64,000 nucleotides of DNA from Thermoplasmatota archaeon (lineage in GTDB: Archaea > Thermoplasmatota > Thermoplasmata > Thermoplasmatales > GCA-001856825): assembly GCA_023379555.1 (NCBI GenBank), contig JAMCQR010000065.1, forward strand, positions 1 to 64,000. The letters run 5' to 3'. Position numbers and translations under genes: made by a program. Shown one piece after another: positions 1-64,000 of this stretch. Positions within the stretch are counted from its first letter, which is position 1; every line of letters begins with the position of its first letter. Below the pieces are notes generated by a model that was not told the DNA's origin, did not search any database, and saw only the letters and a list, made by a program, of their open reading frames with translations.

Positions 1-2
1 AC

Positions 3-506
3 TTAATCGCTCCAGAACAAGCTTTTGGAGTCAGAGACACCAATAATGTAAAAGTCATGTCAATGAGGGAGTTTGAGAGAAGGGAAATCGAACCGGAGCT
101 AGGAAAGGTCGTCAAGATCGGAGACAGATACGGGAGGATCATAACCGTGACTCCGGGCAGGGTAGTAGTTGATTTCAATCACCCCCTGGCGGGGAAGTCT
201 CTTAAATATCAATACAAGGTACTCGAGAAAATCGAGAAGGAAACTGAAAAAATAAGGGCAATCATCGAAATTAATTACTCGAAGGATATTGATAAATTCA
301 AAATACACAATGGAGAGGAGATAACTATTACTATACCTGATTCAGCGAAAATTGATGATTCTTGGCCACTAGCAAAATTTGCAATTGTAGGTGGGATAAG
401 GGAGCACGTCGCAAACAAAACAGTAGTGATAAAGGAAATTTTTGAAAAGAGGATTGAAGAGAAAAAAGAGGAGGCAATGGAAACCAAGGAAGCACCGCCC
501 TCTTGA
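3..506 (+). CDS. FKBP-type peptidyl-prolyl cis-trans isomerase, long archaeal type (5' end outside window)
   Basis: The reading frame is open to the left edge, so the N-terminal FKBP core is missing. The visible start reads LIAPEQAFGVRDTNNV and continues into an ATG at 57 that is internal, not the start. What remains is the end of the FKBP/SlyD-type insert region (GDRYGRIITVTPGRVVVDFNHPLAGK; the VDFNHPLAG stretch is a hallmark of SlyD-like FKBPs) followed by a charged domain of about 80 residues, as in the long archaeal FKBPs. The expected role is prolyl isomerisation and chaperoning of cytoplasmic proteins. The tail is rich in Glu and Lys. The stop lies 13 bases before the release factor gene, so the two are probably co-transcribed. 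Confidence 0.9.
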   Translation, partial: LIAPEQAFGVRDTNNVKVMSMREFERREIEPELGKVVKIGDRYGRIITVTPGRVVVDFNHPLAGKSLKYQYKVLEKIEKETEKIRAIIEINYSKDIDKFKIHNGEEITITIPDSAKIDDSWPLAKFAIVGGIREHVANKTVVIKEIFEKRIEEKKEEAMETKEAPPS

Positions 507-519
507 TTCTCTTGGAGTC

Positions 520-1761
520 ATGATGTCGCAACTAGAAGAAAATAAGAAGGAAATAGAAAAAGCACTGAAGGAATACCAGTTCAAGAAATACGTTACTGAG
601 ATCAGGAAACTTGAGGGGAGAGGGACAGAACTTATTTCCGTTTACGTCCCCCCGGGGAGGCAGATCAGTGATGTAATTGCGTACCTCAGGGACGAATACT
701 CAACATCCACCAATATCAAAAGCAAGACAACTAGGAAAAATGTAACTTCTGCCATAGAGAGCATAATGAGCAAGCTGAAGTACTACCGTTCCCCTCCTGA
801 GAACGGCCTGGCGGTTTTCGTTGGTTATGTTCCATCAAAGGGAGACCAGAGCGAAATGGTATCCTATTTCATCGAGCCGCCACAACAGATTACCAGTTTC
901 TTATATCGATGCGACTCAAAGTTCTACCTGGGTCCGATTCTACCAATGCTTGAACATAAGGATGTCTATGGGCTCATTGTCATAGATAGGGCCGAAGCGA
1001 CGATTGGACTCTTAAAAGGGGCAAGAATAGAAGTAATTGAAAACAAGGAATCGCAGGTCCCCAGCAAGCATCACCAAGGAGGGCAGAGCTCGCGAAGATA
1101 TGAAAGATTAATCGAAATTGCAGCCCACGAATTTTTCACGAAAATTGGGGGAATTGCATCTGCAGCTTTCCTGAAAGAACCTGATTTGAAAGGTGTTCTT
1201 ATAGGAGGTCCAGGGTCTACAAAGGAATTCTTTTACAAAAAAGAATACCTTCAGTATCAAATCCAGCAAAAAGTAGTTGACCTGTATGACGTGGGGTATA
1301 CGAATGAGTACGGGTTGAAGGAGCTTGTTGAGAAAGCGAGCGAAACATTGGATCAACTTGAGGTGGCAAAGGAGAAGAGGATCATAGAGAGGCTTCTGGT
1401 GGAGATAAAGAAAGGTTCCGGGCTGGCTGCCTACGGTGACGTTGAGATAATGAAATATTTAAAGGAAGGAAAAGTTGACACGCTGATCATCTCAAAAGGT
1501 TTGAAAAAGTTCCAGTTCAAGTACAGGTGCGAAAATGACGGGGAAGAACTTACGGAGATTTCACAGGAGGAAAAGGTGCATAACTGCCAGAAGTGCAATT
1601 CCCAAATGGTTCCAGTTGAGAAGGTGGATCTGATAGAGGAATATATTGAACTGGGGCAGAAGAGCGATTCAAAGATTGAGCTGGTTAGCGACGAATCTGA
1701 CGAAGGGTCCCTATTCCTCAGGGCATTTGGTGGCATTGGAGCCATATTGCGATATTCTTGA
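520..1761 (+). CDS. prf1: Peptide chain release factor aRF1 (eRF1 family)
   Basis: This is the single archaeal release factor that reads all three stop codons and triggers peptidyl-tRNA hydrolysis in the ribosomal A site. Family marks are all present: the stop-codon-reading NIKS motif (NIKSKTTRKNV), the YxCxxxF motif (YRCDSKF), the catalytic GGQ loop (HHQGGQSSRRYERL), and a C-terminal zinc ribbon with CxxC-type pairs (RCEND...NCQKCNSQ). The frame is open upstream to 442, but that part is basic and overlaps the FKBP gene. I chose ATG 520 because a GGAG lies at 514-517 and the product then has 413 residues, the usual archaeal length. ATG 523 is equally possible. Confidence 0.96.
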   Translation: MMSQLEENKKEIEKALKEYQFKKYVTEIRKLEGRGTELISVYVPPGRQISDVIAYLRDEYSTSTNIKSKTTRKNVTSAIESIMSKLKYYRSPPENGLAVFVGYVPSKGDQSEMVSYFIEPPQQITSFLYRCDSKFYLGPILPMLEHKDVYGLIVIDRAEATIGLLKGARIEVIENKESQVPSKHHQGGQSSRRYERLIEIAAHEFFTKIGGIASAAFLKEPDLKGVLIGGPGSTKEFFYKKEYLQYQIQQKVVDLYDVGYTNEYGLKELVEKASETLDQLEVAKEKRIIERLLVEIKKGSGLAAYGDVEIMKYLKEGKVDTLIISKGLKKFQFKYRCENDGEELTEISQEEKVHNCQKCNSQMVPVEKVDLIEEYIELGQKSDSKIELVSDESDEGSLFLRAFGGIGAILRYS

Positions 1762-1932
1762 AAGAAAACCACTGAAGGCATTACCAATTTTCCATTTAAT
1801 TGCTGTCATTTTATATCTAACTAATAAACGTGAAAAGTGAAAATTTCTCTCTCTGGGAAAGGAGGTAACGATATAACCCTCTATGAATAATGTACCATAA
1901 TATTCAAGTACGTAGTGAAAACTGAACTCCTT

Positions 1933-3870
1933 ATGGACTATAAAAAGTTCCTTGGAATCTTCATTTTTATCGCTTTAATCGCATCACCCATGTTATACCT
2001 ACATAGCGCCCATGGGACTGCGTGGACAGGCCCCGAACCAACTCCAACTAACCTTGTTCTATACCTTCACAATTCCTCAAAAGGAGTCCCAGTTGGTGCC
2101 GTGACTTATTTAAATGTACTCTCCACCGTCAACGATACGTTTTCCCCGTGGACCAATTCAGGAGAGGTCACAACCGGGATGCACTATGTATCTGAATCAT
2201 TCGTAGTCTCTCCCCAACTAGCTTCCTCGCTGGTCTTCAATGGTACAATTTACGCAGGTTTATACATGAACCAGACTGGGAGTTCCCCGACGGGTGGATC
2301 GACAACTGTGTATGTGTACTCGGTGACCGCAGACGGACAGAAATCAATACTTGGTTCATACACTAATTCGAACTCCCTTATTCCAACAGGTTCGAAACCC
2401 AGTGGGACGCCCGTCCTTCTCAGGGGGCCCACACTCAACGAGACCGTTCCAACTAACGATACTGTCATGGTGGACATTAACGTTACTGGAAGTTCTTCGG
2501 AGCATTATGGAATCTGGTGGGGAAGGGTCAACGGCACCTATTATCAGAGCAGCATCTTCCTTCCTGTCAGTACCTATTTGACGGTGTCTCAGGTACTAGT
2601 TAAAAATTTCAGCGGACAAAATGTCACCCTTCTCCCTGAAAATGTCAATAACACCACCCTAACTATTTTGGCAACGGTTGAAGATCCATTGGGTGCTTAC
2701 GATTTCCAAGAACATCAGGTAGACTTCTCAGTGCTGAATACTTCTGGGATGGTAATTTTTAGTTCCAAGATGAAACCGTATCCAGGTCCTTCCCCTCCTT
2801 ACGCCTCAGGTCAGACATACATACTCTCTTACAATTATTCCTCCCTAGTACCTGGGGAATACTATTTCAGAGTAAACTCCACCGACAATACCGATCATAA
2901 TTATTTGAACGTGAGTACTTCACCCTCCTACTTCGGGAGAGGTGCATCATCCTCTGTGTTGATCACGGTTGGCCTTCCACCTGTGTCCATTACAGCTAAG
3001 GTCCTGGATGAAAGGGGAGCAGGTGCCGTAGGCGCTGATGTCAGGGTCTCAGAGAGCGGGATGCTGGCTGCGATTAACACCACGAATGGAACGGGGGAAG
3101 CAGGGTTTATGCTTTCCCCTGGCGCAACCTACACCTTCACCGTCAGGTGGCAACAAATCGCTGTGGGGTCATTCAATGAAACTGTTTCAAATGTATCTCG
3201 CAATTTCACCCTTTATGCCCACATAATATATCCCACGTTCAGTGTGAGATCTCCCGGCGGGTTACCTGTTCCATATGCCCTCATTACATTGATACATCCA
3301 AACGGCAGCGTCTTTCCATTAATTGTCACAAGCGTTAACGGAACTTTTGCCCTTTCGCAGGTACCCTCAGGGACTTATGTCATGAGCATAATATACGACG
3401 ACACGGAAATTCTTTCATCATTCCCAGTGAATGTAACAAGTGGCAATGTCACTACGATAACAGTTCAGGATGTCTATTCGCTCTCAATTGAAACCAAGAC
3501 GGTCTCCGGATCGCCTCTATCAGGTGTGTTTGTGCAGGCAATGAATGAGACCACCGGAGCTGTCATAGCGTCTGGGATCACCGGATCGGACGGCGAGCTT
3601 CAATTTCTGGTGCCATCTGGCTCTTATGTTGTCACAGGAAGCTGGGTTTCAACATACGATATGACCCCGGTCAAACAGACCGATCAGCAAACAATCCAGG
3701 TTACATCCACAAAGATCGATGTTATAACTTTCACCGATGCATATCCTTCATTCTTCGCAACCGCCCTATTCCAGATCATTCTGGTGATTGTGTTACTCGT
3801 AGCGATCATCGTTTTTCTTTCAACAATGCTCATTCGCAATGGAGGGAGGCAGAGAAGAAGGTTCAGATGA
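1933..3870 (+). CDS. Secreted, membrane-anchored Asn/Ser/Thr-rich protein with carboxypeptidase-regulatory-like beta domains
   Basis: The product of about 645 residues begins with a signal peptide (KKFLGIFIFIALIASPMLYL). It continues as an extracellular region with many N-x-S/T sequons and ends in a single membrane helix (FFATALFQIILVIVLLVAII) and a basic cytoplasmic tail (RQRRRFR). In the second half, segments such as ITAKVLDERGAGAVGADVRV, FSVRSPGGLPVPYALITL and LSIETKTVSGSPLSGVFVQA repeat the pattern of carboxypeptidase-regulatory/CNA-B-like beta-sandwich modules. A GTG at 1915 is in frame, but ATG 1933 fits the signal peptide better and has an A/T-rich TATA-like stretch (1896-1906) about 30 bases upstream. 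It is probably a cell-surface glycoprotein. The ligand is unknown. Confidence 0.75.
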   Translation: MDYKKFLGIFIFIALIASPMLYLHSAHGTAWTGPEPTPTNLVLYLHNSSKGVPVGAVTYLNVLSTVNDTFSPWTNSGEVTTGMHYVSESFVVSPQLASSLVFNGTIYAGLYMNQTGSSPTGGSTTVYVYSVTADGQKSILGSYTNSNSLIPTGSKPSGTPVLLRGPTLNETVPTNDTVMVDINVTGSSSEHYGIWWGRVNGTYYQSSIFLPVSTYLTVSQVLVKNFSGQNVTLLPENVNNTTLTILATVEDPLGAYDFQEHQVDFSVLNTSGMVIFSSKMKPYPGPSPPYASGQTYILSYNYSSLVPGEYYFRVNSTDNTDHNYLNVSTSPSYFGRGASSSVLITVGLPPVSITAKVLDERGAGAVGADVRVSESGMLAAINTTNGTGEAGFMLSPGATYTFTVRWQQIAVGSFNETVSNVSRNFTLYAHIIYPTFSVRSPGGLPVPYALITLIHPNGSVFPLIVTSVNGTFALSQVPSGTYVMSIIYDDTEILSSFPVNVTSGNVTTITVQDVYSLSIETKTVSGSPLSGVFVQAMNETTGAVIASGITGSDGELQFLVPSGSYVVTGSWVSTYDMTPVKQTDQQTIQVTSTKIDVITFTDAYPSFFATALFQIILVIVLLVAIIVFLSTMLIRNGGRQRRRFR

Positions 3871-4031
3871 AATAAGAAACATATCCCATCCTTCTTCAAA
3901 TGACGTTGCTGAATCGACAGTATAGCACTTGACTGGTAGCCAAAATGGTCTCTGCGGCTATGGGGTGTTTAGAGTATTCTACATTCCATTCTTCGTGATA
4001 AAGGTTAAAAATTGAAAAGATATATTGTTCC
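3871..4031. promoter_or_regulatory. Intergenic region with promoter of the ppdK-eno-rpsB-memo operon
   Basis: The 161-base gap holds no gene. An A/T-rich element AAGGTTAAAAATTG (4001-4014) ends about 18 bases before the ATG at 4032, the spacing expected for an archaeal TATA element of a leaderless or nearly leaderless transcript. A similar AAGGTTAAA stretch precedes the TrmB-family gene at 26792. This was read by eye only. Confidence 0.4.
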
Positions 4032-6707
4032 ATGGCTGGAGATAAAAAATATATCTACACTTTTGAAGAAGGATCAAAGGAGATGAAGAATCTTCTTGGT
4101 GGAAAAGGTGCCGGGCTTGCTGAGATGACAAGGATAGGCCTTAGAACCCCACCAGGTTTTACGATCACAACAGAAGCCTGTAATTTCTATTTTCAAAATG
4201 GGAGACTGCCGGAAGGATTGTGGGATGATGTAGTGAAATCTATGGGAAACTTGGAAAGCAGAACTGGGAGAAAATTTGGTGGTTCCCCCAAGATTTTACT
4301 CGTTTCCGTAAGATCTGGCGCTCCAGTCTCCATGCCAGGGATGCTTGATACAGTTCTAAACCTTGGGCTCAACAGTGTGAATGTGGACGTTCTTGCAGCT
4401 GAGACCGGAAATCAGAGATTTGCTTGGGATTCCTACAGAAGATTCGTCCAGATGTTCGGCAGGATAGTCCTTGGGATCAATGGCAGGAAATTTGATGATA
4501 TCCTTGAACTGAAAAAAACGGAAAGAAACGTGAAGAATGACTATGAGCTTTCCGTAGGAGACTGGCAAGACATAGTTAAAGAATTCAGGGAAATAATTAA
4601 AAGCGAAGGGAAGGAATTACCAGATGACCCATATGAACAATTGTCACTCGCAATCAACGCAATATTCGACTCTTGGAAGAATGAACGTGCCGTAGTGTAC
4701 AGGAAAATTAACAATATTCCAGACTCTCTCGGGACTGCAGTCTCGGTGGTGACTATGGTTTATGGTAACACCGGAACTAACTCTGCAACGGGAGTATGTT
4801 TCACAAGGGACCCAAATACGGGCGAAAAGAAGCTATACGGGGAGTATCTGGTGAATGCCCAAGGAGAAGACGTGGTCGCAGGAATAAGAACGCCTTCACC
4901 CATAGAAAAACTCAAGGCAGAGATACCAAAATCATACGATGACCTAGAAAGATCCGCGGAAATACTGGAATCACATTACAAGGACGTCCAGGATATAGAA
5001 TTCACGATTCAGGATGGTACATTCTACTTGCTCCAGACAAGGAGTGCAAAGAGGAGCGCATTCGCTGCTGTAAAAATAGCAATCGACTTTCTAAAAGAGA
5101 AGAAGGTGTCACCCAGCCAAGCAGTGAATATGGTCGAACCATTTCAAATTGACCAGCTTCTTCACCCCCAGGTGAACGTAACGGTGGCGGGGAATCCGAT
5201 CGCAAAGGGCTTAGCTGCCAGCCCTGGCGCCGGAAGTGGAAAAATCGTCCTTCAACCAGATGAAGCTGTCACCATGAACCAAAATGGGGAAAAAGTTGTA
5301 CTGGTCAGGAACGAGACGCTTGCGGACGATGTTCACGGGATAGCTGTTTCCCAGGCAGTTCTGACCGCTAGAGGAGGAATGACGTCTCACGCAGCAGTTG
5401 TGGCAAGGGCGATGGGGAAACCGGCAATAGTGGGATCAGAAGACGTGAAGATCGAACTTGGGGAAAGGACAGTACGGTTCAGGGGCATTGAGCTTAAAGA
5501 GCATGAAGAGATCACGGTCGATGGAACGACAGGCCTCGTATTCAAAGGAAAGGTTCCACTCATCGCTCCCGAGCTGGGGAATGAGTTCCAGGAATTTATG
5601 AAAGTGTGCAAAAGAGTGAAGAAGCTTGGTGTACTCGCCAATGCTAATACTCCGGAAGAAGCACTGCTTGCCAGAAAGAACGGTGCTGAAGGAATAGGGC
5701 TAGCGAGGACCGAGAGGATGTTCCTTGGCGCTGATAGGATACCAGTCATGAGAGAGATGATTATGTCTGATAACTATGAGGCACGGAAGAAGCTGCTGGA
5801 AAAGTTACTTCCTCTCCAGTACAACGATTTTGTTGAGTTCTTCAGGACCATGGATGGCTTCCCAGTCATAATTAGACTTCTTGACCCTCCCTTGCATGAG
5901 TTCCTTCCAAAGAAGGAGGATCTTATGGTTGAGTTGACTGAACTCAAATACGAACTCAAGAGTAGAAATACAAAGGGGAAGGATAAGGTAAGGAAAACGG
6001 TTGCCGAGAAAGAGGGGATCTTGAAGAAGGTGAATGCCCTGTCTGAATTCAATCCTATGATAGGATTCAGAGGAATTAGGGTTGGAGTTGTTTACCCTGA
6101 AATCTATGAGATGCAGACGAGGGCAATAATAAGGGCAGCATTAAAGGTGAAAGAGGAAGGCAGAACTGTCATCCCAGAAATAATGATACCGCTAACCATA
6201 GAAAAGAGGGAGCTGGCCACTGTAAGGGACAGACTTATCCCAGTGATTAAGGAGGAATTGAAAGGGAAGGACCTTACTTACAAATTCGGGACAATGATAG
6301 AGACCCCAAGAGGTGCTCTTATGGCAGGGGAAATAGCTGAAACTGCCGAATTTTTCAGTTTCGGGACTAACGACCTGACTCAGATGACACTCGGCTTCTC
6401 AAGGGATGATGTTGAAGCGACATTCCTGCCAAAATATCTGGAACTTGGAATCTTCCCCAAAAATCCGTTTGAGAGTCTTGATAGAAGCGGAGTTGGCGAA
6501 CTCATGAGAATCTGCACGGAGAGAGGTATAAAGAAAAGACCAGAAATAGAGATAGGAATTTGCGGTGAACATGGGGGCGATCCAGACTCAGTAAAATTCT
6601 GTCACGAGATTGGTCTGAAATATGTGTCAGCATCCCCTTTCAGAATACCGATAGCAATTCTGGCTGCTGCTCAGGCAAATTCCTCCAATTACAAGGGTGA
6701 TTATTGA
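4032..6707 (+). CDS. ppdK: Pyruvate, phosphate dikinase
   Basis: The enzyme interconverts pyruvate, ATP and phosphate with PEP, AMP and pyrophosphate in the cytoplasm. The 891 residues match the family length. The order is an N-terminal ATP-grasp nucleotide-binding domain (GGKGAGLAEM near residue 25; SVRSGAPVSMPGMLDT), a central phosphohistidine domain with catalytic His at about residue 453 (GGMTSHAAVVARAMGKPA), and a C-terminal PEP/pyruvate TIM barrel with the catalytic Cys at about residue 844 (GICGEHGGDP). The stop codon is followed directly by the enolase ATG (TGA ATG), so the two steps of lower glycolysis around PEP are transcriptionally and probably translationally coupled. In archaea of this group PPDK can work towards pyruvate or towards PEP; the sequence does not decide the direction. 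Confidence 0.97.
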   Translation: MAGDKKYIYTFEEGSKEMKNLLGGKGAGLAEMTRIGLRTPPGFTITTEACNFYFQNGRLPEGLWDDVVKSMGNLESRTGRKFGGSPKILLVSVRSGAPVSMPGMLDTVLNLGLNSVNVDVLAAETGNQRFAWDSYRRFVQMFGRIVLGINGRKFDDILELKKTERNVKNDYELSVGDWQDIVKEFREIIKSEGKELPDDPYEQLSLAINAIFDSWKNERAVVYRKINNIPDSLGTAVSVVTMVYGNTGTNSATGVCFTRDPNTGEKKLYGEYLVNAQGEDVVAGIRTPSPIEKLKAEIPKSYDDLERSAEILESHYKDVQDIEFTIQDGTFYLLQTRSAKRSAFAAVKIAIDFLKEKKVSPSQAVNMVEPFQIDQLLHPQVNVTVAGNPIAKGLAASPGAGSGKIVLQPDEAVTMNQNGEKVVLVRNETLADDVHGIAVSQAVLTARGGMTSHAAVVARAMGKPAIVGSEDVKIELGERTVRFRGIELKEHEEITVDGTTGLVFKGKVPLIAPELGNEFQEFMKVCKRVKKLGVLANANTPEEALLARKNGAEGIGLARTERMFLGADRIPVMREMIMSDNYEARKKLLEKLLPLQYNDFVEFFRTMDGFPVIIRLLDPPLHEFLPKKEDLMVELTELKYELKSRNTKGKDKVRKTVAEKEGILKKVNALSEFNPMIGFRGIRVGVVYPEIYEMQTRAIIRAALKVKEEGRTVIPEIMIPLTIEKRELATVRDRLIPVIKEELKGKDLTYKFGTMIETPRGALMAGEIAETAEFFSFGTNDLTQMTLGFSRDDVEATFLPKYLELGIFPKNPFESLDRSGVGELMRICTERGIKKRPEIEIGICGEHGGDPDSVKFCHEIGLKYVSASPFRIPIAILAAAQANSSNYKGDY

Positions 6708-7913
6708 ATGTCAGAAATTGTCGATGGAAGGATCAGGAAAATTCTGGATTCGCGAGGGAACCCTACCGTGGAAGTTGAAGTGTATACAGGTTTAGGTAGA
6801 GGAGTTTCAGCTGCACCAAGCGGAGCATCGAAAGGGGCAACTGAAGTCAAGGACTATCCTGAGGGGGGAGTGGACGCCTCCGTCAATATTTTCAAGAAAA
6901 AGGTGCTTAAAGAATTGCGAGGACTTGAAGCAACTGATCAGGAGGAGATAGATAGAAAGCTTGAGGAGATAGATGGGACGGCAGATTTTTCAAATATTGG
7001 CGGAAACCTTGCGGTAGCCATTTCAATGGCAAATGCATTCGCCGCAGCGGATGAACTTGGAATCCCTCTCTTCAGGCACCTGGGTGGATTAAACTATTCC
7101 ATGCCTATTCCACTGGGAAACGTTGTGGGAGGAGGGGCTCATGCAGTAAATGGGACAACGATTCAGGAATTCCTGGTGGCATCTCACTCCCGAGACATAT
7201 TTGATGCGATAAGAACTAACTCTCTTGTTCATAAGAAAATAAAGGAGATGGCCACCAAGGAAATGAACACGCCACTTGGAATGGGAGACGAGAAGGCCTG
7301 GGTGCTCCCTTTCGGAGATGAAAAGGTTATAAATATGATAGCTCAGGCAGTTTCGGAAGTTTCAGACTCCACCTCCCTGAAAATAGAGAAGGGGATGGAT
7401 CTCGCAGCTTCCAATTACTTCAAGGATGGCAGGTATCAGTACAGGGACAGGAAACTGGATAAGAATGAACAGGTGTCCTTCGTTGAATCCATCATAAATG
7501 ATCATGGTTTTACCATCATAGAGGATCCTTTTGATGAGGAGGATTTTGAATCGTTCGCGGAACTTACAAAGAGGGTTGGAAACAAGGCAATGATTATTGG
7601 GGACGACCTTTATACCACGAACTATGACAGACTGAAAAAGGGGATTGAAATGAAGGCAACAAATGCAATTTTACTAAAACCAAACCAGGTCGGAACAGTT
7701 TCCAGGTTGCTTAGAACATGGAGACTGGCCAAGACAAATGGATTCGGCTCTGTCGTTTCCCACCGGAGTGGCGAGACTGATGATTTCTTCATATCCCATC
7801 TTGGAGTTGCAATTGGTGCCAACTACCTCAAGGCAGGGACGGTCGGCGGGGAAAGAATAGCAAAATTAAATGAACTCGTAAGAATTCAGGAAGAGATAGG
7901 TGTAATCAGATGA
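6708..7913 (+). CDS. eno: Enolase
   Basis: The enzyme dehydrates 2-phosphoglycerate to PEP. The 401 residues are slightly short for the family but complete. The N-terminal signature RKILDSRGNPTVEVEV with SGASKGATE, the metal ligands (IIEDPFDEEDF and MIIGDDLYTTN) and the catalytic lysine segment (AILLKPNQVGT) followed by SHRSGETDD are all present. It starts immediately after the PPDK stop and overlaps the S2 gene by four bases (ATGA). Eno next to rpsB is a familiar archaeal arrangement; PPDK in front of it ties PEP production to PEP use. Confidence 0.98.
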   Translation: MSEIVDGRIRKILDSRGNPTVEVEVYTGLGRGVSAAPSGASKGATEVKDYPEGGVDASVNIFKKKVLKELRGLEATDQEEIDRKLEEIDGTADFSNIGGNLAVAISMANAFAAADELGIPLFRHLGGLNYSMPIPLGNVVGGGAHAVNGTTIQEFLVASHSRDIFDAIRTNSLVHKKIKEMATKEMNTPLGMGDEKAWVLPFGDEKVINMIAQAVSEVSDSTSLKIEKGMDLAASNYFKDGRYQYRDRKLDKNEQVSFVESIINDHGFTIIEDPFDEEDFESFAELTKRVGNKAMIIGDDLYTTNYDRLKKGIEMKATNAILLKPNQVGTVSRLLRTWRLAKTNGFGSVVSHRSGETDDFFISHLGVAIGANYLKAGTVGGERIAKLNELVRIQEEIGVIR

Positions 7914-8494
7914 GTGATCTACTGATATCGGAAGAAGCGTATAGGAACTCTGCAATTCATATTGGAACAAAAATAAGAAGTGCAGACATGAAGAGATTCA
8001 CCGCTTATGTGAATAAGGAAGGGTTGAATATACTGGATATTAAGAAGATAGATGAGAGGATCAAGGTTGCTGCTAAATTCCTTTCAAAATATGATCCGAG
8101 CGGGATTGTTTTTGTTGCCTCAAGAGAATATGCAAAGAAACCGGTGAAAGCAGCGGCTGCAGCAATTTCAGCCAAGGCACTTACTGAGAGGTTCATACCT
8201 GGTTCATTTACAAACCCAGACATCCCACTGTACACGGAGCCTGACGTGATAGTAGTTAACGACCCAGCAACAGATAGCCAAGCACTGAGAGAAGCTGTCG
8301 CCAATGGTGTACCGGTGGTTGCCCTTTGCCATACCAACAACAGTACATCTTTTGTAGATTTAGTACTTCCAGGAAATAACAAGGGGAGGGAAAGCCTTGC
8401 CCTGATATATTACCTCCTTACGAAAGAAATTCTCAAATTGAAAGAAAAGGATACTAGCCAGATCAAACAGGAGGATTTCCTCGCAGAGTTATGA
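7910..8494 (+). CDS. rpsB: Small ribosomal subunit protein uS2
   Basis: This is a 30S subunit protein. At 194 residues it is typical of the compact archaeal/eukaryotic S2 (SA) family. Recognisable segments are HIGTKIRSADMKRF near the N terminus, the FVASREYAKKPVKAAA block, FIPGSFTNPDI, and EPDVIVVNDPATDSQALREA followed by VPVVALCHTNN. The start overlaps the enolase stop by four bases and the stop overlaps the MEMO gene by four bases, so all are read from one message. Confidence 0.97.
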   Translation: MSDLLISEEAYRNSAIHIGTKIRSADMKRFTAYVNKEGLNILDIKKIDERIKVAAKFLSKYDPSGIVFVASREYAKKPVKAAAAAISAKALTERFIPGSFTNPDIPLYTEPDVIVVNDPATDSQALREAVANGVPVVALCHTNNSTSFVDLVLPGNNKGRESLALIYYLLTKEILKLKEKDTSQIKQEDFLAEL

Positions 8495-9297
8495 GAAGAC
8501 CGTATGTAGCTGGAACCTTCTACCCTTACGATCCGGAGGAACTGAAGGAAAAGATAGTATGGTCTTTTACCCATTCATATGGCCCAGGTTATATCTCTGA
8601 CGTAGCTGAGAATTCTCCAAGAATGGGTATTATTTCACCACATGCCGGTTATGACTACAGTGGTCCTGTAGCCGCTTTTTCATTCAATGCTCTGGCAAAT
8701 TCCGGACGCTATGACTATTTTATAATAATAGGCCCGAACCATACTGGTCTTGGGAGTCCAATTTCTGTCGGGTCCGAGGATTATATGACCCCGCTGGGGA
8801 AGGCCAAAATTAGGGAAGATGTTGTTACCGAAATCACTGATGATTACATCAAAGTTGATAATCTCGCCCACCTGAGGGAGCATTCGGTGGAAGTCCAGAT
8901 ACCTTTTCTCCAGTACATTTATGGAGATGTTGACATAGTTCCCATTGTGATGATGGACCAAAGCATGGAAGCTGCAGAAAGACTCAAATCCAGGTTTTCT
9001 AAATTGAAAGGCAATTACGCCATAATCGCAAGTTCAGACCTGAACCACTACCTCCCACTTAACAAACTGAAACAGCTTGATGGATATTTTTCAAAGGCAA
9101 TACTCACACGGGATTATAAGGCAATATACAGATACGTATATTCTGAAGAAATAACTGCGTGCGGCTTCGGTCCAATCGTGACTTTGATGCTTGCTAATTC
9201 TGGAAAAATAGAACTTCTGAAATTATCAAATTCAATCGAAATAAATGGCGGAAGTGAAGGTGTTGGCTACGCCTCATTCTCAATATTCAGGAAATAA
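8491..9297 (+). CDS. MEMO1 family protein
   Basis: The protein (268 residues) belongs to the MEMO family, whose fold resembles LigB-type non-haem iron dioxygenases and whose archaeal role is not settled. Family blocks are RRPYVAGTFYPYDPEEL at the start, the histidine motif ISPHAGYDYSGPVAA, GPNHTGLGSPISV, REHSVEVQIPFLQYI, SSDLNHYLPL and ITACGFGPI. These supply the conserved His/Cys/Asp pocket residues. It overlaps S2 by four bases. Adjacency of memo to rpsB is common in archaea and suggests a shared housekeeping link rather than a specific function. Confidence 0.93.
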   Translation: MRRPYVAGTFYPYDPEELKEKIVWSFTHSYGPGYISDVAENSPRMGIISPHAGYDYSGPVAAFSFNALANSGRYDYFIIIGPNHTGLGSPISVGSEDYMTPLGKAKIREDVVTEITDDYIKVDNLAHLREHSVEVQIPFLQYIYGDVDIVPIVMMDQSMEAAERLKSRFSKLKGNYAIIASSDLNHYLPLNKLKQLDGYFSKAILTRDYKAIYRYVYSEEITACGFGPIVTLMLANSGKIELLKLSNSIEINGGSEGVGYASFSIFRK

Positions 9298-9703
9298 ACG
9301 ATTTTCATTATCAACAATGAACAATCGATTTCAAAGTCGTTAATCCCTTCTTTCTTCATTTCTATTTACTGAAAGACGCTAAAAATCATCCTTTCAGGGA
9401 TAGTTTGAATATTCCGCTTCTGTTGGAAGCTAGCATAGTACCGCTGATAACTTCCAGTCATTTCTCCATTCCAAAATATTCACTTCAAATAAGATACTGT
9501 TAGAATAGAGCTTCTCCCTGGTTTTTCCTTTCCTATTATTTATGGGTGTATACAACATCAACTGCTGCCGAAATGGAGAGGCCAATTCTAGAGTGAATTA
9601 TAATGTGATTAAGTGGCACGTCATATCATTATGTTTATTTTCTCCGCATCAAATAATTGTTTCCCGGAAATGTTTCATACGTTCTCTTCCCTTCTAGCTG
9701 GAG
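9298..9703. other. 406-base intergenic region between convergent units; no gene seen
   Basis: The region is A/T-rich with several pyrimidine stretches (for example TTCCTTTCCTATTATTT near 9526). It separates the MEMO gene from the end of a minus-strand operon, so terminators for both are expected here. I saw no reading frame with protein-like composition, no tRNA-like fold and no clear repeat. Confidence 0.5.
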
Positions 9704-10648
9704 CTACAGTATAATCCCTTCACTTGGTCCCGCAATTGCAGTAATTTTCTTCCTCACTGCATAATTCTTTCTCATCACCCAAAAATCGAAGACAGAAGTC
9801 TCCCGGGCGTGAATGATTCTATTTTCTCCGGGAATTTCAATATGTTGGTACGGAAAAAGCGGAGTGGTAAGGAAAAGTCGTGGATTTCTCAGAGTCTCGA
9901 TGGACTGCAGATCCGTCGTCCTATTTCCCTCAATGAATTTTTTCCGCAATAATTCCTTTCCCTTTATTATCTCCGAATAATCTGATGAATAATCGTCGAT
10001 TTCCTTCAGGAAGATTGTCTCTCCGTAAATTCCAGACAGGCCATTCCTTGAGACTCCAGCTTCCAAGTATATCATTTCCTTTGGTACAAATTTTCCAGGG
10101 ACATGCCATAGTTCCAAGGTATTCGCATCCCCGGAGACTATCAGTTTATACTGTAACACAAAATCGCTGTTGCATAATTCTCTTTGCAGCACCTTTGATA
10201 TCTCCCGTTCTGTCATCCCCTTATTCAGAATGCCCAGAGCGTTGCTCATCAATGCACTCAGGTCCTTGGAGATTGTCTCAAGTCCCTTTATTTCATCATT
10301 GAATGGGTATTTAAATGCATTCTCCACTGCATAATCGTCTTTCTCGCATTTCCTGATGGAATAAACCAATGTTGGACACTTAATACTGGACTCATCCTGA
10401 ATGCCCACATAAGTCTGGTCCACTTCGCTTGGTCCAACCAGATCTATTCCATCGGCACGGATTAGTACCCCATCTGCACGATTGTCACTACAGAAATAAT
10501 TGTAAAGCGGACTTTCCTTAGGAATATAATAATCTGAGTTGGCGTTTGAGCGAATCAACTGTCCTCTAAGTTCCCTGTATCCCGTTTCTCCCTCACCCTG
10601 AGCATGATGGTGTATTACCACAATAAAGTAACGATTGACGAAATTCAA
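9704..10648 (-). CDS. Degenerate M24 (pita-bread) aminopeptidase-like protein
   Basis: The C-terminal half follows the pattern of M24 methionyl/prolyl aminopeptidases: a helix pair (ISKDLSALMSNALGILNKGMTEREISKVL), then a VSGDANTLELWHVPG stretch like the family's sG-n-h-p segment, then IYLEAGVSRNGLSGIYGETI where active enzymes carry iD-G...GY.sD.tRt. The two metal-binding Asp of that motif are Glu and Gly/Glu here, so catalysis is doubtful. The N-terminal part (PLYNYFCSDNRADGVLIRADG) resembles the creatinase-type N domain. The frame stays open to ATG 10702, which would overlap the upstream gene by 41 bases. I prefer TTG 10648 just after that gene's stop; GTG 10621 is also possible. It is the last gene of a surface-protein operon, which is odd for a peptidase-like protein without a signal peptide. 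Confidence 0.55.
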   Translation of the reverse strand: MNFVNRYFIVVIHHHAQGEGETGYRELRGQLIRSNANSDYYIPKESPLYNYFCSDNRADGVLIRADGIDLVGPSEVDQTYVGIQDESSIKCPTLVYSIRKCEKDDYAVENAFKYPFNDEIKGLETISKDLSALMSNALGILNKGMTEREISKVLQRELCNSDFVLQYKLIVSGDANTLELWHVPGKFVPKEMIYLEAGVSRNGLSGIYGETIFLKEIDDYSSDYSEIIKGKELLRKKFIEGNRTTDLQSIETLRNPRLFLTTPLFPYQHIEIPGENRIIHARETSVFDFWVMRKNYAVRKKITAIAGPSEGIIL

Positions 10649-10661
10649 CTGGAGCGGAATT

Positions 10662-11249
10662 CTATATAAAATATTTAGTGAACACGAAAAATAGGTATCC
10701 AATAGAGAATGCGATTATTAAAAAAGAGACAGACATAGCAGTGTATGGGTTAAATTTTCTCCTTCCCACTGTCAGTGCAAATAGTGGTGCAGAAAAAAAT
10801 CCTAGCAGGGGAGCGACGGAATCTATAGTCAACACCCTTCTGGCAACAAGAAATGTCAGGATTAGCAGGCTGGCCACTGACCCTATGATTGCATCCAGCA
10901 GAATTTTTGACTGCCTTTCTGAACTTCTCAGATAGAGTGAATTGACTGTCGAAAATGAGGTAAAAGAAACTATGAAAGACAAAAAGGTGAATCCAGTTGC
11001 AAGAATGGAAGTGGAAGGATTCATCAGGAAAATGGAACTCCCCTTGAAGAGGAAATAAAGGTCCAGAGACACTATAACCAGCAAGTTCATCGGGACAACT
11101 ATTTCTGCGATCTCAAAATAAATTGAACTTGGAACAGAGAAGTTTCTTTTGTAATTTCGATATAGAACGACTGCAATGTAATAAACCAATAAGCCCAAGA
11201 ATAAGAACGGCAACCATTCAATGAGTTTATGAACGCTGAAAAAAAGCAT
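10662..11249 (-). CDS. Polytopic membrane protein of unknown function
   Basis: The 195-residue product is mostly hydrophobic with five to six predicted membrane helices (WLPFLFLGLLVYYIAVVLY; VVPMNLLVIVSLDLYFLF; ILATGFTFLSFIVSF; AIIGSVASLLILTFLVA; LLGFFSAPLFAL; AMSVSFLIIAFSIGYLFFVF). I do not recognise a family. Its ATG at 11249 shares one base with the stop of the preceding 855-residue surface protein (TGATG), so translation is probably coupled. A TTG at 11252 is also in frame. The context suggests a membrane partner for the secreted products of the same operon. Confidence 0.7.
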   Translation of the reverse strand: MLFFSVHKLIEWLPFLFLGLLVYYIAVVLYRNYKRNFSVPSSIYFEIAEIVVPMNLLVIVSLDLYFLFKGSSIFLMNPSTSILATGFTFLSFIVSFTSFSTVNSLYLRSSERQSKILLDAIIGSVASLLILTFLVARRVLTIDSVAPLLGFFSAPLFALTVGRRKFNPYTAMSVSFLIIAFSIGYLFFVFTKYFI

Positions 11250-13816
11250 CAAAACACCGCTGCAAAGGGGTAGCTGTTAATAATTTCTATATACATATTA
11301 TAAATTATTACCACAGAGTTCTCAGAGTTAGAGATATTACCTGGATATAGTATCAGCTTAAAGTGATAGAATGAGTCATTAAATGAATTAATTTCAAACT
11401 GGATTGTTATCAATATGCTCTGGTTGGAGTCAAGATTCGCAGGTATGTGAGGATTAATCATGCTTCCATTTGGATACTGCCTGAATTCAAGTTGGGTTCC
11501 ATTGCTTATGAAGTAAAGTGAAAGGGTGTTTATGCTTGAACTGTTGGTTGAATTTATGTAAAGAGCATAAGCGGAAAAGTTCTGGGACAAAGTTGAATTT
11601 ATGTAAAGCGCTTGGTATATGTATCCGAACTTAGAACTGTCGAGACATGTCCAGGATGCAATTCCATTGTACGATAATGCAACTGTTCCATTCACGGATA
11701 AAGCTGCAAAGTATATCGGAGAACTTGTGTTGATATCAAACGTGATTGCCGTTCCATGACCGTCAGGGAATGGAGGAGGACCAGTTGGAGTGAACGATCC
11801 ACTCTTAAGTCCGTTGCCCGTCAGGGAAGGACCCTCATAAATGGGGGAATCGATCTGGTATTTCAGGATATGAAGTCTCTGGGTGAAGTTGACACCATAC
11901 CCAATAGTTATTCCAATAGCTCCGGTCAGATTTCCCGTAAAGTATGGCTTCCATGAATGTTTCCCGGGATACTGCGCATAATAAACGTTTCCTCCGGACG
12001 TAAGAGCGTAGACAAACCCATTAGATTGTCCATTAGCCGATGAGAATCCAACTGTTGAAATAAAATTGTAACTTGACAACTTGGAATTTATTATTCCCCA
12101 CTGCCCAGATCCCCCTCTTCTTGGGTCCAGTGACAGCAGAAGGCCATCGTATGCAGTGAAGAAGAAATATTCCTTTCCAGCAGGACCAGCCCCTACGTTA
12201 GTGGTTACAGACGTCCATGGACCTGCTCCAAAATTTAATGGATCGTTGGTCCATAAAGCGGAGACATTGAACCACGTGCCGTTCTGCATGTTGTAGATAT
12301 ATGCGCAGCCTGATAGGGTGAGCAGTACTACGTATGAAACAAGGGTCCCGCCATTAGAATAATTCATTGCTGCGATACTTGTCACCTCCCCAACATTTGG
12401 AAACTTTTCCCTAACGGATGGGAGTTCGGTTATCTGGTTTGTTGAGGCAAAATCCACGAAAACATTTCCAGAACTATCAGTCCAGAAGATGTTGCCCTGA
12501 TCATCAGAATAAATGTCCACGCCCCACGTAGACTGAAGAATCATTGTTGCGTTAGTTTCTGACGGGCTTATCCTGGCACTGTGGGTTGATTGACCTGCAT
12601 ATATTCCGTCGAGGCTCTCGAAAGTGTACGACGGCATGACTCCGTCTGGAGGATAGTTCCTTACAATAATTGTTGTCCAATAATCTGTTGATGATGCACC
12701 ATCAGTCGTAACTGCAATTCCTCCGCCAGCATAACCCATGCCTTTCGATCTTTCTTCAAGTGTCCCGTAACCATCAAGATATAGGTTATTTGAAGATGAT
12801 TTATAGAGAGAAAGAGTGTCATTTCCATCAATTGCCGACAGTTGGTACCATTGATCCACGGCGGTAACATAGTCCCCAGAATAATTCAAGATTTGAGTGG
12901 AAGTGGCACCGTATGGATAGTAACCGATAAGGTCATATTCATTTGGTGCGACATTTCTGTGGTCAAGTCTAAACACGTAAAAGTTCCCGGAGGAAATGCT
13001 GTTAACATTGGTAAGCAGATCTGTCAGTGGACTGCTTCCTGTTAAGTAGACCCTTATCTGCGCAATATAGGAATCAGGTAGGTTGAGGGATGGAGAGGAA
13101 GCGACAACTATTCCGTTTGAAGTCCAGGTATCGGCGTTTGCATTACCATTGTTCACGCTTCCTGATATTGCATATTCATACGGGGCAGGAGCATTAATCA
13201 CAACAGAAGGCCCTTTTCCTTGAGTACCCGTCTGCTTTACTGGCATCAGCGAATTGCCATTATCGTAGAATAAGAAGACATTCCTTCCATTATCAGCATA
13301 ACCAAATTTTGAACTAGGGTCAAGATATGAATTAATACCCCAGTATTGACTCCAGTCAACTGTCCGAGAGAGGAATGCCATAAAGATTGTCGTTTCACCA
13401 TTTGCCTTGATCTGAACAGACGACATGTTCACCCATACATTGGAAGAAAGCGCATGAGATGAGTTATTAGACTCAATCCACGCAGGAAGCACTTCATTTC
13501 CGTAAAGACTTCCAATTGCTGAAATAGAGCTGTAAAATCTGACATTTGATACATTCTCATTGAGGTATTGCTGGAATTTTTGCCAGTTCACGTTCAAAAG
13601 CATCTGGAAATTTTTAGGTGTAGAATAACTTTGATTGTTCCATATCTTTATGGGAATATATGGAGTACTGTTGTTATATGTGATGCTTGCACTAATACCA
13701 TTTCCAGTGATGATGCTCGTGTTAGAGATTATTACGTCCGATTCTGCCCCACCTAGGATCATAGTGGCTATCAGGAATATGACTAGAATCTTGCCCTTCC
13801 AGGGGTTGAAATTCAT
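11249..13816 (-). CDS. Large secreted protein with DUF2341-like N-terminal domain
   Basis: The product has 855 residues. A signal peptide (KGKILVIFLIATMILGGAES) is followed by a region with the DUF2341 pattern: YIPIKIWNNQSYSTPKNFQM, NVRFYSSISAIGSLYGNEV with LPAWIESNN, VWVNMSSVQIKANGETTIFM, and SSKFGYADNGRNVFLFYDNG. Later segments (GNIFWTDSSGNVFVDFAS; FVYALTSGGNVYYAQYPGKH; YFFFTAYDGLLLSLDPRRG) look like repeated beta-propeller or sialidase-like blades. There are many N-x-S/T sequons. The C terminus (VVIIYNMYIEIINSYPFAAVF) is only weakly hydrophobic and without a basic anchor, so release or assembly outside the cell is possible. It lies 18 bases downstream of a small secreted protein gene and is translationally coupled to a membrane protein gene. 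Confidence 0.75.
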   Translation of the reverse strand: MNFNPWKGKILVIFLIATMILGGAESDVIISNTSIITGNGISASITYNNSTPYIPIKIWNNQSYSTPKNFQMLLNVNWQKFQQYLNENVSNVRFYSSISAIGSLYGNEVLPAWIESNNSSHALSSNVWVNMSSVQIKANGETTIFMAFLSRTVDWSQYWGINSYLDPSSKFGYADNGRNVFLFYDNGNSLMPVKQTGTQGKGPSVVINAPAPYEYAISGSVNNGNANADTWTSNGIVVASSPSLNLPDSYIAQIRVYLTGSSPLTDLLTNVNSISSGNFYVFRLDHRNVAPNEYDLIGYYPYGATSTQILNYSGDYVTAVDQWYQLSAIDGNDTLSLYKSSSNNLYLDGYGTLEERSKGMGYAGGGIAVTTDGASSTDYWTTIIVRNYPPDGVMPSYTFESLDGIYAGQSTHSARISPSETNATMILQSTWGVDIYSDDQGNIFWTDSSGNVFVDFASTNQITELPSVREKFPNVGEVTSIAAMNYSNGGTLVSYVVLLTLSGCAYIYNMQNGTWFNVSALWTNDPLNFGAGPWTSVTTNVGAGPAGKEYFFFTAYDGLLLSLDPRRGGSGQWGIINSKLSSYNFISTVGFSSANGQSNGFVYALTSGGNVYYAQYPGKHSWKPYFTGNLTGAIGITIGYGVNFTQRLHILKYQIDSPIYEGPSLTGNGLKSGSFTPTGPPPFPDGHGTAITFDINTSSPIYFAALSVNGTVALSYNGIASWTCLDSSKFGYIYQALYINSTLSQNFSAYALYINSTNSSSINTLSLYFISNGTQLEFRQYPNGSMINPHIPANLDSNQSILITIQFEINSFNDSFYHFKLILYPGNISNSENSVVIIYNMYIEIINSYPFAAVF

Positions 13817-13834
13817 AAAAATAAAAAGATTAAA

Positions 13835-14395
13835 TTAATCTACTGTGAACTGGAAGGTCAGCTGTCCGGATCCAGTCGCGGCGTTTTCAGATACGAATGA
13901 AAAGTAGAGAACGTTTCCTGTTGTGGAAATTGGAATGGGTCCATCTGGCGATGAATATGGTGTCAGTGACGAGAGACCGGATAAAGAGACGGGGCTCGTG
14001 CTTACGTACATAGACACCCCAGTCGGAAGACTTCCATTGATCCAGAGATTAACGGCATACTTTCCACTGTCCCACCCAGATGAATTATATATCTCTAGCA
14101 CATTTAGAAGGTATACATTCGATGAACCTGTCACTGAATTGATGGTTATAGTTCCTGCCGGTATGTAATAATTGGATCCTATGGCTTGTGCGGTCGCAGA
14201 AATCAATCCAAGGTTGGACGCTACACCATAATTAGGACCTTCTGCAAGATATATACTGGGAGACTGTGCAGAACCTGAAATCGGGTACACATCGCTAATA
14301 ACCACTGTTGCAGTTACTAGAGCGGGAACGACCAGCGCAAGCAAAATAGCAAGCGATGTCATCCTCTTAAGTCTATTATTATTTCGTACGAACAT
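13835..14395 (-). CDS. Small secreted beta-rich protein, possible filament or surface subunit
   Basis: The product of about 186 residues has a basic start, a hydrophobic core (MTSLAILLALVVPALVTATVV) and then a Ser/Gly/Thr/Asn-rich, beta-prone body ending GSGQLTFQFTVD. There are no cysteines and no second membrane segment. The frame opens at GTG 14413, but ATG 14395 has a TATA-like TTATAAAAATATT element (14415-14427) 20-32 bases upstream, so I chose it. It heads a four-gene minus-strand operon with a DUF2341-like protein, a membrane protein and an M24-like protein. The size and architecture fit a subunit of a surface fibre or lattice, but no specific family could be assigned by reading. Confidence 0.6.
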   Translation of the reverse strand: MFVRNNNRLKRMTSLAILLALVVPALVTATVVISDVYPISGSAQSPSIYLAEGPNYGVASNLGLISATAQAIGSNYYIPAGTITINSVTGSSNVYLLNVLEIYNSSGWDSGKYAVNLWINGSLPTGVSMYVSTSPVSLSGLSSLTPYSSPDGPIPISTTGNVLYFSFVSENAATGSGQLTFQFTVD

Positions 14396-14635
14396 CAAAC
14401 GGTAGTTTTGCACGTTATAAAAATATTTCGAAAAAATAAGCAGGAAACTCTATTTTGTTGCTGATAATGGTCCAAAATTCCCTCTTATATTCCGCAATGA
14501 TATAAATATGCTAATTGCCTACAAAAACGGCCGTTACTGGGTATCCTGTCTGTTAAATTACTGAAGTATTTTGGAAAGTATACCTTGCTAATTAATATTT
14601 GACAAGCAACAAAAAAACCATATACATTAAAAAAA

Positions 14636-17113
14636 ATGAAACCGAAGGAGAATTTAAAAATTATGGGAAAATTAACTGCGGTATTGGGTGGCACTTTTGC
14701 CGCTTTAGTAATTTCATACTATTTTCTTTCTGGTGCGTTCAGCCCGCTCATTAACTGGCTAGCGCCTACTCTGGGATATAGATTTATTATAATCCTCGGA
14801 CTCGTATACCTGTTGTTCGGGAATCCATTGCAAAGTGCCGGATTATTTGTCACTTGGGTTGTGCTAGGTATCATTGTTGGTCTTGGGGCCAGAAAACTGG
14901 GGAGGGGAATCTCCTCTGCCTTATTAGTCTACGGGATAACCTTTGCAATATTTGTTATCTCTCTCATTTCCTTCATACCTTTTCTGTCGCACAATTATTC
15001 CGGGCTAACTACTACGGTTAATAATATCCCACCGGGTACTAATATTGCAACGATACTGAGCGAGCCCGTAATAAGCAATTCTTATAATATTTTGCAGTCT
15101 TTTCTGCGTACAGGAACGGCTGGGGGAAAGGGCGGAAACCCGTTTGCGCTTATTGGATCCTTCTTAGAGGGAGCTATCTTATCATTCGTGATCTTCTTAG
15201 TTGTTAGTGCAATAGTCGGTTTTTTCGCATCCAAGGGATTCAAGATCAAGAGAAAACAGATGAAGGCATCAGATGCCGAGGAGACCCCTAAAGAAACAAA
15301 GATGGAGAATACAGATGAGGAGAACTCTACGAAATATCTGGTTCTGTTCGTGGTTGCCGTACTGGCTTTTTCAGGAATCTACATTGCCGCAGAGAATGGA
15401 TCTTCATTTTCGCAGGCATTGGGAGCAAACAATCTCCAGGTCACTGCATCTTCATTCCCCATTTCACTCAATGACCAGATGTCTGCTCATAATAATGCAC
15501 TTTCGCTGGTTATGCCTTCATTTTCCGCCACTAGAACTGGCAATGATCATCTATTAGATTCCTACAGCATAGTAGGAAAGGGAATGAGTCCTTCAACGGT
15601 GCCCACGATAAATGGTGCAGTTGGAGCTGCTTTGTCTCTCGTTTCTGGAGAGGGAAACGTCACCAATATTTATGGAATGGTTTCTGCAAACAATCAGGCG
15701 GGCGGTTTGCTGTCAGGGTATGAAGGGACGGGGAATATTTTCTCGGTCCTTTTCCTGCAGGAAAATATAGGAGGTATATCTCTTCCCTTAGGGCTGAATT
15801 CTGGAAATATCACTAATGGTATCTCCACTTCTAATCTTCTTTCTCTTGTTCCAGGGTATTTGTACGTAACTGCATATGAAGGTACTTATGCATCTTCTTC
15901 GGCAAAGGCGTTATCTGAATCAACAAGGATTGCTAATTCGCTTGGAGTACCTGGGTTGAACCAGCTTATTTATTTTCAGATAAACAGCAATAGTTCAAAA
16001 ATAATAACATACTACGTATTCTCTGCAGAGCCTGCGTTTTCCAGCACAGCCAAGAAAATTGGAAGTGTGACGGGAAGCTTCTTCCAGTCCAACGGGATAA
16101 TGCCATTGTTTGTCAATTCAGTAACGAATCCTTATATCAATATGTCTGGTACTAAAGAAACGCCATCTACCTCAATTCTTGCGATCGGGCAGGTAAATGT
16201 CAATAATCTTAAAGAACTCCTTCCTGCGAATATAACTAGCGCTGCATTCACTAGCAATATAACTGCAAGTTTCGCTGTTTCAGCTCAATTTTGGGATCAT
16301 GCGATTCATTCTGAGTATGATGGTAGGGCGATCCTATTCTCCACTCTTTTCAACTATAACACTGAAGTTACAATGACGTCAGGACCTGATTTCGCATTAG
16401 TTTCCGGGGGAGCCTCAACATCAAGTAGCCCCACTTTCAGCCTTTCGTCGTATAAATTCAATACTGTGACTGACAATTATTCAGCACTGAAATCCTCCGG
16501 ATACAATTTCTCTGGCAATATCACCAATGTGACAACAGGAACTCAAATAAGCCTGTCAGATTACTCGGTACTTGGAGGAAGGAATTACACTCCTGACCTG
16601 GACCTATTGACCAATGTGAAAGAAATAGGTTACAGGAAGTATCTCATTGATTTCACTGTTTCTGACATTTCAAACACTGGCATCTCCAGTACATCCGTGA
16701 ACCTGAATTCCTTCCTCAACAACTATAAGGTATCAGCCGCAACGATTGTACCCATAAATCCATCAAACTTCTCTATTGGACCCGAACAAACAATTCATTT
16801 CGAAGTCAAATTACTTCTACTGAATCCCGGTGCTTACGTCTTCAGGAACGTGCTTCTAACTTATGATTACAACGGAACTTACATAACTGAAAGTTTCAAC
16901 CAGTTTGTAATTTATGCTCCCGCACCCTCAGTCTCATACGCAGTTACGTCCACGCTGTCCCAATCGTTTTCATTGATTGGATTAGGGTTATTGGGGAGCC
17001 CCATTGTAGGTCCGCTAAATCCTCTCGAAATCCTTTTCCTGCTTCTGGTGCTGTTGGATGCATTCTTGGAGTACAGGAATTTCAGCAAGAGAAAGAAGGA
17101 GAAAAGAGAGTGA
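14636..17113 (+). CDS. Large polytopic membrane protein with extracellular domain
   Basis: The product has 825 residues. Six likely membrane helices lie in the first 255 residues (about 13-33, 48-62, 66-84, 94-116, 174-197, 233-251), with a charged Lys/Glu/Asp loop between the fifth and sixth (about 203-232). A 500-residue extracellular region rich in Ser, Asn and Thr follows, then a last hydrophobic stretch (about 765-805) and a basic tail (SKRKKEKRE). I do not recognise the family. It is divergent from the surface-protein operon at 9704-14395 and shares its 240-base promoter region, so joint regulation and a joint role at the cell surface are plausible. Confidence 0.7.
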   Translation: MKPKENLKIMGKLTAVLGGTFAALVISYYFLSGAFSPLINWLAPTLGYRFIIILGLVYLLFGNPLQSAGLFVTWVVLGIIVGLGARKLGRGISSALLVYGITFAIFVISLISFIPFLSHNYSGLTTTVNNIPPGTNIATILSEPVISNSYNILQSFLRTGTAGGKGGNPFALIGSFLEGAILSFVIFLVVSAIVGFFASKGFKIKRKQMKASDAEETPKETKMENTDEENSTKYLVLFVVAVLAFSGIYIAAENGSSFSQALGANNLQVTASSFPISLNDQMSAHNNALSLVMPSFSATRTGNDHLLDSYSIVGKGMSPSTVPTINGAVGAALSLVSGEGNVTNIYGMVSANNQAGGLLSGYEGTGNIFSVLFLQENIGGISLPLGLNSGNITNGISTSNLLSLVPGYLYVTAYEGTYASSSAKALSESTRIANSLGVPGLNQLIYFQINSNSSKIITYYVFSAEPAFSSTAKKIGSVTGSFFQSNGIMPLFVNSVTNPYINMSGTKETPSTSILAIGQVNVNNLKELLPANITSAAFTSNITASFAVSAQFWDHAIHSEYDGRAILFSTLFNYNTEVTMTSGPDFALVSGGASTSSSPTFSLSSYKFNTVTDNYSALKSSGYNFSGNITNVTTGTQISLSDYSVLGGRNYTPDLDLLTNVKEIGYRKYLIDFTVSDISNTGISSTSVNLNSFLNNYKVSAATIVPINPSNFSIGPEQTIHFEVKLLLLNPGAYVFRNVLLTYDYNGTYITESFNQFVIYAPAPSVSYAVTSTLSQSFSLIGLGLLGSPIVGPLNPLEILFLLLVLLDAFLEYRNFSKRKKEKRE

Positions 17114-17527
17114 TCCTCTTCCGGCGTCAAATACCTAAAAACTTATATGCACCGCCCAAGACCTAAACTGATTCCTGAGTGAAAGTACTTTTTCTTAACA
17201 ATCCCTTTTTCTAACCTTTGTGGTTTCTAAGTTTGAAAGATGATAGAATTGAGCCTCAAAGGGATAAAACGCGTAAAATTCAATTAAGACTATTTGAAAA
17301 CAGAGAAGAAACCTAATGGCGGCATAGAAATAATGCAATGCATTAAAGCAATCTCAATTACTGTGAATTCCTAACAGATTAATTTCAGTAATCATTGTTC
17401 TATTTACAAAATGATTGAGGAGGTCGGTCTTTGACGCAATGAATGTTACAGTTTCGGTCTAACTTGAGATTTTTTGTGTTCCTCTCTTTTCAAAATATTA
17501 ATATGTAATTGAAACATCATTGTATTA
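17114..17527. other. 414-base intergenic region with promoter of the aminotransferase gene
   Basis: No protein-like frame is seen. The element AAATATTAAT (17493-17502) lies 26-35 bases before the ATG at 17528 and is the best TATA candidate for a leaderless transcript. A second TATA-like stretch (CTTATATGCA, about 17140-17149) stands soon after the preceding stop and could start a short RNA, but nothing confirms that. Confidence 0.4.
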
Positions 17528-18685
17528 ATGACCGGTAAGGTTTTAGACGGAAACGTGGTTGACGATGTATCTTTTGGGGCAATTGTGCAAATTCGTGATC
17601 AACTGCTAGGTATGCAGCGTGAAGGGAAAAAGGTATACAGACTGGAATCGGGTGATCCATCATTCAAAATGCCTGAGCACGTAGCTAAAGGGATAGAGGA
17701 TGCAATAAGAAGAGACAAGACGCATTATACGGACTCAACCGGTATACCTGAATTGAGGGAAGCGATTGCGCATAAATTGAGGGAAAAGAATAACATTAAG
17801 ACTGCTACACAGGAGAATGTTTTTGTTACCAATGGTGGAATGAATGGCCTTTATGTCGCATTCAGGTCACTTATTTCCCCGGGGGATGAAGTGATCATCC
17901 CGAATCCAATGTGGACAGAAATCGCCGAGATAATAAAACTTTCAGGAGGAAAACCGGTTTACATACCGATCGAACGCTATACAAACCTTGATGACGCCAT
18001 CTCGCACAAGAAGGTGAAAGCAGTGTTCGTTAATTCTCCCCATAATCCAACAGGTAAGGTATTCAGTATGGAAGAAATTACGAAAATAGTCGATTACGCA
18101 AAACGGGAGAACATTTTCGTAGTGAGCGATGAAGCCTATGAGGACGTGATATATGATGGTACCAATCACTTAAGTCCTGGTTCAATCTACGAGGATACCA
18201 TTTCCTTATATTCCATGTCAAAGAGCTTTGCGATGAGTGGATTAAGGCTTGGATACGTTCACACTAATAATTCAAAGATAATGGAGAGAATGAAGAAAAT
18301 GTTGAGATGCACCATTAACGGGGTCAACTCGATTACACAGTATGGAGCCATTGCAGCGCTCAATGGCCCACAGGATGTGATTGAGGAAATGAGAAAAGAG
18401 TATCAGGTCAGGAGGGACCTGATATATAGCGGAGTAAAGGACTCAAAGTATCTGGACCCATATTACCCAAGGGGTGCATTCTATCTTTGGGCCAGGCTGA
18501 AAAAATACCCTCAAGGTATCAAGGACGCCTGGGGATTCTCCAAATATCTACTCGAGAAAACAGCAGTTGGAAGTACACCGGGCCCCGTATTTGGACCCTA
18601 TAACGAGGACTACATAAGATTCGCATTCAGCGCAAATACAGATGACATCCGGCAGGCAGCAGAATTGATAAAAAACCTGGATTAA
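17528..18685 (+). CDS. Pyridoxal-phosphate aminotransferase, class I/II (aspartate aminotransferase-like)
   Basis: The enzyme transfers amino groups between an amino acid and a 2-oxo acid with PLP. The 385 residues match fold-type I family length. Visible marks are the substrate-side segment LESGDPSFKMPEH, the PLP phosphate-binding region VTNGGMNGLYVAF, the NSPHNPTGKVFS block with the conserved Asn, VVSDEAYEDVIYDG with the PLP-ring Asp and Tyr, and the Schiff-base lysine at about residue 232 in YSMSKSFAMSGLRLGY. The C-terminal substrate Arg is in DYIRFAFS. The closest class is the prokaryotic Ib aspartate/aromatic aminotransferases; the exact substrate cannot be read. It is an isolated gene. 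Confidence 0.93.
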   Translation: MTGKVLDGNVVDDVSFGAIVQIRDQLLGMQREGKKVYRLESGDPSFKMPEHVAKGIEDAIRRDKTHYTDSTGIPELREAIAHKLREKNNIKTATQENVFVTNGGMNGLYVAFRSLISPGDEVIIPNPMWTEIAEIIKLSGGKPVYIPIERYTNLDDAISHKKVKAVFVNSPHNPTGKVFSMEEITKIVDYAKRENIFVVSDEAYEDVIYDGTNHLSPGSIYEDTISLYSMSKSFAMSGLRLGYVHTNNSKIMERMKKMLRCTINGVNSITQYGAIAALNGPQDVIEEMRKEYQVRRDLIYSGVKDSKYLDPYYPRGAFYLWARLKKYPQGIKDAWGFSKYLLEKTAVGSTPGPVFGPYNEDYIRFAFSANTDDIRQAAELIKNLD

Positions 18686-18747
18686 CCGAATTGAAGTTGT
18701 GATGAAGGAAAATGATGGGTTCTGATTTCCCCTATATCTCTATTTTC

Positions 18748-18840
18748 CTTATTCTAAGTAATAAGATATATATTAATACGACAATTACTTATTAAGTAAC
18801 GTAAATATGGTTACTTATATTACTAAATTATGTAATATAA
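18748..18840. repeat. Cluster of four successive inverted repeats in front of the RraA-like gene
   Basis: Within 93 very A/T-rich bases there are CTTATT-N6-AATAAG (18748-18765), TTACTT-N3-AAGTAA (18785-18799), AAGTAAC-N9-GTTACTT (18794-18816) and TTATATTAC-N8-GTAATATAA (18815-18840). All arms are exact. The half-site AAGTAA/TTACTT recurs in both orientations. Such a series fits multiple operator sites for a dimeric regulator between the aminotransferase and the RraA-like gene. The first hairpin could also end the aminotransferase transcript. Confidence 0.6.
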
Positions 18841-18893
18841 AAGACTACTCCTTTCATTGCTTTCTATGCCGAACAATGTTGAGTTAAGCAAAA

Positions 18894-18912
18894 TTTATTA
18901 GCATATAAAATT
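18894..18912 (+). promoter_or_regulatory. TATA-like element of the RraA-like gene
   Basis: The stretch TTATTAGCATATAAAATTT lies about 10-28 bases before the GTG start at 18922, in the range of archaeal leaderless promoters, and directly downstream of the inverted-repeat cluster. Confidence 0.4.
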
Positions 18913-18921
18913 TTCAAAAAC

Positions 18922-19629
18922 GTGAATAATGATGAAGTCAATTCGATTTTTTCAACTATTTCTACTCCAAATATAGCGGATTCATGTGTCCGCCTTAAGA
19001 TTCCTATTAAGGTAGCACCTCCAGGAATAAAGCCATTGATCCCGGGAATGAAACTCGCCGGTAAAGTTCTTCCGGTACATCATAGAGGTAGTGTAGATAT
19101 TTTTATAGAGAAGATCTCAGATGCATCTCAAGGGGACATCCTTGTGATTGACAACGGAGGGAGAAATGATGAAGGGTGCATTGGTGATCTTACTGTGTAT
19201 GAAGCCAAAGTATGCGGAGTAGGTGGAATAATAGTATGGGGAAGACACAGAGATACAGGAGAAATCATCAAGACCGGTGTTCCTGTCTTCAGTTATGGTG
19301 CTCATCCCGTGGGGCCGGTAAGAACAGACGAGCGGGAATCTCTAGATACATTCGTTGCGACGTTTGGACATTTCTCCGTTACAGCGAGCGACGTTGCCTT
19401 TGCAGATGATGACGGAGTTATTTTTGTTCCACAGATTAAGGTAAAGGAGGTTCTGAATACCGCTTCAACCATAAATTCAATTGAAACAAAAGAGGCGGAG
19501 GAAATACAGAAGGGGAATCGACTTTTTTATCAGCTTGATTTTCAGCATTACCTAGAACAGAGGAGTGCTGATCCCTCATACACGCTTAGAAAGCATTTGA
19601 AAAAGCGGGGCGGAGCAATAGAAGAATAG
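18922..19629 (+). CDS. RraA-like family protein (possible 4-hydroxy-4-methyl-2-oxoglutarate aldolase/demethylmenaquinone-methyltransferase-like)
   Basis: The product has 235 residues with the RraA fold pattern: TPNIADSCVRL near the N terminus, GDILVIDNGGRNDEGCIGDLTVYEAK (glycine-rich, ligand-binding), GGIIVWGRHRDTGEI (the family's conserved Arg/Asp), VPVFSYGAHPVGP, and VAFADDDGVIFVPQ. Family members include metal-dependent class II aldolases acting on oxaloacetate or HMG-like acids and the RNase E inhibitor of bacteria. In an archaeon, the aldolase/decarboxylase-type activity is more likely than RNase E control. The start is GTG. The C-terminal 40 residues are charged and longer than the core. 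It follows a striking group of palindromes, so tight regulation is likely. Confidence 0.82.
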   Translation: MNNDEVNSIFSTISTPNIADSCVRLKIPIKVAPPGIKPLIPGMKLAGKVLPVHHRGSVDIFIEKISDASQGDILVIDNGGRNDEGCIGDLTVYEAKVCGVGGIIVWGRHRDTGEIIKTGVPVFSYGAHPVGPVRTDERESLDTFVATFGHFSVTASDVAFADDDGVIFVPQIKVKEVLNTASTINSIETKEAEEIQKGNRLFYQLDFQHYLEQRSADPSYTLRKHLKKRGGAIEE

Positions 19630-20696
19630 AAGAAATTTTGACAATATTACGGAGATTTACGCTAGTTCGATTTTACACTCTGGTAACAGGCAAGTGAATG
19701 GCATTACTCAATTAAAAGAATCATATTAATATGCTGTCGTACTAAAGGAATACACTTATCAATTCGTAAGGATATCTAGCTTCGGTCATCTTCATATTTC
19801 TGACGAAAAATAGCATCATGTTAACCGCGAAAATGACAGGCCATAATGTTTGTTGATTTGTTCCGGGGAGTTAACCAGTTATTTGCATAGAATCTCAAAT
19901 ATCTCAACATAGAATTGATGTTCCATCCTTCGATTTTGATAGGCTGTTTTCCTTCTACAGGCGAATATCCTTGAGTAATTTCTGAGTATTGTTAAAGCGA
20001 CCTCCCGTGATTTCGAGATTTATCCAGAAATGGTTATCCAGCCAAACCGCAATCATCAATTTACTGATTTCCACTCCTTCTTATAGGAACGGGAACTTGC
20101 AACTTTCTTCAAGCTCCTTCCCTCACTGCATGATCTGATGTTGTATAACGTGTGTTATACGTCCTAAAGTTTCAGACCAAGTTGATATCCTGCCCAAATA
20201 TGGCGTATTTTAGGGGCTCACGAGTAATATTGTACGAGATTCCGAAATAAAGTTTGCAACTCGAATTTCTATTAATTCACGGATACGGGAAATCGGTATT
20301 TTTATTCACTGTCTATTTAAAATTAAAAAGAGGCCCCTGAAGTTCCAAATATGAATTAAGACCTGTAGCCTGTCAAAAATTCTACCCAGAATTGCGTTAT
20401 TTTAGAGGTAAGCTTAAGATAGCAAGTCTAAATCGAGTCTTTCGTTAATTAAATCTCAACGGTCACGTTATTTATAGAATGGAGTTAGGTATTTACCTTA
20501 ACTAAAATGTGTTTCTTATTATTTTACCAAAGCAATTTAATAATTTTGTGAAGCTCGAAGGACATAAACAAAACGCAATATTGACTGTCAAGTTATTTCT
20601 CATTCTGAGTAACGGTATAAACTTTACAATTGATTTCCTTATCTCCGAGGTCGTAATTGCTGGGCATAAGAGGAGAGATATTAAAGATAAAGAGAG
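19630..20696. other. 1067-base gap without an intact gene; probable decayed sequence
   Basis: No complete gene is visible. On the minus strand between about 19742 and 20160 several short frames with protein-like composition follow one another but are interrupted by stops and frame changes (see the pseudogene entry). The rest (20160-20696) is A/T-rich with no clear coding. A near-palindrome GTTAGGTATTTACCTTAAC occurs at 20484-20502. A plus-strand frame from 20509 runs antisense into the aldehyde dehydrogenase gene and is judged not real. Confidence 0.5.
19742..20060 (-). pseudogene. Possible remnant of a decayed protein gene
   Basis: Read on the minus strand, the end reads in part TLWPVIFAVNMMLFFVRNMK, followed by MTEARYPYELISVFL and a stop at 19742. 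Upstream in another frame come PVEGKQPIKIEGWNINSMLR and YLRFYANNW, and further upstream SKLMIAVWLDNHFWINLEIT followed by GGRFNNTQ in a third frame. The compositions look like real protein and the joins need frameshifts, which fits a decayed gene. The family was not recognised; the hydrophobic piece before the stop hints at a membrane protein. Confidence is low. Confidence 0.3.
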
Positions 20697-22190
20697 TCAT
20701 ACATTTTTGAACAGATTATCATTGACTGTAGGTATCGTTAGTTCTTTCCCCGAATATTCTACATACACATTCTTAAGTTTCAGATATTCCTCGATTCCGT
20801 ACTTACTTCCTTCTCCACCCTGCCCTGTGAGTCTAAAACCGGTATGATAGCCTTGTGAAGCTTCGGGACCTGGCATATTTATGTACAATTCTCCGAAACG
20901 AATGGAATCCGCGAATTTGAATATAACTTCCGGATTTTCTGTAAATAAATAGGATGCTAATCCATACTTCGAATCATTTGCGAGTGACAACGTCTCCCCG
21001 ATTTCTGAAATAGGCATTGCAGCAATTACTGGACTGAATATTTCCTCTTGGAACAACGTTGATTTTTGGTCCGAATTCTCAATTATGGTCGGCTCGTAGA
21101 AATAACCTTCAGAATATCTTTCATCCAGGTTCGGTCTCTTTCCTCCATAAAGAATTTTAGAGCCACTATCCACGGCATTCTTGACCAGTTCATCTGTAGC
21201 ATTAAGTGCACCCTTGTTTATTAATGGGCCCATGTCAGAAGTGTGAGGGTCTCCAACCTTCAACCCCTTCGTGACCCTGATGAATTTATCAATGAATTCA
21301 GTGTAAATGTCCTTATGAACATACAATCGTTCTGCAGCGATGCAGGACTGGCCTGAATTCCAGAATTTTGCCCATATCAACGATTTCAGAGCATTCTTAA
21401 TGTTAGCATCTTTCCAGACAATGAATGGAGCCTTCCCACCCAATTCGAGAATTAGTTTCGCCATGTTTGCTGATGCTTTTTGCATAATTCTTTGACCTGT
21501 CACGGTGGAACCCGTCATTGTGATCAATGATACCTTACTATGCGCTACTACGTGGTCACCGATTTCACTCCCCCGTCCAGTAACCATCCCCAGTACACCC
21601 CGCGGTATTCCTGCTTCCACAAATTTTCTCACAATCCACTCTGCAGTAAAAGGAGTATCGCTGCTTGGCTTCAAAATCACGGTATTTCCAGTGAGTAAGG
21701 CTGGTGCAATCTTCCTTGCAACCATACCAGCAGGAAAATTCCACGGCGTTATTGCAACCACAACTCCGTACGGTATCTTGTACTGAAATATCTTCCTTGT
21801 CGCGCTGGTGCCTTCAACAAGGTCTCCAGTTATTTTCCTGGCAAATTCTGCATAATACTGCAATTGGTCTATGACGCCATCCACTTCTTCCTCTGCCTGT
21901 CTCACTACTTTTCCATTCTCAAGGATTAGCAGCTCTTCCAGTTCCTTCCTGTTCGCCTCAATAAGATCCTTCGCTTTGTAAATGTACTTTGATCTTGTCG
22001 AGCTTCCAAGCTGGTTCCACTCATCAAAGCTTCCCTCAGCAGCGTCAACGGCAGCGTTTACATCTTCTTTCTTTCCTGCAGGAAAATAGCCCAAAACCTT
22101 ACCATTAACCGGATTGTATTTCTTCAATTTTTCATTGTCATTTGCTGCAACCCATTCGCCATTTATAAGCATCTTCATTTCTCTATCCAT
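20697..22190 (-). CDS. Aldehyde dehydrogenase, probable NADP-dependent D-glyceraldehyde dehydrogenase
   Basis: The 497 residues show the full aldehyde dehydrogenase set: NAD(P)-fold motif ITPWNFPAGMVARK with Asn151, the general base Glu249 in LELGGKAPF, the catalytic Cys283 in NSGQSCIAAERLYV, and the EEIFSPV block. Long stretches, including the C-terminal GPEASQGYHTGFRLTGQ and the EEVDGVIDQLQYYAE region, match my memory of Thermoplasma glyceraldehyde dehydrogenase, which oxidises D-glyceraldehyde to glycerate in the non-phosphorylative Entner-Doudoroff pathway. That fits the glucose-releasing enzymes next door. Two in-frame ATGs (residues 1 and 5) leave the start slightly open. The other possible assignment is a succinate-semialdehyde or lactaldehyde dehydrogenase. 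Confidence 0.9.
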   Translation of the reverse strand: MDREMKMLINGEWVAANDNEKLKKYNPVNGKVLGYFPAGKKEDVNAAVDAAEGSFDEWNQLGSSTRSKYIYKAKDLIEANRKELEELLILENGKVVRQAEEEVDGVIDQLQYYAEFARKITGDLVEGTSATRKIFQYKIPYGVVVAITPWNFPAGMVARKIAPALLTGNTVILKPSSDTPFTAEWIVRKFVEAGIPRGVLGMVTGRGSEIGDHVVAHSKVSLITMTGSTVTGQRIMQKASANMAKLILELGGKAPFIVWKDANIKNALKSLIWAKFWNSGQSCIAAERLYVHKDIYTEFIDKFIRVTKGLKVGDPHTSDMGPLINKGALNATDELVKNAVDSGSKILYGGKRPNLDERYSEGYFYEPTIIENSDQKSTLFQEEIFSPVIAAMPISEIGETLSLANDSKYGLASYLFTENPEVIFKFADSIRFGELYINMPGPEASQGYHTGFRLTGQGGEGSKYGIEEYLKLKNVYVEYSGKELTIPTVNDNLFKNV

Positions 22191-22572
22191 AATTAGTTCA
22201 AGAGCTCTATATGATAAAAAAGTTATGAACTCGTGATTTTCTAAAATTTCCTTTTTGCCTTAATTTTAAATGGTAAGTAACGTTATTGCAATAATCAAAT
22301 AAGGCATTCTAATATATTTATATTTCAGATAGATTTAATAACCTTTGCTGTTAAGTTAAAAATGTGGATAATTCGTCAGCGAAGGGCGATTATCCTTAAA
22401 GTTTGTGGGAGGAGCCTCCTGCATAAAACTATCATATGAGAAGGGATTATGGAAATAACCCAGACTGAAAAATTTCTCAATCCACTATTACGAAATTAGC
22501 GATGATCTAGAAGCGGATAAATAGACTATTCCCGGTAGTAATATTCAAAAACCAGAAAAGTATATCTTTTGA
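22191..22572. other. 382-base divergent intergenic region between aldehyde dehydrogenase and GH31 genes
   Basis: No gene is seen. It contains a near-palindrome AAGTAACGTTATT (22275-22287) that shares the AAGTAAC half-site found in the cluster before the RraA-like gene, a G/C-rich AGGAG-C-CTCCT element (22410-22420), and, near the GH31 start, the maltodextrin operator listed separately. Confidence 0.45.
22523..22541 (+). promoter_or_regulatory. Maltodextrin operator, copy 1 (upstream of GH31)
   Basis: The 19-base element AGACTAT-TCCCG-GTAGTAA has the inverted-repeat form TTACTAC-N5-GTAGTAA (four left-arm-versus-consensus differences counting the outer two bases, inner arms 9 of 10). It lies 31 bases before the GH31 ATG. 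Related copies stand before malE, between the MFS gene and malK, and at the GH57 start. Confidence 0.55.
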
Positions 22573-24867
22573 ATGCTAGATATTTCCCTTGATAAAAAGC
22601 TCCTTGATTTCGAGAAAATTTTTGGACTGGATATTGCCAAGGATTCTGTGGGTTATACAATCCTGAGGGATAATACGGACACGAAAAATCGGGTCCCTCT
22701 CGATAAACCTAACCCCATTGCCGGACCAGTCTCTGACTTCAAGGTTACTGGCAATTCAATACAGGTTTTTTTCAGGAATGGGTCTGCGGTCCTGTCCATT
22801 ACCCAGGAAGATACGGTCCATTTGTTCTGGACAACTGGAAATGGCCCTATAGTAGCAAATAACGATTATAGATTTGATGATGTTAAATTTGATACTGGCA
22901 AGCTGGTAGTTCTCTCCAAGGACATAAGAATTGAAATTTCAGATAGATTGGATTATTTTTACAGAAACGAACTATTAAGATCCGAGTTCCTTCCTGATCT
23001 TGGGTCGCCTTTAATCCTGAGAGCCAGAATTCGGGATGATAGCATAATTAATGGAACAGGAGAGCGCTCCTTCCCTCTCAACCTCAGGAACAGAAAACTC
23101 AGCCTCTGGAATCACGATGCCGATGGAAGCTATGGGGAAGGTGCAGATCCTCTTTACATAAACATCCCGATTCTTCTCGATGTAAGAAATGATTCATGTT
23201 ACTCAATATTTTTCAATAATTCCTCGAAGGCAGTTTTTGACTTATGTTCCAATGAAAAGGATATTGTAAGAACCGAATTTATGGGGGGAATTCTAGACTA
23301 TACGATAACCTTCGGGACCTTGAAGGATATTTCCAGACGGATGAGCGATATTCTAGGGAAAGCATTGCTTCCCCCAAAATGGGCTCTGGGATATCACCAG
23401 TCAAGGTACAGCTACAATTCACAGGAAGAAGTAGAGGAAGTTCTTGATAAGTTCCATGAAATGGGGCTTCCGCTGTCTGCCATATATCTGGACATAGATT
23501 ATATGGATGGTTACAAGGTCTTCACTTTAAACAAAGAAAAATTCCCTGACCTTAAGAGCTTGTCTGAAAAGATGGGCAGGAATGGAGTGAAACTGGTTGC
23601 CATTTTGGATCCGGGCGTTAAATGGGACACCAATTTCTCAGTTTATAAGGAGGGCATCAATGGAAGCTACTTTATCAAGGACCCGGAGGGGAATGTCATT
23701 AGAGGGCCGGTATGGCCCGGTAATGCCGCATTTCCTGATTTTTCAGATTCAAAAACTAGGGAATGGTGGGCCGGCAAATACACTTTTTTCAAGGAAAATG
23801 GCATAACGGGTGTCTGGCATGACATGAATGAACCTGCTATTTTCGTTTTCTGGGGCGATAATAGTCTTCCACTCATGGCGGTCCAGAAAGAAGGTTATCA
23901 TTATTTAGTCCATAACAAGTACGGGTTGCAGATGTCGATGGCAGGTTACGCCGGCCTTAGCAGACTTTCAGAGGAGAGACCGTTCATATTGAGCAGGTCA
24001 GGGTGGGCTGGAATCCAAAAATATGCATTTGTCTGGACAGGGGATACTGCTAGTTCATGGAAAGTACTGAAGCAGACTGTGCCCACAATCTTGAATCTCG
24101 GTTTATCTGGCATTCCTTTTAGTGGTGTTGATATCGGCGGTTTCAGTGGAAATCCTTCGGAGGAACTGTTTCTGAGATGGTTCGAACTTGGGTCGCTTCT
24201 CCCACTCTTCAGAAATCATTCAGCTAAGGGGACGAATAGACGTGAGCCATGGGTCTTCAGCAAAATGGGACAAGAAGTCATCAGAAAATATCTGAAACTA
24301 AGATATATGATGATACCATATTTCCTATCTGTCTCTTATGAGTCCCATACCTTAGGATACCCGTTTATCAGGCCAATAAACATGGAATTTCCTGACCATT
24401 ATTCTGATGAAACATTCATGATTGGTGGAAGTTTGCTGGCTGCCCCTATTTTAAGGAAGGGTTTAAAGAAGATCAGAATCACACTTCCAGAAGGCAAATG
24501 GTATTATTTCTGGGACGATACTATATGCGAAGGTTATGTAGATGTGAATGTGGAACTTGGGGATCTTCCATTGTTCGTGAGGGAAGGGTCGATCATTCCA
24601 TTAGATAGGGAAGGTAGAGAGTTTCACATTTATCCTGGGAATCTTGAGCGCTTTGTTTTTTACGACGATGATGGCAGGCAGAAGCCAACTTTCATCAAGA
24701 TGGAATTCAGAATGAAAGGAAGAAATGGTATTTTCACAGTGGAGTGGGCCTACGAAGGAAACTTGAATGACGGCCAAACAGAGCTAAAATTCGTTATACA
24801 CAGAGATGGTACCGAGAAAATAATCACGTCCAGGCTACAGGACAAGACCTTAACTTATACTCAATAA
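22573..24867 (+). CDS. Alpha-glucosidase, glycoside hydrolase family 31 (cytoplasmic)
   Basis: The enzyme releases glucose from the non-reducing ends of malto-oligosaccharides. The 764 residues match archaeal MalA-type GH31 enzymes. The order is an N-terminal beta-sandwich (about 1-250), the TIM barrel starting PPKWALGYHQSRYSY (about 267), the catalytic nucleophile Asp417 in GVWHDMNEPAIF, the acid/base Asp491 in VWTGDTASSW, and the RNHSAKGTNRREPW block with the conserved barrel His. C-terminal beta domains follow. There is no signal peptide, so it acts on imported oligosaccharides. It converges on the GH13 gene with an 18-base overlap of the 3' ends. A maltodextrin operator copy lies just upstream. 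Confidence 0.95.
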   Translation: MLDISLDKKLLDFEKIFGLDIAKDSVGYTILRDNTDTKNRVPLDKPNPIAGPVSDFKVTGNSIQVFFRNGSAVLSITQEDTVHLFWTTGNGPIVANNDYRFDDVKFDTGKLVVLSKDIRIEISDRLDYFYRNELLRSEFLPDLGSPLILRARIRDDSIINGTGERSFPLNLRNRKLSLWNHDADGSYGEGADPLYINIPILLDVRNDSCYSIFFNNSSKAVFDLCSNEKDIVRTEFMGGILDYTITFGTLKDISRRMSDILGKALLPPKWALGYHQSRYSYNSQEEVEEVLDKFHEMGLPLSAIYLDIDYMDGYKVFTLNKEKFPDLKSLSEKMGRNGVKLVAILDPGVKWDTNFSVYKEGINGSYFIKDPEGNVIRGPVWPGNAAFPDFSDSKTREWWAGKYTFFKENGITGVWHDMNEPAIFVFWGDNSLPLMAVQKEGYHYLVHNKYGLQMSMAGYAGLSRLSEERPFILSRSGWAGIQKYAFVWTGDTASSWKVLKQTVPTILNLGLSGIPFSGVDIGGFSGNPSEELFLRWFELGSLLPLFRNHSAKGTNRREPWVFSKMGQEVIRKYLKLRYMMIPYFLSVSYESHTLGYPFIRPINMEFPDHYSDETFMIGGSLLAAPILRKGLKKIRITLPEGKWYYFWDDTICEGYVDVNVELGDLPLFVREGSIIPLDREGREFHIYPGNLERFVFYDDDGRQKPTFIKMEFRMKGRNGIFTVEWAYEGNLNDGQTELKFVIHRDGTEKIITSRLQDKTLTYTQ

Positions 24868-26727
24868 TTCAAGAACAAAACCTTCTTTCTTGATGGAAAT
24901 TTCCCCTTTTCCTGTCCAGAAGTATTTCCTTCCTATCAGTACGGTACCAAGGATCTTGATGTGAATGTCGTCGTTACCAAAATAAAAGTTCAGACGTTGG
25001 TTCCTGGATATTTTGGAAATTCCTTGGATTCCTCTAGAATTCAGTTCAGTCAACATTCCGTATTTCATTATCTCATTATCTCTTCGCAGTGCTGTAAGTT
25101 TCTTAAAGAAATTTAAGGTTCTTGGATTCATTTTGTTCCACTGAAAAGTCCTTCTACAGTCCGGGTCTTTCCCACCCTCCATTCCTATTTCATCCCCGTA
25201 GTAAATTAGAGAATAACCGTTCATTATGAACAGAAAGGTATAGGCCATTAATGCAGCATCCAAATCTCCATTGAAATAAGTCCTTATCCTTTCTATATCG
25301 TGAGAACTTAGAAGATTCATACAATTATCTGCTTTCCTTCCATATATAAATAAGAACTCATGATAAGATTGAAGGAACTGCCTTACTGTTATTTTTTTAG
25401 CTATTAAAGAGAGCATCAGATCACGAAGGAAATAGTTCGTTATGCCGTCGTAGTAGCCATCAAAGGCATAAATCGGAGACGCACACCAAACCTCTCCTAT
25501 ATGCAGCACTTTTCTGTTCGACGACATCAGACTTTGAATGAACGCTTTTGGAAGTGAATTCCCCACATCATATCTTATTCCATCAATCTTGAATTCATTC
25601 ACCCAGTACTCCAGCACGTCCTTCAGATAGGTCGTGACGGCTCTGTTCCTCAGATTCAGTTTTGGAAGCATTCCATATCCCATAAAAGTCTCATATGAAG
25701 GAAATTCACCTTTACCCTTTACAAAGTCGAAATGTCCCTTGAATCTTTTGAAGACATCATTGTGAAAAATGTAAAAATTGAAGTAGCTACTTTCCCTCTT
25801 TTTCCGGAGGACATCCTTAAAGAACGGATGGTAGGTTGAGGTATGGTTGAAGACCATATCCATCATGATCTTGATTCTATTTTTATGCGCTTTTTCAACT
25901 AGCTCCTTAAAATTATTTTTTCCCCCCAGCATTGGGTCAATCTGGTAGTAATCGTCAACATCATAACGATGATTAGAATGACTCTTGAAGATGGGATTGA
26001 TGTATATGTATTCCACATTAAGCATCCTAAGATAGTCAAGCTTTTCTATTATACCCTTTAAATTTCCCCCGAAAAATGAATTAAATTTCGGGATTGAGTT
26101 CCAGTCAGTCAATATTTTATTTCTTTTATAAGCGGGTGTGAAGAATCTATCCGGAAAGATCTGGTAGATTATTTTCGATGCACTCTCTTTGACAGGGCTT
26201 TTGCGTCTTCCATTAATCTGAAAGATTTCATTATCAATTATAAGTGTGAATGCTTTTTTTTCCTCTTGAACAAAATAGTATATTAATCCGTATTTTCTCT
26301 CAATTTTCTCCACAGTGACATTTGCAGAATCTTCATGCTCCAGTTTAATGGTTATTGGTTTAGATGAATAAATAAAGTATATTACCATTCCTGCTGAAAA
26401 ATAACTTGACCTGATGCTAAAAAAATGGCCCTTACATTTCACCATTTTTCTAGTCTTTTTCCCTGAAGGACAATACTGGTTCCGGAATATTCTGTAATCA
26501 TAAATGCCTGGTGGAAGCAATAAATGTATCTTGAACCTGTTTTCTTCAGATAGAAATAAATTACCTTCTCCATTGCAATTTATAGTTCCCTCCGGGTAAA
26601 AGATGTCACTTTTTTGCGATATTTGGTTAGAAGTTACTGTTATCCTTCCTAAAGGCAACCTGTCCATCTCTCCCAACAACGTAGTATAGTATTCAATTAG
26701 ATAATACTGAGGGAAGATTCTTACCAA
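24850..26727 (-). CDS. Alpha-amylase family enzyme GH13 (neopullulanase/cyclomaltodextrinase-like, cytoplasmic)
   Basis: The 625 residues begin with an N-terminal domain of about 180 residues, as in cyclomaltodextrinases. The GH13 barrel follows: IIYQIFPDRFF (about 187-196), region I DMVFNHTS (290-297), region II GIRYDVGN with nucleophile Asp387, region III HIGEVW with acid/base Glu412, and region IV LLSSHDIERI with Asp477. IYYGDEIGMEGGKDPDCRRT is typical of neopullulanase/cyclomaltodextrinase. No signal peptide is seen, so it should debranch or cut imported maltodextrins to glucose and short products. It is divergent from the TrmB-family gene across a 64-base promoter region. Confidence 0.94.
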   Translation of the reverse strand: MVRIFPQYYLIEYYTTLLGEMDRLPLGRITVTSNQISQKSDIFYPEGTINCNGEGNLFLSEENRFKIHLLLPPGIYDYRIFRNQYCPSGKKTRKMVKCKGHFFSIRSSYFSAGMVIYFIYSSKPITIKLEHEDSANVTVEKIERKYGLIYYFVQEEKKAFTLIIDNEIFQINGRRKSPVKESASKIIYQIFPDRFFTPAYKRNKILTDWNSIPKFNSFFGGNLKGIIEKLDYLRMLNVEYIYINPIFKSHSNHRYDVDDYYQIDPMLGGKNNFKELVEKAHKNRIKIMMDMVFNHTSTYHPFFKDVLRKKRESSYFNFYIFHNDVFKRFKGHFDFVKGKGEFPSYETFMGYGMLPKLNLRNRAVTTYLKDVLEYWVNEFKIDGIRYDVGNSLPKAFIQSLMSSNRKVLHIGEVWCASPIYAFDGYYDGITNYFLRDLMLSLIAKKITVRQFLQSYHEFLFIYGRKADNCMNLLSSHDIERIRTYFNGDLDAALMAYTFLFIMNGYSLIYYGDEIGMEGGKDPDCRRTFQWNKMNPRTLNFFKKLTALRRDNEIMKYGMLTELNSRGIQGISKISRNQRLNFYFGNDDIHIKILGTVLIGRKYFWTGKGEISIKKEGFVLELLSIS

Positions 26728-26733
26728 TATGTG

Positions 26734-26749
26734 TATTCATGAGTGAATA
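26734..26749. promoter_or_regulatory. Inverted repeat in the GH13/TrmB divergent promoter
   Basis: TATTCA-TGAG-TGAATA is an exact inverted repeat in the 64-base gap between the divergent GH13 and TrmB-family genes, placed where either promoter could be blocked. It does not match the TTACTAC-N5-GTAGTAA element, so it may serve a different regulator or autoregulation. Confidence 0.4.
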
Positions 26750-26791
26750 TTTTGCAATAAGGTTAAATCGTCTTCAAATATAAACATACCA

Positions 26792-27802
26792 ATGCCTGAT
26801 GACATATTCAATGGGTTACAAAATTTCGGGTTATCTAATTATGAGATACGGGTATACAGGGCCCTTCTTCTGAGGGGGCCTCAGAATTCAACAGACGTTG
26901 TAAAAAACTCAGGCATACCGCAACCAAGAGTATATGATATCTTTAACAACTTGTTGCGAAAAGGTCTCGTAGAGAGCAGCAGGGTCGGAAAGAAGAAAAT
27001 TTTTAGAGCCGTTCCAGTCAAAAACGCTCTAGGGCATCATATTACTGAAATGACTGCATTTCTTGAGGAGCTTGATCACGTCGTTGCAGAGGAAACGAAG
27101 AACTCAAACATAAAAACTCCATCCATTTGGCTGATAGAAAATTCTGATAAGATTATAGAAAGGATGAAACAACTCATCACCGGAACAAAGAACGAGGTAA
27201 TCGCTTCGCTTGGAAAGGAAAGTCTTGAACAACTCATAAAAATTTTGAATAATGAGGCACGCCGTGGAATTACAATTGCCCTTGTCGTTTTCCCCGATAC
27301 TGGTGAAGACCTCATCTCCAGATTGAATCCCAATATAGTCATCAAAAAAAGAGGTGGCGTGGCATCAGAAGTGCTGATTTCAGACAGAAGCAAGGGAATT
27401 CTGAACGCGGAAAATGACAGCAAATTCAACTACGGCCTGTATTTCGAGGAAGATGAAATAATTCATATTCTGAATTATTACTTCTACCACACAATCTGGT
27501 GGCCCTCCAATTACATTACAGATTTTGCCAGTTCAAATACAAGACGGATATCGACAGCCTGGCTTACCTGCGAAGCAGTCTCTTCTTACAATAACAGGGG
27601 AATGAAGGTTTCCGGTAAACTTAGACTTAAAATTGGAGATGTAGAAAAGGATGTTTCTGGGGAAATTTCTAAAATATCAGTAATTCCTGGAATGAGCCAT
27701 ACTTTCTACCTTAGAACGAGATCAGAAAATATTTCCGTAGGTGGAAAGACTGCGCGATTTGAGGATGCTAAACTAATATGGGGACTTCTGGTGGCAAAAT
27801 AG
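26792..27802 (+). CDS. TrmB-family sugar-responsive transcription regulator
   Basis: The 336 residues have the TrmB layout. An N-terminal winged helix (GLSNYEIRVYRALLLRGPQN, then STDVVKNSGIPQPRVYDIFNN and a wing around GLVESSRVGKKKIFRAVP) is followed by a short coiled linker (about 80-100), then the C-terminal effector-binding domain (about 110-336). The family binds maltose, glucose or related sugars and controls sugar-uptake operons as repressor or dual regulator. It sits between the GH13 gene and the MalE-type operon, so it is the obvious regulator of the shared inverted repeat in this island. An AAGGTTAAA element lies about 25-33 bases upstream. Confidence 0.93.
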   Translation: MPDDIFNGLQNFGLSNYEIRVYRALLLRGPQNSTDVVKNSGIPQPRVYDIFNNLLRKGLVESSRVGKKKIFRAVPVKNALGHHITEMTAFLEELDHVVAEETKNSNIKTPSIWLIENSDKIIERMKQLITGTKNEVIASLGKESLEQLIKILNNEARRGITIALVVFPDTGEDLISRLNPNIVIKKRGGVASEVLISDRSKGILNAENDSKFNYGLYFEEDEIIHILNYYFYHTIWWPSNYITDFASSNTRRISTAWLTCEAVSSYNNRGMKVSGKLRLKIGDVEKDVSGEISKISVIPGMSHTFYLRTRSENISVGGKTARFEDAKLIWGLLVAK

Positions 27803-27809
27803 GACATAA

Positions 27810-27828
27810 CAACTACCATTCGTAGTAA
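27810..27828 (+). promoter_or_regulatory. Maltodextrin operator, copy 2 (upstream of malE-type gene)
   Basis: CAACTAC-CATTC-GTAGTAA carries an exact ACTAC-N5-GTAGT inverted repeat. It lies just upstream of a TATA-like GTTAAATATA (27831-27840), which itself stands 20-29 bases before the malE ATG. That position would let a bound regulator affect TFB/TBP binding. Confidence 0.65.
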
Positions 27829-27859
27829 ATGTTAAATATAGACATTTTAATATGTTTTC

Positions 27860-29311
27860 ATGACTTCTGATAGTCAGCAAATACCAGCTAAAAAGAAAAC
27901 TTCTCGGGGCATAATGTATGCGGTAATTATCGTGGTGGTCATAGTAATCATTGCCGCCGTGGCAATTGCACTAACTCTGCCTCACAAACCAACAACGACG
28001 ACAACACCTCCGGCCAGTAAGGTCACAATCACTGTATGGGGATCTGGAAGCGCAGGTGGGGAAGCACAAGCATTCAATGCTAGCCTGGCGTCATTTGAAG
28101 CTCAATATCCTAACATAACCATTAAGGATTCACCTGCAATAAACGTGGGTTCTACGACGTTCCCGACTGCTGCTCATGCGCACAATGCACCGGATGTTTA
28201 CAGGGATACGAGTGATAACGGAGGAGCACTGTATGCAGCAGGGCTTTTGCTCAATCTCACACCATACCTGAATTCCAGCTACATAAACTCATTCACGGCC
28301 GGAACTATAACGGACTGGAAACTTAATGGGGCACTGTATGGGATACCGGTGAATACGAACGGTATTGCTCTGTATTACGACAAGGCACTTGTACCGAACG
28401 GCGTAGCTCCATCCAATGTATGGCAAATGATTCAGGACGCACAGAACGTTACAGCTAAGGGATCAGGATATTACGGACTAGCCTATGGAATAGGAAATGA
28501 CTATGGGTACAGATTTGCAGCATGGTTCCCGGCATTCAATGGCGGAATTTTCAACTCCACACACTACCCTGTTGTCAACAGCAGTCAGGACATTGCAGCA
28601 ATGTCATTCGTCTGGAACTGGACTGTTAAATACCACGTCGACACAGTCGGGCTAACGTTCGCGGATGAACAGAGCCTTTTTGAATCCGGAAAGTCAGCGT
28701 TTATGCTTGACGGACCGTGGGATCAATCCACATACGCAAAGGCATTAGGATCAAACCTTGGCGTTGCTCCAATACCATTTAACAATGCAACTGGATTATG
28801 GCCAGAGCCTCTCTGGGGGTCCGTAGGGTACGTCATATCAAATTCCCAAGCAAGTGGTGCAAACTCCTCACAGATATGGGCATCTCTAAAATTCGTGGAA
28901 TTTATGACCAACAATAATTCCCAGGTACAGTTATTCAAACTGGCTGGCGACCTTCCATCGCTAAAATCCACCGGAAGCTACATTGAGACTCATAATTTCA
29001 ATGACACGGTGATTTCAGGATGGGTTGCCCAGGAAGCTCATACACAACTTTTCCCTAACTTCCCGCAAATGGCAGCATACTGGACGCCATTCCACACAGC
29101 TGCAACAAATCTGGAACAGAATTCATCGAAGGTCACTGTTACAGGGATTATGAACCAGATGGAATCACTAATAATTCAGACTCTAAATTCTGAAGGGATT
29201 CCGTTGACTGTGATACCGGCAAGCGCAACACCAGTACAAGCACCTAATTATGAATTGACACTGCTGCAAATGAGCTCTATATCGATCACGCCTAATATCG
29301 TAAAGCTTTAA
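27860..29311 (+). CDS. malE: Maltose/maltodextrin ABC transporter substrate-binding protein
   Basis: This is the extracellular solute-binding protein of a family 1 (MalE-like) carbohydrate importer, 483 residues. The N terminus has a basic stretch, a single anchor helix (GIMYAVIIVVVIVIIAAVAIAL), and a Thr/Pro linker that keeps the binding domain at the membrane. The binding domain begins VTITVWGSGSAGGEAQAFNA and carries the family's FMLDGPWDQSTYA block. It is directly followed by two permease genes and heads the operon. The exact sugar is inferred from context (GH13, GH31, GH57, TrmB). Confidence 0.9.
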   Translation: MTSDSQQIPAKKKTSRGIMYAVIIVVVIVIIAAVAIALTLPHKPTTTTTPPASKVTITVWGSGSAGGEAQAFNASLASFEAQYPNITIKDSPAINVGSTTFPTAAHAHNAPDVYRDTSDNGGALYAAGLLLNLTPYLNSSYINSFTAGTITDWKLNGALYGIPVNTNGIALYYDKALVPNGVAPSNVWQMIQDAQNVTAKGSGYYGLAYGIGNDYGYRFAAWFPAFNGGIFNSTHYPVVNSSQDIAAMSFVWNWTVKYHVDTVGLTFADEQSLFESGKSAFMLDGPWDQSTYAKALGSNLGVAPIPFNNATGLWPEPLWGSVGYVISNSQASGANSSQIWASLKFVEFMTNNNSQVQLFKLAGDLPSLKSTGSYIETHNFNDTVISGWVAQEAHTQLFPNFPQMAAYWTPFHTAATNLEQNSSKVTVTGIMNQMESLIIQTLNSEGIPLTVIPASATPVQAPNYELTLLQMSSISITPNIVKL

Positions 29312-29341
29312 TTTTTGATATTTTTCTTTTTTATTGTAGTG

Positions 29342-30235
29342 ATGAAAGTGGCCAATAAACTCAGGACCTGGAGTTTAAGATCGCTAATATTCATATTGCC
29401 AGTTATAGTGGTACTGATATTCCTGGATTTTTATCCAATAGCATATAGCATATATATGTCGTTCACTGATTTCGGAGAATTTCATTTCTTCAATTACACG
29501 TTTATTGGGCTTCAAAATTATGTTAGAATCGTTAAATCGGGCTTCCTCTGGACACTCCTTGAGCAGAATGCCATTTATGCGGTTGGAAGCGTAGCGTTGT
29601 TCGCCCCCCTTGGTTTCATCATCGCAATGGTGATGAGCCAGAGGGGACTGAGAGGTAAAACATTTTACAGAACTGCAATATTGTTCCCATGGGCTTACCC
29701 TGCCTTCATTACCATATTGATCTGGCAGGGGATGCTCGATTATAGATTTGGTATAGTGAATGAACTTCTTGAAAAGATTGGAATCAAGCCAATTTACTGG
29801 CTTGGAACTCCAGGGACTGCCATGTTTTCTATAATACTGGTAAATCTCTGGCTGTCATTTCCATATTATACGTATGTGTTTACTTCCGCAATGCAGAGCA
29901 TTCCCTCAGAACTATATGAGGCAGCAGAGATGGATGGATATGGCCCTCTTGGGAGACTGAGGACAATCATAATGCCGATGCTAAGCAGGCAGATAGCATT
30001 CGTTGTCATATTCGGATTCATTTTCACGTGGAACAATTTCTACATCCCATTCCTGTTGACAGGAGGTGGTCCAGGTACCTCCACCCAGATATTAATCACG
30101 TACAGCTACTATTCAGCGTTTTCATATTTGCAGTTCGGGATCGGTGCCGCTTATTCTGTCATATCAATTGCTGTTCTGCTTGTGATAGTCGTGATTGCAA
30201 ACCATTACTCAAAGATGATGACTGTGTTATATTGA
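29342..30235 (+). CDS. malF: Maltodextrin ABC transporter permease, MalF type
   Basis: The integral membrane subunit has about six helices. The coupling (EAA) loop that docks the ATPase is SELYEAAEMDGYGPLGRLRT followed by IIMPML. The frame can be read from TTG 29315, which adds only MIFFFFIVV. ATG 29342 gives a normal N terminus (MKVANKLRTWSLRSLIFILP) and is preferred. It lies about 30 bases after malE and 10 before the second permease. Confidence 0.92.
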   Translation: MKVANKLRTWSLRSLIFILPVIVVLIFLDFYPIAYSIYMSFTDFGEFHFFNYTFIGLQNYVRIVKSGFLWTLLEQNAIYAVGSVALFAPLGFIIAMVMSQRGLRGKTFYRTAILFPWAYPAFITILIWQGMLDYRFGIVNELLEKIGIKPIYWLGTPGTAMFSIILVNLWLSFPYYTYVFTSAMQSIPSELYEAAEMDGYGPLGRLRTIIMPMLSRQIAFVVIFGFIFTWNNFYIPFLLTGGGPGTSTQILITYSYYSAFSYLQFGIGAAYSVISIAVLLVIVVIANHYSKMMTVLY

Positions 30236-30245
30236 GGTGAAATAG

Positions 30246-31112
30246 ATGAAAAATAGCAAGGGAAGATACTACAGAAGAGTCAGGTTAGCCAAGAGGATAG
30301 TGTCCCACTTGTTTCTTATTCTGATTGTTATCTTTTCAATCTTTCCCATATATTACGTTCTGCTGATGTCCCTCTCACCTCTCTCCAATTTATCCCAGAT
30401 GAGCGTTGCCAAGCTTATTCCTAATCCTGCATACCTGACTATAGGCAACTATGCAGCAATTTTATTCCATTATCCTTTCTTGACATGGTTGAAGAATTCG
30501 CTTATATTCAGTGCAAGTGCCACCTTCATTGGAGTTCTGTTGGCAATTTCCTCCGGTCTGGCACTGTCCAGAATGAATATACCTCTCAGAAAGGTAATAC
30601 TCTACATGATGCTTATATTATCCCTGTTTCCGTTTGTCATAATGGTCATACCATTCTATTTCATGTTTTCTGAACTTGGACTGGTAAACACATATACCGG
30701 CCTGATAATTGCGTATTCTGCCGGGGCAGTAATATTTGCATCCTGGCTGATAAAGAATTATGTGGAAATGATCCCGAAGGATTTTGAGGAGGCTGCACAG
30801 ATAGATGGATATACCAGGACGGGAGCTCTGTTCAGGGTATTGCTCCCCATAGCCAGACCTGTGATCATATTTACGCTTGTCCTATCATTCATGGGCCCCT
30901 ACACTGACTATGCCCTTGCTGGACAACTATTGACGGATCCAAACATCTACACCATGGCAATCGGGATGTATTATGTTTCTCAGGGTACCGTATCAATGAA
31001 TTATGGGACATATTCCGCATTCGCAGTTCTGATGGGCGTGCCAATATTCCTGCTATTTTTCGCCTTCCAGAAGTACCTTGTTTCTGGTTTCAGTATCGCA
31101 ATGTATAAATGA
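30246..31112 (+). CDS. malG: Maltodextrin ABC transporter permease, MalG type
   Basis: The second permease subunit has 288 residues and six predicted helices. The EAA loop is PKDFEEAAQIDGYTRTGALF followed by RVLLPIARP. A GGTGA lies five to six bases before the ATG at 30246, a plausible ribosome binding site in the operon. Its 3' end overlaps the convergent MFS gene by 23 bases. The ATPase gene that completes the importer is displaced to 32409. Confidence 0.92.
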   Translation: MKNSKGRYYRRVRLAKRIVSHLFLILIVIFSIFPIYYVLLMSLSPLSNLSQMSVAKLIPNPAYLTIGNYAAILFHYPFLTWLKNSLIFSASATFIGVLLAISSGLALSRMNIPLRKVILYMMLILSLFPFVIMVIPFYFMFSELGLVNTYTGLIIAYSAGAVIFASWLIKNYVEMIPKDFEEAAQIDGYTRTGALFRVLLPIARPVIIFTLVLSFMGPYTDYALAGQLLTDPNIYTMAIGMYYVSQGTVSMNYGTYSAFAVLMGVPIFLLFFAFQKYLVSGFSIAMYK

Positions 31113-32319
31113 CGAATAAGAGCAAAGAGAGCAGCGAGAGGAAGAAAAAGGCAGCGAATAGTGAATATATTGTGATATGTGAGAAAAAAAGGATGACATT
31201 CCCCAGTACTGGCCCACTTCCCAGTGCGAGTGATTGAACAGTATTGAAGGAGCTAACCGATTTCACCTTCCTGTCAGCTCCTCTCAACAGCATTTCGTTG
31301 AATATGTTCAAGGAAGAATTGGATTGAACAACGCCAAAGAGAATGCTCGCTGCAACTGCAGTTACTATGGAATGATTGAATATAAGCAATATTGGCACTG
31401 CAAGGAGCAGCAACACCCCAATTATCAAACTCCTAGAATTCCCTATGATATTTGCCAGTTTCCCCCAATAAATCTGAGATATTATGAAGGAAACTGATAT
31501 CAGAATCATCAACAAGGAATAAAGGGTCAGAGGAATATGCATATAATCGCGGTCAATAAGGTAAAATTGAAAATACGTAATCAGTCCAGATGTGATGATC
31601 CCAAAAAGTCCAACATTCCCCAGGAGAAAGAGGAACTGCCTATCTTTTGAACCTTTGTCAGCCGTGAGTTCACTCCTTAAATTGGAGGAAGGAATGTTCC
31701 TCATGATTAACAGTGAGGCAGTCGAGAATACAAGGGAGATAAGTATCAAGAGCGTGTACTGCAGTCTCTCCTCAAAGCTTATTGAGAATATCCCTATTCC
31801 TATGAACAAGCCGACCAAAGAGAATATTTTCATGTAGAAATTCCTGATTGAGAAATATTGGTTCCTGCTTCCAACAGGTACAAGGAATGGCACCCATAAC
31901 GTCCAGGTCGTACCTGAGAAGGATGCGAAAAATGTCCTGATTGAAAGAAACAGTATTATGAAAACTACGTCATCTGTGAAAGGGATCCGTATGAATAGCA
32001 GGAATACCAGCGGAAGCCACAGTATCCTGTCAAGGAAAGTGATGCTTAAAGTGGTTCTCCGGAGGTCTGTGGCTGCTTTAGAATGGTGATATGCAAAGAA
32101 CTGCGCAATTGGAACTATCAAGAATGGAATTCCAATGATAAGGCCCACAGGGTCTCTGCTCCCGAGGATGAACAGAGTGAGAGGCACAAGGTAATTGGAC
32201 GTAATGCTAGAGTAGACTGACCATAGTATTCCATCACTCAGAGAAAGGTCCATTACTCTTGTCTCGACAGTGCCTTCACCCTTCGCAAATCTCCTGAGCA
32301 TTCGTTCAAATCCAACCAT
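31090..32319 (-). CDS. Major facilitator superfamily transporter
   Basis: The 409-residue protein has about ten to twelve hydrophobic helices (for example YLVPLTLFILGS; FLIVPIAQFFAYHH; LLIMRNIPSS; VGLFGIITSGLITYFQFYLI; LIIGVLLLLAVPILLIF; FSHITIYSLFAAFFFLSLLSLLLF) and no cysteine-rich or large soluble part. It is antisense between malG and malK and shares its promoter region, with a maltodextrin operator copy, with malK. A role in export or import of glucose or maltose is therefore likely. The substrate cannot be read from sequence. Confidence 0.8.
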   Translation of the reverse strand: MVGFERMLRRFAKGEGTVETRVMDLSLSDGILWSVYSSITSNYLVPLTLFILGSRDPVGLIIGIPFLIVPIAQFFAYHHSKAATDLRRTTLSITFLDRILWLPLVFLLFIRIPFTDDVVFIILFLSIRTFFASFSGTTWTLWVPFLVPVGSRNQYFSIRNFYMKIFSLVGLFIGIGIFSISFEERLQYTLLILISLVFSTASLLIMRNIPSSNLRSELTADKGSKDRQFLFLLGNVGLFGIITSGLITYFQFYLIDRDYMHIPLTLYSLLMILISVSFIISQIYWGKLANIIGNSRSLIIGVLLLLAVPILLIFNHSIVTAVAASILFGVVQSNSSLNIFNEMLLRGADRKVKSVSSFNTVQSLALGSGPVLGNVILFFSHITIYSLFAAFFFLSLLSLLLFVIYTLRY

Positions 32320-32332
32320 TATTTCTTATTGT

Positions 32333-32351
32333 TTACTACCAATCGTAATAA
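32333..32351 (+). promoter_or_regulatory. Maltodextrin operator, copy 3 (MFS/malK divergent promoter)
   Basis: TTACTAC-CAATC-GTAATAA matches TTACTAC-N5-GTAGTAA with one difference and is the best full-length copy. It lies 14-32 bases upstream of the MFS start codon, next to an A/T-rich TATA-like stretch, so it would directly cover that promoter. It is 58 bases from the malK GTG. Confidence 0.65.
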
Positions 32352-32408
32352 AATAATTGCGTTAATGAAAAAAATTAATAAGGTGTTTGCATATTCTAAA
32401 TTGATTAC

Positions 32409-33476
32409 GTGGCCACGATTTCCTTAGAAAAACTAACAAAGGATTATGGGAACCATAAAGGGGTCTTCGACCTTGACCTTACCATTGAATCTGGAGAATT
32501 TTTCGTAATACTGGGCCCGAGTGGCTGCGGTAAAACAACAACGCTTCGAATCATCGCAGGACTTGAATATCCAAATTCTGGAAAAGTATACTTGGATGAC
32601 GAAGATATAACTGATTACCCACCAAGAAATAGAAACATGTCAATGGTGTTCCAGAATTATGCCCTTTATCCATTCATGACAGTCAGGGAGAACATCTCCT
32701 TCCCGCTGAAAAAGATGAAAATGGATAAATCGGACATCGATAAGAAGGTAGATGATATGGCATCAGTCCTTTCCATAACAGACATCCTAGATAAGAAGCC
32801 CGGGCAGATTTCAGGAGGTCAGAGACAGAGGGTTGCCCTTGGAAGGGCGATCGTAAAGGAACCCAAAGTTTTCCTGATGGATGAACCATTGTCGAACCTT
32901 GACGCGAAATTGAGAATTGGAATGAGGGCAGAACTGAAAAGGATACAGATGGAACTCAAGACCACTACAGTTTATGTCACTCACGACCAGATAGAGGCAA
33001 TGACCCTTGCAGACAGGGTAGTTGTGATGAATAACGGCAATCTCGAACAACTGGACATGCCAATGAAGATATACGAAAAACCCGCAAATTCTTTCATCGC
33101 ATCATTTCTGGGCGACCCCCCCATTAATTTCCTTGAAGCGGAATTAGCAAAGGAAGGAGAAAATACATTCCTCATTATTGGAGACAACAGGATTATTCTA
33201 AACAGAAACATCGGAAATTATGTTGGCAAGGTTGTCAAGGTAGGTATCAGACCCGAAGACATCAGGATTTCTAATAGCGGGATCAGATCAAAGATAACAT
33301 TTATCCAGCCACTTGGAAGAAGAAGACTGGAGCATTTCAAAATTGCCGCGAATGGAACGGAATTAATCAGAGCATCCAGTGCTGAACAAACGCTCAACGT
33401 GGGAGATGAATGCTTCATTGATTTCAACAATGAAAAAATATTATTATTCAATAAGGAAAATGGAAAAATAATTTAA
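32409..33476 (+). CDS. malK: Maltodextrin ABC transporter ATP-binding protein, MalK type
   Basis: The ATPase subunit has 355 residues. Walker A is GPSGCGKTT (about 36-44), the Q-loop is MVFQNYALYP, the signature is ISGGQRQRVALGRA (Ile in place of the usual Leu), Walker B and D-loop are VFLMDEPLSNLDAKL, and the switch His is in YVTHDQIEAMTL. A C-terminal MalK/UgpC-type regulatory OB domain follows (KVGIRPEDIRI). The start is GTG. It lies apart from malEFG, separated by the antisense MFS gene, but completes that importer. Confidence 0.94.
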   Translation: MATISLEKLTKDYGNHKGVFDLDLTIESGEFFVILGPSGCGKTTTLRIIAGLEYPNSGKVYLDDEDITDYPPRNRNMSMVFQNYALYPFMTVRENISFPLKKMKMDKSDIDKKVDDMASVLSITDILDKKPGQISGGQRQRVALGRAIVKEPKVFLMDEPLSNLDAKLRIGMRAELKRIQMELKTTTVYVTHDQIEAMTLADRVVVMNNGNLEQLDMPMKIYEKPANSFIASFLGDPPINFLEAELAKEGENTFLIIGDNRIILNRNIGNYVGKVVKVGIRPEDIRISNSGIRSKITFIQPLGRRRLEHFKIAANGTELIRASSAEQTLNVGDECFIDFNNEKILLFNKENGKII

Positions 33477-33480
33477 AAAA

Positions 33481-36400
33481 TTATATCTTTCTTTTTCTGG
33501 TAACATAAATTGCCAGTAGGAGCAATAGAATTATCACCACAATAATTCCCGTTATGTAGTAATACAAGTAAGAAGGCGTTGGTGCAGTTTTTGTAATTAT
33601 TGGTGTCTCTGTAAAGCTTATACCTGACTTAAGTTCCCATACGGAGTATTCTGTCTGCCCCTTTTGAAGCCATGAAATGAAAACGGTATAATTAGAACCT
33701 GACTGAGAAAGGAGAATTGATGATTCCAGAATGGGGCTGGAACTTGAAACGATCGTATAATGCTTGTATATGATGAAAGAACCATTCAGCGTCAGATTTG
33801 CCAGCTTGAGATAGAATTGATTGCTTTCAAGCGAAATATAGGAAATCCAGAGGTTTCCGTACGAATTCACTGATATACTAAAGTTCCCTTCGATTCCAGT
33901 AAAGTTTCCATTCACCTTAAATGGCTCTACAGATCCCTTTGCTGCAACAAACCCATCCACTGAACTCCCATTGTAGTAAATTAAGTACTCCCTGCCATTG
34001 TAGAAGGCGCCATTGATACCAGACGTACCATTCCCGATAATGTATGAGTTCAAGGTTCCACTGGTTACATTATACATTAACAATGTATACTGGTAAAGCT
34101 TGCCTGCATTTGGACCTGAGTAGAAAGTCATGAAAATTTGGTTTCCTTGGCCACTGAAAACATTTCCAATCTTTCCATAGTAATGGTTTATGCTCTTCAG
34201 GACTTTGATGGCTCCGCTTGCAGGATTCAGTTGTATTATGTATATTGTACCACCAATTATTTCCGCCCCTGATATGATGTTTCCAGATGAGGTTACTGAT
34301 ACTTGCGATATGCCATTTGTACCAGCTACCATTCCTTGATAATTCCAAATTTTTCCGTCGCTCGATTCTGCCAAATACATGTTATTGACGCCAGTCCGGT
34401 TCGATATGAATAGTTCGAAGTACTGGTCCCCAACCTTTAGCAGATTCAGATTCGTATAATTCGAGTAATTGAATTGTACTGCCGAAACTGTTGAATTTTT
34501 AAGAAGCGGAAGGCTGATCGGATAAAGGGTTGCTAGCTGATGAGGGGCATACTGGAGCGCACTCTGCTGAGTAATGTTTCCTTCTCCAACCGTTGCTGGA
34601 GCGATGTATGCGTATATGTTCGAACTCCAAGGTGGGTCTCCACCGCCGCCCTGCCATCCTCCATTGGTTGTGTTCACTGCATCGACGATCCTCCATCCAT
34701 TTACTCCATAACCATCATACGAGCCTGAAATTATTATGTAACTGTAATCTTCTATGTTGTAACCAATGTATGACAGTGGAATGGAGACGCTTATGTTTCC
34801 AGTCGTATAATTGACGGAAGAAGATATTCCATTAGTGTATTGATCCCCCTTATAGTTCTGGACATAGATTGCCCATCCTGAAATATATATCATGGATTGC
34901 CAAGGTGCGCTTGAGTTCGCATTTGGACCTGCACCAAGATAAGTTGCTCCAGGAAGATTCTTCTGCGAAACGTAAACGGATATGATCTGGTTGCTGAAAC
35001 CAATGGGTCCTCCCCATATGTTCCAGAGCTGGCCATAAGTGAAATTCCATTTGACAAAATTTGAATTCATAGAGACATTGACCCATTTCAGATCCAGAGA
35101 CCCCGGAGGTATCTGTCCGGGCTGATCAGGATAAGTATAGTTTCCAGGTCCGTTCGGAGGAACAGTATTGTGGATTGAAGATATGGGATAAAAGGTAGCA
35201 AGTGATGTCGGAAGTGATACTGATATTGGTGACAGCATTGAGTTGCCATTGGTGCCATTGTAAATTTCGAGTCCAATTTTGAATGACTGGCCTGGGTAAA
35301 GCTGTAAGTAAGTGAGAGGTATTGCTAGCTGGATGACGTTACCTATAACTACTGGAGTATTCACATCCTGTGACTGGAATTCCAGTGTGTTCAACCCCGT
35401 GGCCGCGTATAGCGAATACTCCCCTGATAGTGAACCAGACTGGAAGGTGTAAGGGTTGAATTCAGCAACGTAACTGGCAGGGAATCCTAAGGCATAATTC
35501 CCTTGAAGCGCAGCGTATATCGCAAATGGATTATCGTTGGCCACTGACGCCGGCAGTTCTGGATTGGCCGCAGAGATGTAAACATCCAGATTCATATTTC
35601 TATTCACGAGCAGATATTGAGGGTTGAATGTTGTCTGGATTTCAAGATACAAATTGGATGGATCGTATGCTATGGAAAGATTTCGTATATATTGTGAATT
35701 TGACGTATATATCGTTGCCCCGGACCACGTGTTATTGTTGGTTATTGAGAATGCATTTCCATAATTTGTGCCCTGTACTGCCTGCTGGTACCCAGTAAGT
35801 TGTGGTGTATGGGAAGCATTCATATTACCGGTTACTGTTGGGGCAATAGATGGATAACTGTTATTCAGAAGGAACTGGGGAACTGGAATTCCAAGCTGGT
35901 CCAAGCTGTAAATGAGATTGTGCTTGAAAATATAGTCGAATGGTGCAGTGTTCGAACCACTTATGTCCCACGGTGCGGTCGTGAAGAACCAATCGCTCCC
36001 TTCATCTGCGTATATACCGAACCATGCTCTTGAATAATTACCCATGATGTCATTTGTCTTCAGGTACTCTTCCATGGTCGTATAATTTATTACTTGCTGA
36101 ATGCCATGACTGTTCCCATAGTTCAAAACCTCCTGCCTGACAAAATTAAGTGCTACCCAGTAGAAATCCTGTACCTGATAACCGGACCATTGTTCAAGAC
36201 TTGGATTGCTCTGGTACGGAGCCGCCGATCCTGTCCCTCTATTCCAGGAACCAGTTGCCACATGGGCTATTACTGGGGCAGTCATGTTGTTAGATTTCAT
36301 GAACTGTATGTATTGACTGGGAGTCACTGTTCTTACATAGGATGAATTCTGTTCCAGAGCTGAATAAAGCTGCTGCAGGAACGGGACTCCGTCCATTGCG

Positions 36401-39078
36401 AAAGGCGACATAAACATCCAATTTTCCCCATCCAGCATAACAGTCACCACTGTTCCATTATGATCCTGGGCCGGTATCTCCGCATAGATCCCCTTCAGAT
36501 AATTCATGAAAGCAGAAACTGCGGCCGCGGTGCCCATTGAGCCATAATTGAATCCCCACGCATTTGAAAGATACCCATCCCTGAAGAAGACGTAAATTGA
36601 GCTGTTGTTCTGCCCGGAAACCAGGTACGGCCTGTAAAGATTTTCCATCGTAGTAACGTTTGACCCTGCGTTCCCGTAAGCTAGCGCATTGACCCCGGAC
36701 TGCTGCAGTGTCCATTCTGCCGAAGCTGTCCATTGACCTCCTTCGGATGCATAAGGCTGGACCATGCCGTATGAAAATGCCGCCTCCGGTGAATAGATGC
36801 CACTTGGCCAGAAACCAAACATGGAATGGAACTGCCCCAAACTGATATTCAGCTGTGCCAGGAGATCAGTGTAGTATGACTGTTTATAGATGGTTCCAGA
36901 AGGGCCGGATATGTTATTCGCAAGGAGCAATGGAACCAGAGGATGGAACATAGGACTCGTAAACAGTTCCACGTTCCTGCTGCCATTCTGGCTATTCATG
37001 GAATCGTTTTTGAATGCGTTGATTACCTGTCCGGTAAGCCACTTAGAATAAGCAAGAATCTCGTTAAGATCATTTTGACTGAATGAGGTCTGGTTATGCA
37101 TTGACCAAATAGTACTGTTAATCCACTGCCGACCCAACTGTCCCTCAACCAGGGGAGTGCTTATGTCGAACAGGAACCAGAGAACTTTGGCATCCTCATA
37201 ATAGCTCTCATTCAGAATCTGTCCAGATAACCACATATTCCTGATATGATTGTACAGCATTGAAGCAGGTTCGCTCAGAGAGAAAACATATCCCGGTATG
37301 CTGAAATAATAACCAACGATGGTATTGTATAGACTCTTGTTTTCAATTACCTGTGAATACGGTAGATATGAGTACTGGATGACAGTATTGTTGTAGTTCG
37401 GATCTGCTGATATATTCTGCAGCTGATATAGCAATGATCCGGACAGCTGATAAGTTATGTTTACGTTGTAATCATGAGCTATCAGTGCCTGCTCAATGTA
37501 TTCTGCAGTTGCATGAACTTCCGTCCATGGCAAATTATAATCGCTTGAGTTGACAACAGTGTATAGTGGCTGATGATCATTGAAAATTATAGCGAGATTT
37601 ATCGGGTTATATGGTGCATGGACTGTTGATGTTACCTTCAGCCCGGTTATGTTAAGATTGATTGTGTTATTTACGACGAAATATACATTTCCCGTGCTGT
37701 ACGGTCCCTGCTGGTCATACGGGATTCCAGTACCTACCCAGGATCCAGATCCCCCTATCACAAGAGCAGCCACCGAAAGATTCAGCGATGAAGTGCCAGG
37801 GCTCAGTATCTGATTGACGGGAATGGAGATTTCCGTGGTCAGATTTGATACGTTGAAATCCCAGGTTGACCTAACTATCGTTGCTTGGGGAGCCGTATTG
37901 CTATCGCTCTGTTTGGAATTTATAATGAATGAATTGTTGCCGCTTGTTTGGCCGGAGCCCGAAAAGTAAACGGCCGAAAAATAGTTTACTGGATCAACAA
38001 AAGATATGTTCCTGCTCCACGTGTTCAAAGAGGAAAAGTTGTAGGTACCCAGACCTGAATTTGTATTATTTGACATTGCCAACAGAAGCGAATTTCCAAG
38101 TATGTCTTCCTTGAAACCGAAAAACAAGGTGGTTGAATTATATGCAAAATACATATCTGATATGTTATTCGTGTTTCCCCATTTTGAGCTGTTATAATTG
38201 TAATAAATCAAGTGCCCGGAAAAATCATTTGAGACATTTCCCGTGAACTGTATGTTTCCGTAATACTTGCCTACCGTGCGCGTCTTCTGATTGTACGTTA
38301 TGTTGTTGATTTTTAGTTCCTCGCTGACGACAAAATAGGTGCTTCCTTTGCTGTATGGCCCAGTCTGGTCATATGGAATGGCCGTCCCTACCCATGAACT
38401 CGAACCCCCGATCAGCAAGGCTGCTATACCTATGGATTCAGTTCCACTGTTATTTGAGAATATGGATTGCAAAGGTATCGCAATTTCGGTTGAATTATAA
38501 ATCGAACTGATGTCCCATAAAGACCTTATTTGAACCGCATAAGGAGTTGAATTGCTGGCTGTTATTTTGGAAGTGATTTGATACGAGCTATTGCCGCTTA
38601 CCTGTGTATTTCCGCTACCGCCATACCAAACTGCAGAAAATTCATTAATGGGTGAGGAGAAAGATATGGATCTCTGCCATGTATTGAGGTTGGTAATATT
38701 AGTTGTACCTTGACTCGAGTTAGTTTCATTTGAAATTACTACCATGAGTCCATTATCGGATATGGTTTCCTGAACTCCGACAAACAGGTATGACGAATTG
38801 AAAGATACGTACAGGGCCGAAATATTGTTGCCGGATCCCCAGAAGGAGGCGTTATCGTTGACGTAAATCAGATGGCCCGCAAAATCCTTTGCAACATTGC
38901 CCGTAAACGAGACATTTGCCTCAGTTGCGCCGATTGCGGGAACAGGGTTAGCTGATTGTGGAGTGACCGCACCCGTTGCAGATGAAATTGCGTAAAACGA
39001 AGATATTAAAGTTATTGCTGCTAAAATGATTGAGAGAGCTTTGATTTTCAATTTATGAGTTTTGTTTACTACTCTCAT
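33481..39078 (-). CDS. Cell-surface glycoside hydrolase family 57 (amylopullulanase-like) with duplicated N-terminal domain
   Basis: The product has 1865 residues. A signal peptide (about 10-33) is followed by two tandem homologous domains (about 54-252 and 274-470; shared blocks include FTGNV..DFxGHLIY, LNTW.R.ISF, SWVGT.IPYDQ.GPYS and G..YFVV). The GH57 catalytic region starts INLAIIFNDHQPLY (about 493-506). The likely nucleophile is Glu765 in YSPEAAFS and the likely acid/base is Asp883 in VMLDGENW. Later come carbohydrate-binding-like beta domains (about 1130-1550) and a C-terminal beta-repeat region. A single helix (YITGIIVVIILLLLLAIYV) and KRKI anchor it to the membrane. It should cut starch or pullulan outside the cell and feed the MalEFGK importer. 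The start overlaps an operator copy. Confidence 0.88.
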   Translation of the reverse strand: MRVVNKTHKLKIKALSIILAAITLISSFYAISSATGAVTPQSANPVPAIGATEANVSFTGNVAKDFAGHLIYVNDNASFWGSGNNISALYVSFNSSYLFVGVQETISDNGLMVVISNETNSSQGTTNITNLNTWQRSISFSSPINEFSAVWYGGSGNTQVSGNSSYQITSKITASNSTPYAVQIRSLWDISSIYNSTEIAIPLQSIFSNNSGTESIGIAALLIGGSSSWVGTAIPYDQTGPYSKGSTYFVVSEELKINNITYNQKTRTVGKYYGNIQFTGNVSNDFSGHLIYYNYNSSKWGNTNNISDMYFAYNSTTLFFGFKEDILGNSLLLAMSNNTNSGLGTYNFSSLNTWSRNISFVDPVNYFSAVYFSGSGQTSGNNSFIINSKQSDSNTAPQATIVRSTWDFNVSNLTTEISIPVNQILSPGTSSLNLSVAALVIGGSGSWVGTGIPYDQQGPYSTGNVYFVVNNTINLNITGLKVTSTVHAPYNPINLAIIFNDHQPLYTVVNSSDYNLPWTEVHATAEYIEQALIAHDYNVNITYQLSGSLLYQLQNISADPNYNNTVIQYSYLPYSQVIENKSLYNTIVGYYFSIPGYVFSLSEPASMLYNHIRNMWLSGQILNESYYEDAKVLWFLFDISTPLVEGQLGRQWINSTIWSMHNQTSFSQNDLNEILAYSKWLTGQVINAFKNDSMNSQNGSRNVELFTSPMFHPLVPLLLANNISGPSGTIYKQSYYTDLLAQLNISLGQFHSMFGFWPSGIYSPEAAFSYGMVQPYASEGGQWTASAEWTLQQSGVNALAYGNAGSNVTTMENLYRPYLVSGQNNSSIYVFFRDGYLSNAWGFNYGSMGTAAAVSAFMNYLKGIYAEIPAQDHNGTVVTVMLDGENWMFMSPFAMDGVPFLQQLYSALEQNSSYVRTVTPSQYIQFMKSNNMTAPVIAHVATGSWNRGTGSAAPYQSNPSLEQWSGYQVQDFYWVALNFVRQEVLNYGNSHGIQQVINYTTMEEYLKTNDIMGNYSRAWFGIYADEGSDWFFTTAPWDISGSNTAPFDYIFKHNLIYSLDQLGIPVPQFLLNNSYPSIAPTVTGNMNASHTPQLTGYQQAVQGTNYGNAFSITNNNTWSGATIYTSNSQYIRNLSIAYDPSNLYLEIQTTFNPQYLLVNRNMNLDVYISAANPELPASVANDNPFAIYAALQGNYALGFPASYVAEFNPYTFQSGSLSGEYSLYAATGLNTLEFQSQDVNTPVVIGNVIQLAIPLTYLQLYPGQSFKIGLEIYNGTNGNSMLSPISVSLPTSLATFYPISSIHNTVPPNGPGNYTYPDQPGQIPPGSLDLKWVNVSMNSNFVKWNFTYGQLWNIWGGPIGFSNQIISVYVSQKNLPGATYLGAGPNANSSAPWQSMIYISGWAIYVQNYKGDQYTNGISSSVNYTTGNISVSIPLSYIGYNIEDYSYIIISGSYDGYGVNGWRIVDAVNTTNGGWQGGGGDPPWSSNIYAYIAPATVGEGNITQQSALQYAPHQLATLYPISLPLLKNSTVSAVQFNYSNYTNLNLLKVGDQYFELFISNRTGVNNMYLAESSDGKIWNYQGMVAGTNGISQVSVTSSGNIISGAEIIGGTIYIIQLNPASGAIKVLKSINHYYGKIGNVFSGQGNQIFMTFYSGPNAGKLYQYTLLMYNVTSGTLNSYIIGNGTSGINGAFYNGREYLIYYNGSSVDGFVAAKGSVEPFKVNGNFTGIEGNFSISVNSYGNLWISYISLESNQFYLKLANLTLNGSFIIYKHYTIVSSSSPILESSILLSQSGSNYTVFISWLQKGQTEYSVWELKSGISFTETPIITKTAPTPSYLYYYITGIIVVIILLLLLAIYVTRKRKI

Positions 39079-39084
39079 AAGTAA
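39066..39084 (+). promoter_or_regulatory. Maltodextrin operator, copy 4 (GH57 start)
   Basis: TTACTAC-TCTCA-TAAGTAA matches the left arm of the shared element exactly and the right arm in five of seven bases. It covers the GH57 start codon (39076-39078). A TATA-like AATATACATTAAT lies about 10-25 bases upstream on the minus strand, so a bound protein would sit over the transcription start of a leaderless message. This is the weakest of the four copies. Confidence 0.45.
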
Positions 39085-39304
39085 ATTAATGTATATTGGT
39101 ATTTACGGATTTCCATCTGCAGTTGTTATTCTTGGTATCCCTTGCTTCTCTCTGAATCGAAACGGGAAACGTATTGTAGGGCTCCTAAAATAAATCTGTG
39201 AAAGGAAGCTTCCCCCGAATCCGTGGTTTGGTTTTCGTGCTGCTGTCTTAAAAGTCATTACATAGGCCTAATGGAACAGTACCATCCAGTTTTCATTCTT
39301 TTTG

Positions 39305-39724
39305 CTATTTTTCCTCTACTCTCAGCATTCTAGAATTATCATTGTTCCTGATGACCTCTCTATTCGTTATAAAATCAACATAAGCCTGGACATTCCTGAG
39401 CAGTCTGAGCTTCTCCTTTGTCATTTCCATACTTTCCACATACTCGTCTTCCGCAACGTCATCTAACAGGTGGCGAGTTATCAAGGATTGCCCCTCCTGG
39501 ATAATCTCCCTCTCCATTACTTTGATCTGTTCCTTGACTTTTGCCGCATACAGGTCAATGGCCCTGCCGTAGGGGCCAGAAGGCAATGATTCGGCCGCTT
39601 TTCCCATTATAATGAATAATTCGACTTCCTTTGCATTGTAAGCTTCCAGCATTTGAGTGACTCTATCAAGTTCCCTTGGGTCAGTCACTTTCACTTCATC
39701 CTTAGGTCTCCTGAAAATGCTCAT
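39305..39724 (-). CDS. Small alpha-helical protein of unknown function
   Basis: The 139 residues are highly charged and predicted mainly helical (ELDRVTQMLEAYNAKEVELF; IDLYAAKVKEQIKVMEREII; SMEMTKEKLRLLRNVQAYVD). There is no signal peptide, membrane segment or cysteine. I do not recognise a family. It stands alone between the GH57 gene and the copper island. Confidence 0.65.
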   Translation of the reverse strand: MSIFRRPKDEVKVTDPRELDRVTQMLEAYNAKEVELFIIMGKAAESLPSGPYGRAIDLYAAKVKEQIKVMEREIIQEGQSLITRHLLDDVAEDEYVESMEMTKEKLRLLRNVQAYVDFITNREVIRNNDNSRMLRVEEK

Positions 39725-40058
39725 CTGCTACCCTTACAAGCCGTTTATCTAAGGACATAATATAAAACTTTGTGTCATTTCGCATCAATCATTCCATTCT
39801 CGTGTAATCCTCAACCGTCGGGTATAAATTGTTTTTCCGATTTCCATTAACGGCATCCTGCTGAGGCATAAGACCCTCACGCTTTGCCGCTTTTGTTTAG
39901 CTATGGAAAAACTTTATTGCTAGAAGATTTAAAGAAAACGCCCATTGGACCACAGAGAACGATGGATTAGTGAAGACAGGAACTCGCATGACAAACATGA
40001 CGTGATTTTTGGACGGTTTTTTCAAAAAATTAATTACTCTCTTCAACATTATTGAGAC
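39725..40058. other. 334-base intergenic region; no gene seen
   Basis: A TATA-like ATAATATAAAA (about 39758-39768) lies just upstream of the 139-residue protein's start on the minus strand. An A/T-rich AAAAAATTAATTA (40024-40036) precedes the small coiled-coil gene at 40059 by about 23-35 bases. The middle of the region shows no reading frame or fold that I can support. Confidence 0.4.
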
Positions 40059-40208
40059 ATGGGACTGGGCAAGAGGGACCTTGACAGAAAAAAGAAAAGT
40101 CTGGAAAATAAGCTGAAGGAGCTTGAAGAGAAAGCGAGAAAGAATCCTCTTAACAAAGAGCTCAAAGAAGAAATCCAGCAGCTAAAGAAGAAGATAGAAG
40201 CAAGTTGA
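40059..40208 (+). CDS. Small coiled-coil protein (49 residues)
   Basis: The frame starts at ATG 40059 and encodes a 49-residue, Lys/Glu-rich protein that begins MGLGKRDLDRKKK and has a heptad-like pattern (LENKLKELEEKARKN and LKEEIQQLKKKIEAS). The strong helical amphipathic pattern, a promoter-like A/T stretch at the right distance and the lack of a competing gene support it as real. The function is unknown; a short homo-oligomeric coiled coil is likely. Confidence 0.55.
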   Translation: MGLGKRDLDRKKKSLENKLKELEEKARKNPLNKELKEEIQQLKKKIEAS

Positions 40209-40303
40209 TTAACCGACTGACTTTTTATTTTATATTATCTTGTTTATCTTACGTACAGAGATAAATTTTTACAGTGGATTAGAAGGAAAACATGAAAAAA
40301 AAA

Positions 40304-40609
40304 TCATAGTGTATAGGGAACTCCCTCTATCCGTAGTGTTTTCTTCAATCTTGATAAAGATATCCTGATATTGCCCCTATTGTTCCTTATCGAGGCAGCC
40401 GCAGGAGGCACTGCAAATATTTTCACGAAATCATCTGACACTAACTCCATCGTTATATTTTGAGGAAGAACAGTTTTGACTTCTAGTTTTGGAATCATCT
40501 TGCAAAGATTGTCGTTACAAGGTCCCTGAACGTACCTGATTGTTATGAGTATGTTCTCTATCTTCCTCTCCCTAATGTATTTCCTTGCTGCTTCGGTAAA
40601 CTCTATCAT
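40304..40609 (-). CDS. Small protein with a conserved-looking CxxxxC pair, linked to the copper ATPase
   Basis: The 101-residue protein has the segment [20 protein letters not shown] with two cysteines four residues apart, and a basic C-terminal part ([16 protein letters not shown]). I do not recognise the family with certainty. The size, the Cys pair and an overlap of four bases with the end of copA (translational coupling) suggest a role in metal handling, such as a copper or iron-sulfur-related chaperone. That is inference. Confidence 0.65.
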
Positions 40610-42675
40610 TGGCGAAACCGTTTCAACAGAAGCGAGTTGAGAACCACGGTGGTGGAACTGAACGCCATAGCAAATGCAGCGAGGAATGGAAGTGTGTTGT
40701 ATATTCTTGCCCCGAAAAGTGGAATAAGTACTCCTCCTGCCACGGGAATCAGTATTATGTTGTAAAGAAATGCCCAGCCTAAGTTCTGTTTGATTTTGCT
40801 TATCGTCTTCCTGCCAAGAAGGAGAGCTACGTAGACGTCATATAACCTGTCCTTCATCAGAATCATTCCACCAGTTTCTTTGGCAATATCCGTCCCACTT
40901 CCTATAGCAATTCCAAGATCCGCCTTAGCAAGAGATGGTGAATCGTTTATTCCGTCCCCCACCATCGCCACAAATTTCCCCTTCCTCTGCAGTTCATCGA
41001 TCTTTTCAAGTTTCTGCTTGGGTTTTGCATTGGCAAGGACATTCTCTATATTCACCTTCTTTGCTATAGAATTAACGGTGGCCTGATTATCCCCGCTTAT
41101 AAGCCATGTTTCTATCCCAATGCTTTTAAGAGCGGAAATCGTTTTTGCACTATCATCCTTAAGAGTATCAGCGAATGCAATCAATCCAATGATCTGCTTT
41201 TCAACAGAAAGGATCAGGACAGTCTTTCCCTCCTCCTCAAGATTCACTATCCTATGTTCAAATTGGTCAGTGCTTATGCCGTTGTCTTTCATAAGGTCCC
41301 TGTTTCCGAGCAGAATGGTTTCTTTCAGTTGACATTCTATTCCTTTCCCCGGAACGTAATTGAATATTTCAGGGAAGGTTATCTCTATATTTTCCATCTT
41401 CACTTTTCTGAGTAAAGCCCTGGCAATTGGATGCTCAGAATTTGCTTCGGCCGTTCCTGCATAGGTCAAAATTTCACGTGTGCCAAGAGACGAAAGTGGT
41501 ACTACATCAGTCACTTCAAGCCTTCCTTTCGTTATGGTTCCAGTTTTGTCAAAGGCCATCACATTGATCTTGTTTGCCATTTCAAGGTATTCTCCTCCCT
41601 TCACCAGTATTCCGTTTTCGGCTGCCTTCCCTGAGGAGACCATCAGAGCAGCGGGAGTGGCAATTCCCAAAGCGCACGGACACGCTATAATCAGGACAGA
41701 AACAAATACGAGGAGTGAAAATGTCAGGCCTATACGCCCAAGGAAATACCAGTACAGGAAAGATGATGTTCCTACTAGTATGACCGCGGGGACAAAGTAA
41801 GAGGAGATCTTATCAGCCAACCTTTGAATAGGGACCTTTGTAGAATTAGCATTCCGCACCGTTTCTATGATCTCTGAAAGCGTCGTATCTTCACCGGTTT
41901 TTTCAACCTTTATCCTTATGGCTCCAAATGAATTCAGCGTTCCTCCAACTACCCTGTCCCCTGCTTTCTTGTCTACGGGAAGACTTTCTCCTGTAATCAT
42001 TGATTCATCTACAGAAGTAACTCCTTCTATGACTACTGAATCGGTTGGAATGCTCTCTCCCGGTTTCACAAGAAGTATATCTCCAACCTTGACCGCCTCC
42101 ACATTTACATCCACTATGCCATTGTCTCTGACTAGGTGTGCTGATTTTGGTATGAGTGATACAAGTTTACTCAGTGCGTCGGATGCCCGAGCCTTTGTCA
42201 GGTGTTCCATTAGTGTTCCGGTCAATATCAGAGAGATGATGGCAGTAGATGTATCGAAATAAGTTCCAGTCGATGGAAGTAGCGATGGGAAGAGAACTAC
42301 AATGGAGCTGTATGCCCATGCAGCTGAGGTGCCAACTGCAATGAGGGTATCCATGTTTCCTGCCCTGTTCCTAATTGCATCGACAGCACCCTTATAGAAC
42401 CGCAGCCCTGGATAGAACTGAACAATTGAGCCTAGGGCCAATAATAGGTAAGTGTAATGGGTGAAATGACCCAGATAAGTGAAAAAGATCACCGGTATCG
42501 TCAGGGCCCATGAAACTCCAAGCTGCCTCTTTAGTTTTTTCAGCTCAATCTCCGGTTGATCAAACTGTTCCTTACAGGAGTCACTGCAAAAATAGTAAGT
42601 CCTTCCATACTTGAAACTGGTAATGGTAGCCCTTTTTTCGTCAACGTACATTCCGCAAACTGGATCTTTTGCCAT
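40606..42675 (-). CDS. copA: Cu+-exporting P1B-type ATPase with N-terminal TRASH/YHS domain
   Basis: The enzyme pumps monovalent copper (or silver) out of the cell with ATP. The 689 residues start with a TRASH/YHS-like metal-binding domain ([20 protein letters not shown]...[12 protein letters not shown], about 4-45) in place of the usual HMA CxxC domain. Eight membrane helices follow with the transport motif CPC in [17 protein letters not shown]. The actuator motif is TGES (MITGESLPV), the phosphorylation site is DKTGT ([12 protein letters not shown]), and the hinge is [20 protein letters not shown]. It lies 27 bases after the small TRASH protein gene and overlaps the 101-residue protein gene. 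Confidence 0.95.
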
Positions 42676-42702
42676 CTACATGCCGCCGGCGTTTTACTGG
42701 TA

Positions 42703-42894
42703 TCAGCAGCATCCGCCATGTCTGTGGTCCATTGAGTGCTGCCCTTCTTTTTGCGTTTTTCCTTCGAATTGCTTCTTGCAGTCTTCACTGCAGAAATAGT
42801 AAGTCTGTCCATTGATATCAGATTTAATAGCTGTCCTGGGATCAACAGTCATGCCACAAATTGGATCCCTTACGCCCTCTTTTTTACCAAACAT
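42703..42894 (-). CDS. Small TRASH/YHS-domain metallochaperone (CopM-like)
   Basis: The 63-residue protein is almost only a TRASH/YHS domain (RDPICGMTVDPRTAIKSDI...TYYFCSEDCKKQFEG). A short His/Cys-rich tail follows (HSMDHRHGGCC), which adds a second metal site. The order regulator-small TRASH protein-ATPase matches the copTMA cluster described in Sulfolobus, where the small protein is thought to pass copper to the pump. The minus-strand TATA-like CCTTTTATAG (about 42924-42933) lies about 30 bases upstream of the ATG. Confidence 0.85.
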   Translation of the reverse strand: MFGKKEGVRDPICGMTVDPRTAIKSDINGQTYYFCSEDCKKQFEGKTQKEGQHSMDHRHGGCC

Positions 42895-43001
42895 AAAGCC
42901 ACCAATAGTTTAGAGCGGGACACTATAAAAGGCTTATTTATGCATTTTGCCTAATCTGTACTACGGATATTAACCGTTATGTCACTGATGTAATTGATAA
43001 T

Positions 43002-43520
43002 TTATGCTACCTTTGCCAGCTTCCGTCTCAGATCGTTCTCGCAGTTCTTGCAGCAAGCATAATACTGGTGATTTTTGTGTTCCAGAATTATGGCTTCTTC
43101 CCTGATCTCCTTTCCACAGTAATCGCAATAGACCTTCACCATTTCGTGAAGTCTGGAGTGTTTTTCTATTTTCCTTACAACATTAACACTCGTATACCTG
43201 ATATTCCGCTTCAGAACATTGAGATTTGAGACAACTATGAACCTGCCATTTGAAAGTTCAAAAACTTCCAGCCTCTCAGATTCAGGAATCTGGTCGATAT
43301 TCTCTGTATCTATCATGACAAGATTATCGTAATCATCAGATTTAACCTCGACAGTAAATTTGGCGATTATCTGACTTGAAATTAGATGTTTTATAGCTTT
43401 CCTGACAGTATTCCTGTTCAGACCTGTAACTTCTGCAATTTCGTTAATTGACAGCCTGGAATCCTCGATTAGCACCCTCAGCACCTTGGATTCGTTCTGA
43501 GACAAGTTGATTTTAGCCAT
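43002..43520 (-). CDS. Copper-responsive regulator, HTH plus C-terminal TRASH domain (CopT/CopR-like)
   Basis: The product has about 172 residues. The N-terminal Lrp/AsnC-like helix-turn-helix reads LSQNESKVLRVLIEDSRLSI, then NEIAEVTGLNRNTVRKAIKH. A middle alpha/beta part follows, and the C terminus is a TRASH domain (VYCDYCGKEIREEAIILEHK...YYACCKNCENDL) that should bind the metal. The family (CopT of Sulfolobus, CopR-type) controls copM and copA. A GTG at 43529 is also in frame; ATG 43520 is preferred. The gene is on the same strand as its targets but separated by a 107-base promoter region. Confidence 0.88.
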   Translation of the reverse strand: MAKINLSQNESKVLRVLIEDSRLSINEIAEVTGLNRNTVRKAIKHLISSQIIAKFTVEVKSDDYDNLVMIDTENIDQIPESERLEVFELSNGRFIVVSNLNVLKRNIRYTSVNVVRKIEKHSRLHEMVKVYCDYCGKEIREEAIILEHKNHQYYACCKNCENDLRRKLAKVA

Positions 43521-43529
43521 AATAACCAC

Positions 43530-43848
43530 TGGTCAGATAAAATACCAATACGCTGTTAGTCTTAAAGCTTTCATTATTTTTGTTGGCGGATTGCTGTGAA
43601 AATGAAAAATTAGCTGATGAGCTTGATACATTCAGTTATGCATTTCACTCTAAATTCGTGCCGAAAGAATCACTAGATTAGTGATGGAAAGTGAGATAAA
43701 CACGGGTTCCACCTACCCCTGTATTAAAACCCATGAATTATTCCTTGTCAATCATCCAGTAATATCTTGAATCTTACTTACACCTTTGATGAGATGTATC
43801 AGTGTAATTGGTTCGCTTTAAATTCTGGTCACTATACGTATTAAAGCT
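43530..43848. other. 319-base intergenic region; no gene seen
   Basis: On the minus strand, GGTATTTTATC (about 43537-43547) stands 17-27 bases upstream of the copT ATG and is a TATA candidate. The rest lies between copT and the 3' end of the glycosyltransferase gene and shows no protein-like frame. Confidence 0.4.
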
Positions 43849-44604
43849 TCAGTTTTTAAACCTATGGAACTCATTAAAATACTTGATCTCAGATCCATCT
43901 CTCCTGGTGGAATTAAAAAGGTGTCTGTACACGATGACTTCCTTTATAAATGATGTAATGACTGAAAAGGTCATAAGTTTTGATCTACCATATTTTCTTC
44001 TTTCAAAGGTATATGGAATTTCCTTTATTCTCATCTCGGGGTGGAGGGACAAAATGTACATCAGGCTCTTTTCCCCTTTCACATCCAATGACGGGAGAAA
44101 TTCCAGATTCTTGATGGCAAAATAACCTGAATTAGGATCTGATAACTTTCTGGAGTGTGGAAGTAAAATCCAACAAATCATTCGTCCGCAGAGTGAGATC
44201 GTCTTTCTAGTCAGTTTATCACCATTCCTCCCTCCGTCGATGTATCTGCTCATAACTATTATTTCTGTTCCTTCGTCAAATGACTCTATAATATTCTTCA
44301 GGTACCTAGGATTATGCTGCATGTCACAGTCCATGACTATCTTAATGCTACCTTTAGCAACATTAATCCCCTGCACCTGCGACCGCAGAAGACCCTTCCT
44401 GTCAATGTTTTTCAATGTCTTGAGATGAGAAAATGAACCTTCATCTCTGGATATAGTTCTCAGGGTTTCCGGATCAGTGGATTCATCGATTATCACTACC
44501 TCAAAATCCTGACCAAGCTCACGCAGCTCGCCACTGACGCTTTCAATGAATCTGTGAACATTTTCTTTTTCATTGTAACATCCTGCGATTACGCTAACCT
44601 TCAT
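43849..44604 (-). CDS. Glycosyltransferase family 2, dolichol-phosphate mannose synthase-like
   Basis: The 251-residue GT-A enzyme starts KVSVIAGCYNEKENVHRFIE. The metal-binding region is IVMDCDMQHNPRYL, followed by VMSRYIDGGRNGDKLTRK, the acceptor-side DPNSGYFAIKNLEF and IPYTFERRKYGRSKL. These match DPMS-type enzymes that move mannose or glucose from a nucleotide sugar to a polyprenyl phosphate at the cytoplasmic membrane face. No C-terminal membrane domain is present, as in the short soluble class. It is divergent from the nucleotidyltransferase-like gene and near a GT87-like enzyme that would use its product. Confidence 0.88.
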   Translation of the reverse strand: MKVSVIAGCYNEKENVHRFIESVSGELRELGQDFEVVIIDESTDPETLRTISRDEGSFSHLKTLKNIDRKGLLRSQVQGINVAKGSIKIVMDCDMQHNPRYLKNIIESFDEGTEIIVMSRYIDGGRNGDKLTRKTISLCGRMICWILLPHSRKLSDPNSGYFAIKNLEFLPSLDVKGEKSLMYILSLHPEMRIKEIPYTFERRKYGRSKLMTFSVITSFIKEVIVYRHLFNSTRRDGSEIKYFNEFHRFKN

Positions 44605-44819
44605 TGAATTAATCGTGAAATCCGGTTATTAATATTTTTGTTAACCTTGATTTAAAAAGTTAGTTAGAGTAGGAGACTTGAGTAAGTTATAGCAAGAAGA
44701 GAAAAGTGAGAAGTTCCTGTCGAACTGGATTAGAAAATGAAATCAGCAAAATTTTGTGGACATTAATTAATTTAATTTAAACGATAACCTTAAATCAGAA
44801 ATTATAAATTACGGACGAA

Positions 44820-45482
44820 ATGGAATCTGATTCTCAAGGAATTAAAAAAGCAATGGTAAACATTGGAACGGAGTTCCTTTCCCATCTCAATTCAAGAGAC
44901 ATAAAATTTGCAGGAATATCAGGCTCCGTTTCCTACCAGCCCAATCCGCGAGATGACGTAGACATATTTATTATTTCAAAAAGTGGCAGAATGTGGGAGT
45001 CAATTTTTAGGCTACTACTAAGGCGCAGGTTGACCGGTATGTCCGATATTTGTCTAAGCCTAGTTATGGATGAATCCTTTGCATCTGAATACTTTGCTGC
45101 CCTTTCTGATAAAATGATTGCAAGGGATTCCGTTATGGTCATACCTGTTATTGGAGAGGATTATTTCTTGGACCTGCTAAACTCCTCTCCATTTATCAGT
45201 TCACAGTTTCCTGGTATGTTCTCAGGCAGGAAAAAAATAGATTTGGTCCCCTCAAGGAAAGCAAGTTTGAGGAACATAATTTTCTTTTTATTGACTGCTC
45301 CACTAATATTACTCAAGGCCATTGTGAACAATAAGATTGAACAAAGGAGCGGGGGTGGTTTTGACATCCACATAAAGTTGGATTCCTTTTACTTTGATTC
45401 ACTGAAATACAAAAAGATGAGAGAAGAATTTAACGCAGAGGGGAACAGGGATGAATTACTGCATAGTGATATTCAGCTATGA
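44820..45482 (+). CDS. Nucleotidyltransferase-fold protein with membrane-associated segment
   Basis: The 220 residues contain a minimal nucleotidyltransferase motif GISGSVSYQPNPRDDVDIFII (GS...DxD, about 36-56), where the two acidic residues would bind metal. Later there is a hydrophobic stretch (NIIFFLLTAPLILLKAIV) that could associate with the membrane. The substrate is unknown. Its end overlaps the next gene by 32 bases, so it is translationally coupled to a GT2-like protein. A role in glycan or phospholipid head-group transfer is inferred from the neighbours only. Confidence 0.7.
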   Translation: MESDSQGIKKAMVNIGTEFLSHLNSRDIKFAGISGSVSYQPNPRDDVDIFIISKSGRMWESIFRLLLRRRLTGMSDICLSLVMDESFASEYFAALSDKMIARDSVMVIPVIGEDYFLDLLNSSPFISSQFPGMFSGRKKIDLVPSRKASLRNIIFFLLTAPLILLKAIVNNKIEQRSGGGFDIHIKLDSFYFDSLKYKKMREEFNAEGNRDELLHSDIQL

Positions 45483-46320
45483 TGATGGAGATCTTGCTAA
45501 GATACCAATAAGCAAGGCACTATCTAGTAGGGCTTCCAGCGTAATTTTTGCTGGAGGCGGGAATGCGCCATATGATTTCATAAGCGCAATTGAAGACGAA
45601 AGATTCATTCCTCGAATCGAGGATAAAAGGATCGGGAAATCATCTGCACTGCTAGGGAGCCTCAAATTCATCCAGGAAGAGGTGACGTTTCTCGTTTCCG
45701 GTGATATTTCTTTTGGTGATGAAATATTTGAACAGATGATGAGGGAATTTGATGAATCAACTGGAGTGGTAGTACCGAGGATCAGCCTGGCAGATGGAAG
45801 CGGATTATGGTGGAATGTATCCAAAGTCCTATGGGACATTCATGATTCACAACTTACAGTCCTGTCACAATTGTCCGAAAACTCCCACGGAGGTGAGCTA
45901 ATTGCCATAAAGACCAGCCTCTTAAAAGGATTCAGAGATGTGATTAATGATGATGCATTTCTCTGTATTAGTGCATCAAACATGGGATTGAGTGTTAAAT
46001 ACCTTGACAGCGCAGTCGTGAGATCCATCAGTCCGCGCTCTTTTCTGGACCTAGTCGTACAGAGAAGAAGGATCAACTACGGCCATCTTGAACTCTTGCG
46101 GATGAGGATGGATCCAAAGGTGATGGATACCCTGCTATTCACTGATCCGTCGCTCTTCATGTTGATCATGAACCATTTCCTCAAGAAGCATCGTGAGGAC
46201 CTAATTTTCCTCCCCCTGACGATCTTCTGTGAATTCATCTCCATGACTCTTTCAAGGATCGACTTTGCGACGGGGAAAAGCCATAAAATCTGGAAAATCG
46301 TTCCAAGAATTGTCCCTTAA
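45451..46320 (+). CDS. Glycosyltransferase family 2-like protein
   Basis: The 289 residues follow a GT-A plan: NYCIVIFSYDDGDLAKIPIS at the start, a GKSSALLGSLKFI loop, the DxD-like FLVSGDISFGDEIFEQM, SLADGSGLWWNVSKVLWDIH and a late RRRINYGHLELLRMRM with basic residues, as in enzymes that contact a lipid or nucleotide sugar. There is no transmembrane domain except a weak hydrophobic stretch near the end. It overlaps the preceding gene by 32 bases and its last 69 bases overlap the convergent mannosyltransferase gene. Confidence 0.7.
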   Translation: MNYCIVIFSYDDGDLAKIPISKALSSRASSVIFAGGGNAPYDFISAIEDERFIPRIEDKRIGKSSALLGSLKFIQEEVTFLVSGDISFGDEIFEQMMREFDESTGVVVPRISLADGSGLWWNVSKVLWDIHDSQLTVLSQLSENSHGGELIAIKTSLLKGFRDVINDDAFLCISASNMGLSVKYLDSAVVRSISPRSFLDLVVQRRRINYGHLELLRMRMDPKVMDTLLFTDPSLFMLIMNHFLKKHREDLIFLPLTIFCEFISMTLSRIDFATGKSHKIWKIVPRIVP

Positions 46321-48063
46321 TCCCCTAAGAGCCCAGAATAGGGTGTAAGAGAATACTGCTGCTGAGATTATTATAAAGCTCCACATAACAACATATCCTC
46401 CAGTAATATAGAGCCTGATATGCTCCATTTGACCCAATGGTGAAGCATAATAATTGTACGCATAGTATGGATTCACAAAATAGGGAAGTGAATAGTTCAA
46501 CAGAATGTAAACTGAGGGGATGAGAGAGTAAATGATAAAAAATCTGGTCTTCTTCAATATAATGAAAAGTGGCAAAACCAATATAAAATACTGGGGATTG
46601 ACAAAATTGTAAGTAAGGAAGAAACAAGAAAAAATTGCGATGAGCCAGATACTTAAGTTGCCGCCTTTAAAGTAATAATAAACAGTGAGCCCTACGAAAA
46701 ATGGAAGAAAAATGAATAATGAAAGTGATGGAAAATTCTTAAACCCCAGATCCATCAGTATGACCTGCCAAGAAATGCCATTTGCATCAAACAGATTTGA
46801 ATAAGTTGGAACACCCCGAGAATAGACCATCTCCAATATATCGCCAAACACATTTCCAGCGATGATATATGGAATAATGGAAAACAATGAAACTATTATC
46901 AAGATCATAATATCACGGACTTTTTTCCTGCTTTTGAAAAGTATTATTGGTATTATGAACAGAGGGAAAATTTTCACGAAACCTCCCAGGGTTGCAAAAA
47001 GAATGGCCAGATCGGTCCTCCCCCGCTCAAGATACAAAACTGAAAGAATGAGCGTCAATGAGGCAACCACATCAAGCTGACCCCAGATTACTCCGATGAG
47101 TATTACCGCAGGATTCAACAGCCATGACCTTGTCATATCTGTCTCCGGATGCCTATTCTTGAGAACCAGGTAGATGGAAAATGTTGAAATTATAAATGGA
47201 ATCTTAAGTAACAAATAATATAGCGGAAGATTGGGATTTACTAACCCCCTCCAGTCCATATTATTGAATTTCCATAAAATACCGGGGTAAATGAAGCCTG
47301 ACATTGGGAGCATGTGCAATTTGGTCAGTACAATTTCCACGGCTCCACCGTAGAGGAGATATACGGGGGGGTATTCCCATTTCAGGCCGCCAGGAACGGA
47401 ACTGGAGGTCAAGAAAGGGTTTGATCCCAAAATTAATTTCAGTGGAGAAAAGATCATGAAATAAATGTCGTAACGCTGTCCCATGAAAGGGGAAATGGCA
47501 AGATATCCAGCCAGTATCATTATCGGAACATACCTTAATCCAGATTTGAAATAATAGAAGAAAAGTCCATAAAATAGAATGGAAAGCAGGAACGAAATTT
47601 CGAAAATTAGAGGAAGTAAGGTGTTCTCAACACTTACGTAACTGGTGAATGCCTCCCGTCCCGAGGATATCGTGATTGATATTTGATGAACTGCCAGAAT
47701 TGAGCTATTGAGAGGTATGTAAATTCTTTCAAACTGGTGGGGAAGCAGCGAGAAAGATTCCAGAAGCTTGTTATTTCCGCTCTGCAGTACAATTAGAATG
47801 CTTGATTGCTGGTCAATTGTGTTATTAATTATAATCTCCAGCAGTGGCTGTGTTACTGAATTGGTTCCCACATATATTTGCTGAGGAAAAATTGTTATTT
47901 CAGCCCCATTTTCGATGGTGCTAATGGAATTTTCTCCCTGTAAGTTAATTGAACCGTAGAATGAATACAGGAACAGCAGGGAAAATATGAGAAGGAAGAT
48001 GTAGGCCTTATTTCTAATCACCTTTTTCCAGGTAACTGACACAATAGTGCGAGTCAGATTCAT
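46252..48063 (-). CDS. Polytopic polyprenol-phosphate-mannose-dependent mannosyltransferase (GT87/DUF2029-like)
   Basis: The 603 residues start with an N-terminal anchor (KAYIFLLIFSLLFLYSFYG), then an extracellular beta domain of about 130 residues, then about ten membrane helices. Segments such as WEYPPVYLLYGGAVEIVLTK (acidic/Tyr loop), WLLNPAVILIGVIWGQLDVV, and GGFVKIFPLFIIPIILFK match the GT-C fold of DUF2029/GT87 and GPI-mannosyltransferase-like enzymes, which take mannose from polyprenol-phosphate mannose at the outer membrane face. The GT2 gene nearby could supply that donor. The methyltransferase gene upstream ends one base before its start. Confidence 0.78.
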   Translation of the reverse strand: MNLTRTIVSVTWKKVIRNKAYIFLLIFSLLFLYSFYGSINLQGENSISTIENGAEITIFPQQIYVGTNSVTQPLLEIIINNTIDQQSSILIVLQSGNNKLLESFSLLPHQFERIYIPLNSSILAVHQISITISSGREAFTSYVSVENTLLPLIFEISFLLSILFYGLFFYYFKSGLRYVPIMILAGYLAISPFMGQRYDIYFMIFSPLKLILGSNPFLTSSSVPGGLKWEYPPVYLLYGGAVEIVLTKLHMLPMSGFIYPGILWKFNNMDWRGLVNPNLPLYYLLLKIPFIISTFSIYLVLKNRHPETDMTRSWLLNPAVILIGVIWGQLDVVASLTLILSVLYLERGRTDLAILFATLGGFVKIFPLFIIPIILFKSRKKVRDIMILIIVSLFSIIPYIIAGNVFGDILEMVYSRGVPTYSNLFDANGISWQVILMDLGFKNFPSLSLFIFLPFFVGLTVYYYFKGGNLSIWLIAIFSCFFLTYNFVNPQYFILVLPLFIILKKTRFFIIYSLIPSVYILLNYSLPYFVNPYYAYNYYASPLGQMEHIRLYITGGYVVMWSFIIISAAVFSYTLFWALRGLRDNSWNDFPDFMAFPRRKVDP

Positions 48064-49149
48064 TCAGCTCTTCACCTTTCTGGATACAAATAAAATATAG
48101 TCTGCCCCTCGCCACAGAAAAGGGAATCTCAGCATCAGATTCTCTATTTTCCCAATGATTGCAATCTTTTCTGAGAATTTTACAAGCCTTGAAAAATAGT
48201 AGGGGGGCAATATGAGGCATATCCCGCTGACGTACTCAGGTCTGAGCCCCTTAATTTCATTAACGAATGAGGGAGACCTGGGGTATGAAATCATGCCGTA
48301 CCTGCTGTAGTTTACGCTCAGCTTCCCCCTCATTTTCTCCTTTACGTAACTCCATCTGAATAGCATAGTGTTTAGCGCTGTGTCCATTAGGCCGAATTTA
48401 TTGAGAAAGGCACCTACCAAAATCCCTCCTTCCTTAAGATTCCTCTCCACTATTCTTTCAAGATTTTCCTTTTTTTCAATATTCAAATATCCAAATGTCG
48501 AGAATATTATTTCATATTCACCACTAATTTCTTCAAGATCCCTTAGCAAAATATAGTTCACGCTGTCACGCCCGTGGTAATCCTCAGCGATCCGCAAGCT
48601 GGATTTCGAGACGTCAACTTCGGTTACCGACCTCATCCCCTTAACTTTGAATATCTCAGAATCCGGTCCACTGCCAAGATCCAAGATTCTGTCTCCCGGT
48701 CTGATGTACTCCCTCAGTAGTGCGGCTGATCTTTCCCTCATAAGATGCTGAACCCAGTTCGTTCCGACTTTGTGGCTATACTTGGGTGCAACCATATCGA
48801 ATATCTTCCCGATTGTATCATAATTGACTTCTGGAGGTTCCGCCAGATTTTCCAGCAATATGGCAGTAGAAGAATTCATGAAATACCTGTTGAAATGATT
48901 CTCTCCATATTTTCTGATAAATTCGTTTTCAATTTCTTTGACTGTAATAAAATTCACAGAATACGTTCTTCCTTCGAAATTGATGAAAGGGTATATCTCA
49001 ACCTCCCTCAGCCATTCCCCTGTGGGTATCACTATTATCTTCCCCCCCTCAGTCACATAGTTTACCTCCAGCTTCCGTTCAAATGGACCGCCAATTGAAA
49101 TGTGGATACTGCGGTCACTGTGCTTTCTGGAAGACAAAGAGCGTTTCAT
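48064..49149 (-). CDS. SAM-dependent methyltransferase (class I) in glycan cluster
   Basis: The 361 residues contain a Rossmann methyltransferase core: motif I ILDLGSGPDSEIFKV (about 167-181), the acidic end of strand 2 in VTEVDVSKSSLRIAEDYHGR, and EIIFSTFGYLNIEKKENLER as the post-motif region. An N-terminal region of about 140 residues before the core is not recognised. The product starts 35 bases inside the preceding methyltransferase gene and ends directly at the start of the GT87-like gene. The substrate is unknown; methylation of a sugar or lipid is inferred from context. Confidence 0.78.
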   Translation of the reverse strand: MKRSLSSRKHSDRSIHISIGGPFERKLEVNYVTEGGKIIVIPTGEWLREVEIYPFINFEGRTYSVNFITVKEIENEFIRKYGENHFNRYFMNSSTAILLENLAEPPEVNYDTIGKIFDMVAPKYSHKVGTNWVQHLMRERSAALLREYIRPGDRILDLGSGPDSEIFKVKGMRSVTEVDVSKSSLRIAEDYHGRDSVNYILLRDLEEISGEYEIIFSTFGYLNIEKKENLERIVERNLKEGGILVGAFLNKFGLMDTALNTMLFRWSYVKEKMRGKLSVNYSRYGMISYPRSPSFVNEIKGLRPEYVSGICLILPPYYFSRLVKFSEKIAIIGKIENLMLRFPFLWRGADYILFVSRKVKS

Positions 49150-49924
49150 CTCCTAGATACCTTAGAACTGGGAAGAGAGAGAACAGATTTTCAACTCTCG
49201 ATATAATTTTCTTAATCCTGTCAGAAACTATTTTATCGTAAAGAGATGGCAGGAAGAATAATGCCAGTCCTCTTATTTCCACCACCTTTAGGGTATCCGG
49301 AATCAAATTCAGGAATTCCCTGTTGAAGAAATAATGGGAGATAATCTTCCCGTTACCTACATCTACCTCAACTGTACCCTTCAATCTTGTTTTCATTTTT
49401 CCGAAATTCATTTGCAGGAACCCGAGGATAAGTTCGCTTAAGGATACCCTGTTCCTGAAACTCGCTATGAAGTACCCACCATCACTTAGCGAGTCGTCTA
49501 GTGACTGGAAAAAGGAGCTAATTTTTGGTTCGTTGTTCAGTGCTCCGTTGAAAGAATAGATCACGTCGAATTTCTTGCCTAGAGTTGAAAGCGCCGACGC
49601 AGGCAATCTGACTGCGTCAAAATTCCCGGAAAGCCCCAACCTGCTCATTTTAGCTGTTGCATGTTTAATCATGCCTTCAGCAATGTCTATGCATGTGACT
49701 TTACAACCTGTCTTCTCAATCAGTCTTCTGGCTTCCTCACCTGTCCCGCAACCTATCTCCAGGACCCTGAACCCCTCCTTGTAATGAGCAAATATGCGTC
49801 CCATTTCCTGATCCCTTATTATGAGATTTACAAAATTAGAACCTATTTTCACGTCGTAATTTGGTGCAGCAGATGAGAATACCTTGTTAACCAGCTCATA
49901 GTAATCTGTGACGTCTGAATCCAC
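49115..49924 (-). CDS. SAM-dependent methyltransferase (class I, UbiE/COQ5-like)
   Basis: The 269 residues read as a compact methyltransferase: NKVFSSAAPNYDVKIGSNFV at the start, motif I FRVLEIGCGTGEEARRLIE (about 53-71), TCIDIAEGMIKHATAKM, FDVIYSFNGALNNEPKISSF and SLSDGGYFIASFRN. The pattern resembles the previous protein (KYSHKVGTNWVQHLMRERSA there, NYDVKIGSNFVNLIIRDQEM here), so the two are probably paralogues. The gene is divergent from a third methyltransferase gene across a 73-base promoter region. Confidence 0.82.
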   Translation of the reverse strand: MDSDVTDYYELVNKVFSSAAPNYDVKIGSNFVNLIIRDQEMGRIFAHYKEGFRVLEIGCGTGEEARRLIEKTGCKVTCIDIAEGMIKHATAKMSRLGLSGNFDAVRLPASALSTLGKKFDVIYSFNGALNNEPKISSFFQSLDDSLSDGGYFIASFRNRVSLSELILGFLQMNFGKMKTRLKGTVEVDVGNGKIISHYFFNREFLNLIPDTLKVVEIRGLALFFLPSLYDKIVSDRIKKIISRVENLFSLFPVLRYLGDETLFVFQKAQ

Positions 49925-49997
49925 ATTTAATTACACTAAAACTTACTTAAAAAAGTTTTCAGCATCCACTTTTATATTACGATGGTTTATCATCTTA

Positions 49998-50894
49998 GTG
50001 ATCAGTGAGAATATACCCGATTATGATTCAGTCAATTTCAAAATAGATGAGAGGCACGAGGATTCACTTGAACGTAAAATCTTGCGAAAGTCATTATCAG
50101 GAGGCTCCGTCGCAGTTGACTTGGGCGGAGGATATGGCAGACTTACAGACGAGATTATTGAAGTGTTCGATCATATCATACTGATAGATTATTCAATGAG
50201 CAATCTTGTCAGAGCAGCGTCAAAATTTTCTGGCAAGAATGTAATCTTTGTTGCATCGGACATCAGGGATCCTCCCTTGATTGACGAATCTGTAGACTTT
50301 ATAATGGCTATCAGGGTGATACATCACTATTCCAACCTTGCATTTTTGGAGCGAATCACTTCTAAATTGCGAGATGGTGGTAAATTTCTGTTCAATTTCA
50401 ACAACCTAGATTCTCCTCTGCTCATATTGAGCCTCATCAATGGCTTGATTCATGGGAGGGATGGAAACCTCAATCCATTCAGGCCTGGACCTCAATTGAT
50501 AACCGTTCAGTCAAATAAGAGCAGGATATTCTTCATGAATTATGATTCATTAATAAGATCCATCCCTCATGATTGCACGCTAGATAAAGCAACTGGCGCC
50601 GGACTGTTGCATAATGCCTATATGGAGAGGAAGGCAGAGTCATTCAATCTGGATCGACTCACTCGCGCAGAGTTAATTTTCACAGAGCTCGTGAGATTCC
50701 CAAAATTGTTTCCGGATGTTTTCGTTGAAATCAGTAAATGCAGTGGGAATGGAACTAAAAAATTGACTGACCCATTCTCTATACTCAGTTGCAAAAAATG
50801 TGGGGGTAGACTCGCTCTCTTTACGAATTCAGTAGTCTGCAGTAAGTGTGGTTCCTTTTACCAGGTAGTCGGTGGCGTGGTGGATATGAGGTAA
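49998..50894 (+). CDS. SAM-dependent methyltransferase with C-terminal zinc ribbon
   Basis: The product has about 298 residues from GTG 49998. Motif I is SVAVDLGGGYGRLTDEI, strand 2 ends IILIDYSMSNLVRAASKF, and SVDFIMAIRVIHHYSNLAFL with KLRDGGKFLFNFNN complete the core. The C terminus carries a Trm112-like zinc ribbon (LSCKKCGGRLALF...VVCSKCGSFYQVVGGVVDM), so regulation and substrate binding may sit in one chain. The frame is open upstream to 49908, but that part overlaps the divergent methyltransferase gene. GTG 49998 lies about 20 bases after a TATA-like TTTTATATTA (49970-49979), so it is the better start. Confidence 0.75.
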   Translation: MISENIPDYDSVNFKIDERHEDSLERKILRKSLSGGSVAVDLGGGYGRLTDEIIEVFDHIILIDYSMSNLVRAASKFSGKNVIFVASDIRDPPLIDESVDFIMAIRVIHHYSNLAFLERITSKLRDGGKFLFNFNNLDSPLLILSLINGLIHGRDGNLNPFRPGPQLITVQSNKSRIFFMNYDSLIRSIPHDCTLDKATGAGLLHNAYMERKAESFNLDRLTRAELIFTELVRFPKLFPDVFVEISKCSGNGTKKLTDPFSILSCKKCGGRLALFTNSVVCSKCGSFYQVVGGVVDMR

Positions 50895-51341
50895 TTACTT
50901 CTTTCTGCTTGCTGAAATTCCTACTGAAAGCAGAATGATATAGACCAGGAAGAGCACGTCGTACAGACCCGGAATATAGTTTAGAGTCTGTGGATACTTT
51001 GTGATGCCGAACAGGTACTGAGCAAACTGTGAGGGAGTGGTAAATCCTACTGACTTATACGTAAGAATGTCTCCAACCATGATCAGTATCATCAGAAGTG
51101 CCCATATCCACGACAATGTTTGAGTAGTCTTATTGTTTTTTGCTAAAATTATTATCGCGACAATGATATCTATAACTCCTGTGGCAGCAAGGATGTACCA
51201 GTGAATGAAATAGGGTTTTACAGAGCCGAAATCAGTCTTAAGATTCTGGTCAGTAGAGATAATAAATAGAGTGATCAGAAATGCTATGATGTAAAATGCA
51301 GGTAGAGTGTAATTCTTTCTCACTTGTTTTCCATTAGTCAC
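50895..51341 (-). CDS. Small four-helix membrane protein of unknown function
   Basis: The 148-residue protein has four predicted helices (FYIIAFLITLFIIST; YILAATGVIDIIVAIIILA; WIWALLMILIMVGDIL; YDVLFLVYIILLSVGI) and a basic tail. The family was not recognised. The start is GTG at 51341. A strong TATA-like AATTATATATATAATC (51356-51371) lies 15-30 bases upstream on the minus strand. Its stop abuts the stop of the convergent methyltransferase gene. Confidence 0.7.
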   Translation of the reverse strand: MTNGKQVRKNYTLPAFYIIAFLITLFIISTDQNLKTDFGSVKPYFIHWYILAATGVIDIIVAIIILAKNNKTTQTLSWIWALLMILIMVGDILTYKSVGFTTPSQFAQYLFGITKYPQTLNYIPGLYDVLFLVYIILLSVGISASRKK

Positions 51342-51670
51342 ATCGTTCTAATCCAATTATATATATAATCTTTTTTTAATTTTTTTAGGTATTTCCCCAC
51401 AATATTTCATTTCAACCTTCCCCTTCCTACTGATGATGATTATTCAAATCTCTACTTCCTTCTGCTGAGAGTATGCTTGAGTCTGAGAGTTAAGTTTGCT
51501 TCCGATAGACTGATTTTTATGCAACGGTTAGTTTCGCTCTATCACCATCTTATTTGTATTTGCACTGCGTATAGCAAATTTTGAAGCTAAATGAGTAGAA
51601 GTGCTATTTAAATACAATGTAATGCAAAAGAATAAAATACCGTCATTGACATATCAATAATGGTGACAAA
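51342..51670. other. 329-base divergent intergenic region with promoters
   Basis: Besides the TATA-like element for the minus-strand membrane protein, GCTATTTAAATAC (51602-51614) is a clear TATA candidate for the substrate-binding protein gene. That start codon lies about 57 bases further on and is preceded by GGTGA, so this message probably has a short leader and a ribosome binding site rather than being leaderless. Confidence 0.45.
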
Positions 51671-52972
51671 ATGTCTCAAGGAGAGAATCCAACACCAGAA
51701 GCAGCGCAACCTAAAAAAAGACCGGTGGTAGTCTGGGTGGCAGTAATCATTGTTGTTCTCATTGTTATCATCGCTGGCAGTTATTATGCATACTCACTAA
51801 CAAAAAAATCAACAACTCCAGGAGAAATTGTGATAGGGACACTTTATGCTTCAACGGGGGGCTTTGCTTCGACTTCAATGCCGGAATACGACGGATTGCA
51901 ACTTTGGGCTACGCAGGTGAATAATCAGGGAGGGATTTTCGTATCTTCACTGAACGAAAAGATGAAAGTGAAAATAGTCGCTTATGATGACTCAAGCGAC
52001 CCGGGAACCGCGACGACCCTCTACAATCAATTGATCACAGTTAACAAAGTCAATTTCCTGGTGGCAGACTTTGGTTCCGTCTTGACAGCACCTGCAGTAT
52101 CGATTGCGGAAGAGCATCACGTACTCCTCTTTGATGTGACTGGTTCCTCAGCGTCATTTTTCAATGTATCTAGCCCCTACATCGTCCTTACATCAATTCC
52201 AGGAAGCCCAGCATACGCTACTTACGGTGCTCCTCAGCTGATGAGCCTGAATATAACGAAAGTTGCGGTGGCATATGCTGAGAATGACTTCACGACTCCT
52301 CTTTCGCAAATATTTGTTAGCGATCTAGAAGCACACAACATAACTCCAGTTTATGATCAGGGCTTTTCAACAAGCCAGTCTGACTTTACATCGATGATCA
52401 CAACACTTCAGTCCTATAAGCCCCAGGCAGTAGTCTTTTACGGATACCCTACGAACGACATACCTTTCATTAATGAAATGCATTCTATGGGAGTCACATT
52501 CCCATATCTGTTTACAATATTCCCAGGGCAGCTCTATACGCTGATGCAGTCTGCGGTGGGGAATAATATGACCTACACATTCACCTACGCTTTTCCGCCT
52601 GAAACAGTGTACAACAACGTAAACTACGGTATGTCCCTGTCTGCTCTAGAATCAGCTTGGAACTCTACTTACTCTAGCGTACCTTTTGGATACCTTAGCG
52701 TTGCCGGTTACACGGCAGGGTTGATAATTCAGGATGGCATCGCAACCGCAGGGTCACTGAACGCAACCTTAGTGAGGAACGCAATCAATTCATTTTCAGG
52801 AAAGATTACGACAGTGGATGGTCTGTTCCAGGTAGATTCTGTAACCGGAATGCAGACAGGAGAGGCACCTCCAATAGGCCAGGTTGTCCCAAATGGTTCC
52901 GGTGGACTTAAGGTGAATATAGTTTACCCGAGTTCTATGGCAACAGGTACCCCTGTATATCCAGCCCCTTGA
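51671..52972 (+). CDS. livK: Branched-chain amino acid/amide-type ABC transporter substrate-binding protein (LivK-like)
   Basis: The 433-residue protein has a membrane anchor near the N terminus (VVVWVAVIIVVLIVIIAGSY) and a short Thr/Lys linker. The type I periplasmic-binding fold (EIVIGTLYASTGGFASTSM...YDGLQLWATQVNNQGG) follows, with the typical VNFLVADFGSVLTAPAVSI and FTSMITTLQSYKPQAVVFYG. It is convergent with the Liv ATPase/permease operon, with only two bases between the stops. The substrate could be branched-chain amino acids, amides, urea or short carboxylates. Confidence 0.88.
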   Translation: MSQGENPTPEAAQPKKRPVVVWVAVIIVVLIVIIAGSYYAYSLTKKSTTPGEIVIGTLYASTGGFASTSMPEYDGLQLWATQVNNQGGIFVSSLNEKMKVKIVAYDDSSDPGTATTLYNQLITVNKVNFLVADFGSVLTAPAVSIAEEHHVLLFDVTGSSASFFNVSSPYIVLTSIPGSPAYATYGAPQLMSLNITKVAVAYAENDFTTPLSQIFVSDLEAHNITPVYDQGFSTSQSDFTSMITTLQSYKPQAVVFYGYPTNDIPFINEMHSMGVTFPYLFTIFPGQLYTLMQSAVGNNMTYTFTYAFPPETVYNNVNYGMSLSALESAWNSTYSSVPFGYLSVAGYTAGLIIQDGIATAGSLNATLVRNAINSFSGKITTVDGLFQVDSVTGMQTGEAPPIGQVVPNGSGGLKVNIVYPSSMATGTPVYPAP

Positions 52973-52974
52973 TG

Positions 52975-53667
52975 TCACAAACTGAAGAATTTTCTTTTTA
53001 TTTCATCATTTTTTCTTAATTCTTCATATTTTCCCCTTGAAGCAATGTTGCCCAATTCTACCAGTATCAGTTCGTCAGAAATCTCGGAGAAGCTTGTGTT
53101 CTGTTCCGCTATTAGAAAAGTCATCCCCTTTTCTTTTAACATCTTCACGGTATCCAACACTCTGTCCACATAAGCAGGGGAAAGTCCGGATGAAGGCTCG
53201 TCCAGCAACAGGAGTTTCGAACCAGATGCAACTGCCATGGCAAGCATGAGAATTTTTCTCTGCCCTCCCGAAAGAGATGCAGCCTTCTCAGAAAGACGGT
53301 TCTTAAGATCGGGGAAATATTCGAGAGTTGAAGATATGTCGGAATTTCCTCTTTGCCTGGTTGCGGATGAGGCCAATATGAGATTTTCCCTTATTGTTAG
53401 AGATGGGAAGATACCCCACTCCGGTATGTAAAGCATCCCGGCTTTTACCCTTTCTCGTGGAGAAGAGCTCGAGATATCTTTTCCTTCCAGGGTTATTTTG
53501 CCTCCTTTAGTAGGTATGAGCCCTGAAAGACATTTAAGAAGTGTCGTTTTCCCCCCTCCGTTAAGTGACAGCAATACCTTTATCTCATTAGCCCCCAGCT
53601 CGAATGAAATTCCTTTGATTATGTTAAGGTTACCGTATCCACAAACAAGATCGTTAATTTTTAGCAT
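52975..53667 (-). CDS. livF: Liv-type ABC transporter ATP-binding protein (LivF-like)
   Basis: The 230-residue ATPase carries the signature SLSGGQRKILMLAMA, Walker B SKLLLLDEPSSGLSPAY and switch region LIAEQNTSF (Gln in place of His, common in LivF). The Walker A is SLNGGGKTT, where the first glycine of GxxGxGKT is Ser and the middle position is Gly instead of Ala. The gene overlaps livG by 14 bases and is the last gene of the operon livH-livM-livG-livF. Confidence 0.92.
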   Translation of the reverse strand: MLKINDLVCGYGNLNIIKGISFELGANEIKVLLSLNGGGKTTLLKCLSGLIPTKGGKITLEGKDISSSSPRERVKAGMLYIPEWGIFPSLTIRENLILASSATRQRGNSDISSTLEYFPDLKNRLSEKAASLSGGQRKILMLAMAVASGSKLLLLDEPSSGLSPAYVDRVLDTVKMLKEKGMTFLIAEQNTSFSEISDELILVELGNIASRGKYEELRKNDEIKRKFFSL

Positions 53668-54379
53668 ACCTGTCCCCCAAGTAGAGTTTTATAATTTCAT
53701 CATTCGATATTACTTCTTCAAACGAACCTTGGAAAATAGGAGAACCCTCTGAAAAAACAGCGACCGGACTTTCTAATTCTTTCACCAGTTTCATGACGTG
53801 ACCTACGTAGATCAATGACATTTCTTCTTCTATTTGTATCTTTTTAATGAGCTTTGAAAGTGAAATAACTTCCCCTTCTGCAAGACCGGCACCCATTTCA
53901 TCTATGAAAATATACTTGGGCCTGGAAGCAAGGGCTCTTCCAAGGTCTACGAGTCTTCTTTCCTCAGTATTTAATTTTCCGGCCTGTTTTCCTTCTATAG
54001 ATTTAATCCCCAAAAGTTTCATTATTCTCTCTGTATCTTCCTCTATCTCCCTTTTGTTGGAATTCCCTGAAAAGAGACTTCCTATCCTGATGTTTTCTAA
54101 AACTGTTAAATTAGAAAATGGTCTTGGGATTTGAAAAGTCCTGCTTATTCCCATTCTTATCCTTGCGTGTGGGGGAAGTCTGTTTATCTCTTTGCCATCC
54201 AGATTTATTTTCCCAGAATCTTCCCTCAGAGCACCGGTAATGACATTGACCAGTGTAGTCTTTCCTGCCCCATTTGGGCCTATAATGGCTATAATGCCCT
54301 TCTCCTTGAATTCTATATTAACATCTTTGAGGGCAGATAGTTTCCCAAAATTTTTCCAGATTCCTTTTGTGACTAGCAT
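53654..54379 (-). CDS. livG: Liv-type ABC transporter ATP-binding protein (LivG-like)
   Basis: The 241-residue ATPase has Walker A GPNGAGKTT (near residue 34), RTFQIPRPFSNLTVLEN as Q-loop region, Walker B KYIFIDEMGAGLAEGE and the switch His in IYVGHVMKLV. The signature is unusual: KLNTEERRLVDLGRAL, with LNTEE where the family has LSYGE or LSGGQ. The pairing with LivF and two permeases supports the assignment. It lies one base from the livM stop. Confidence 0.92.
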   Translation of the reverse strand: MLVTKGIWKNFGKLSALKDVNIEFKEKGIIAIIGPNGAGKTTLVNVITGALREDSGKINLDGKEINRLPPHARIRMGISRTFQIPRPFSNLTVLENIRIGSLFSGNSNKREIEEDTERIMKLLGIKSIEGKQAGKLNTEERRLVDLGRALASRPKYIFIDEMGAGLAEGEVISLSKLIKKIQIEEEMSLIYVGHVMKLVKELESPVAVFSEGSPIFQGSFEEVISNDEIIKLYLGDRYAKN

Positions 54380-54380
54380 C

Positions 54381-55307
54381 TCAAAGCATCTCCCATTTCA
54401 GATACTTACTGATTATCTTTTTAAGACCCTCCGGAAGAAATAGAATAAGAAGTATAACCAGAACCCCGAATATTAAGGTGAAATACAGTGGATAAAACAA
54501 TCCCACAGAGTAGTAAATAGTGTAAAGGAATCCTGTTCCTAAGATGGGGCCTATTAAAGTTCCGGCTCCTCCGAAGATTGTAAACACTATTGCAAAGAGG
54601 GAGTAATTTATGGAGAAGACAGACTCCGGATAGAAAAAACTCAAAAACCAGCCGAACATAGCACCTGAGAACCCGGCAAACAGGGCACTTGTCAGCCAGG
54701 CAATGCTTCGGTACAATCCGACGTTTATTCCTGATAGAGATGCCACCAGTGGATCATCCCTTATCGCCTTCAGAGCAAGCCCGAAATTTGAGATCCTGAA
54801 AAGGTAAGTGAGTATTACTACGAATATAAGCACCCCAATGGAGACCCAGTATGTCTGTTGAAAGTTGTAGACCGACGAGGTAGAAATACCATATGGACCC
54901 CTCGTGATAGATGCCAGAGACTGGTTGGAAATTATATAATACACTCCTTCGAACGCTGCCAGATTTGCAATGGCAAAATATGCTCCTCTCAGCTTCAGCA
55001 TTGGCGAGAAAATTAGTCCAAGTGCAAGAGAGAATAATCCACCCATCAAAATTGACTGGACAAGACCAAAATTTCTGATTATGCCTATTCCAAAACCATA
55101 GGCTCCGATAGCAAAGAAGGCAGCGTATCCAAATGGGAGGTAGCCGGTAAAACCATAAATTAAATTGAATGAGAGAGAAAGAATCATGAATACTGCCAGC
55201 GTTTCAAAAAAGGCACCGTTGGAATAAAATTGAGGACCCGCGGCGTAAAAAACAATCAGTACTGCCAGAAGGATCAGGAAAGATTTTAAATTCCTGTTAA
55301 ATTTCAC
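54381..55307 (-). CDS. livM: Liv-type ABC transporter permease (LivM-like)
   Basis: The 308-residue protein has about ten hydrophobic helices. The family pattern is NLIYGFTGYLPFGYAAFFAI, LRGAYFAIANLAAFEGVYYI, KAIRDDPLVASLSGINVGLY and FTIFGGAGTLIGPILGTGFL. It begins 11 bases inside the end of livH. It forms the membrane channel with LivH. Confidence 0.93.
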   Translation of the reverse strand: MKFNRNLKSFLILLAVLIVFYAAGPQFYSNGAFFETLAVFMILSLSFNLIYGFTGYLPFGYAAFFAIGAYGFGIGIIRNFGLVQSILMGGLFSLALGLIFSPMLKLRGAYFAIANLAAFEGVYYIISNQSLASITRGPYGISTSSVYNFQQTYWVSIGVLIFVVILTYLFRISNFGLALKAIRDDPLVASLSGINVGLYRSIAWLTSALFAGFSGAMFGWFLSFFYPESVFSINYSLFAIVFTIFGGAGTLIGPILGTGFLYTIYYSVGLFYPLYFTLIFGVLVILLILFLPEGLKKIISKYLKWEML

Positions 55308-56181
55308 GGACTCTACCTCCTACTAGACCGTTCGGTCTTATCAGAATTATGATTACAAGTATTATGAACGTGACCGCATTCCCCCAGCCAGGGCTGTAAA
55401 TATCCATTATATTGATTATGACACCGTATACCAATCCACCTATGACTGTCGCTGCCGGATTACCCAGCGAACCTATGATGATTACTGAGAAAGCTATTAT
55501 AGTTATGAGCCCGCCCTCGCTCGGGTAAATGGCCCCTAGCAGATACGGAGAGAACACTCCCGCAACAGCTGTAACTGCAATTCCCAGCCCTATCGTGGTT
55601 GCATATATCCTGTTAACATTCAATCCAAATGCCCTTGCTGTTTCCTCGTCAGACATCATTGCCCTGACAGATAAACCTCCCTTCGTCCGGTTCAGGTAAT
55701 AAAAGAGCAGAAAGAGAACAATAATAGAAATTGCAGCAACAAATAACAGGACGACCGAAAGAGAGAAACCGAGAAAATCAACATATGTCAGCGGGAGGAA
55801 ATTTAGAGGCAGAGAACGATACGAATTTCCGAAACCTAGCGCTGCCGCAGATTCAATCGCAATTGACAACCCAAAGAAAGCTACAATTGAAGTTGTTTCA
55901 ATGTCCTTCTTTTTTAGCAGACCCTTGACCATGGTATAATAAAGGAGTACCCCTACAAGGAAAAAAACGGGCACGACTACAAGTAAAGATAACAAGGGGG
56001 AAATGCCAAACAGGAAATATAACCAAAACGCCAGATATGCCGCGAGCATTATAAAATCACCGTGTGCCAGATTTATAATTTTTAATACCCCAAATACAAG
56101 GTTTAATCCGACAGCCATCATCGCATAGTAAAGACCTATAATGATACCAACGAATAGCGCGTATAGGATTAATGCATCCAT
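55297..56181 (-). CDS. livH: Liv-type ABC transporter permease (LivH-like)
   Basis: The 294-residue protein starts with ALFVGIIIGLYYAMMAVGLN and LVFGVLKIINLAHGDFIML, the LivH hallmark. Later come SVRAMMSDEETARAFGLNVN (coupling loop) and SVIIIGSLGNPAATVIGGLV. It is the first gene of the operon. Upstream on the minus strand AAGTATTAAGTACC (about 56201-56214) could be the TATA element. Confidence 0.93.
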   Translation of the reverse strand: MDALILYALFVGIIIGLYYAMMAVGLNLVFGVLKIINLAHGDFIMLAAYLAFWLYFLFGISPLLSLLVVVPVFFLVGVLLYYTMVKGLLKKKDIETTSIVAFFGLSIAIESAAALGFGNSYRSLPLNFLPLTYVDFLGFSLSVVLLFVAAISIIVLFLLFYYLNRTKGGLSVRAMMSDEETARAFGLNVNRIYATTIGLGIAVTAVAGVFSPYLLGAIYPSEGGLITIIAFSVIIIGSLGNPAATVIGGLVYGVIINIMDIYSPGWGNAVTFIILVIIILIRPNGLVGGRVREI

Positions 56182-56397
56182 TCAATTTTAAAATGGAGAT
56201 TCGGTACTTAATACTTGCCAAATTTGGTGTTGTGATTATATCATAAATATCCATGTCCTCCTGTTTTTCTTCCAGCGACTATAGTCAATGCTAAGCGTCA
56301 CTATTAAGGTGGAAAAGGCAGTTATTGCATCTTTGTCATCATTCTTCGATTTGAAGGAAGTTCGCTTTTTACTGTTAGGGAAACGGTATTTGCAGGG

Positions 56398-57636
56398 TCA
56401 ATGATTTGTGGCCTCAATCAGAAATGTGGATAAATCGGTAATTTCCACATTTACCCCAAGATGAGAAATGCAAATGGGACATAAACTAACTATGCGGTCT
56501 GATTTCTCTCGCTTGAGTTCTCTGCTTCTCTCTTCTGATATTTTTTTTGCGATCGACGGGAATAGGAGCCCGTCCGGTCCTCCGCAACAGGATGTGTTCT
56601 TCCCATTCCTTCTCGGAAGTTTTACCTTCGCAACAGAATTCAAAATCTCAAAGGGGATTTCATAATTTTCTATTCCTCTTGCGATCAGGCATGGTTCGTG
56701 ATACGTTACAGAACCTGCCTTTCTCTTCAAAATACCCCGGTCCAGTTTATCAAGATAGTAAGTGACCTTTAAGTCGAACTCTGGAACAACCTTGGGATAT
56801 TCGTATTTCATGAGCTGGTAAGTGTGCGGATCAACAACGACTATTTCCCTGATACCTTTGCTTTTGAATAATTCTGTGACCCTTGAGGCGTATGATTTGA
56901 ATTCCTGTGTGTAACCAAGATCATTAATAAAAGTGCCAGGGTACGGTTCATCTTCCCATAGATATGAGAGTTTTACTCCGGAATTTGATAGAAGTGTGTA
57001 TATGTCTTTAAGCGTGCTATTGTACTTATCCACTTCACTCTTCTTCCCGAGTAGCTTTGATACCTTAATCGCAAATAAGAACCTATTGAATAGCCTAGCC
57101 ATGGCGGAAGATAAAAATGGTCCGAATCTTATTTGAAGATCGGAGAGCGTCTGACTATACGGCATCATCTGATACATACCTCCTGTGTAAAAAAGAATGG
57201 GGCTATCGTCAAAGAAGGATAGCCCGCGGGCCCATAAGGCAAGTTCCTTCTTTAGGCCCAGTGGATTATTGTATTTCATAGTGGTATGAACTATCATTTC
57301 TGCAATCATCTTTCTCTGCTTTGATTCGAATGTTTTTCCTTCAACTACTAACTTCCTGACTAGGTCGCTGACTTCTCCTGCGTTTATCTTTGCAGGGCAT
57401 ACCTGCAGGCACGCATTGCAGCCCAGACAGCTATAATAATAGTCACTAACGTCCTTACTTATTCGTTTACCAACAGCAATCTCTTTTGAGAGTTCCTTCC
57501 CGATGAGCATTCTTCCTCTGGCGCTGAAGGATGAAATAAATTCCGCAGGTGCATAAGTTGGACAGACACTCTCGCAGAACCCGCAGTTGATGCATTTGTC
57601 TGCAACTTCCGTCAGCCTCTTGATCTCCTCCATCAT
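56398..57636 (-). CDS. Iron-sulfur subunit of a D-2-hydroxyacid dehydrogenase (GlcF-like)
   Basis: The 412 residues start with two 4Fe-4S ferredoxin motifs (CINCGFCESVCPTYAP and CLGCNACLQVCPA), then a helical region and the CCG-type domain (YHEPCLIARG and NTSCCGGPDGLLFPS). Such proteins take electrons from the FAD subunit and pass them to the membrane quinone pool. It overlaps the FAD-subunit gene by four bases (ATGA coupling), so the two form a complex. The second CCG copy is less clear. Confidence 0.9.
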   Translation of the reverse strand: MMEEIKRLTEVADKCINCGFCESVCPTYAPAEFISSFSARGRMLIGKELSKEIAVGKRISKDVSDYYYSCLGCNACLQVCPAKINAGEVSDLVRKLVVEGKTFESKQRKMIAEMIVHTTMKYNNPLGLKKELALWARGLSFFDDSPILFYTGGMYQMMPYSQTLSDLQIRFGPFLSSAMARLFNRFLFAIKVSKLLGKKSEVDKYNSTLKDIYTLLSNSGVKLSYLWEDEPYPGTFINDLGYTQEFKSYASRVTELFKSKGIREIVVVDPHTYQLMKYEYPKVVPEFDLKVTYYLDKLDRGILKRKAGSVTYHEPCLIARGIENYEIPFEILNSVAKVKLPRRNGKNTSCCGGPDGLLFPSIAKKISEERSRELKREKSDRIVSLCPICISHLGVNVEITDLSTFLIEATNH

Positions 57637-59027
57637 AGGAGCTTTCCCCTGTTGAGGATCCCCTTCTTGTCGAAAACCGCTTTTATACTCGTCATCAATT
57701 CTATGTTTCTGCTGCTTTCCTTATATTCCATTTCCATTCTTAAGAGCCTTTTCTTTTCCAGCCCTATGCCATGCTCTGCCGACACACTTCCCCCGTTGAT
57801 GAGAGCAATTCTGCCCAGTTCGTTCATTAGCGCAGAGACCCTCTCCATCTCCTTTGCATCAGAAGGGTTCACTATTATGTTGGCATGGATGTTTCCATCC
57901 CCTATATGGCCAAATAACGCAACTTTAAAGCCATATTTCCCCACAAGATTGCGGATATCCAAAAGTGCATTGGAAAGAGTGGACGGTGGAACTACAATAT
58001 CCCCCATAACTGCATACTGCCCTTCCCTATCCCTTTCGCTAAGTATAGACGAATAAAGACCCTTTCTTGAGTTGGTTATGTTCCTAATTTCTGTTTCATC
58101 GTAGATTATTCTCACTGACCTGGGGCCAGTGCCTTTAATCAGAGAGAGAGCCTTTTCGAGATGCCTGTTCAGTGACTCATCTGTCGAGGCGATGTCAACG
58201 ATCAACATATAATCAGAGTTCCCGGAATCAGAAAAGGATAATCCCATGTTCTTCGAAATGGAATCTAATGATACCTTATCCATAAATTCTGCCGTTATGG
58301 GTGTCAGGCCACTCTTCTTGATGATGGCTGTTGCGGCACCGGCTCTTTCAATGGAATCGTAGAATGCTATTACTCTCCCTATTCTTTCCGGTAGAGGTGT
58401 TATCTTCAGTGTGGCCAATGTAATTATGCCAAGCGTTCCTTCGCTTCCAACGAAAAGTGCAGTGAGATCATAACCCGCGGATCTCTTTAGAACCCTTCCT
58501 CCGGTCTCTATTACAGTTCCATCTGACAAGACCACTTGCAAACCCAGAACCCATTCCTTTGTAGACCCATACATCACTCCTCTGAGCCCCCCAGCGTTAG
58601 TGGAAATCGATCCCCCAACTGTCGCAGCTATTGAACTCCCCGGGTCGGGCGGGTACATAAACCCTATTTCGGAAAGTTCATAATTCAGGTCGTCAATTCG
58701 GACCCCTGGTTCCACAATAGCGTATCTATCCTCAGAACTTATATGAATTATCCTGTTCATCCTAGTCATAGCGAGAACGATTGAATTTGTCAAAACCGTA
58801 GCAGATCCTGTGAGAGATGTCCCTCCCCCTCTTGAAATCACGTTTATTCCCTCTCTGTTGCAAATCTTAAGAATGTTTGAGACCTCTGATACGTCGGATG
58901 GTAACAGAACAGCCATGGGTTTCGATCCGGAGAAGTATGATGCATCGGTCTTGTATGGCAGCAGTTCCTCTTCCTTGGTTAGAATGTGTCCTTTAACCGC
59001 ATGCTTCAATTCATCTATAACACCCAT
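57633..59027 (-). CDS. FAD-linked D-2-hydroxyacid dehydrogenase (GlcD/D-lactate dehydrogenase-like)
   Basis: The enzyme oxidises D-lactate, glycolate or a similar 2-hydroxyacid. The 464 residues hold a PCMH FAD-binding domain (INVISRGGGTSLTGSATVLT; VEPGVRIDDLNYEL; YPPDPGSSIAATVGGSISTN with AGGLRGVMYG) and the C-terminal FAD-linked oxidase domain with FGHIGDGNIHANIIV and SAEHGIGLEKKRLL. The conserved His of those motifs bind metal and substrate. It heads a two-gene operon with the iron-sulfur subunit. The exact substrate cannot be read; the NamZ-like gene next door makes D-lactate interesting. Confidence 0.92.
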   Translation of the reverse strand: MGVIDELKHAVKGHILTKEEELLPYKTDASYFSGSKPMAVLLPSDVSEVSNILKICNREGINVISRGGGTSLTGSATVLTNSIVLAMTRMNRIIHISSEDRYAIVEPGVRIDDLNYELSEIGFMYPPDPGSSIAATVGGSISTNAGGLRGVMYGSTKEWVLGLQVVLSDGTVIETGGRVLKRSAGYDLTALFVGSEGTLGIITLATLKITPLPERIGRVIAFYDSIERAGAATAIIKKSGLTPITAEFMDKVSLDSISKNMGLSFSDSGNSDYMLIVDIASTDESLNRHLEKALSLIKGTGPRSVRIIYDETEIRNITNSRKGLYSSILSERDREGQYAVMGDIVVPPSTLSNALLDIRNLVGKYGFKVALFGHIGDGNIHANIIVNPSDAKEMERVSALMNELGRIALINGGSVSAEHGIGLEKKRLLRMEMEYKESSRNIELMTSIKAVFDKKGILNRGKLL

Positions 59028-59193
59028 ACTAATTGAAAAGAGTCGTAAATAATAAGTTTGCAGTAGTTATTGGCATGTGGACAAAAGCAGAACTAATGAA
59101 AAAACCTAAAAATGAAAAGTTCGGGTCTATTTCTTTTCTGCCATACATTCAACACGAATTCACTTTCACAAATATTTAAATTACTGAAAATAC

Positions 59194-60414
59194 TTGATTT
59201 TCTGGATAGAATTGATACTCGGCGCCGAAAAGAGTGATGAAATCTCAAGGTTGTGCAAGAATGAGAGGGTTGCTCTCATATCCAACGACAGATCGAGAGT
59301 CAAGGATATGAGAAGTTCGTTCCATGCACTGAAGAATAGTGTCCAGATCAAAAGAATCCTGTCTCCTGAACACGGATACCATGGAGACCATCAAGCAGGG
59401 ATACCTTCCGAAGACTCGTTCGACAGCGATCTCAAAGTTCATATTTTCAGTCTCTACAAGGAATCGGGAAAGGAGGAATATTCTTCCTCGGGCGACCTTG
59501 ATAAAAAAATGAGATCAGAGGATACTCAAGACGCGGGAAAGTTTCCAAGCAATGAAGCCATTGAAGGTATTGACGCAATACTTTTTGACCTGCAGGATGT
59601 TGGGACAAGAGTTTACACATATATCTCCACGATGCTCTATTCCATGAAGGCGTCCATTCTGTACGGAAAGAGATTCGTTGTTCTTGACAGGCCAAATCCA
59701 ATTACAGGCATAATTAGGGAGGGACCAGTCCTAGAATATCCAAAATATTCTTCTTTCATCGGCCCAGGTCCGATCCCCCTACGTCACGGACTGACAGTTG
59801 GAGAACTTGCTTTGTTCTTCAACGAAAAACTCCTATCAGGTAAATGCAACCTGAACGTCGTCAGAATGGATGGATGGAAACGAAATACGTGGTACGATGA
59901 GACAGGATTACCGTGGGTTTCACCGTCTCCAAACATACCAACAATCAGCACCGCTACAGCATACCCCGGGGCCGTTATGTTGGAGGGTACGAATGTGGCA
60001 GAGGGTAGAGGCACAACGAATCCTTTTCTCACATTAGGAGCACCCTGGGTGGATGGCTTTAAGGCTTCCAGCTTCCTGAATGAGCTAAAGATTCCGGGAG
60101 TGAAGACTATTCCAGTAAGATTCCGTCCAACTTTTTCAAAGTATTCAGGTCAACTGTGCGTGGGAGTTGAGGTGTTCGTGCTCGATAGGAAGGATTTTAG
60201 GGCTTTTCAATTTTACACTGCAGTCATCCAATACTTGCACGACGAATACCCAGACTTTAGCTTCTACGGAGATTATTTTGACAGAGTGTGCGGAGGAAGG
60301 ATGATAAGGGACAAAATACTTAATGGAGACACTCTGGTAGAAATAATGGAGAGCGTTGGACAGGGAATCTCTCTTTTCAATGACGAAATAAGAGATTACG
60401 AATTATATAAGTGA
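59194..60414 (+). CDS. DUF1343 protein, NamZ-like exo-beta-N-acetylmuramidase family (GH171)
   Basis: The 406 residues follow the DUF1343 pattern: VALISNDRSRVKD, the SPEHGYHGDHQAGIP block, ILFDLQDVGTRVYTYISTM, FVVLDRPNPITG with REGPVL, IPLRHGLTVGELALFF, LPWVSPSPNIPTIS and AMLEGTN-like MLEGTNVAEGRGTTNPF. Characterised members remove N-acetylmuramic acid from peptidoglycan ends. There is no signal peptide, so the protein is cytoplasmic and would act on imported fragments. The start is probably TTG 59194; TTG 59212 is also in frame. It is on the same strand as, and 170 bases before, a Dpp-type importer. An archaeon of this kind has no peptidoglycan of its own. Confidence 0.88.
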   Translation: MIFWIELILGAEKSDEISRLCKNERVALISNDRSRVKDMRSSFHALKNSVQIKRILSPEHGYHGDHQAGIPSEDSFDSDLKVHIFSLYKESGKEEYSSSGDLDKKMRSEDTQDAGKFPSNEAIEGIDAILFDLQDVGTRVYTYISTMLYSMKASILYGKRFVVLDRPNPITGIIREGPVLEYPKYSSFIGPGPIPLRHGLTVGELALFFNEKLLSGKCNLNVVRMDGWKRNTWYDETGLPWVSPSPNIPTISTATAYPGAVMLEGTNVAEGRGTTNPFLTLGAPWVDGFKASSFLNELKIPGVKTIPVRFRPTFSKYSGQLCVGVEVFVLDRKDFRAFQFYTAVIQYLHDEYPDFSFYGDYFDRVCGGRMIRDKILNGDTLVEIMESVGQGISLFNDEIRDYELYK

Positions 60415-60585
60415 TGTCCGTTACGATTTTCCAATAAGATATTTCCAGAATGTTTTGCATTAAATTTTAATAAAGTTTCCAAAGAAACAAATACCACACC
60501 ATCAGCACTCCGTAAACATTCGAAGCAACGGAGACCCCTTACCCAGAGAAATGTTAATAATGAATCAATAGATGCTAACGTCAGA

Positions 60586-61584
60586 ATGATAACTCTGAGG
60601 TACCTGCTTAGAAGAATTTTTTATATGGCGATAACCCTTTTTGCTGCAATTACCCTGAACTTCTTGCTTCCGCGACTGGTTCCTGGAAATCCTGCCCTTC
60701 TAATTCTTCTCACGAAATACAGGGGGATAATCAATCCCAGCCAATTGAAGCTCATAGAGAGTGAGCTGAATTTGAGAGGGACTATGTGGCAACAGTACGT
60801 CGGTTACCTTAGCTCTCTTGTTCATGGGAACCTAGGGGTCTCGTATTACTACTATCCCCAAACGGTCTCCTCCATTATTTTGGAACACCTGCCGTGGACA
60901 CTTTTCCTACTAGGCACAGCAACACTGGTATCAGTTATCATCGGCGTTTTCATAGGTTCTTACTCAGGCTGGAAGAGAGGATTGTCCGACACAGTTCTAC
61001 AGGGTTTCTCTGTTTCTCTTACAGCGGTTCCATATTTCTGGCTTGGGCTCATATTTCAACTCGCATTTGCAGTTATTATCACAATAAACGGTTACCATAT
61101 CTTTCCAGTTGCGCACGCATATGGAATCTCGGTTACTCCTGGCCCGAATCTTCCCTTTTTCCTGTCCGTTATGAGACATGCGGCCCTCCCTCTCATCACG
61201 CTAATAATTACAACTTTTCCAGGTTTTGCGTTGCTGATGAGGAACACTGTCATAACTGTCCTAGATGAGGACTACGTTCTTCTTGCAAGGGCCAAGGGAC
61301 TCCAGCTTAATACAATAAGGAAGAATTATGTGAACAAAAATGCAATTCTTCCTGTTGCAACAAGCGTTGCTCTTGCCTTTGCCGGCATAGTGGGGGGAGC
61401 GTTTCTTGTCGAAGAGGTGTTTTCATACCCTGGAATAGGCTTCACGCTGTACAATGCGGTCACAACTAGTGATTATCCGCTTATCGAAGGGATATTCCTG
61501 ATAATCACCTTTACAATCGTCATTGCCAATTTCCTAGTTGACATCCTATATGCATACCTTGATCCGAGGGTGATACTGAAATGA
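60586..61584 (+). CDS. dppB: Peptide/oligosaccharide ABC transporter permease, DppB type
   Basis: The 332-residue protein has six helices. The N-terminal family pattern is RYLLRRIFYMAITLFAAITL with LVPGNPA, and the coupling loop is DEDYVLLARAKGLQLNTIRK. It starts an operon dppB-dppC-dppD-dppF. It overlaps dppC by four bases. Such importers carry di- and oligopeptides, but in archaea also cellobiose or other oligosaccharides. Confidence 0.93.
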   Translation: MITLRYLLRRIFYMAITLFAAITLNFLLPRLVPGNPALLILLTKYRGIINPSQLKLIESELNLRGTMWQQYVGYLSSLVHGNLGVSYYYYPQTVSSIILEHLPWTLFLLGTATLVSVIIGVFIGSYSGWKRGLSDTVLQGFSVSLTAVPYFWLGLIFQLAFAVIITINGYHIFPVAHAYGISVTPGPNLPFFLSVMRHAALPLITLIITTFPGFALLMRNTVITVLDEDYVLLARAKGLQLNTIRKNYVNKNAILPVATSVALAFAGIVGGAFLVEEVFSYPGIGFTLYNAVTTSDYPLIEGIFLIITFTIVIANFLVDILYAYLDPRVILK

Positions 61585-62483
61585 CAAATTCCACCCACAT
61601 AAACGATGTCCGTAAGATAATTGCTTCTGGAGGTTCAATGACCAGATTCAGAAGCTTTTTGAAACAACTTATGAGGAACTGGAAGGGCAGAACAGGTGCT
61701 TTAATACTTTTATCCCTAGTACTGCTCGCAATATTTGGTTACCTATTTGCCCCTTACAATCCGGTAAGCAGTAACGCACCCTCTTTCCAGCCACCCACGC
61801 ATAGCCATCTACTCGGAACTGACTATATAGGAGAGGATATCTTCTCATGGTTCCTGGTCGGGGCCGGCACCTCACTCCTTGTCGGAGCCAGCATAGCTGT
61901 AATCGCCATAACAATAGGGGTGGCAGTGGGAGTTATAGCAGGGTACTTCGGAGGATACATAGACAACGGTCTGATGAGGGTCGTGGACGTCCTACTTGTT
62001 ATACCTGGCTTCCCGTTGCTCGTGATACTTTCTGCATTCCTTCCTCCAACACTTGAGACAACGATTATTGTACTTGGTATATTGAGCTGGCCGTTCATAT
62101 CAAGAGTAATAAGATCACAGACTTTGACTCTGAGGCGACGTCCTTACATCATGGCATCTGAGCTTTCAGGACTCAGCGGTTTGAGAATAATTGTTAGAGA
62201 TATAATTCCTAATTTGATACCACTCATTTTTATAAATGCGATATTTCTTGCTATTGGAGGAGTTGTGGCACAGGCGGGACTTGCATTCTTCGGCCTCGGG
62301 GACCTTAGATCGGTGAACTGGGGCACGATGCTTTACTGGTTCCAAGCAGAAGATGGAATCGTTTACAACGCATGGTGGTGGCTCATTCCCCCAGGAATAG
62401 GGATAATACTTTTGGGAGTTGGAGCAAATTTCCTTTCTAATGCCGTATACGAGATTACGCAACCTGCAAGGGGGTCAAAATAA
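61581..62483 (+). CDS. dppC: Peptide/oligosaccharide ABC transporter permease, DppC type
   Basis: The 300-residue protein has six helices. It carries the N-terminal family block NWKGRTGALILLSLVLLAIF, HLLGTDYIGEDIFSWFLVGA, and the coupling loop ASELSGLSGLRIIVRDIIPN. The stop overlaps the ATG of dppD by one base (TAATG). Confidence 0.93.
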   Translation: MTNSTHINDVRKIIASGGSMTRFRSFLKQLMRNWKGRTGALILLSLVLLAIFGYLFAPYNPVSSNAPSFQPPTHSHLLGTDYIGEDIFSWFLVGAGTSLLVGASIAVIAITIGVAVGVIAGYFGGYIDNGLMRVVDVLLVIPGFPLLVILSAFLPPTLETTIIVLGILSWPFISRVIRSQTLTLRRRPYIMASELSGLSGLRIIVRDIIPNLIPLIFINAIFLAIGGVVAQAGLAFFGLGDLRSVNWGTMLYWFQAEDGIVYNAWWWLIPPGIGIILLGVGANFLSNAVYEITQPARGSK

Positions 62484-63454
62484 TGACGGGAAGCACTCTG
62501 ATGGAAGTGAATAACGTTAATGTAATCTACGAATTAAAGGAAAGAAATATCAAAGCGGTCAGAAACGTCTCCCTAACGTTGAGGGAAGGGGAAATCATAG
62601 GAATTGTAGGAGAATCGGGCTCAGGGAAATCTACCCTTGCTATGACGTTTCTCAACCTCGTAATGAGCCCCGGACGAATTACAAATGGCTCAATCATCTA
62701 TTACGGCAACAGAAGTAAAACAGATGTCCTGAAACTTAAGCCGTCCGACTTGAGGAGGTTCAGATGGAAGGAAATATCGATGATATTTCAGGGAGCAATG
62801 AATTCCCTGAATCCTGTGATGAGAATTGAGGATCAGATTATGGATGTGATGATAGAGCATGGTTATGATCCATCCGATAGTAATAGAAGGGTAGGGGAAT
62901 TGCTCAAGGCAGCAGGCGTTTCCGAAAAGATAAGGAGTTCCTACCAGCACGAGCTGAGCGGGGGTATGAAGCAGAGAGTGAACATTGCGATGGCCCTGGC
63001 TTGTGACCCTAAAATTCTAATTGCAGATGAGGCTACTACGGCCCTGGATGTCCTGATTCAGAGACTCATTTTGTTAAGACTCTTGAAGCTGAAGGAAGAA
63101 AGAGGGATATCGATAGTGTTCATAACACACGATGTCTCTTTGGTCGCAAATATAGCAGACAGGATTTATGTTATGTATGCTGGCAAGATAGTTGAAGGAG
63201 CCACAGTGGATAGCCTCTTTGAAGAGCCTAAACATCCTTACACAAAGGCATTACTCAATTCGATCCCATCGCTAGAAAAGGGGAAGGCAATAAGGGGGAT
63301 TCCCGGAACACCACCGGACCTTTCAAATGATATCAAGTATTGCCCATTCGCAGAGAGGTGTCCAGAAGTCTTCCAGAGGTGCAGGGAAGAGGAGCCGGGA
63401 CTGGTAACGGTGGGGAAAGATCACATCGTTTCTTGTCACCTTTATTCCAAGTGA
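62483..63454 (+). CDS. dppD: Peptide/oligosaccharide ABC transporter ATP-binding protein, DppD type
   Basis: The 323-residue ATPase has Walker A GESGSGKST, Q-loop MIFQGAMNSLNPVM, signature ELSGGMKQRVNIAMAL, Walker B ILIADEATTALDV and switch His in VFITHDVSL. The C-terminal oligopeptide-type extension has four cysteines (CPFAERCPEVFQRC...SCHLYS), which bind an iron-sulfur cluster in some relatives. It lies six bases before the second ATPase gene. Confidence 0.95.
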   Translation: MTGSTLMEVNNVNVIYELKERNIKAVRNVSLTLREGEIIGIVGESGSGKSTLAMTFLNLVMSPGRITNGSIIYYGNRSKTDVLKLKPSDLRRFRWKEISMIFQGAMNSLNPVMRIEDQIMDVMIEHGYDPSDSNRRVGELLKAAGVSEKIRSSYQHELSGGMKQRVNIAMALACDPKILIADEATTALDVLIQRLILLRLLKLKEERGISIVFITHDVSLVANIADRIYVMYAGKIVEGATVDSLFEEPKHPYTKALLNSIPSLEKGKAIRGIPGTPPDLSNDIKYCPFAERCPEVFQRCREEEPGLVTVGKDHIVSCHLYSK

Positions 63455-63460
63455 TAACAC

Positions 63461-64000
63461 ATGAAAGAGATAATAGAGACACGCAAGATAACAAAAGATT
63501 TCGTGACCAAGAGCGGGGTCATTAAAAGAAGCATCAGACTTACCAGAGCGCTGGATGAGGTTGATATTTCCATTCATGAGGACGAAATTTTTGGACTGAT
63601 AGGTGAGAGCGGGAGTGGAAAGACAACGCTAGGATTGACCCTGCTCAAACTACTTGACGTTAACAGTGGTTCAATAAAATTTATGGATGAAGAAATTTCA
63701 TCTTTTTACGGAAAGAGGATTCATGAGTTCAGGGAAAAAACACAGATGGTGTTTCAGGATCCTTACAGTTCATTAAATCCCATAATTAATACGTACAAAT
63801 CAGTGGTTACCCCTCTCAAGGTGTTCCACAAGGAGATGTCCAAGGAGGAGGTCATAGAACGGGTTCTTGTGACACTTGAGAGGGTCGGTCTTTCTCCTCC
63901 AGAACAGTTCCTTGACAAGTTTCCGGGGCAGTTGAGCGGAGGACAGAAGCAGAGAGTTGGAATAGCGAGAGCAATAATAAACGAACCAAAATTCCTTGTG
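63461..64000 (+). CDS. dppF: Peptide/oligosaccharide ABC transporter ATP-binding protein, DppF type (3' end outside window)
   Basis: The frame is open to the right edge after about 180 codons. The start is ATG 63461. Visible are Walker A GESGSGKTT, Q-loop MVFQDPYSSLNPII and signature QLSGGQKQRVGIARA. Walker B and the C-terminal extension lie beyond the window. It pairs with DppD. A substrate-binding protein gene was not seen upstream and may follow. Confidence 0.95.
   Translation, partial: MKEIIETRKITKDFVTKSGVIKRSIRLTRALDEVDISIHEDEIFGLIGESGSGKTTLGLTLLKLLDVNSGSIKFMDEEISSFYGKRIHEFREKTQMVFQDPYSSLNPIINTYKSVVTPLKVFHKEMSKEEVIERVLVTLERVGLSPPEQFLDKFPGQLSGGQKQRVGIARAIINEPKFLV

What the first reader, a model, noticed from the sequence alone, without database searches (positions are those of the whole stretch)
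22523..39084. Shared inverted repeat TTACTAC-N5-GTAGTAA marks a maltodextrin regulon
Four sites share one form: AGACTAT-TCCCG-GTAGTAA (22523, before GH31), CAACTAC-CATTC-GTAGTAA (27810, before malE), TTACTAC-CAATC-GTAATAA (32333, MFS/malK promoter) and TTACTAC-TCTCA-TAAGTAA (39066, on the GH57 start). All stand in promoters of genes with one purpose and the TrmB-family gene lies between them. The 5-base spacer equals that of the Thermococcales glycolytic motif (TATCAC-N5-GTGATA, from memory), but the arms differ, so this would be a lineage-specific operator. The GH13/TrmB promoter lacks it and has a different palindrome, which suggests a second control layer.
Basis: partly seen in the sequence, partly recalled or inferred. 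Interest (0 to 1): 0.78.

Follow-up and report, generated by a model that had tools for sequence, protein, structure and literature searches.

The report
Shared switch for archaeal maltodextrin genes
A short mirror-image DNA sequence sits at the control regions of the starch-sugar genes of an archaeon related to Thermoplasma, and of its kin in several genera, and is most likely where a sugar-sensing TrmB protein binds; its place relative to the promoter changes from gene to gene and genus to genus, which challenges the usual rule for how such proteins switch genes on or off.

Summary
Relatives give the full form W-TACYAC-T-N3-A-GTRGTA-W. In 22 other genomes, sites with at most 2 mismatches occur at 20/22 malE, 10/10 GH57, 11/15 GH31 and 13/19 malK regions; with rows that I had left out, 21/23, 10/11, 11/15 and 13/23. 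Of 109 regions, 68 match at spacing N5, 0 at N4, 3 at N6.

The likely binder is the TrmB-family protein at 26792-27802: a homologue lies within about 12 kb of malE in 18 of 21 genomes with malE. Binding is untested.

New here: the operator's place relative to the predicted BRE/TATA box varies. It abuts the BRE (malE and GH31 in the window), lies 13-26 bp upstream of TATA (malK), or lies at the start codon (GH57; malE in other genera). In some genomes malE has it at the start and malK upstream of TATA, though both should serve one transporter. That conflicts with the published rule that operator position sets the sign of TrmB action.

The parts
22523..22541 (+). operator AGACTAT-TCCCG-GTAGTAA of GH31; right arm overlaps the predicted BRE, 3 bp before the TATA core
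   Evidence: same sequence in G001; matching site in L055, L057, L059, L063, L065, L069
22536..22549 (+). predicted BRE/TATA of GH31 (TAGTAATATTCAAA)
   Evidence: matrix learned from 255 upstream regions applied; prediction only
22573..24867 (+). GH31 alpha-glucosidase-type gene
   Evidence: Pfam PF01055, PF21365, PF13802
24850..26727 (-). GH13 alpha-amylase-type gene; no operator match at its promoter
   Evidence: Pfam PF00128; no match there
26792..27802 (+). TrmB-family regulator, presumed binder of the operator
   Evidence: Pfam PF01978 and PF11495; homologue linked to malE in 18 of 21 genomes; G318 and E324
27810..27828 (+). operator CAACTAC-CATTC-GTAGTAA of malE; right arm overlaps the predicted BRE, 3 bp before the TATA core
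   Evidence: kept in L055 and L057 at the same gap to TATA
27823..27836 (+). predicted BRE/TATA of malE (TAGTAAATGTTAAA)
   Evidence: prediction only
27860..29311 (+). malE, maltodextrin-type solute-binding protein
   Evidence: Pfam PF13416; similarity below cut-off to NCBIfam MalE and GanS
29315..30235 (+). malF permease
   Evidence: Pfam PF00528
30246..31112 (+). malG permease
   Evidence: Pfam PF00528
31090..32319 (-). MFS transporter sharing the operator at 32333
   Evidence: Pfam PF07690
32333..32351 (.). operator TTACTAC-CAATC-GTAATAA shared by the divergent MFS gene (just after its predicted TATA) and malK (23 bp upstream of its predicted TATA)
   Evidence: kept in L055 and L057
32366..32379 (+). 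predicted BRE/TATA of malK (TGAAAAAAATTAAT)
   Evidence: prediction only
32409..33476 (+). malK, ABC ATPase
   Evidence: Pfam PF00005, PF17912, PF08402
33481..39078 (-). GH57 enzyme with glucodextranase-type C-terminal module (1865 aa)
   Evidence: Pfam PF03065, PF09985
39066..39084 (.). operator TTACTAC-TCTCA-TAAGTAA covering the GH57 start codon
   Evidence: matching site at the GH57 start in L056 and L058; weakest of the four by matrix
39101..39114 (-). predicted BRE/TATA of GH57 (GGAAATCCGTAAAT), upstream of the operator
   Evidence: prediction only, low score (3.9)

Best explanation
The repeat is the binding site of the TrmB-family protein encoded at 26792-27802, which controls maltodextrin uptake and breakdown as one regulon: GH31, malEFG, malK, the MFS gene and the GH57 enzyme. 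A TrmB dimer would place one winged helix on each TACYAC half-site. Shown by sequence: the operator, its conserved arms and fixed spacing, its tie to these genes and to a TrmB gene across genera, and its position relative to predicted BRE/TATA boxes. Inferred: without maltodextrin, TrmB blocks TFB/TBP where the site overlaps the BRE (malE, GH31) and blocks RNA polymerase where it lies at the start (GH57, MFS); sugar in the TrmB pocket relieves this. At malK, where the site lies 13-26 bp upstream of TATA, TrmB more likely helps recruit TFB/TBP; how this gives the same direction of response as at malE is the open step.
For: Conservation: in a hand list of 109 regions of 22 genomes other than the window, sites with at most 2 mismatches occur at MalE 20/22, GH57 10/10, GH31 11/15, MalK 13/19, MFS 6/12, GH13 6/15, TrmB 2/16. 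Twelve labelled rows had been left out (genes at short contig ends, further copies, G101, GH57 of G012 that directly follows GH31, a broken TrmB); only malE of G101 among them has a site, so with them the counts are MalE 21/23, GH57 10/11, MalK 13/23, GH13 6/20, TrmB 2/17. Spacing: 68 of 109 at N5, 0 at N4, 3 at N6; 28 at N2 and at N8, shifts of 3 bases. Half-site: 59 of 109 for TACTAC against at most 15 for the 89 other permutations at N5; over other spacings the highest are shifted readings such as ACTACT-N3, 46. Genome scale: 48 distinct places with at most 1 mismatch in 12 genomes, 13 at mal-cluster promoters; by my estimate these clusters are about 1.3% of the DNA, binomial about 4e-14. 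Exact matches in 117 genomes of the order: 20 places, 7 at malE starts. Link to TrmB: 18 of 21 malE genomes have a homologue at E <= 1e-30 on the malE contig within about 12 kb, one of them with an internal stop. In two genomes of another family without malE, exact sites lie within 1 kb of a short TrmB-like gene. The protein has both TrmB domains and matches P. furiosus TrmB 3qph over residues 2-169.
Against: No binding or expression data exist for this protein. TrmB promoter regions rarely carry the site (2/17). GH13 and MFS have it in half or fewer of the regions. G032, which has a mal cluster, shows none of its 7 places at 1 mismatch there, only sites at 2. malK sites of G002, G012 and G007 are weak (2 mismatches). 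TrmB homologues of other genera have the same recognition helix (PQPR[VI]YD) whether or not malE is near; of 12 such loci scanned, 3 have no match at 2 mismatches and 9 have 1-5, of which I followed up only the PEP synthase one. The repression/activation split is inferred from position alone.
Confidence: 0.75

Rival explanations
1. The sites are bound by another regulator, not by the linked TrmB protein; the operator and the regulon are real but the assignment is wrong.
For: TrmB homologues with a near-identical recognition helix occur in genera without a malE homologue; the TrmB gene's own promoter region mostly lacks the site.
Against: 18 of 21 malE genomes carry a TrmB homologue close to malE; exact sites also lie near distantly related short TrmB-like genes in G024 and G017; the half-site core TACT is that of characterised TrmB proteins.
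Confidence: 0.12
2. Pure repressor model: TrmB represses at all three positions, by blocking TFB at the BRE, RNA polymerase at the start, and by an unknown means at malK; no activation.
For: One direction for all genes of one pathway; P. furiosus TrmB represses malE from a site over BRE/TATA (PMC4158304 and PMC4706686 passages). At malE and GH31 of the window and at 12 promoters of relatives the operator's right arm overlaps the predicted BRE, gap 3 bp to TATA.
Against: malK sites lie 13-26 bp before the predicted TATA core in 13 of 14 promoters listed (L105: 37, or 23 by its second candidate), too far to cover it. Several gaps (3, 12-15, 23-24) fall near one helical face, as an activator would need, but this is weak.
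Confidence: 0.35
3. Pure activator model: sugar-bound TrmB activates all genes, as MalR of Sulfolobus activates its maltose regulon; sites at start codons are secondary.
For: Upstream sites at malE, GH31 and malK in the window; MalR is a TrmB-family activator (PMC4158304 passages).
Against: Sites at the start codon recur in GH57 of f1 and g13 and in malE of g2, g22 and g13, a position reported to repress.
Confidence: 0.1
4. Chance or AT-rich promoter composition.
For: Individual sites have up to 3 mismatches; 39066 is not significant by matrix score alone.
Against: Spacing and permutation controls, and recurrence at the same genes in other genera.
Confidence: 0.01

Closest known systems
TrmB of Pyrococcus furiosus / Thermococcus litoralis and its TACT-N3-AGTA operator (trehalose/maltose operon)
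   Same: TrmB-family regulator beside malE; TACT/AGTA half-site core; site touching the BRE at malE; G-x5-E in the sugar domain
   Different: 9 bases between TACT and AGTA here instead of 3; regulator below the NCBIfam TrmB cut-off (73.9 against 600 bits)
TrmBL1 / Tgr and the Thermococcales glycolytic motif TATCAC-N5-GTGATA
   Same: 6-5-6 layout of 17 bases; sites on either side of TATA in one regulon
   Different: arms TACYAC, not TATCAC (TATCAC matched 4 of 109 regions against 59 for TACTAC); the targets found here are mainly maltodextrin genes; below the TrmBL1 cut-off (76.4 against 650 bits)
Halobacterium salinarum TrmB (VNG1451C), TACT-N7-8-GAGTA
   Same: with N8 the TACT and AGTA parts have the same 9-base separation; best NCBIfam score is to the haloarchaeal TrmB model (83.2 bits)
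   Different: the G of GAGTA is T here; that protein is described for gluconeogenesis and other pathways, not a mal cluster; cut-off 500 bits not reached
MalR of Sulfolobus acidocaldarius
   Same: TrmB-family control of a maltose regulon
   Different: described as an activator with two ATAATACT repeats; I did not search for such repeats here

Membership tests
TrmB family of archaeal regulators | N-terminal TrmB winged helix-turn-helix (PF01978) | tested here: met
   74.2 bits, cut-off 25.6, residues 9-76
TrmB family of archaeal regulators | C-terminal sugar-binding domain (PF11495) | tested here: met
   147.9 bits, cut-off 22.2, residues 112-327
TrmB family of archaeal regulators | sugar-pocket G and E (G320, E326 of P. 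furiosus TrmB) | tested here: inconclusive
   G318 and E324 with the same spacing, kept in all 16 mal-linked homologues aligned; equated by spacing, since the alignment to 3qph ends at residue 169
TrmB family of archaeal regulators | binds its operator and a sugar | not testable with these tools
   needs protein
NCBIfam TrmB / TrmBL1 / haloarchaeal TrmB equivalogs | score above the curated cut-off | tested here: not met
   73.9/600, 76.4/650, 83.2/500 bits: same family, not a member of these named subgroups
Thermococcales glycolytic motif | arms TATCAC/GTGATA | tested here: not met
   4 of 109 regions against 59 for TACTAC
Thermococcales glycolytic motif | 5-base spacer between 6-base arms | tested here: met
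   68 of 109 at N5, 0-28 at the other spacings from 0 to 12
P. furiosus TrmB operator TACT-N3-AGTA | 3 bases between TACT and AGTA | tested here: not met
   9 bases in the consensus of 52 sites
Halobacterium TrmB motif TACT-N7-8-GAGTA | spacing and GAGTA | tested here: inconclusive
   spacing fits N8, but the G position is T in 93% of 52 sites pooled on both strands

The most novel reading that the evidence does not exclude
One TrmB gives the same direction of sugar response from operators on opposite sides of the TATA box, so the rule 'upstream activates, downstream represses' fails in this lineage. For example the protein may stay on DNA in both states, repressing without sugar and activating with it. 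The operator has then moved between BRE-abutting, far-upstream and start-codon positions at homologous genes while the output stayed constant.
Probability: 0.35. Interest if true: 0.72.

Novelty: new variant of a known kind. Interest (0 to 1): 0.52.

Why it matters
It assigns a maltodextrin regulon and its operator to a branch of the Thermoplasmata for which the listings of my library searches showed no described TrmB operator (the library lacks most subscription journals). It also gives a natural test of how TrmB sets the sign of regulation. In genomes G002, G012, G007 and G097, malE carries the operator at its start and malK carries one about 23 bp upstream of its predicted TATA, yet both should encode parts of one transporter. 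G097 is the clearest case; the malK sites of the other three have 2 mismatches. The published rule, tested in P. furiosus for TrmBL1 (PMC4706686 passages) and restated in PMC10817205 (passages), would have malE and malK move in opposite directions.

Tried and rejected
Second palindrome at GH13/TrmB: rejected as a signal. Inverted repeats with 6-base arms are common (149 in the window) and the same gap of L055 has none.

Site 18820-18838 before the RraA-like gene, and 15006 and 47088 inside open frames: probably chance; no sugar link found.

Sites with 2 mismatches elsewhere in G001: one inside an ornithine-cyclodeaminase-like gene (my reading of the translation), one between a Fur-like regulator and a peroxiredoxin, more likely a Fur/PerR box (both namings recalled). 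G001 cannot test the mal sites beyond GH31: its contig ends inside GH13, and it has no malE hit and no full-length TrmB hit.

Helical phasing of upstream sites: kept only as a hint. With 15 hand-picked gene-by-genus gaps, R = 0.72 (p 0.0002 against uniform gaps), but these are not independent; with the gap-3 cases counted once (10 values), p = 0.043. I set malE of g16/g31/g27b to 12.5 from L100, L101 and the second candidate of L102. The best-scoring TATA calls of L103, L105 and L110 give 29, 28 and 26, and malK of L105 gives 37; I left these four out, and they would weaken the result.

PEP synthase: a site with 2 mismatches abutting the BRE stands before this gene in 7 of the 14 genomes that have it and is absent in the other 7. 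and alignment A1 are wrong for 8 of the 14, because loci on the minus strand had not been turned; one search replaces them.

Start positions are those of the longest open frames, so the scanned regions (-150 to +75) are approximate. L113's 'malE' (G034) is a 519-aa gene in the malE place with no tblastn hit to malE and no NCBIfam match.
Full report
Observation. The four inverted repeats are present as written. In the 64-kb window, TTACTAC-N5-GTAGTAA with up to 3 mismatches occurs 7 times against 1.84 expected; 0 of 100 shuffles reached 7. Pfam confirms the maltodextrin cluster and the TrmB gene.

Conservation. The window's own assembly is not held, and in the nearest genome, G001, the contig ends inside GH13. 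The closest complete cluster is G004 (JAGDXO010000008.1, Thermoplasmata archaeon KMA_Bin17; TrmB 79% identical). There all four sites are kept at the same genes: AACTAT-TATTG-GTAGTA at GH31, AACTAC-CAATT-GTAGTA at malE, TACTAC-CAGCC-GTAATA at MFS/malK, and TACTCATGAGAGTAGTA over the GH57 start. The spacer differs from the window's in the first three; at GH57 it is the same. I then fetched mal clusters from the 21 genomes of the order with a malE homologue at E <= 1e-40 plus G013 and G034. The 109 regions come from 22 of these genomes. Sites with at most 2 mismatches: MalE 20/22, GH57 10/10, MalK 13/19, GH31 11/15, MFS 6/12, GH13 6/15, TrmB 2/16. The list was made by hand and left out 12 labelled rows, besides malF, malG and second pieces of split frames; with those 12, MalE 21/23, GH57 10/11, MalK 13/23, GH13 6/20, TrmB 2/17. 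Spacing 5 matches 68 of 109 regions; spacings 4 and 6 match 0 and 3; spacings 2 and 8, shifts of 3 bases, match 28 each. Among all 90 permutations of the half-site letters at N5, TACTAC matches 59 and the next best 15. Pooling 52 distinct sites on both strands gives W-T-A-C-[TC]-A-[CT]-T-NNN-A-[GA]-T-[AG]-G-T-A-W, with the three central bases free.

Specificity. In 12 genomes, TACTAC-N5-GTRGTA with at most 1 mismatch has 48 distinct places; 13 lie at promoters of the mal cluster, which by my estimate is about 1.3% of the DNA; the binomial chance is about 4e-14. This count includes three genomes that add none of the 13: G001 and G013, where malE was not found, and G032, whose mal sites have 2 mismatches. 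One of the 13 (G034) precedes a gene in the malE place without a malE or NCBIfam match. Exact matches in 117 genomes of the order number 20 places: 7 at malE starts, 3 within 1 kb of short TrmB-like genes, 10 elsewhere, 4 of these one shared 17-mer in G025 and G043.

Regulator. The 26792-27802 protein has both TrmB domains, aligns with P. furiosus TrmB 3qph over residues 2-169, and has G318 and E324, spaced as the sugar-pocket G320 and E326 listed for P. furiosus TrmB; all 16 mal-linked homologues aligned keep this pair. A homologue at E <= 1e-30 lies on the malE contig within about 12 kb in 18 of 21 genomes; that of G096 has an internal stop. The others are G075 (different contigs), G098 and G101 (none listed; assemblies 63% and 50% complete). 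It scores far below the NCBIfam cut-offs for TrmB, TrmBL1 and haloarchaeal TrmB, so it is a TrmB-family protein outside those named subgroups.

Position. An expectation-maximisation search of 255 upstream regions found a BRE/TATA-like motif whose start peaks 36-39 bases before the start codon (about 0.41 of the weight), as expected for leaderless genes. Applied to the mal promoters, it gives three arrangements. (i) Operator 3 bp from the TATA core, its right arm lying in the BRE: malE in the window, L055, L057, L099 and the malE-place gene of L113; GH31 in the window, L055, L059, L063, L065, L069, L099; GH57 in L103 and L104 (5 bp in L102). (ii) Operator further upstream: malK 13-26 bp in 13 of 14 listed promoters (L105: 37, or 23 by its second candidate); malE in L100 and L101 (12-13), L102 (12 by its second candidate, the first overlaps), L103, L105 and L110 (26-29); GH57 in L048 and L097 (15); GH31 in L057 (12). 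(iii) Operator at the start codon: GH57 in the window, L056, L058, L061, L062, L108; malE in L059, L063, L069, L048, L096, L097, L106-L108. The MFS site in the window and L055 lies just after its TATA; GH31 of L096 and L097 overlaps TATA. In seven malE genes printed the operator lies inside the first codons (for example ATG-GAT-ACT-ACT-CAA-GGT-GGT), with T in the third position of the four operator codons in all seven. These are predicted boxes, not mapped starts.

Mechanism. In Thermococcales and Halobacterium the reported rule is that a TrmB-type site before BRE/TATA activates and a site after TATA represses (passages of PMC4158304; PMC4706686; PMC10817205), with P. furiosus TrmB at malE a repressor on a site over BRE/TATA. 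Sites of kind (i) and (iii) fit repression that sugar relieves. Kind (ii), as at malK, fits activation. As malE and malK should belong to one transporter, and G002, G012, G007 and G097 have malE of kind (iii) and malK of kind (ii), either the rule does not hold here or TrmB acts in two DNA-bound states. A caveat: the malK sites of G002, G012 and G007 have 2 mismatches; that of G097 has 1. I favour repression at BRE and start sites with assistance at malK (confidence 0.75 for the regulon and its TrmB; the sign at each promoter is less certain). Upstream gaps cluster near one helical face, but this is a hint only (see Tried and rejected).

Known work. The listings of the library searches (one search listed 15 of 100 papers) showed no paper describing a TrmB operator or maltodextrin regulon in Thermoplasmata. 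I read passages of five papers and only listings of the rest, so an earlier account cannot be excluded. The operator is a new variant of the TrmB type: outer TACT...AGTA as in TrmB, layout as in the glycolytic motif, separation as in the N8 form of the Halobacterium motif.

Noticed in passing
L047:7534, 9676; L111:9995: In two genomes of another family (G024, G017) exact TACTAC-N5-GTRGTA sites lie within 1 kb of a short TrmB-like gene and before a cluster with a pair of sulfite-reductase-type genes (in G024 dsrB above its NCBIfam cut-off, dsrA below) and, in G024, genes with Pfam domains as in dsrM/dsrK: possibly a TrmB-family regulon for sulfur metabolism with the same operator.
   Followed up: partly
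L115-L121, operator start 46 bases before the PEP synthase start: In 7 of 14 genomes with this PEP synthase a site like TATYAT-N5-GTAGTA abuts the BRE; none of the 14 has a malE hit at E <= 1e-40, and in 6 of the 7 a TrmB homologue lies within about 5 kb. A gluconeogenic target, as for TrmBL1/Tgr.
   Followed up: partly
   Followed up: yes
window 18820-18838: TTACTAAATTATGTAATAT, a 3-mismatch match about 84 bases before an RraA-like gene (18922).
   Followed up: partly
L002:1501-1519 (G001): TAACTAC-AGTCA-ATAGTAA between a Fur-like regulator and a peroxiredoxin gene (namings recalled); probably a Fur/PerR-type site that resembles the operator by chance.
   Followed up: no
L109 (G101): The mal cluster of G101 is broken into short open frames (malE in two pieces, malG in two), yet operator-like sites remain at malE and elsewhere: a decaying cluster or a poor assembly.
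   Followed up: no
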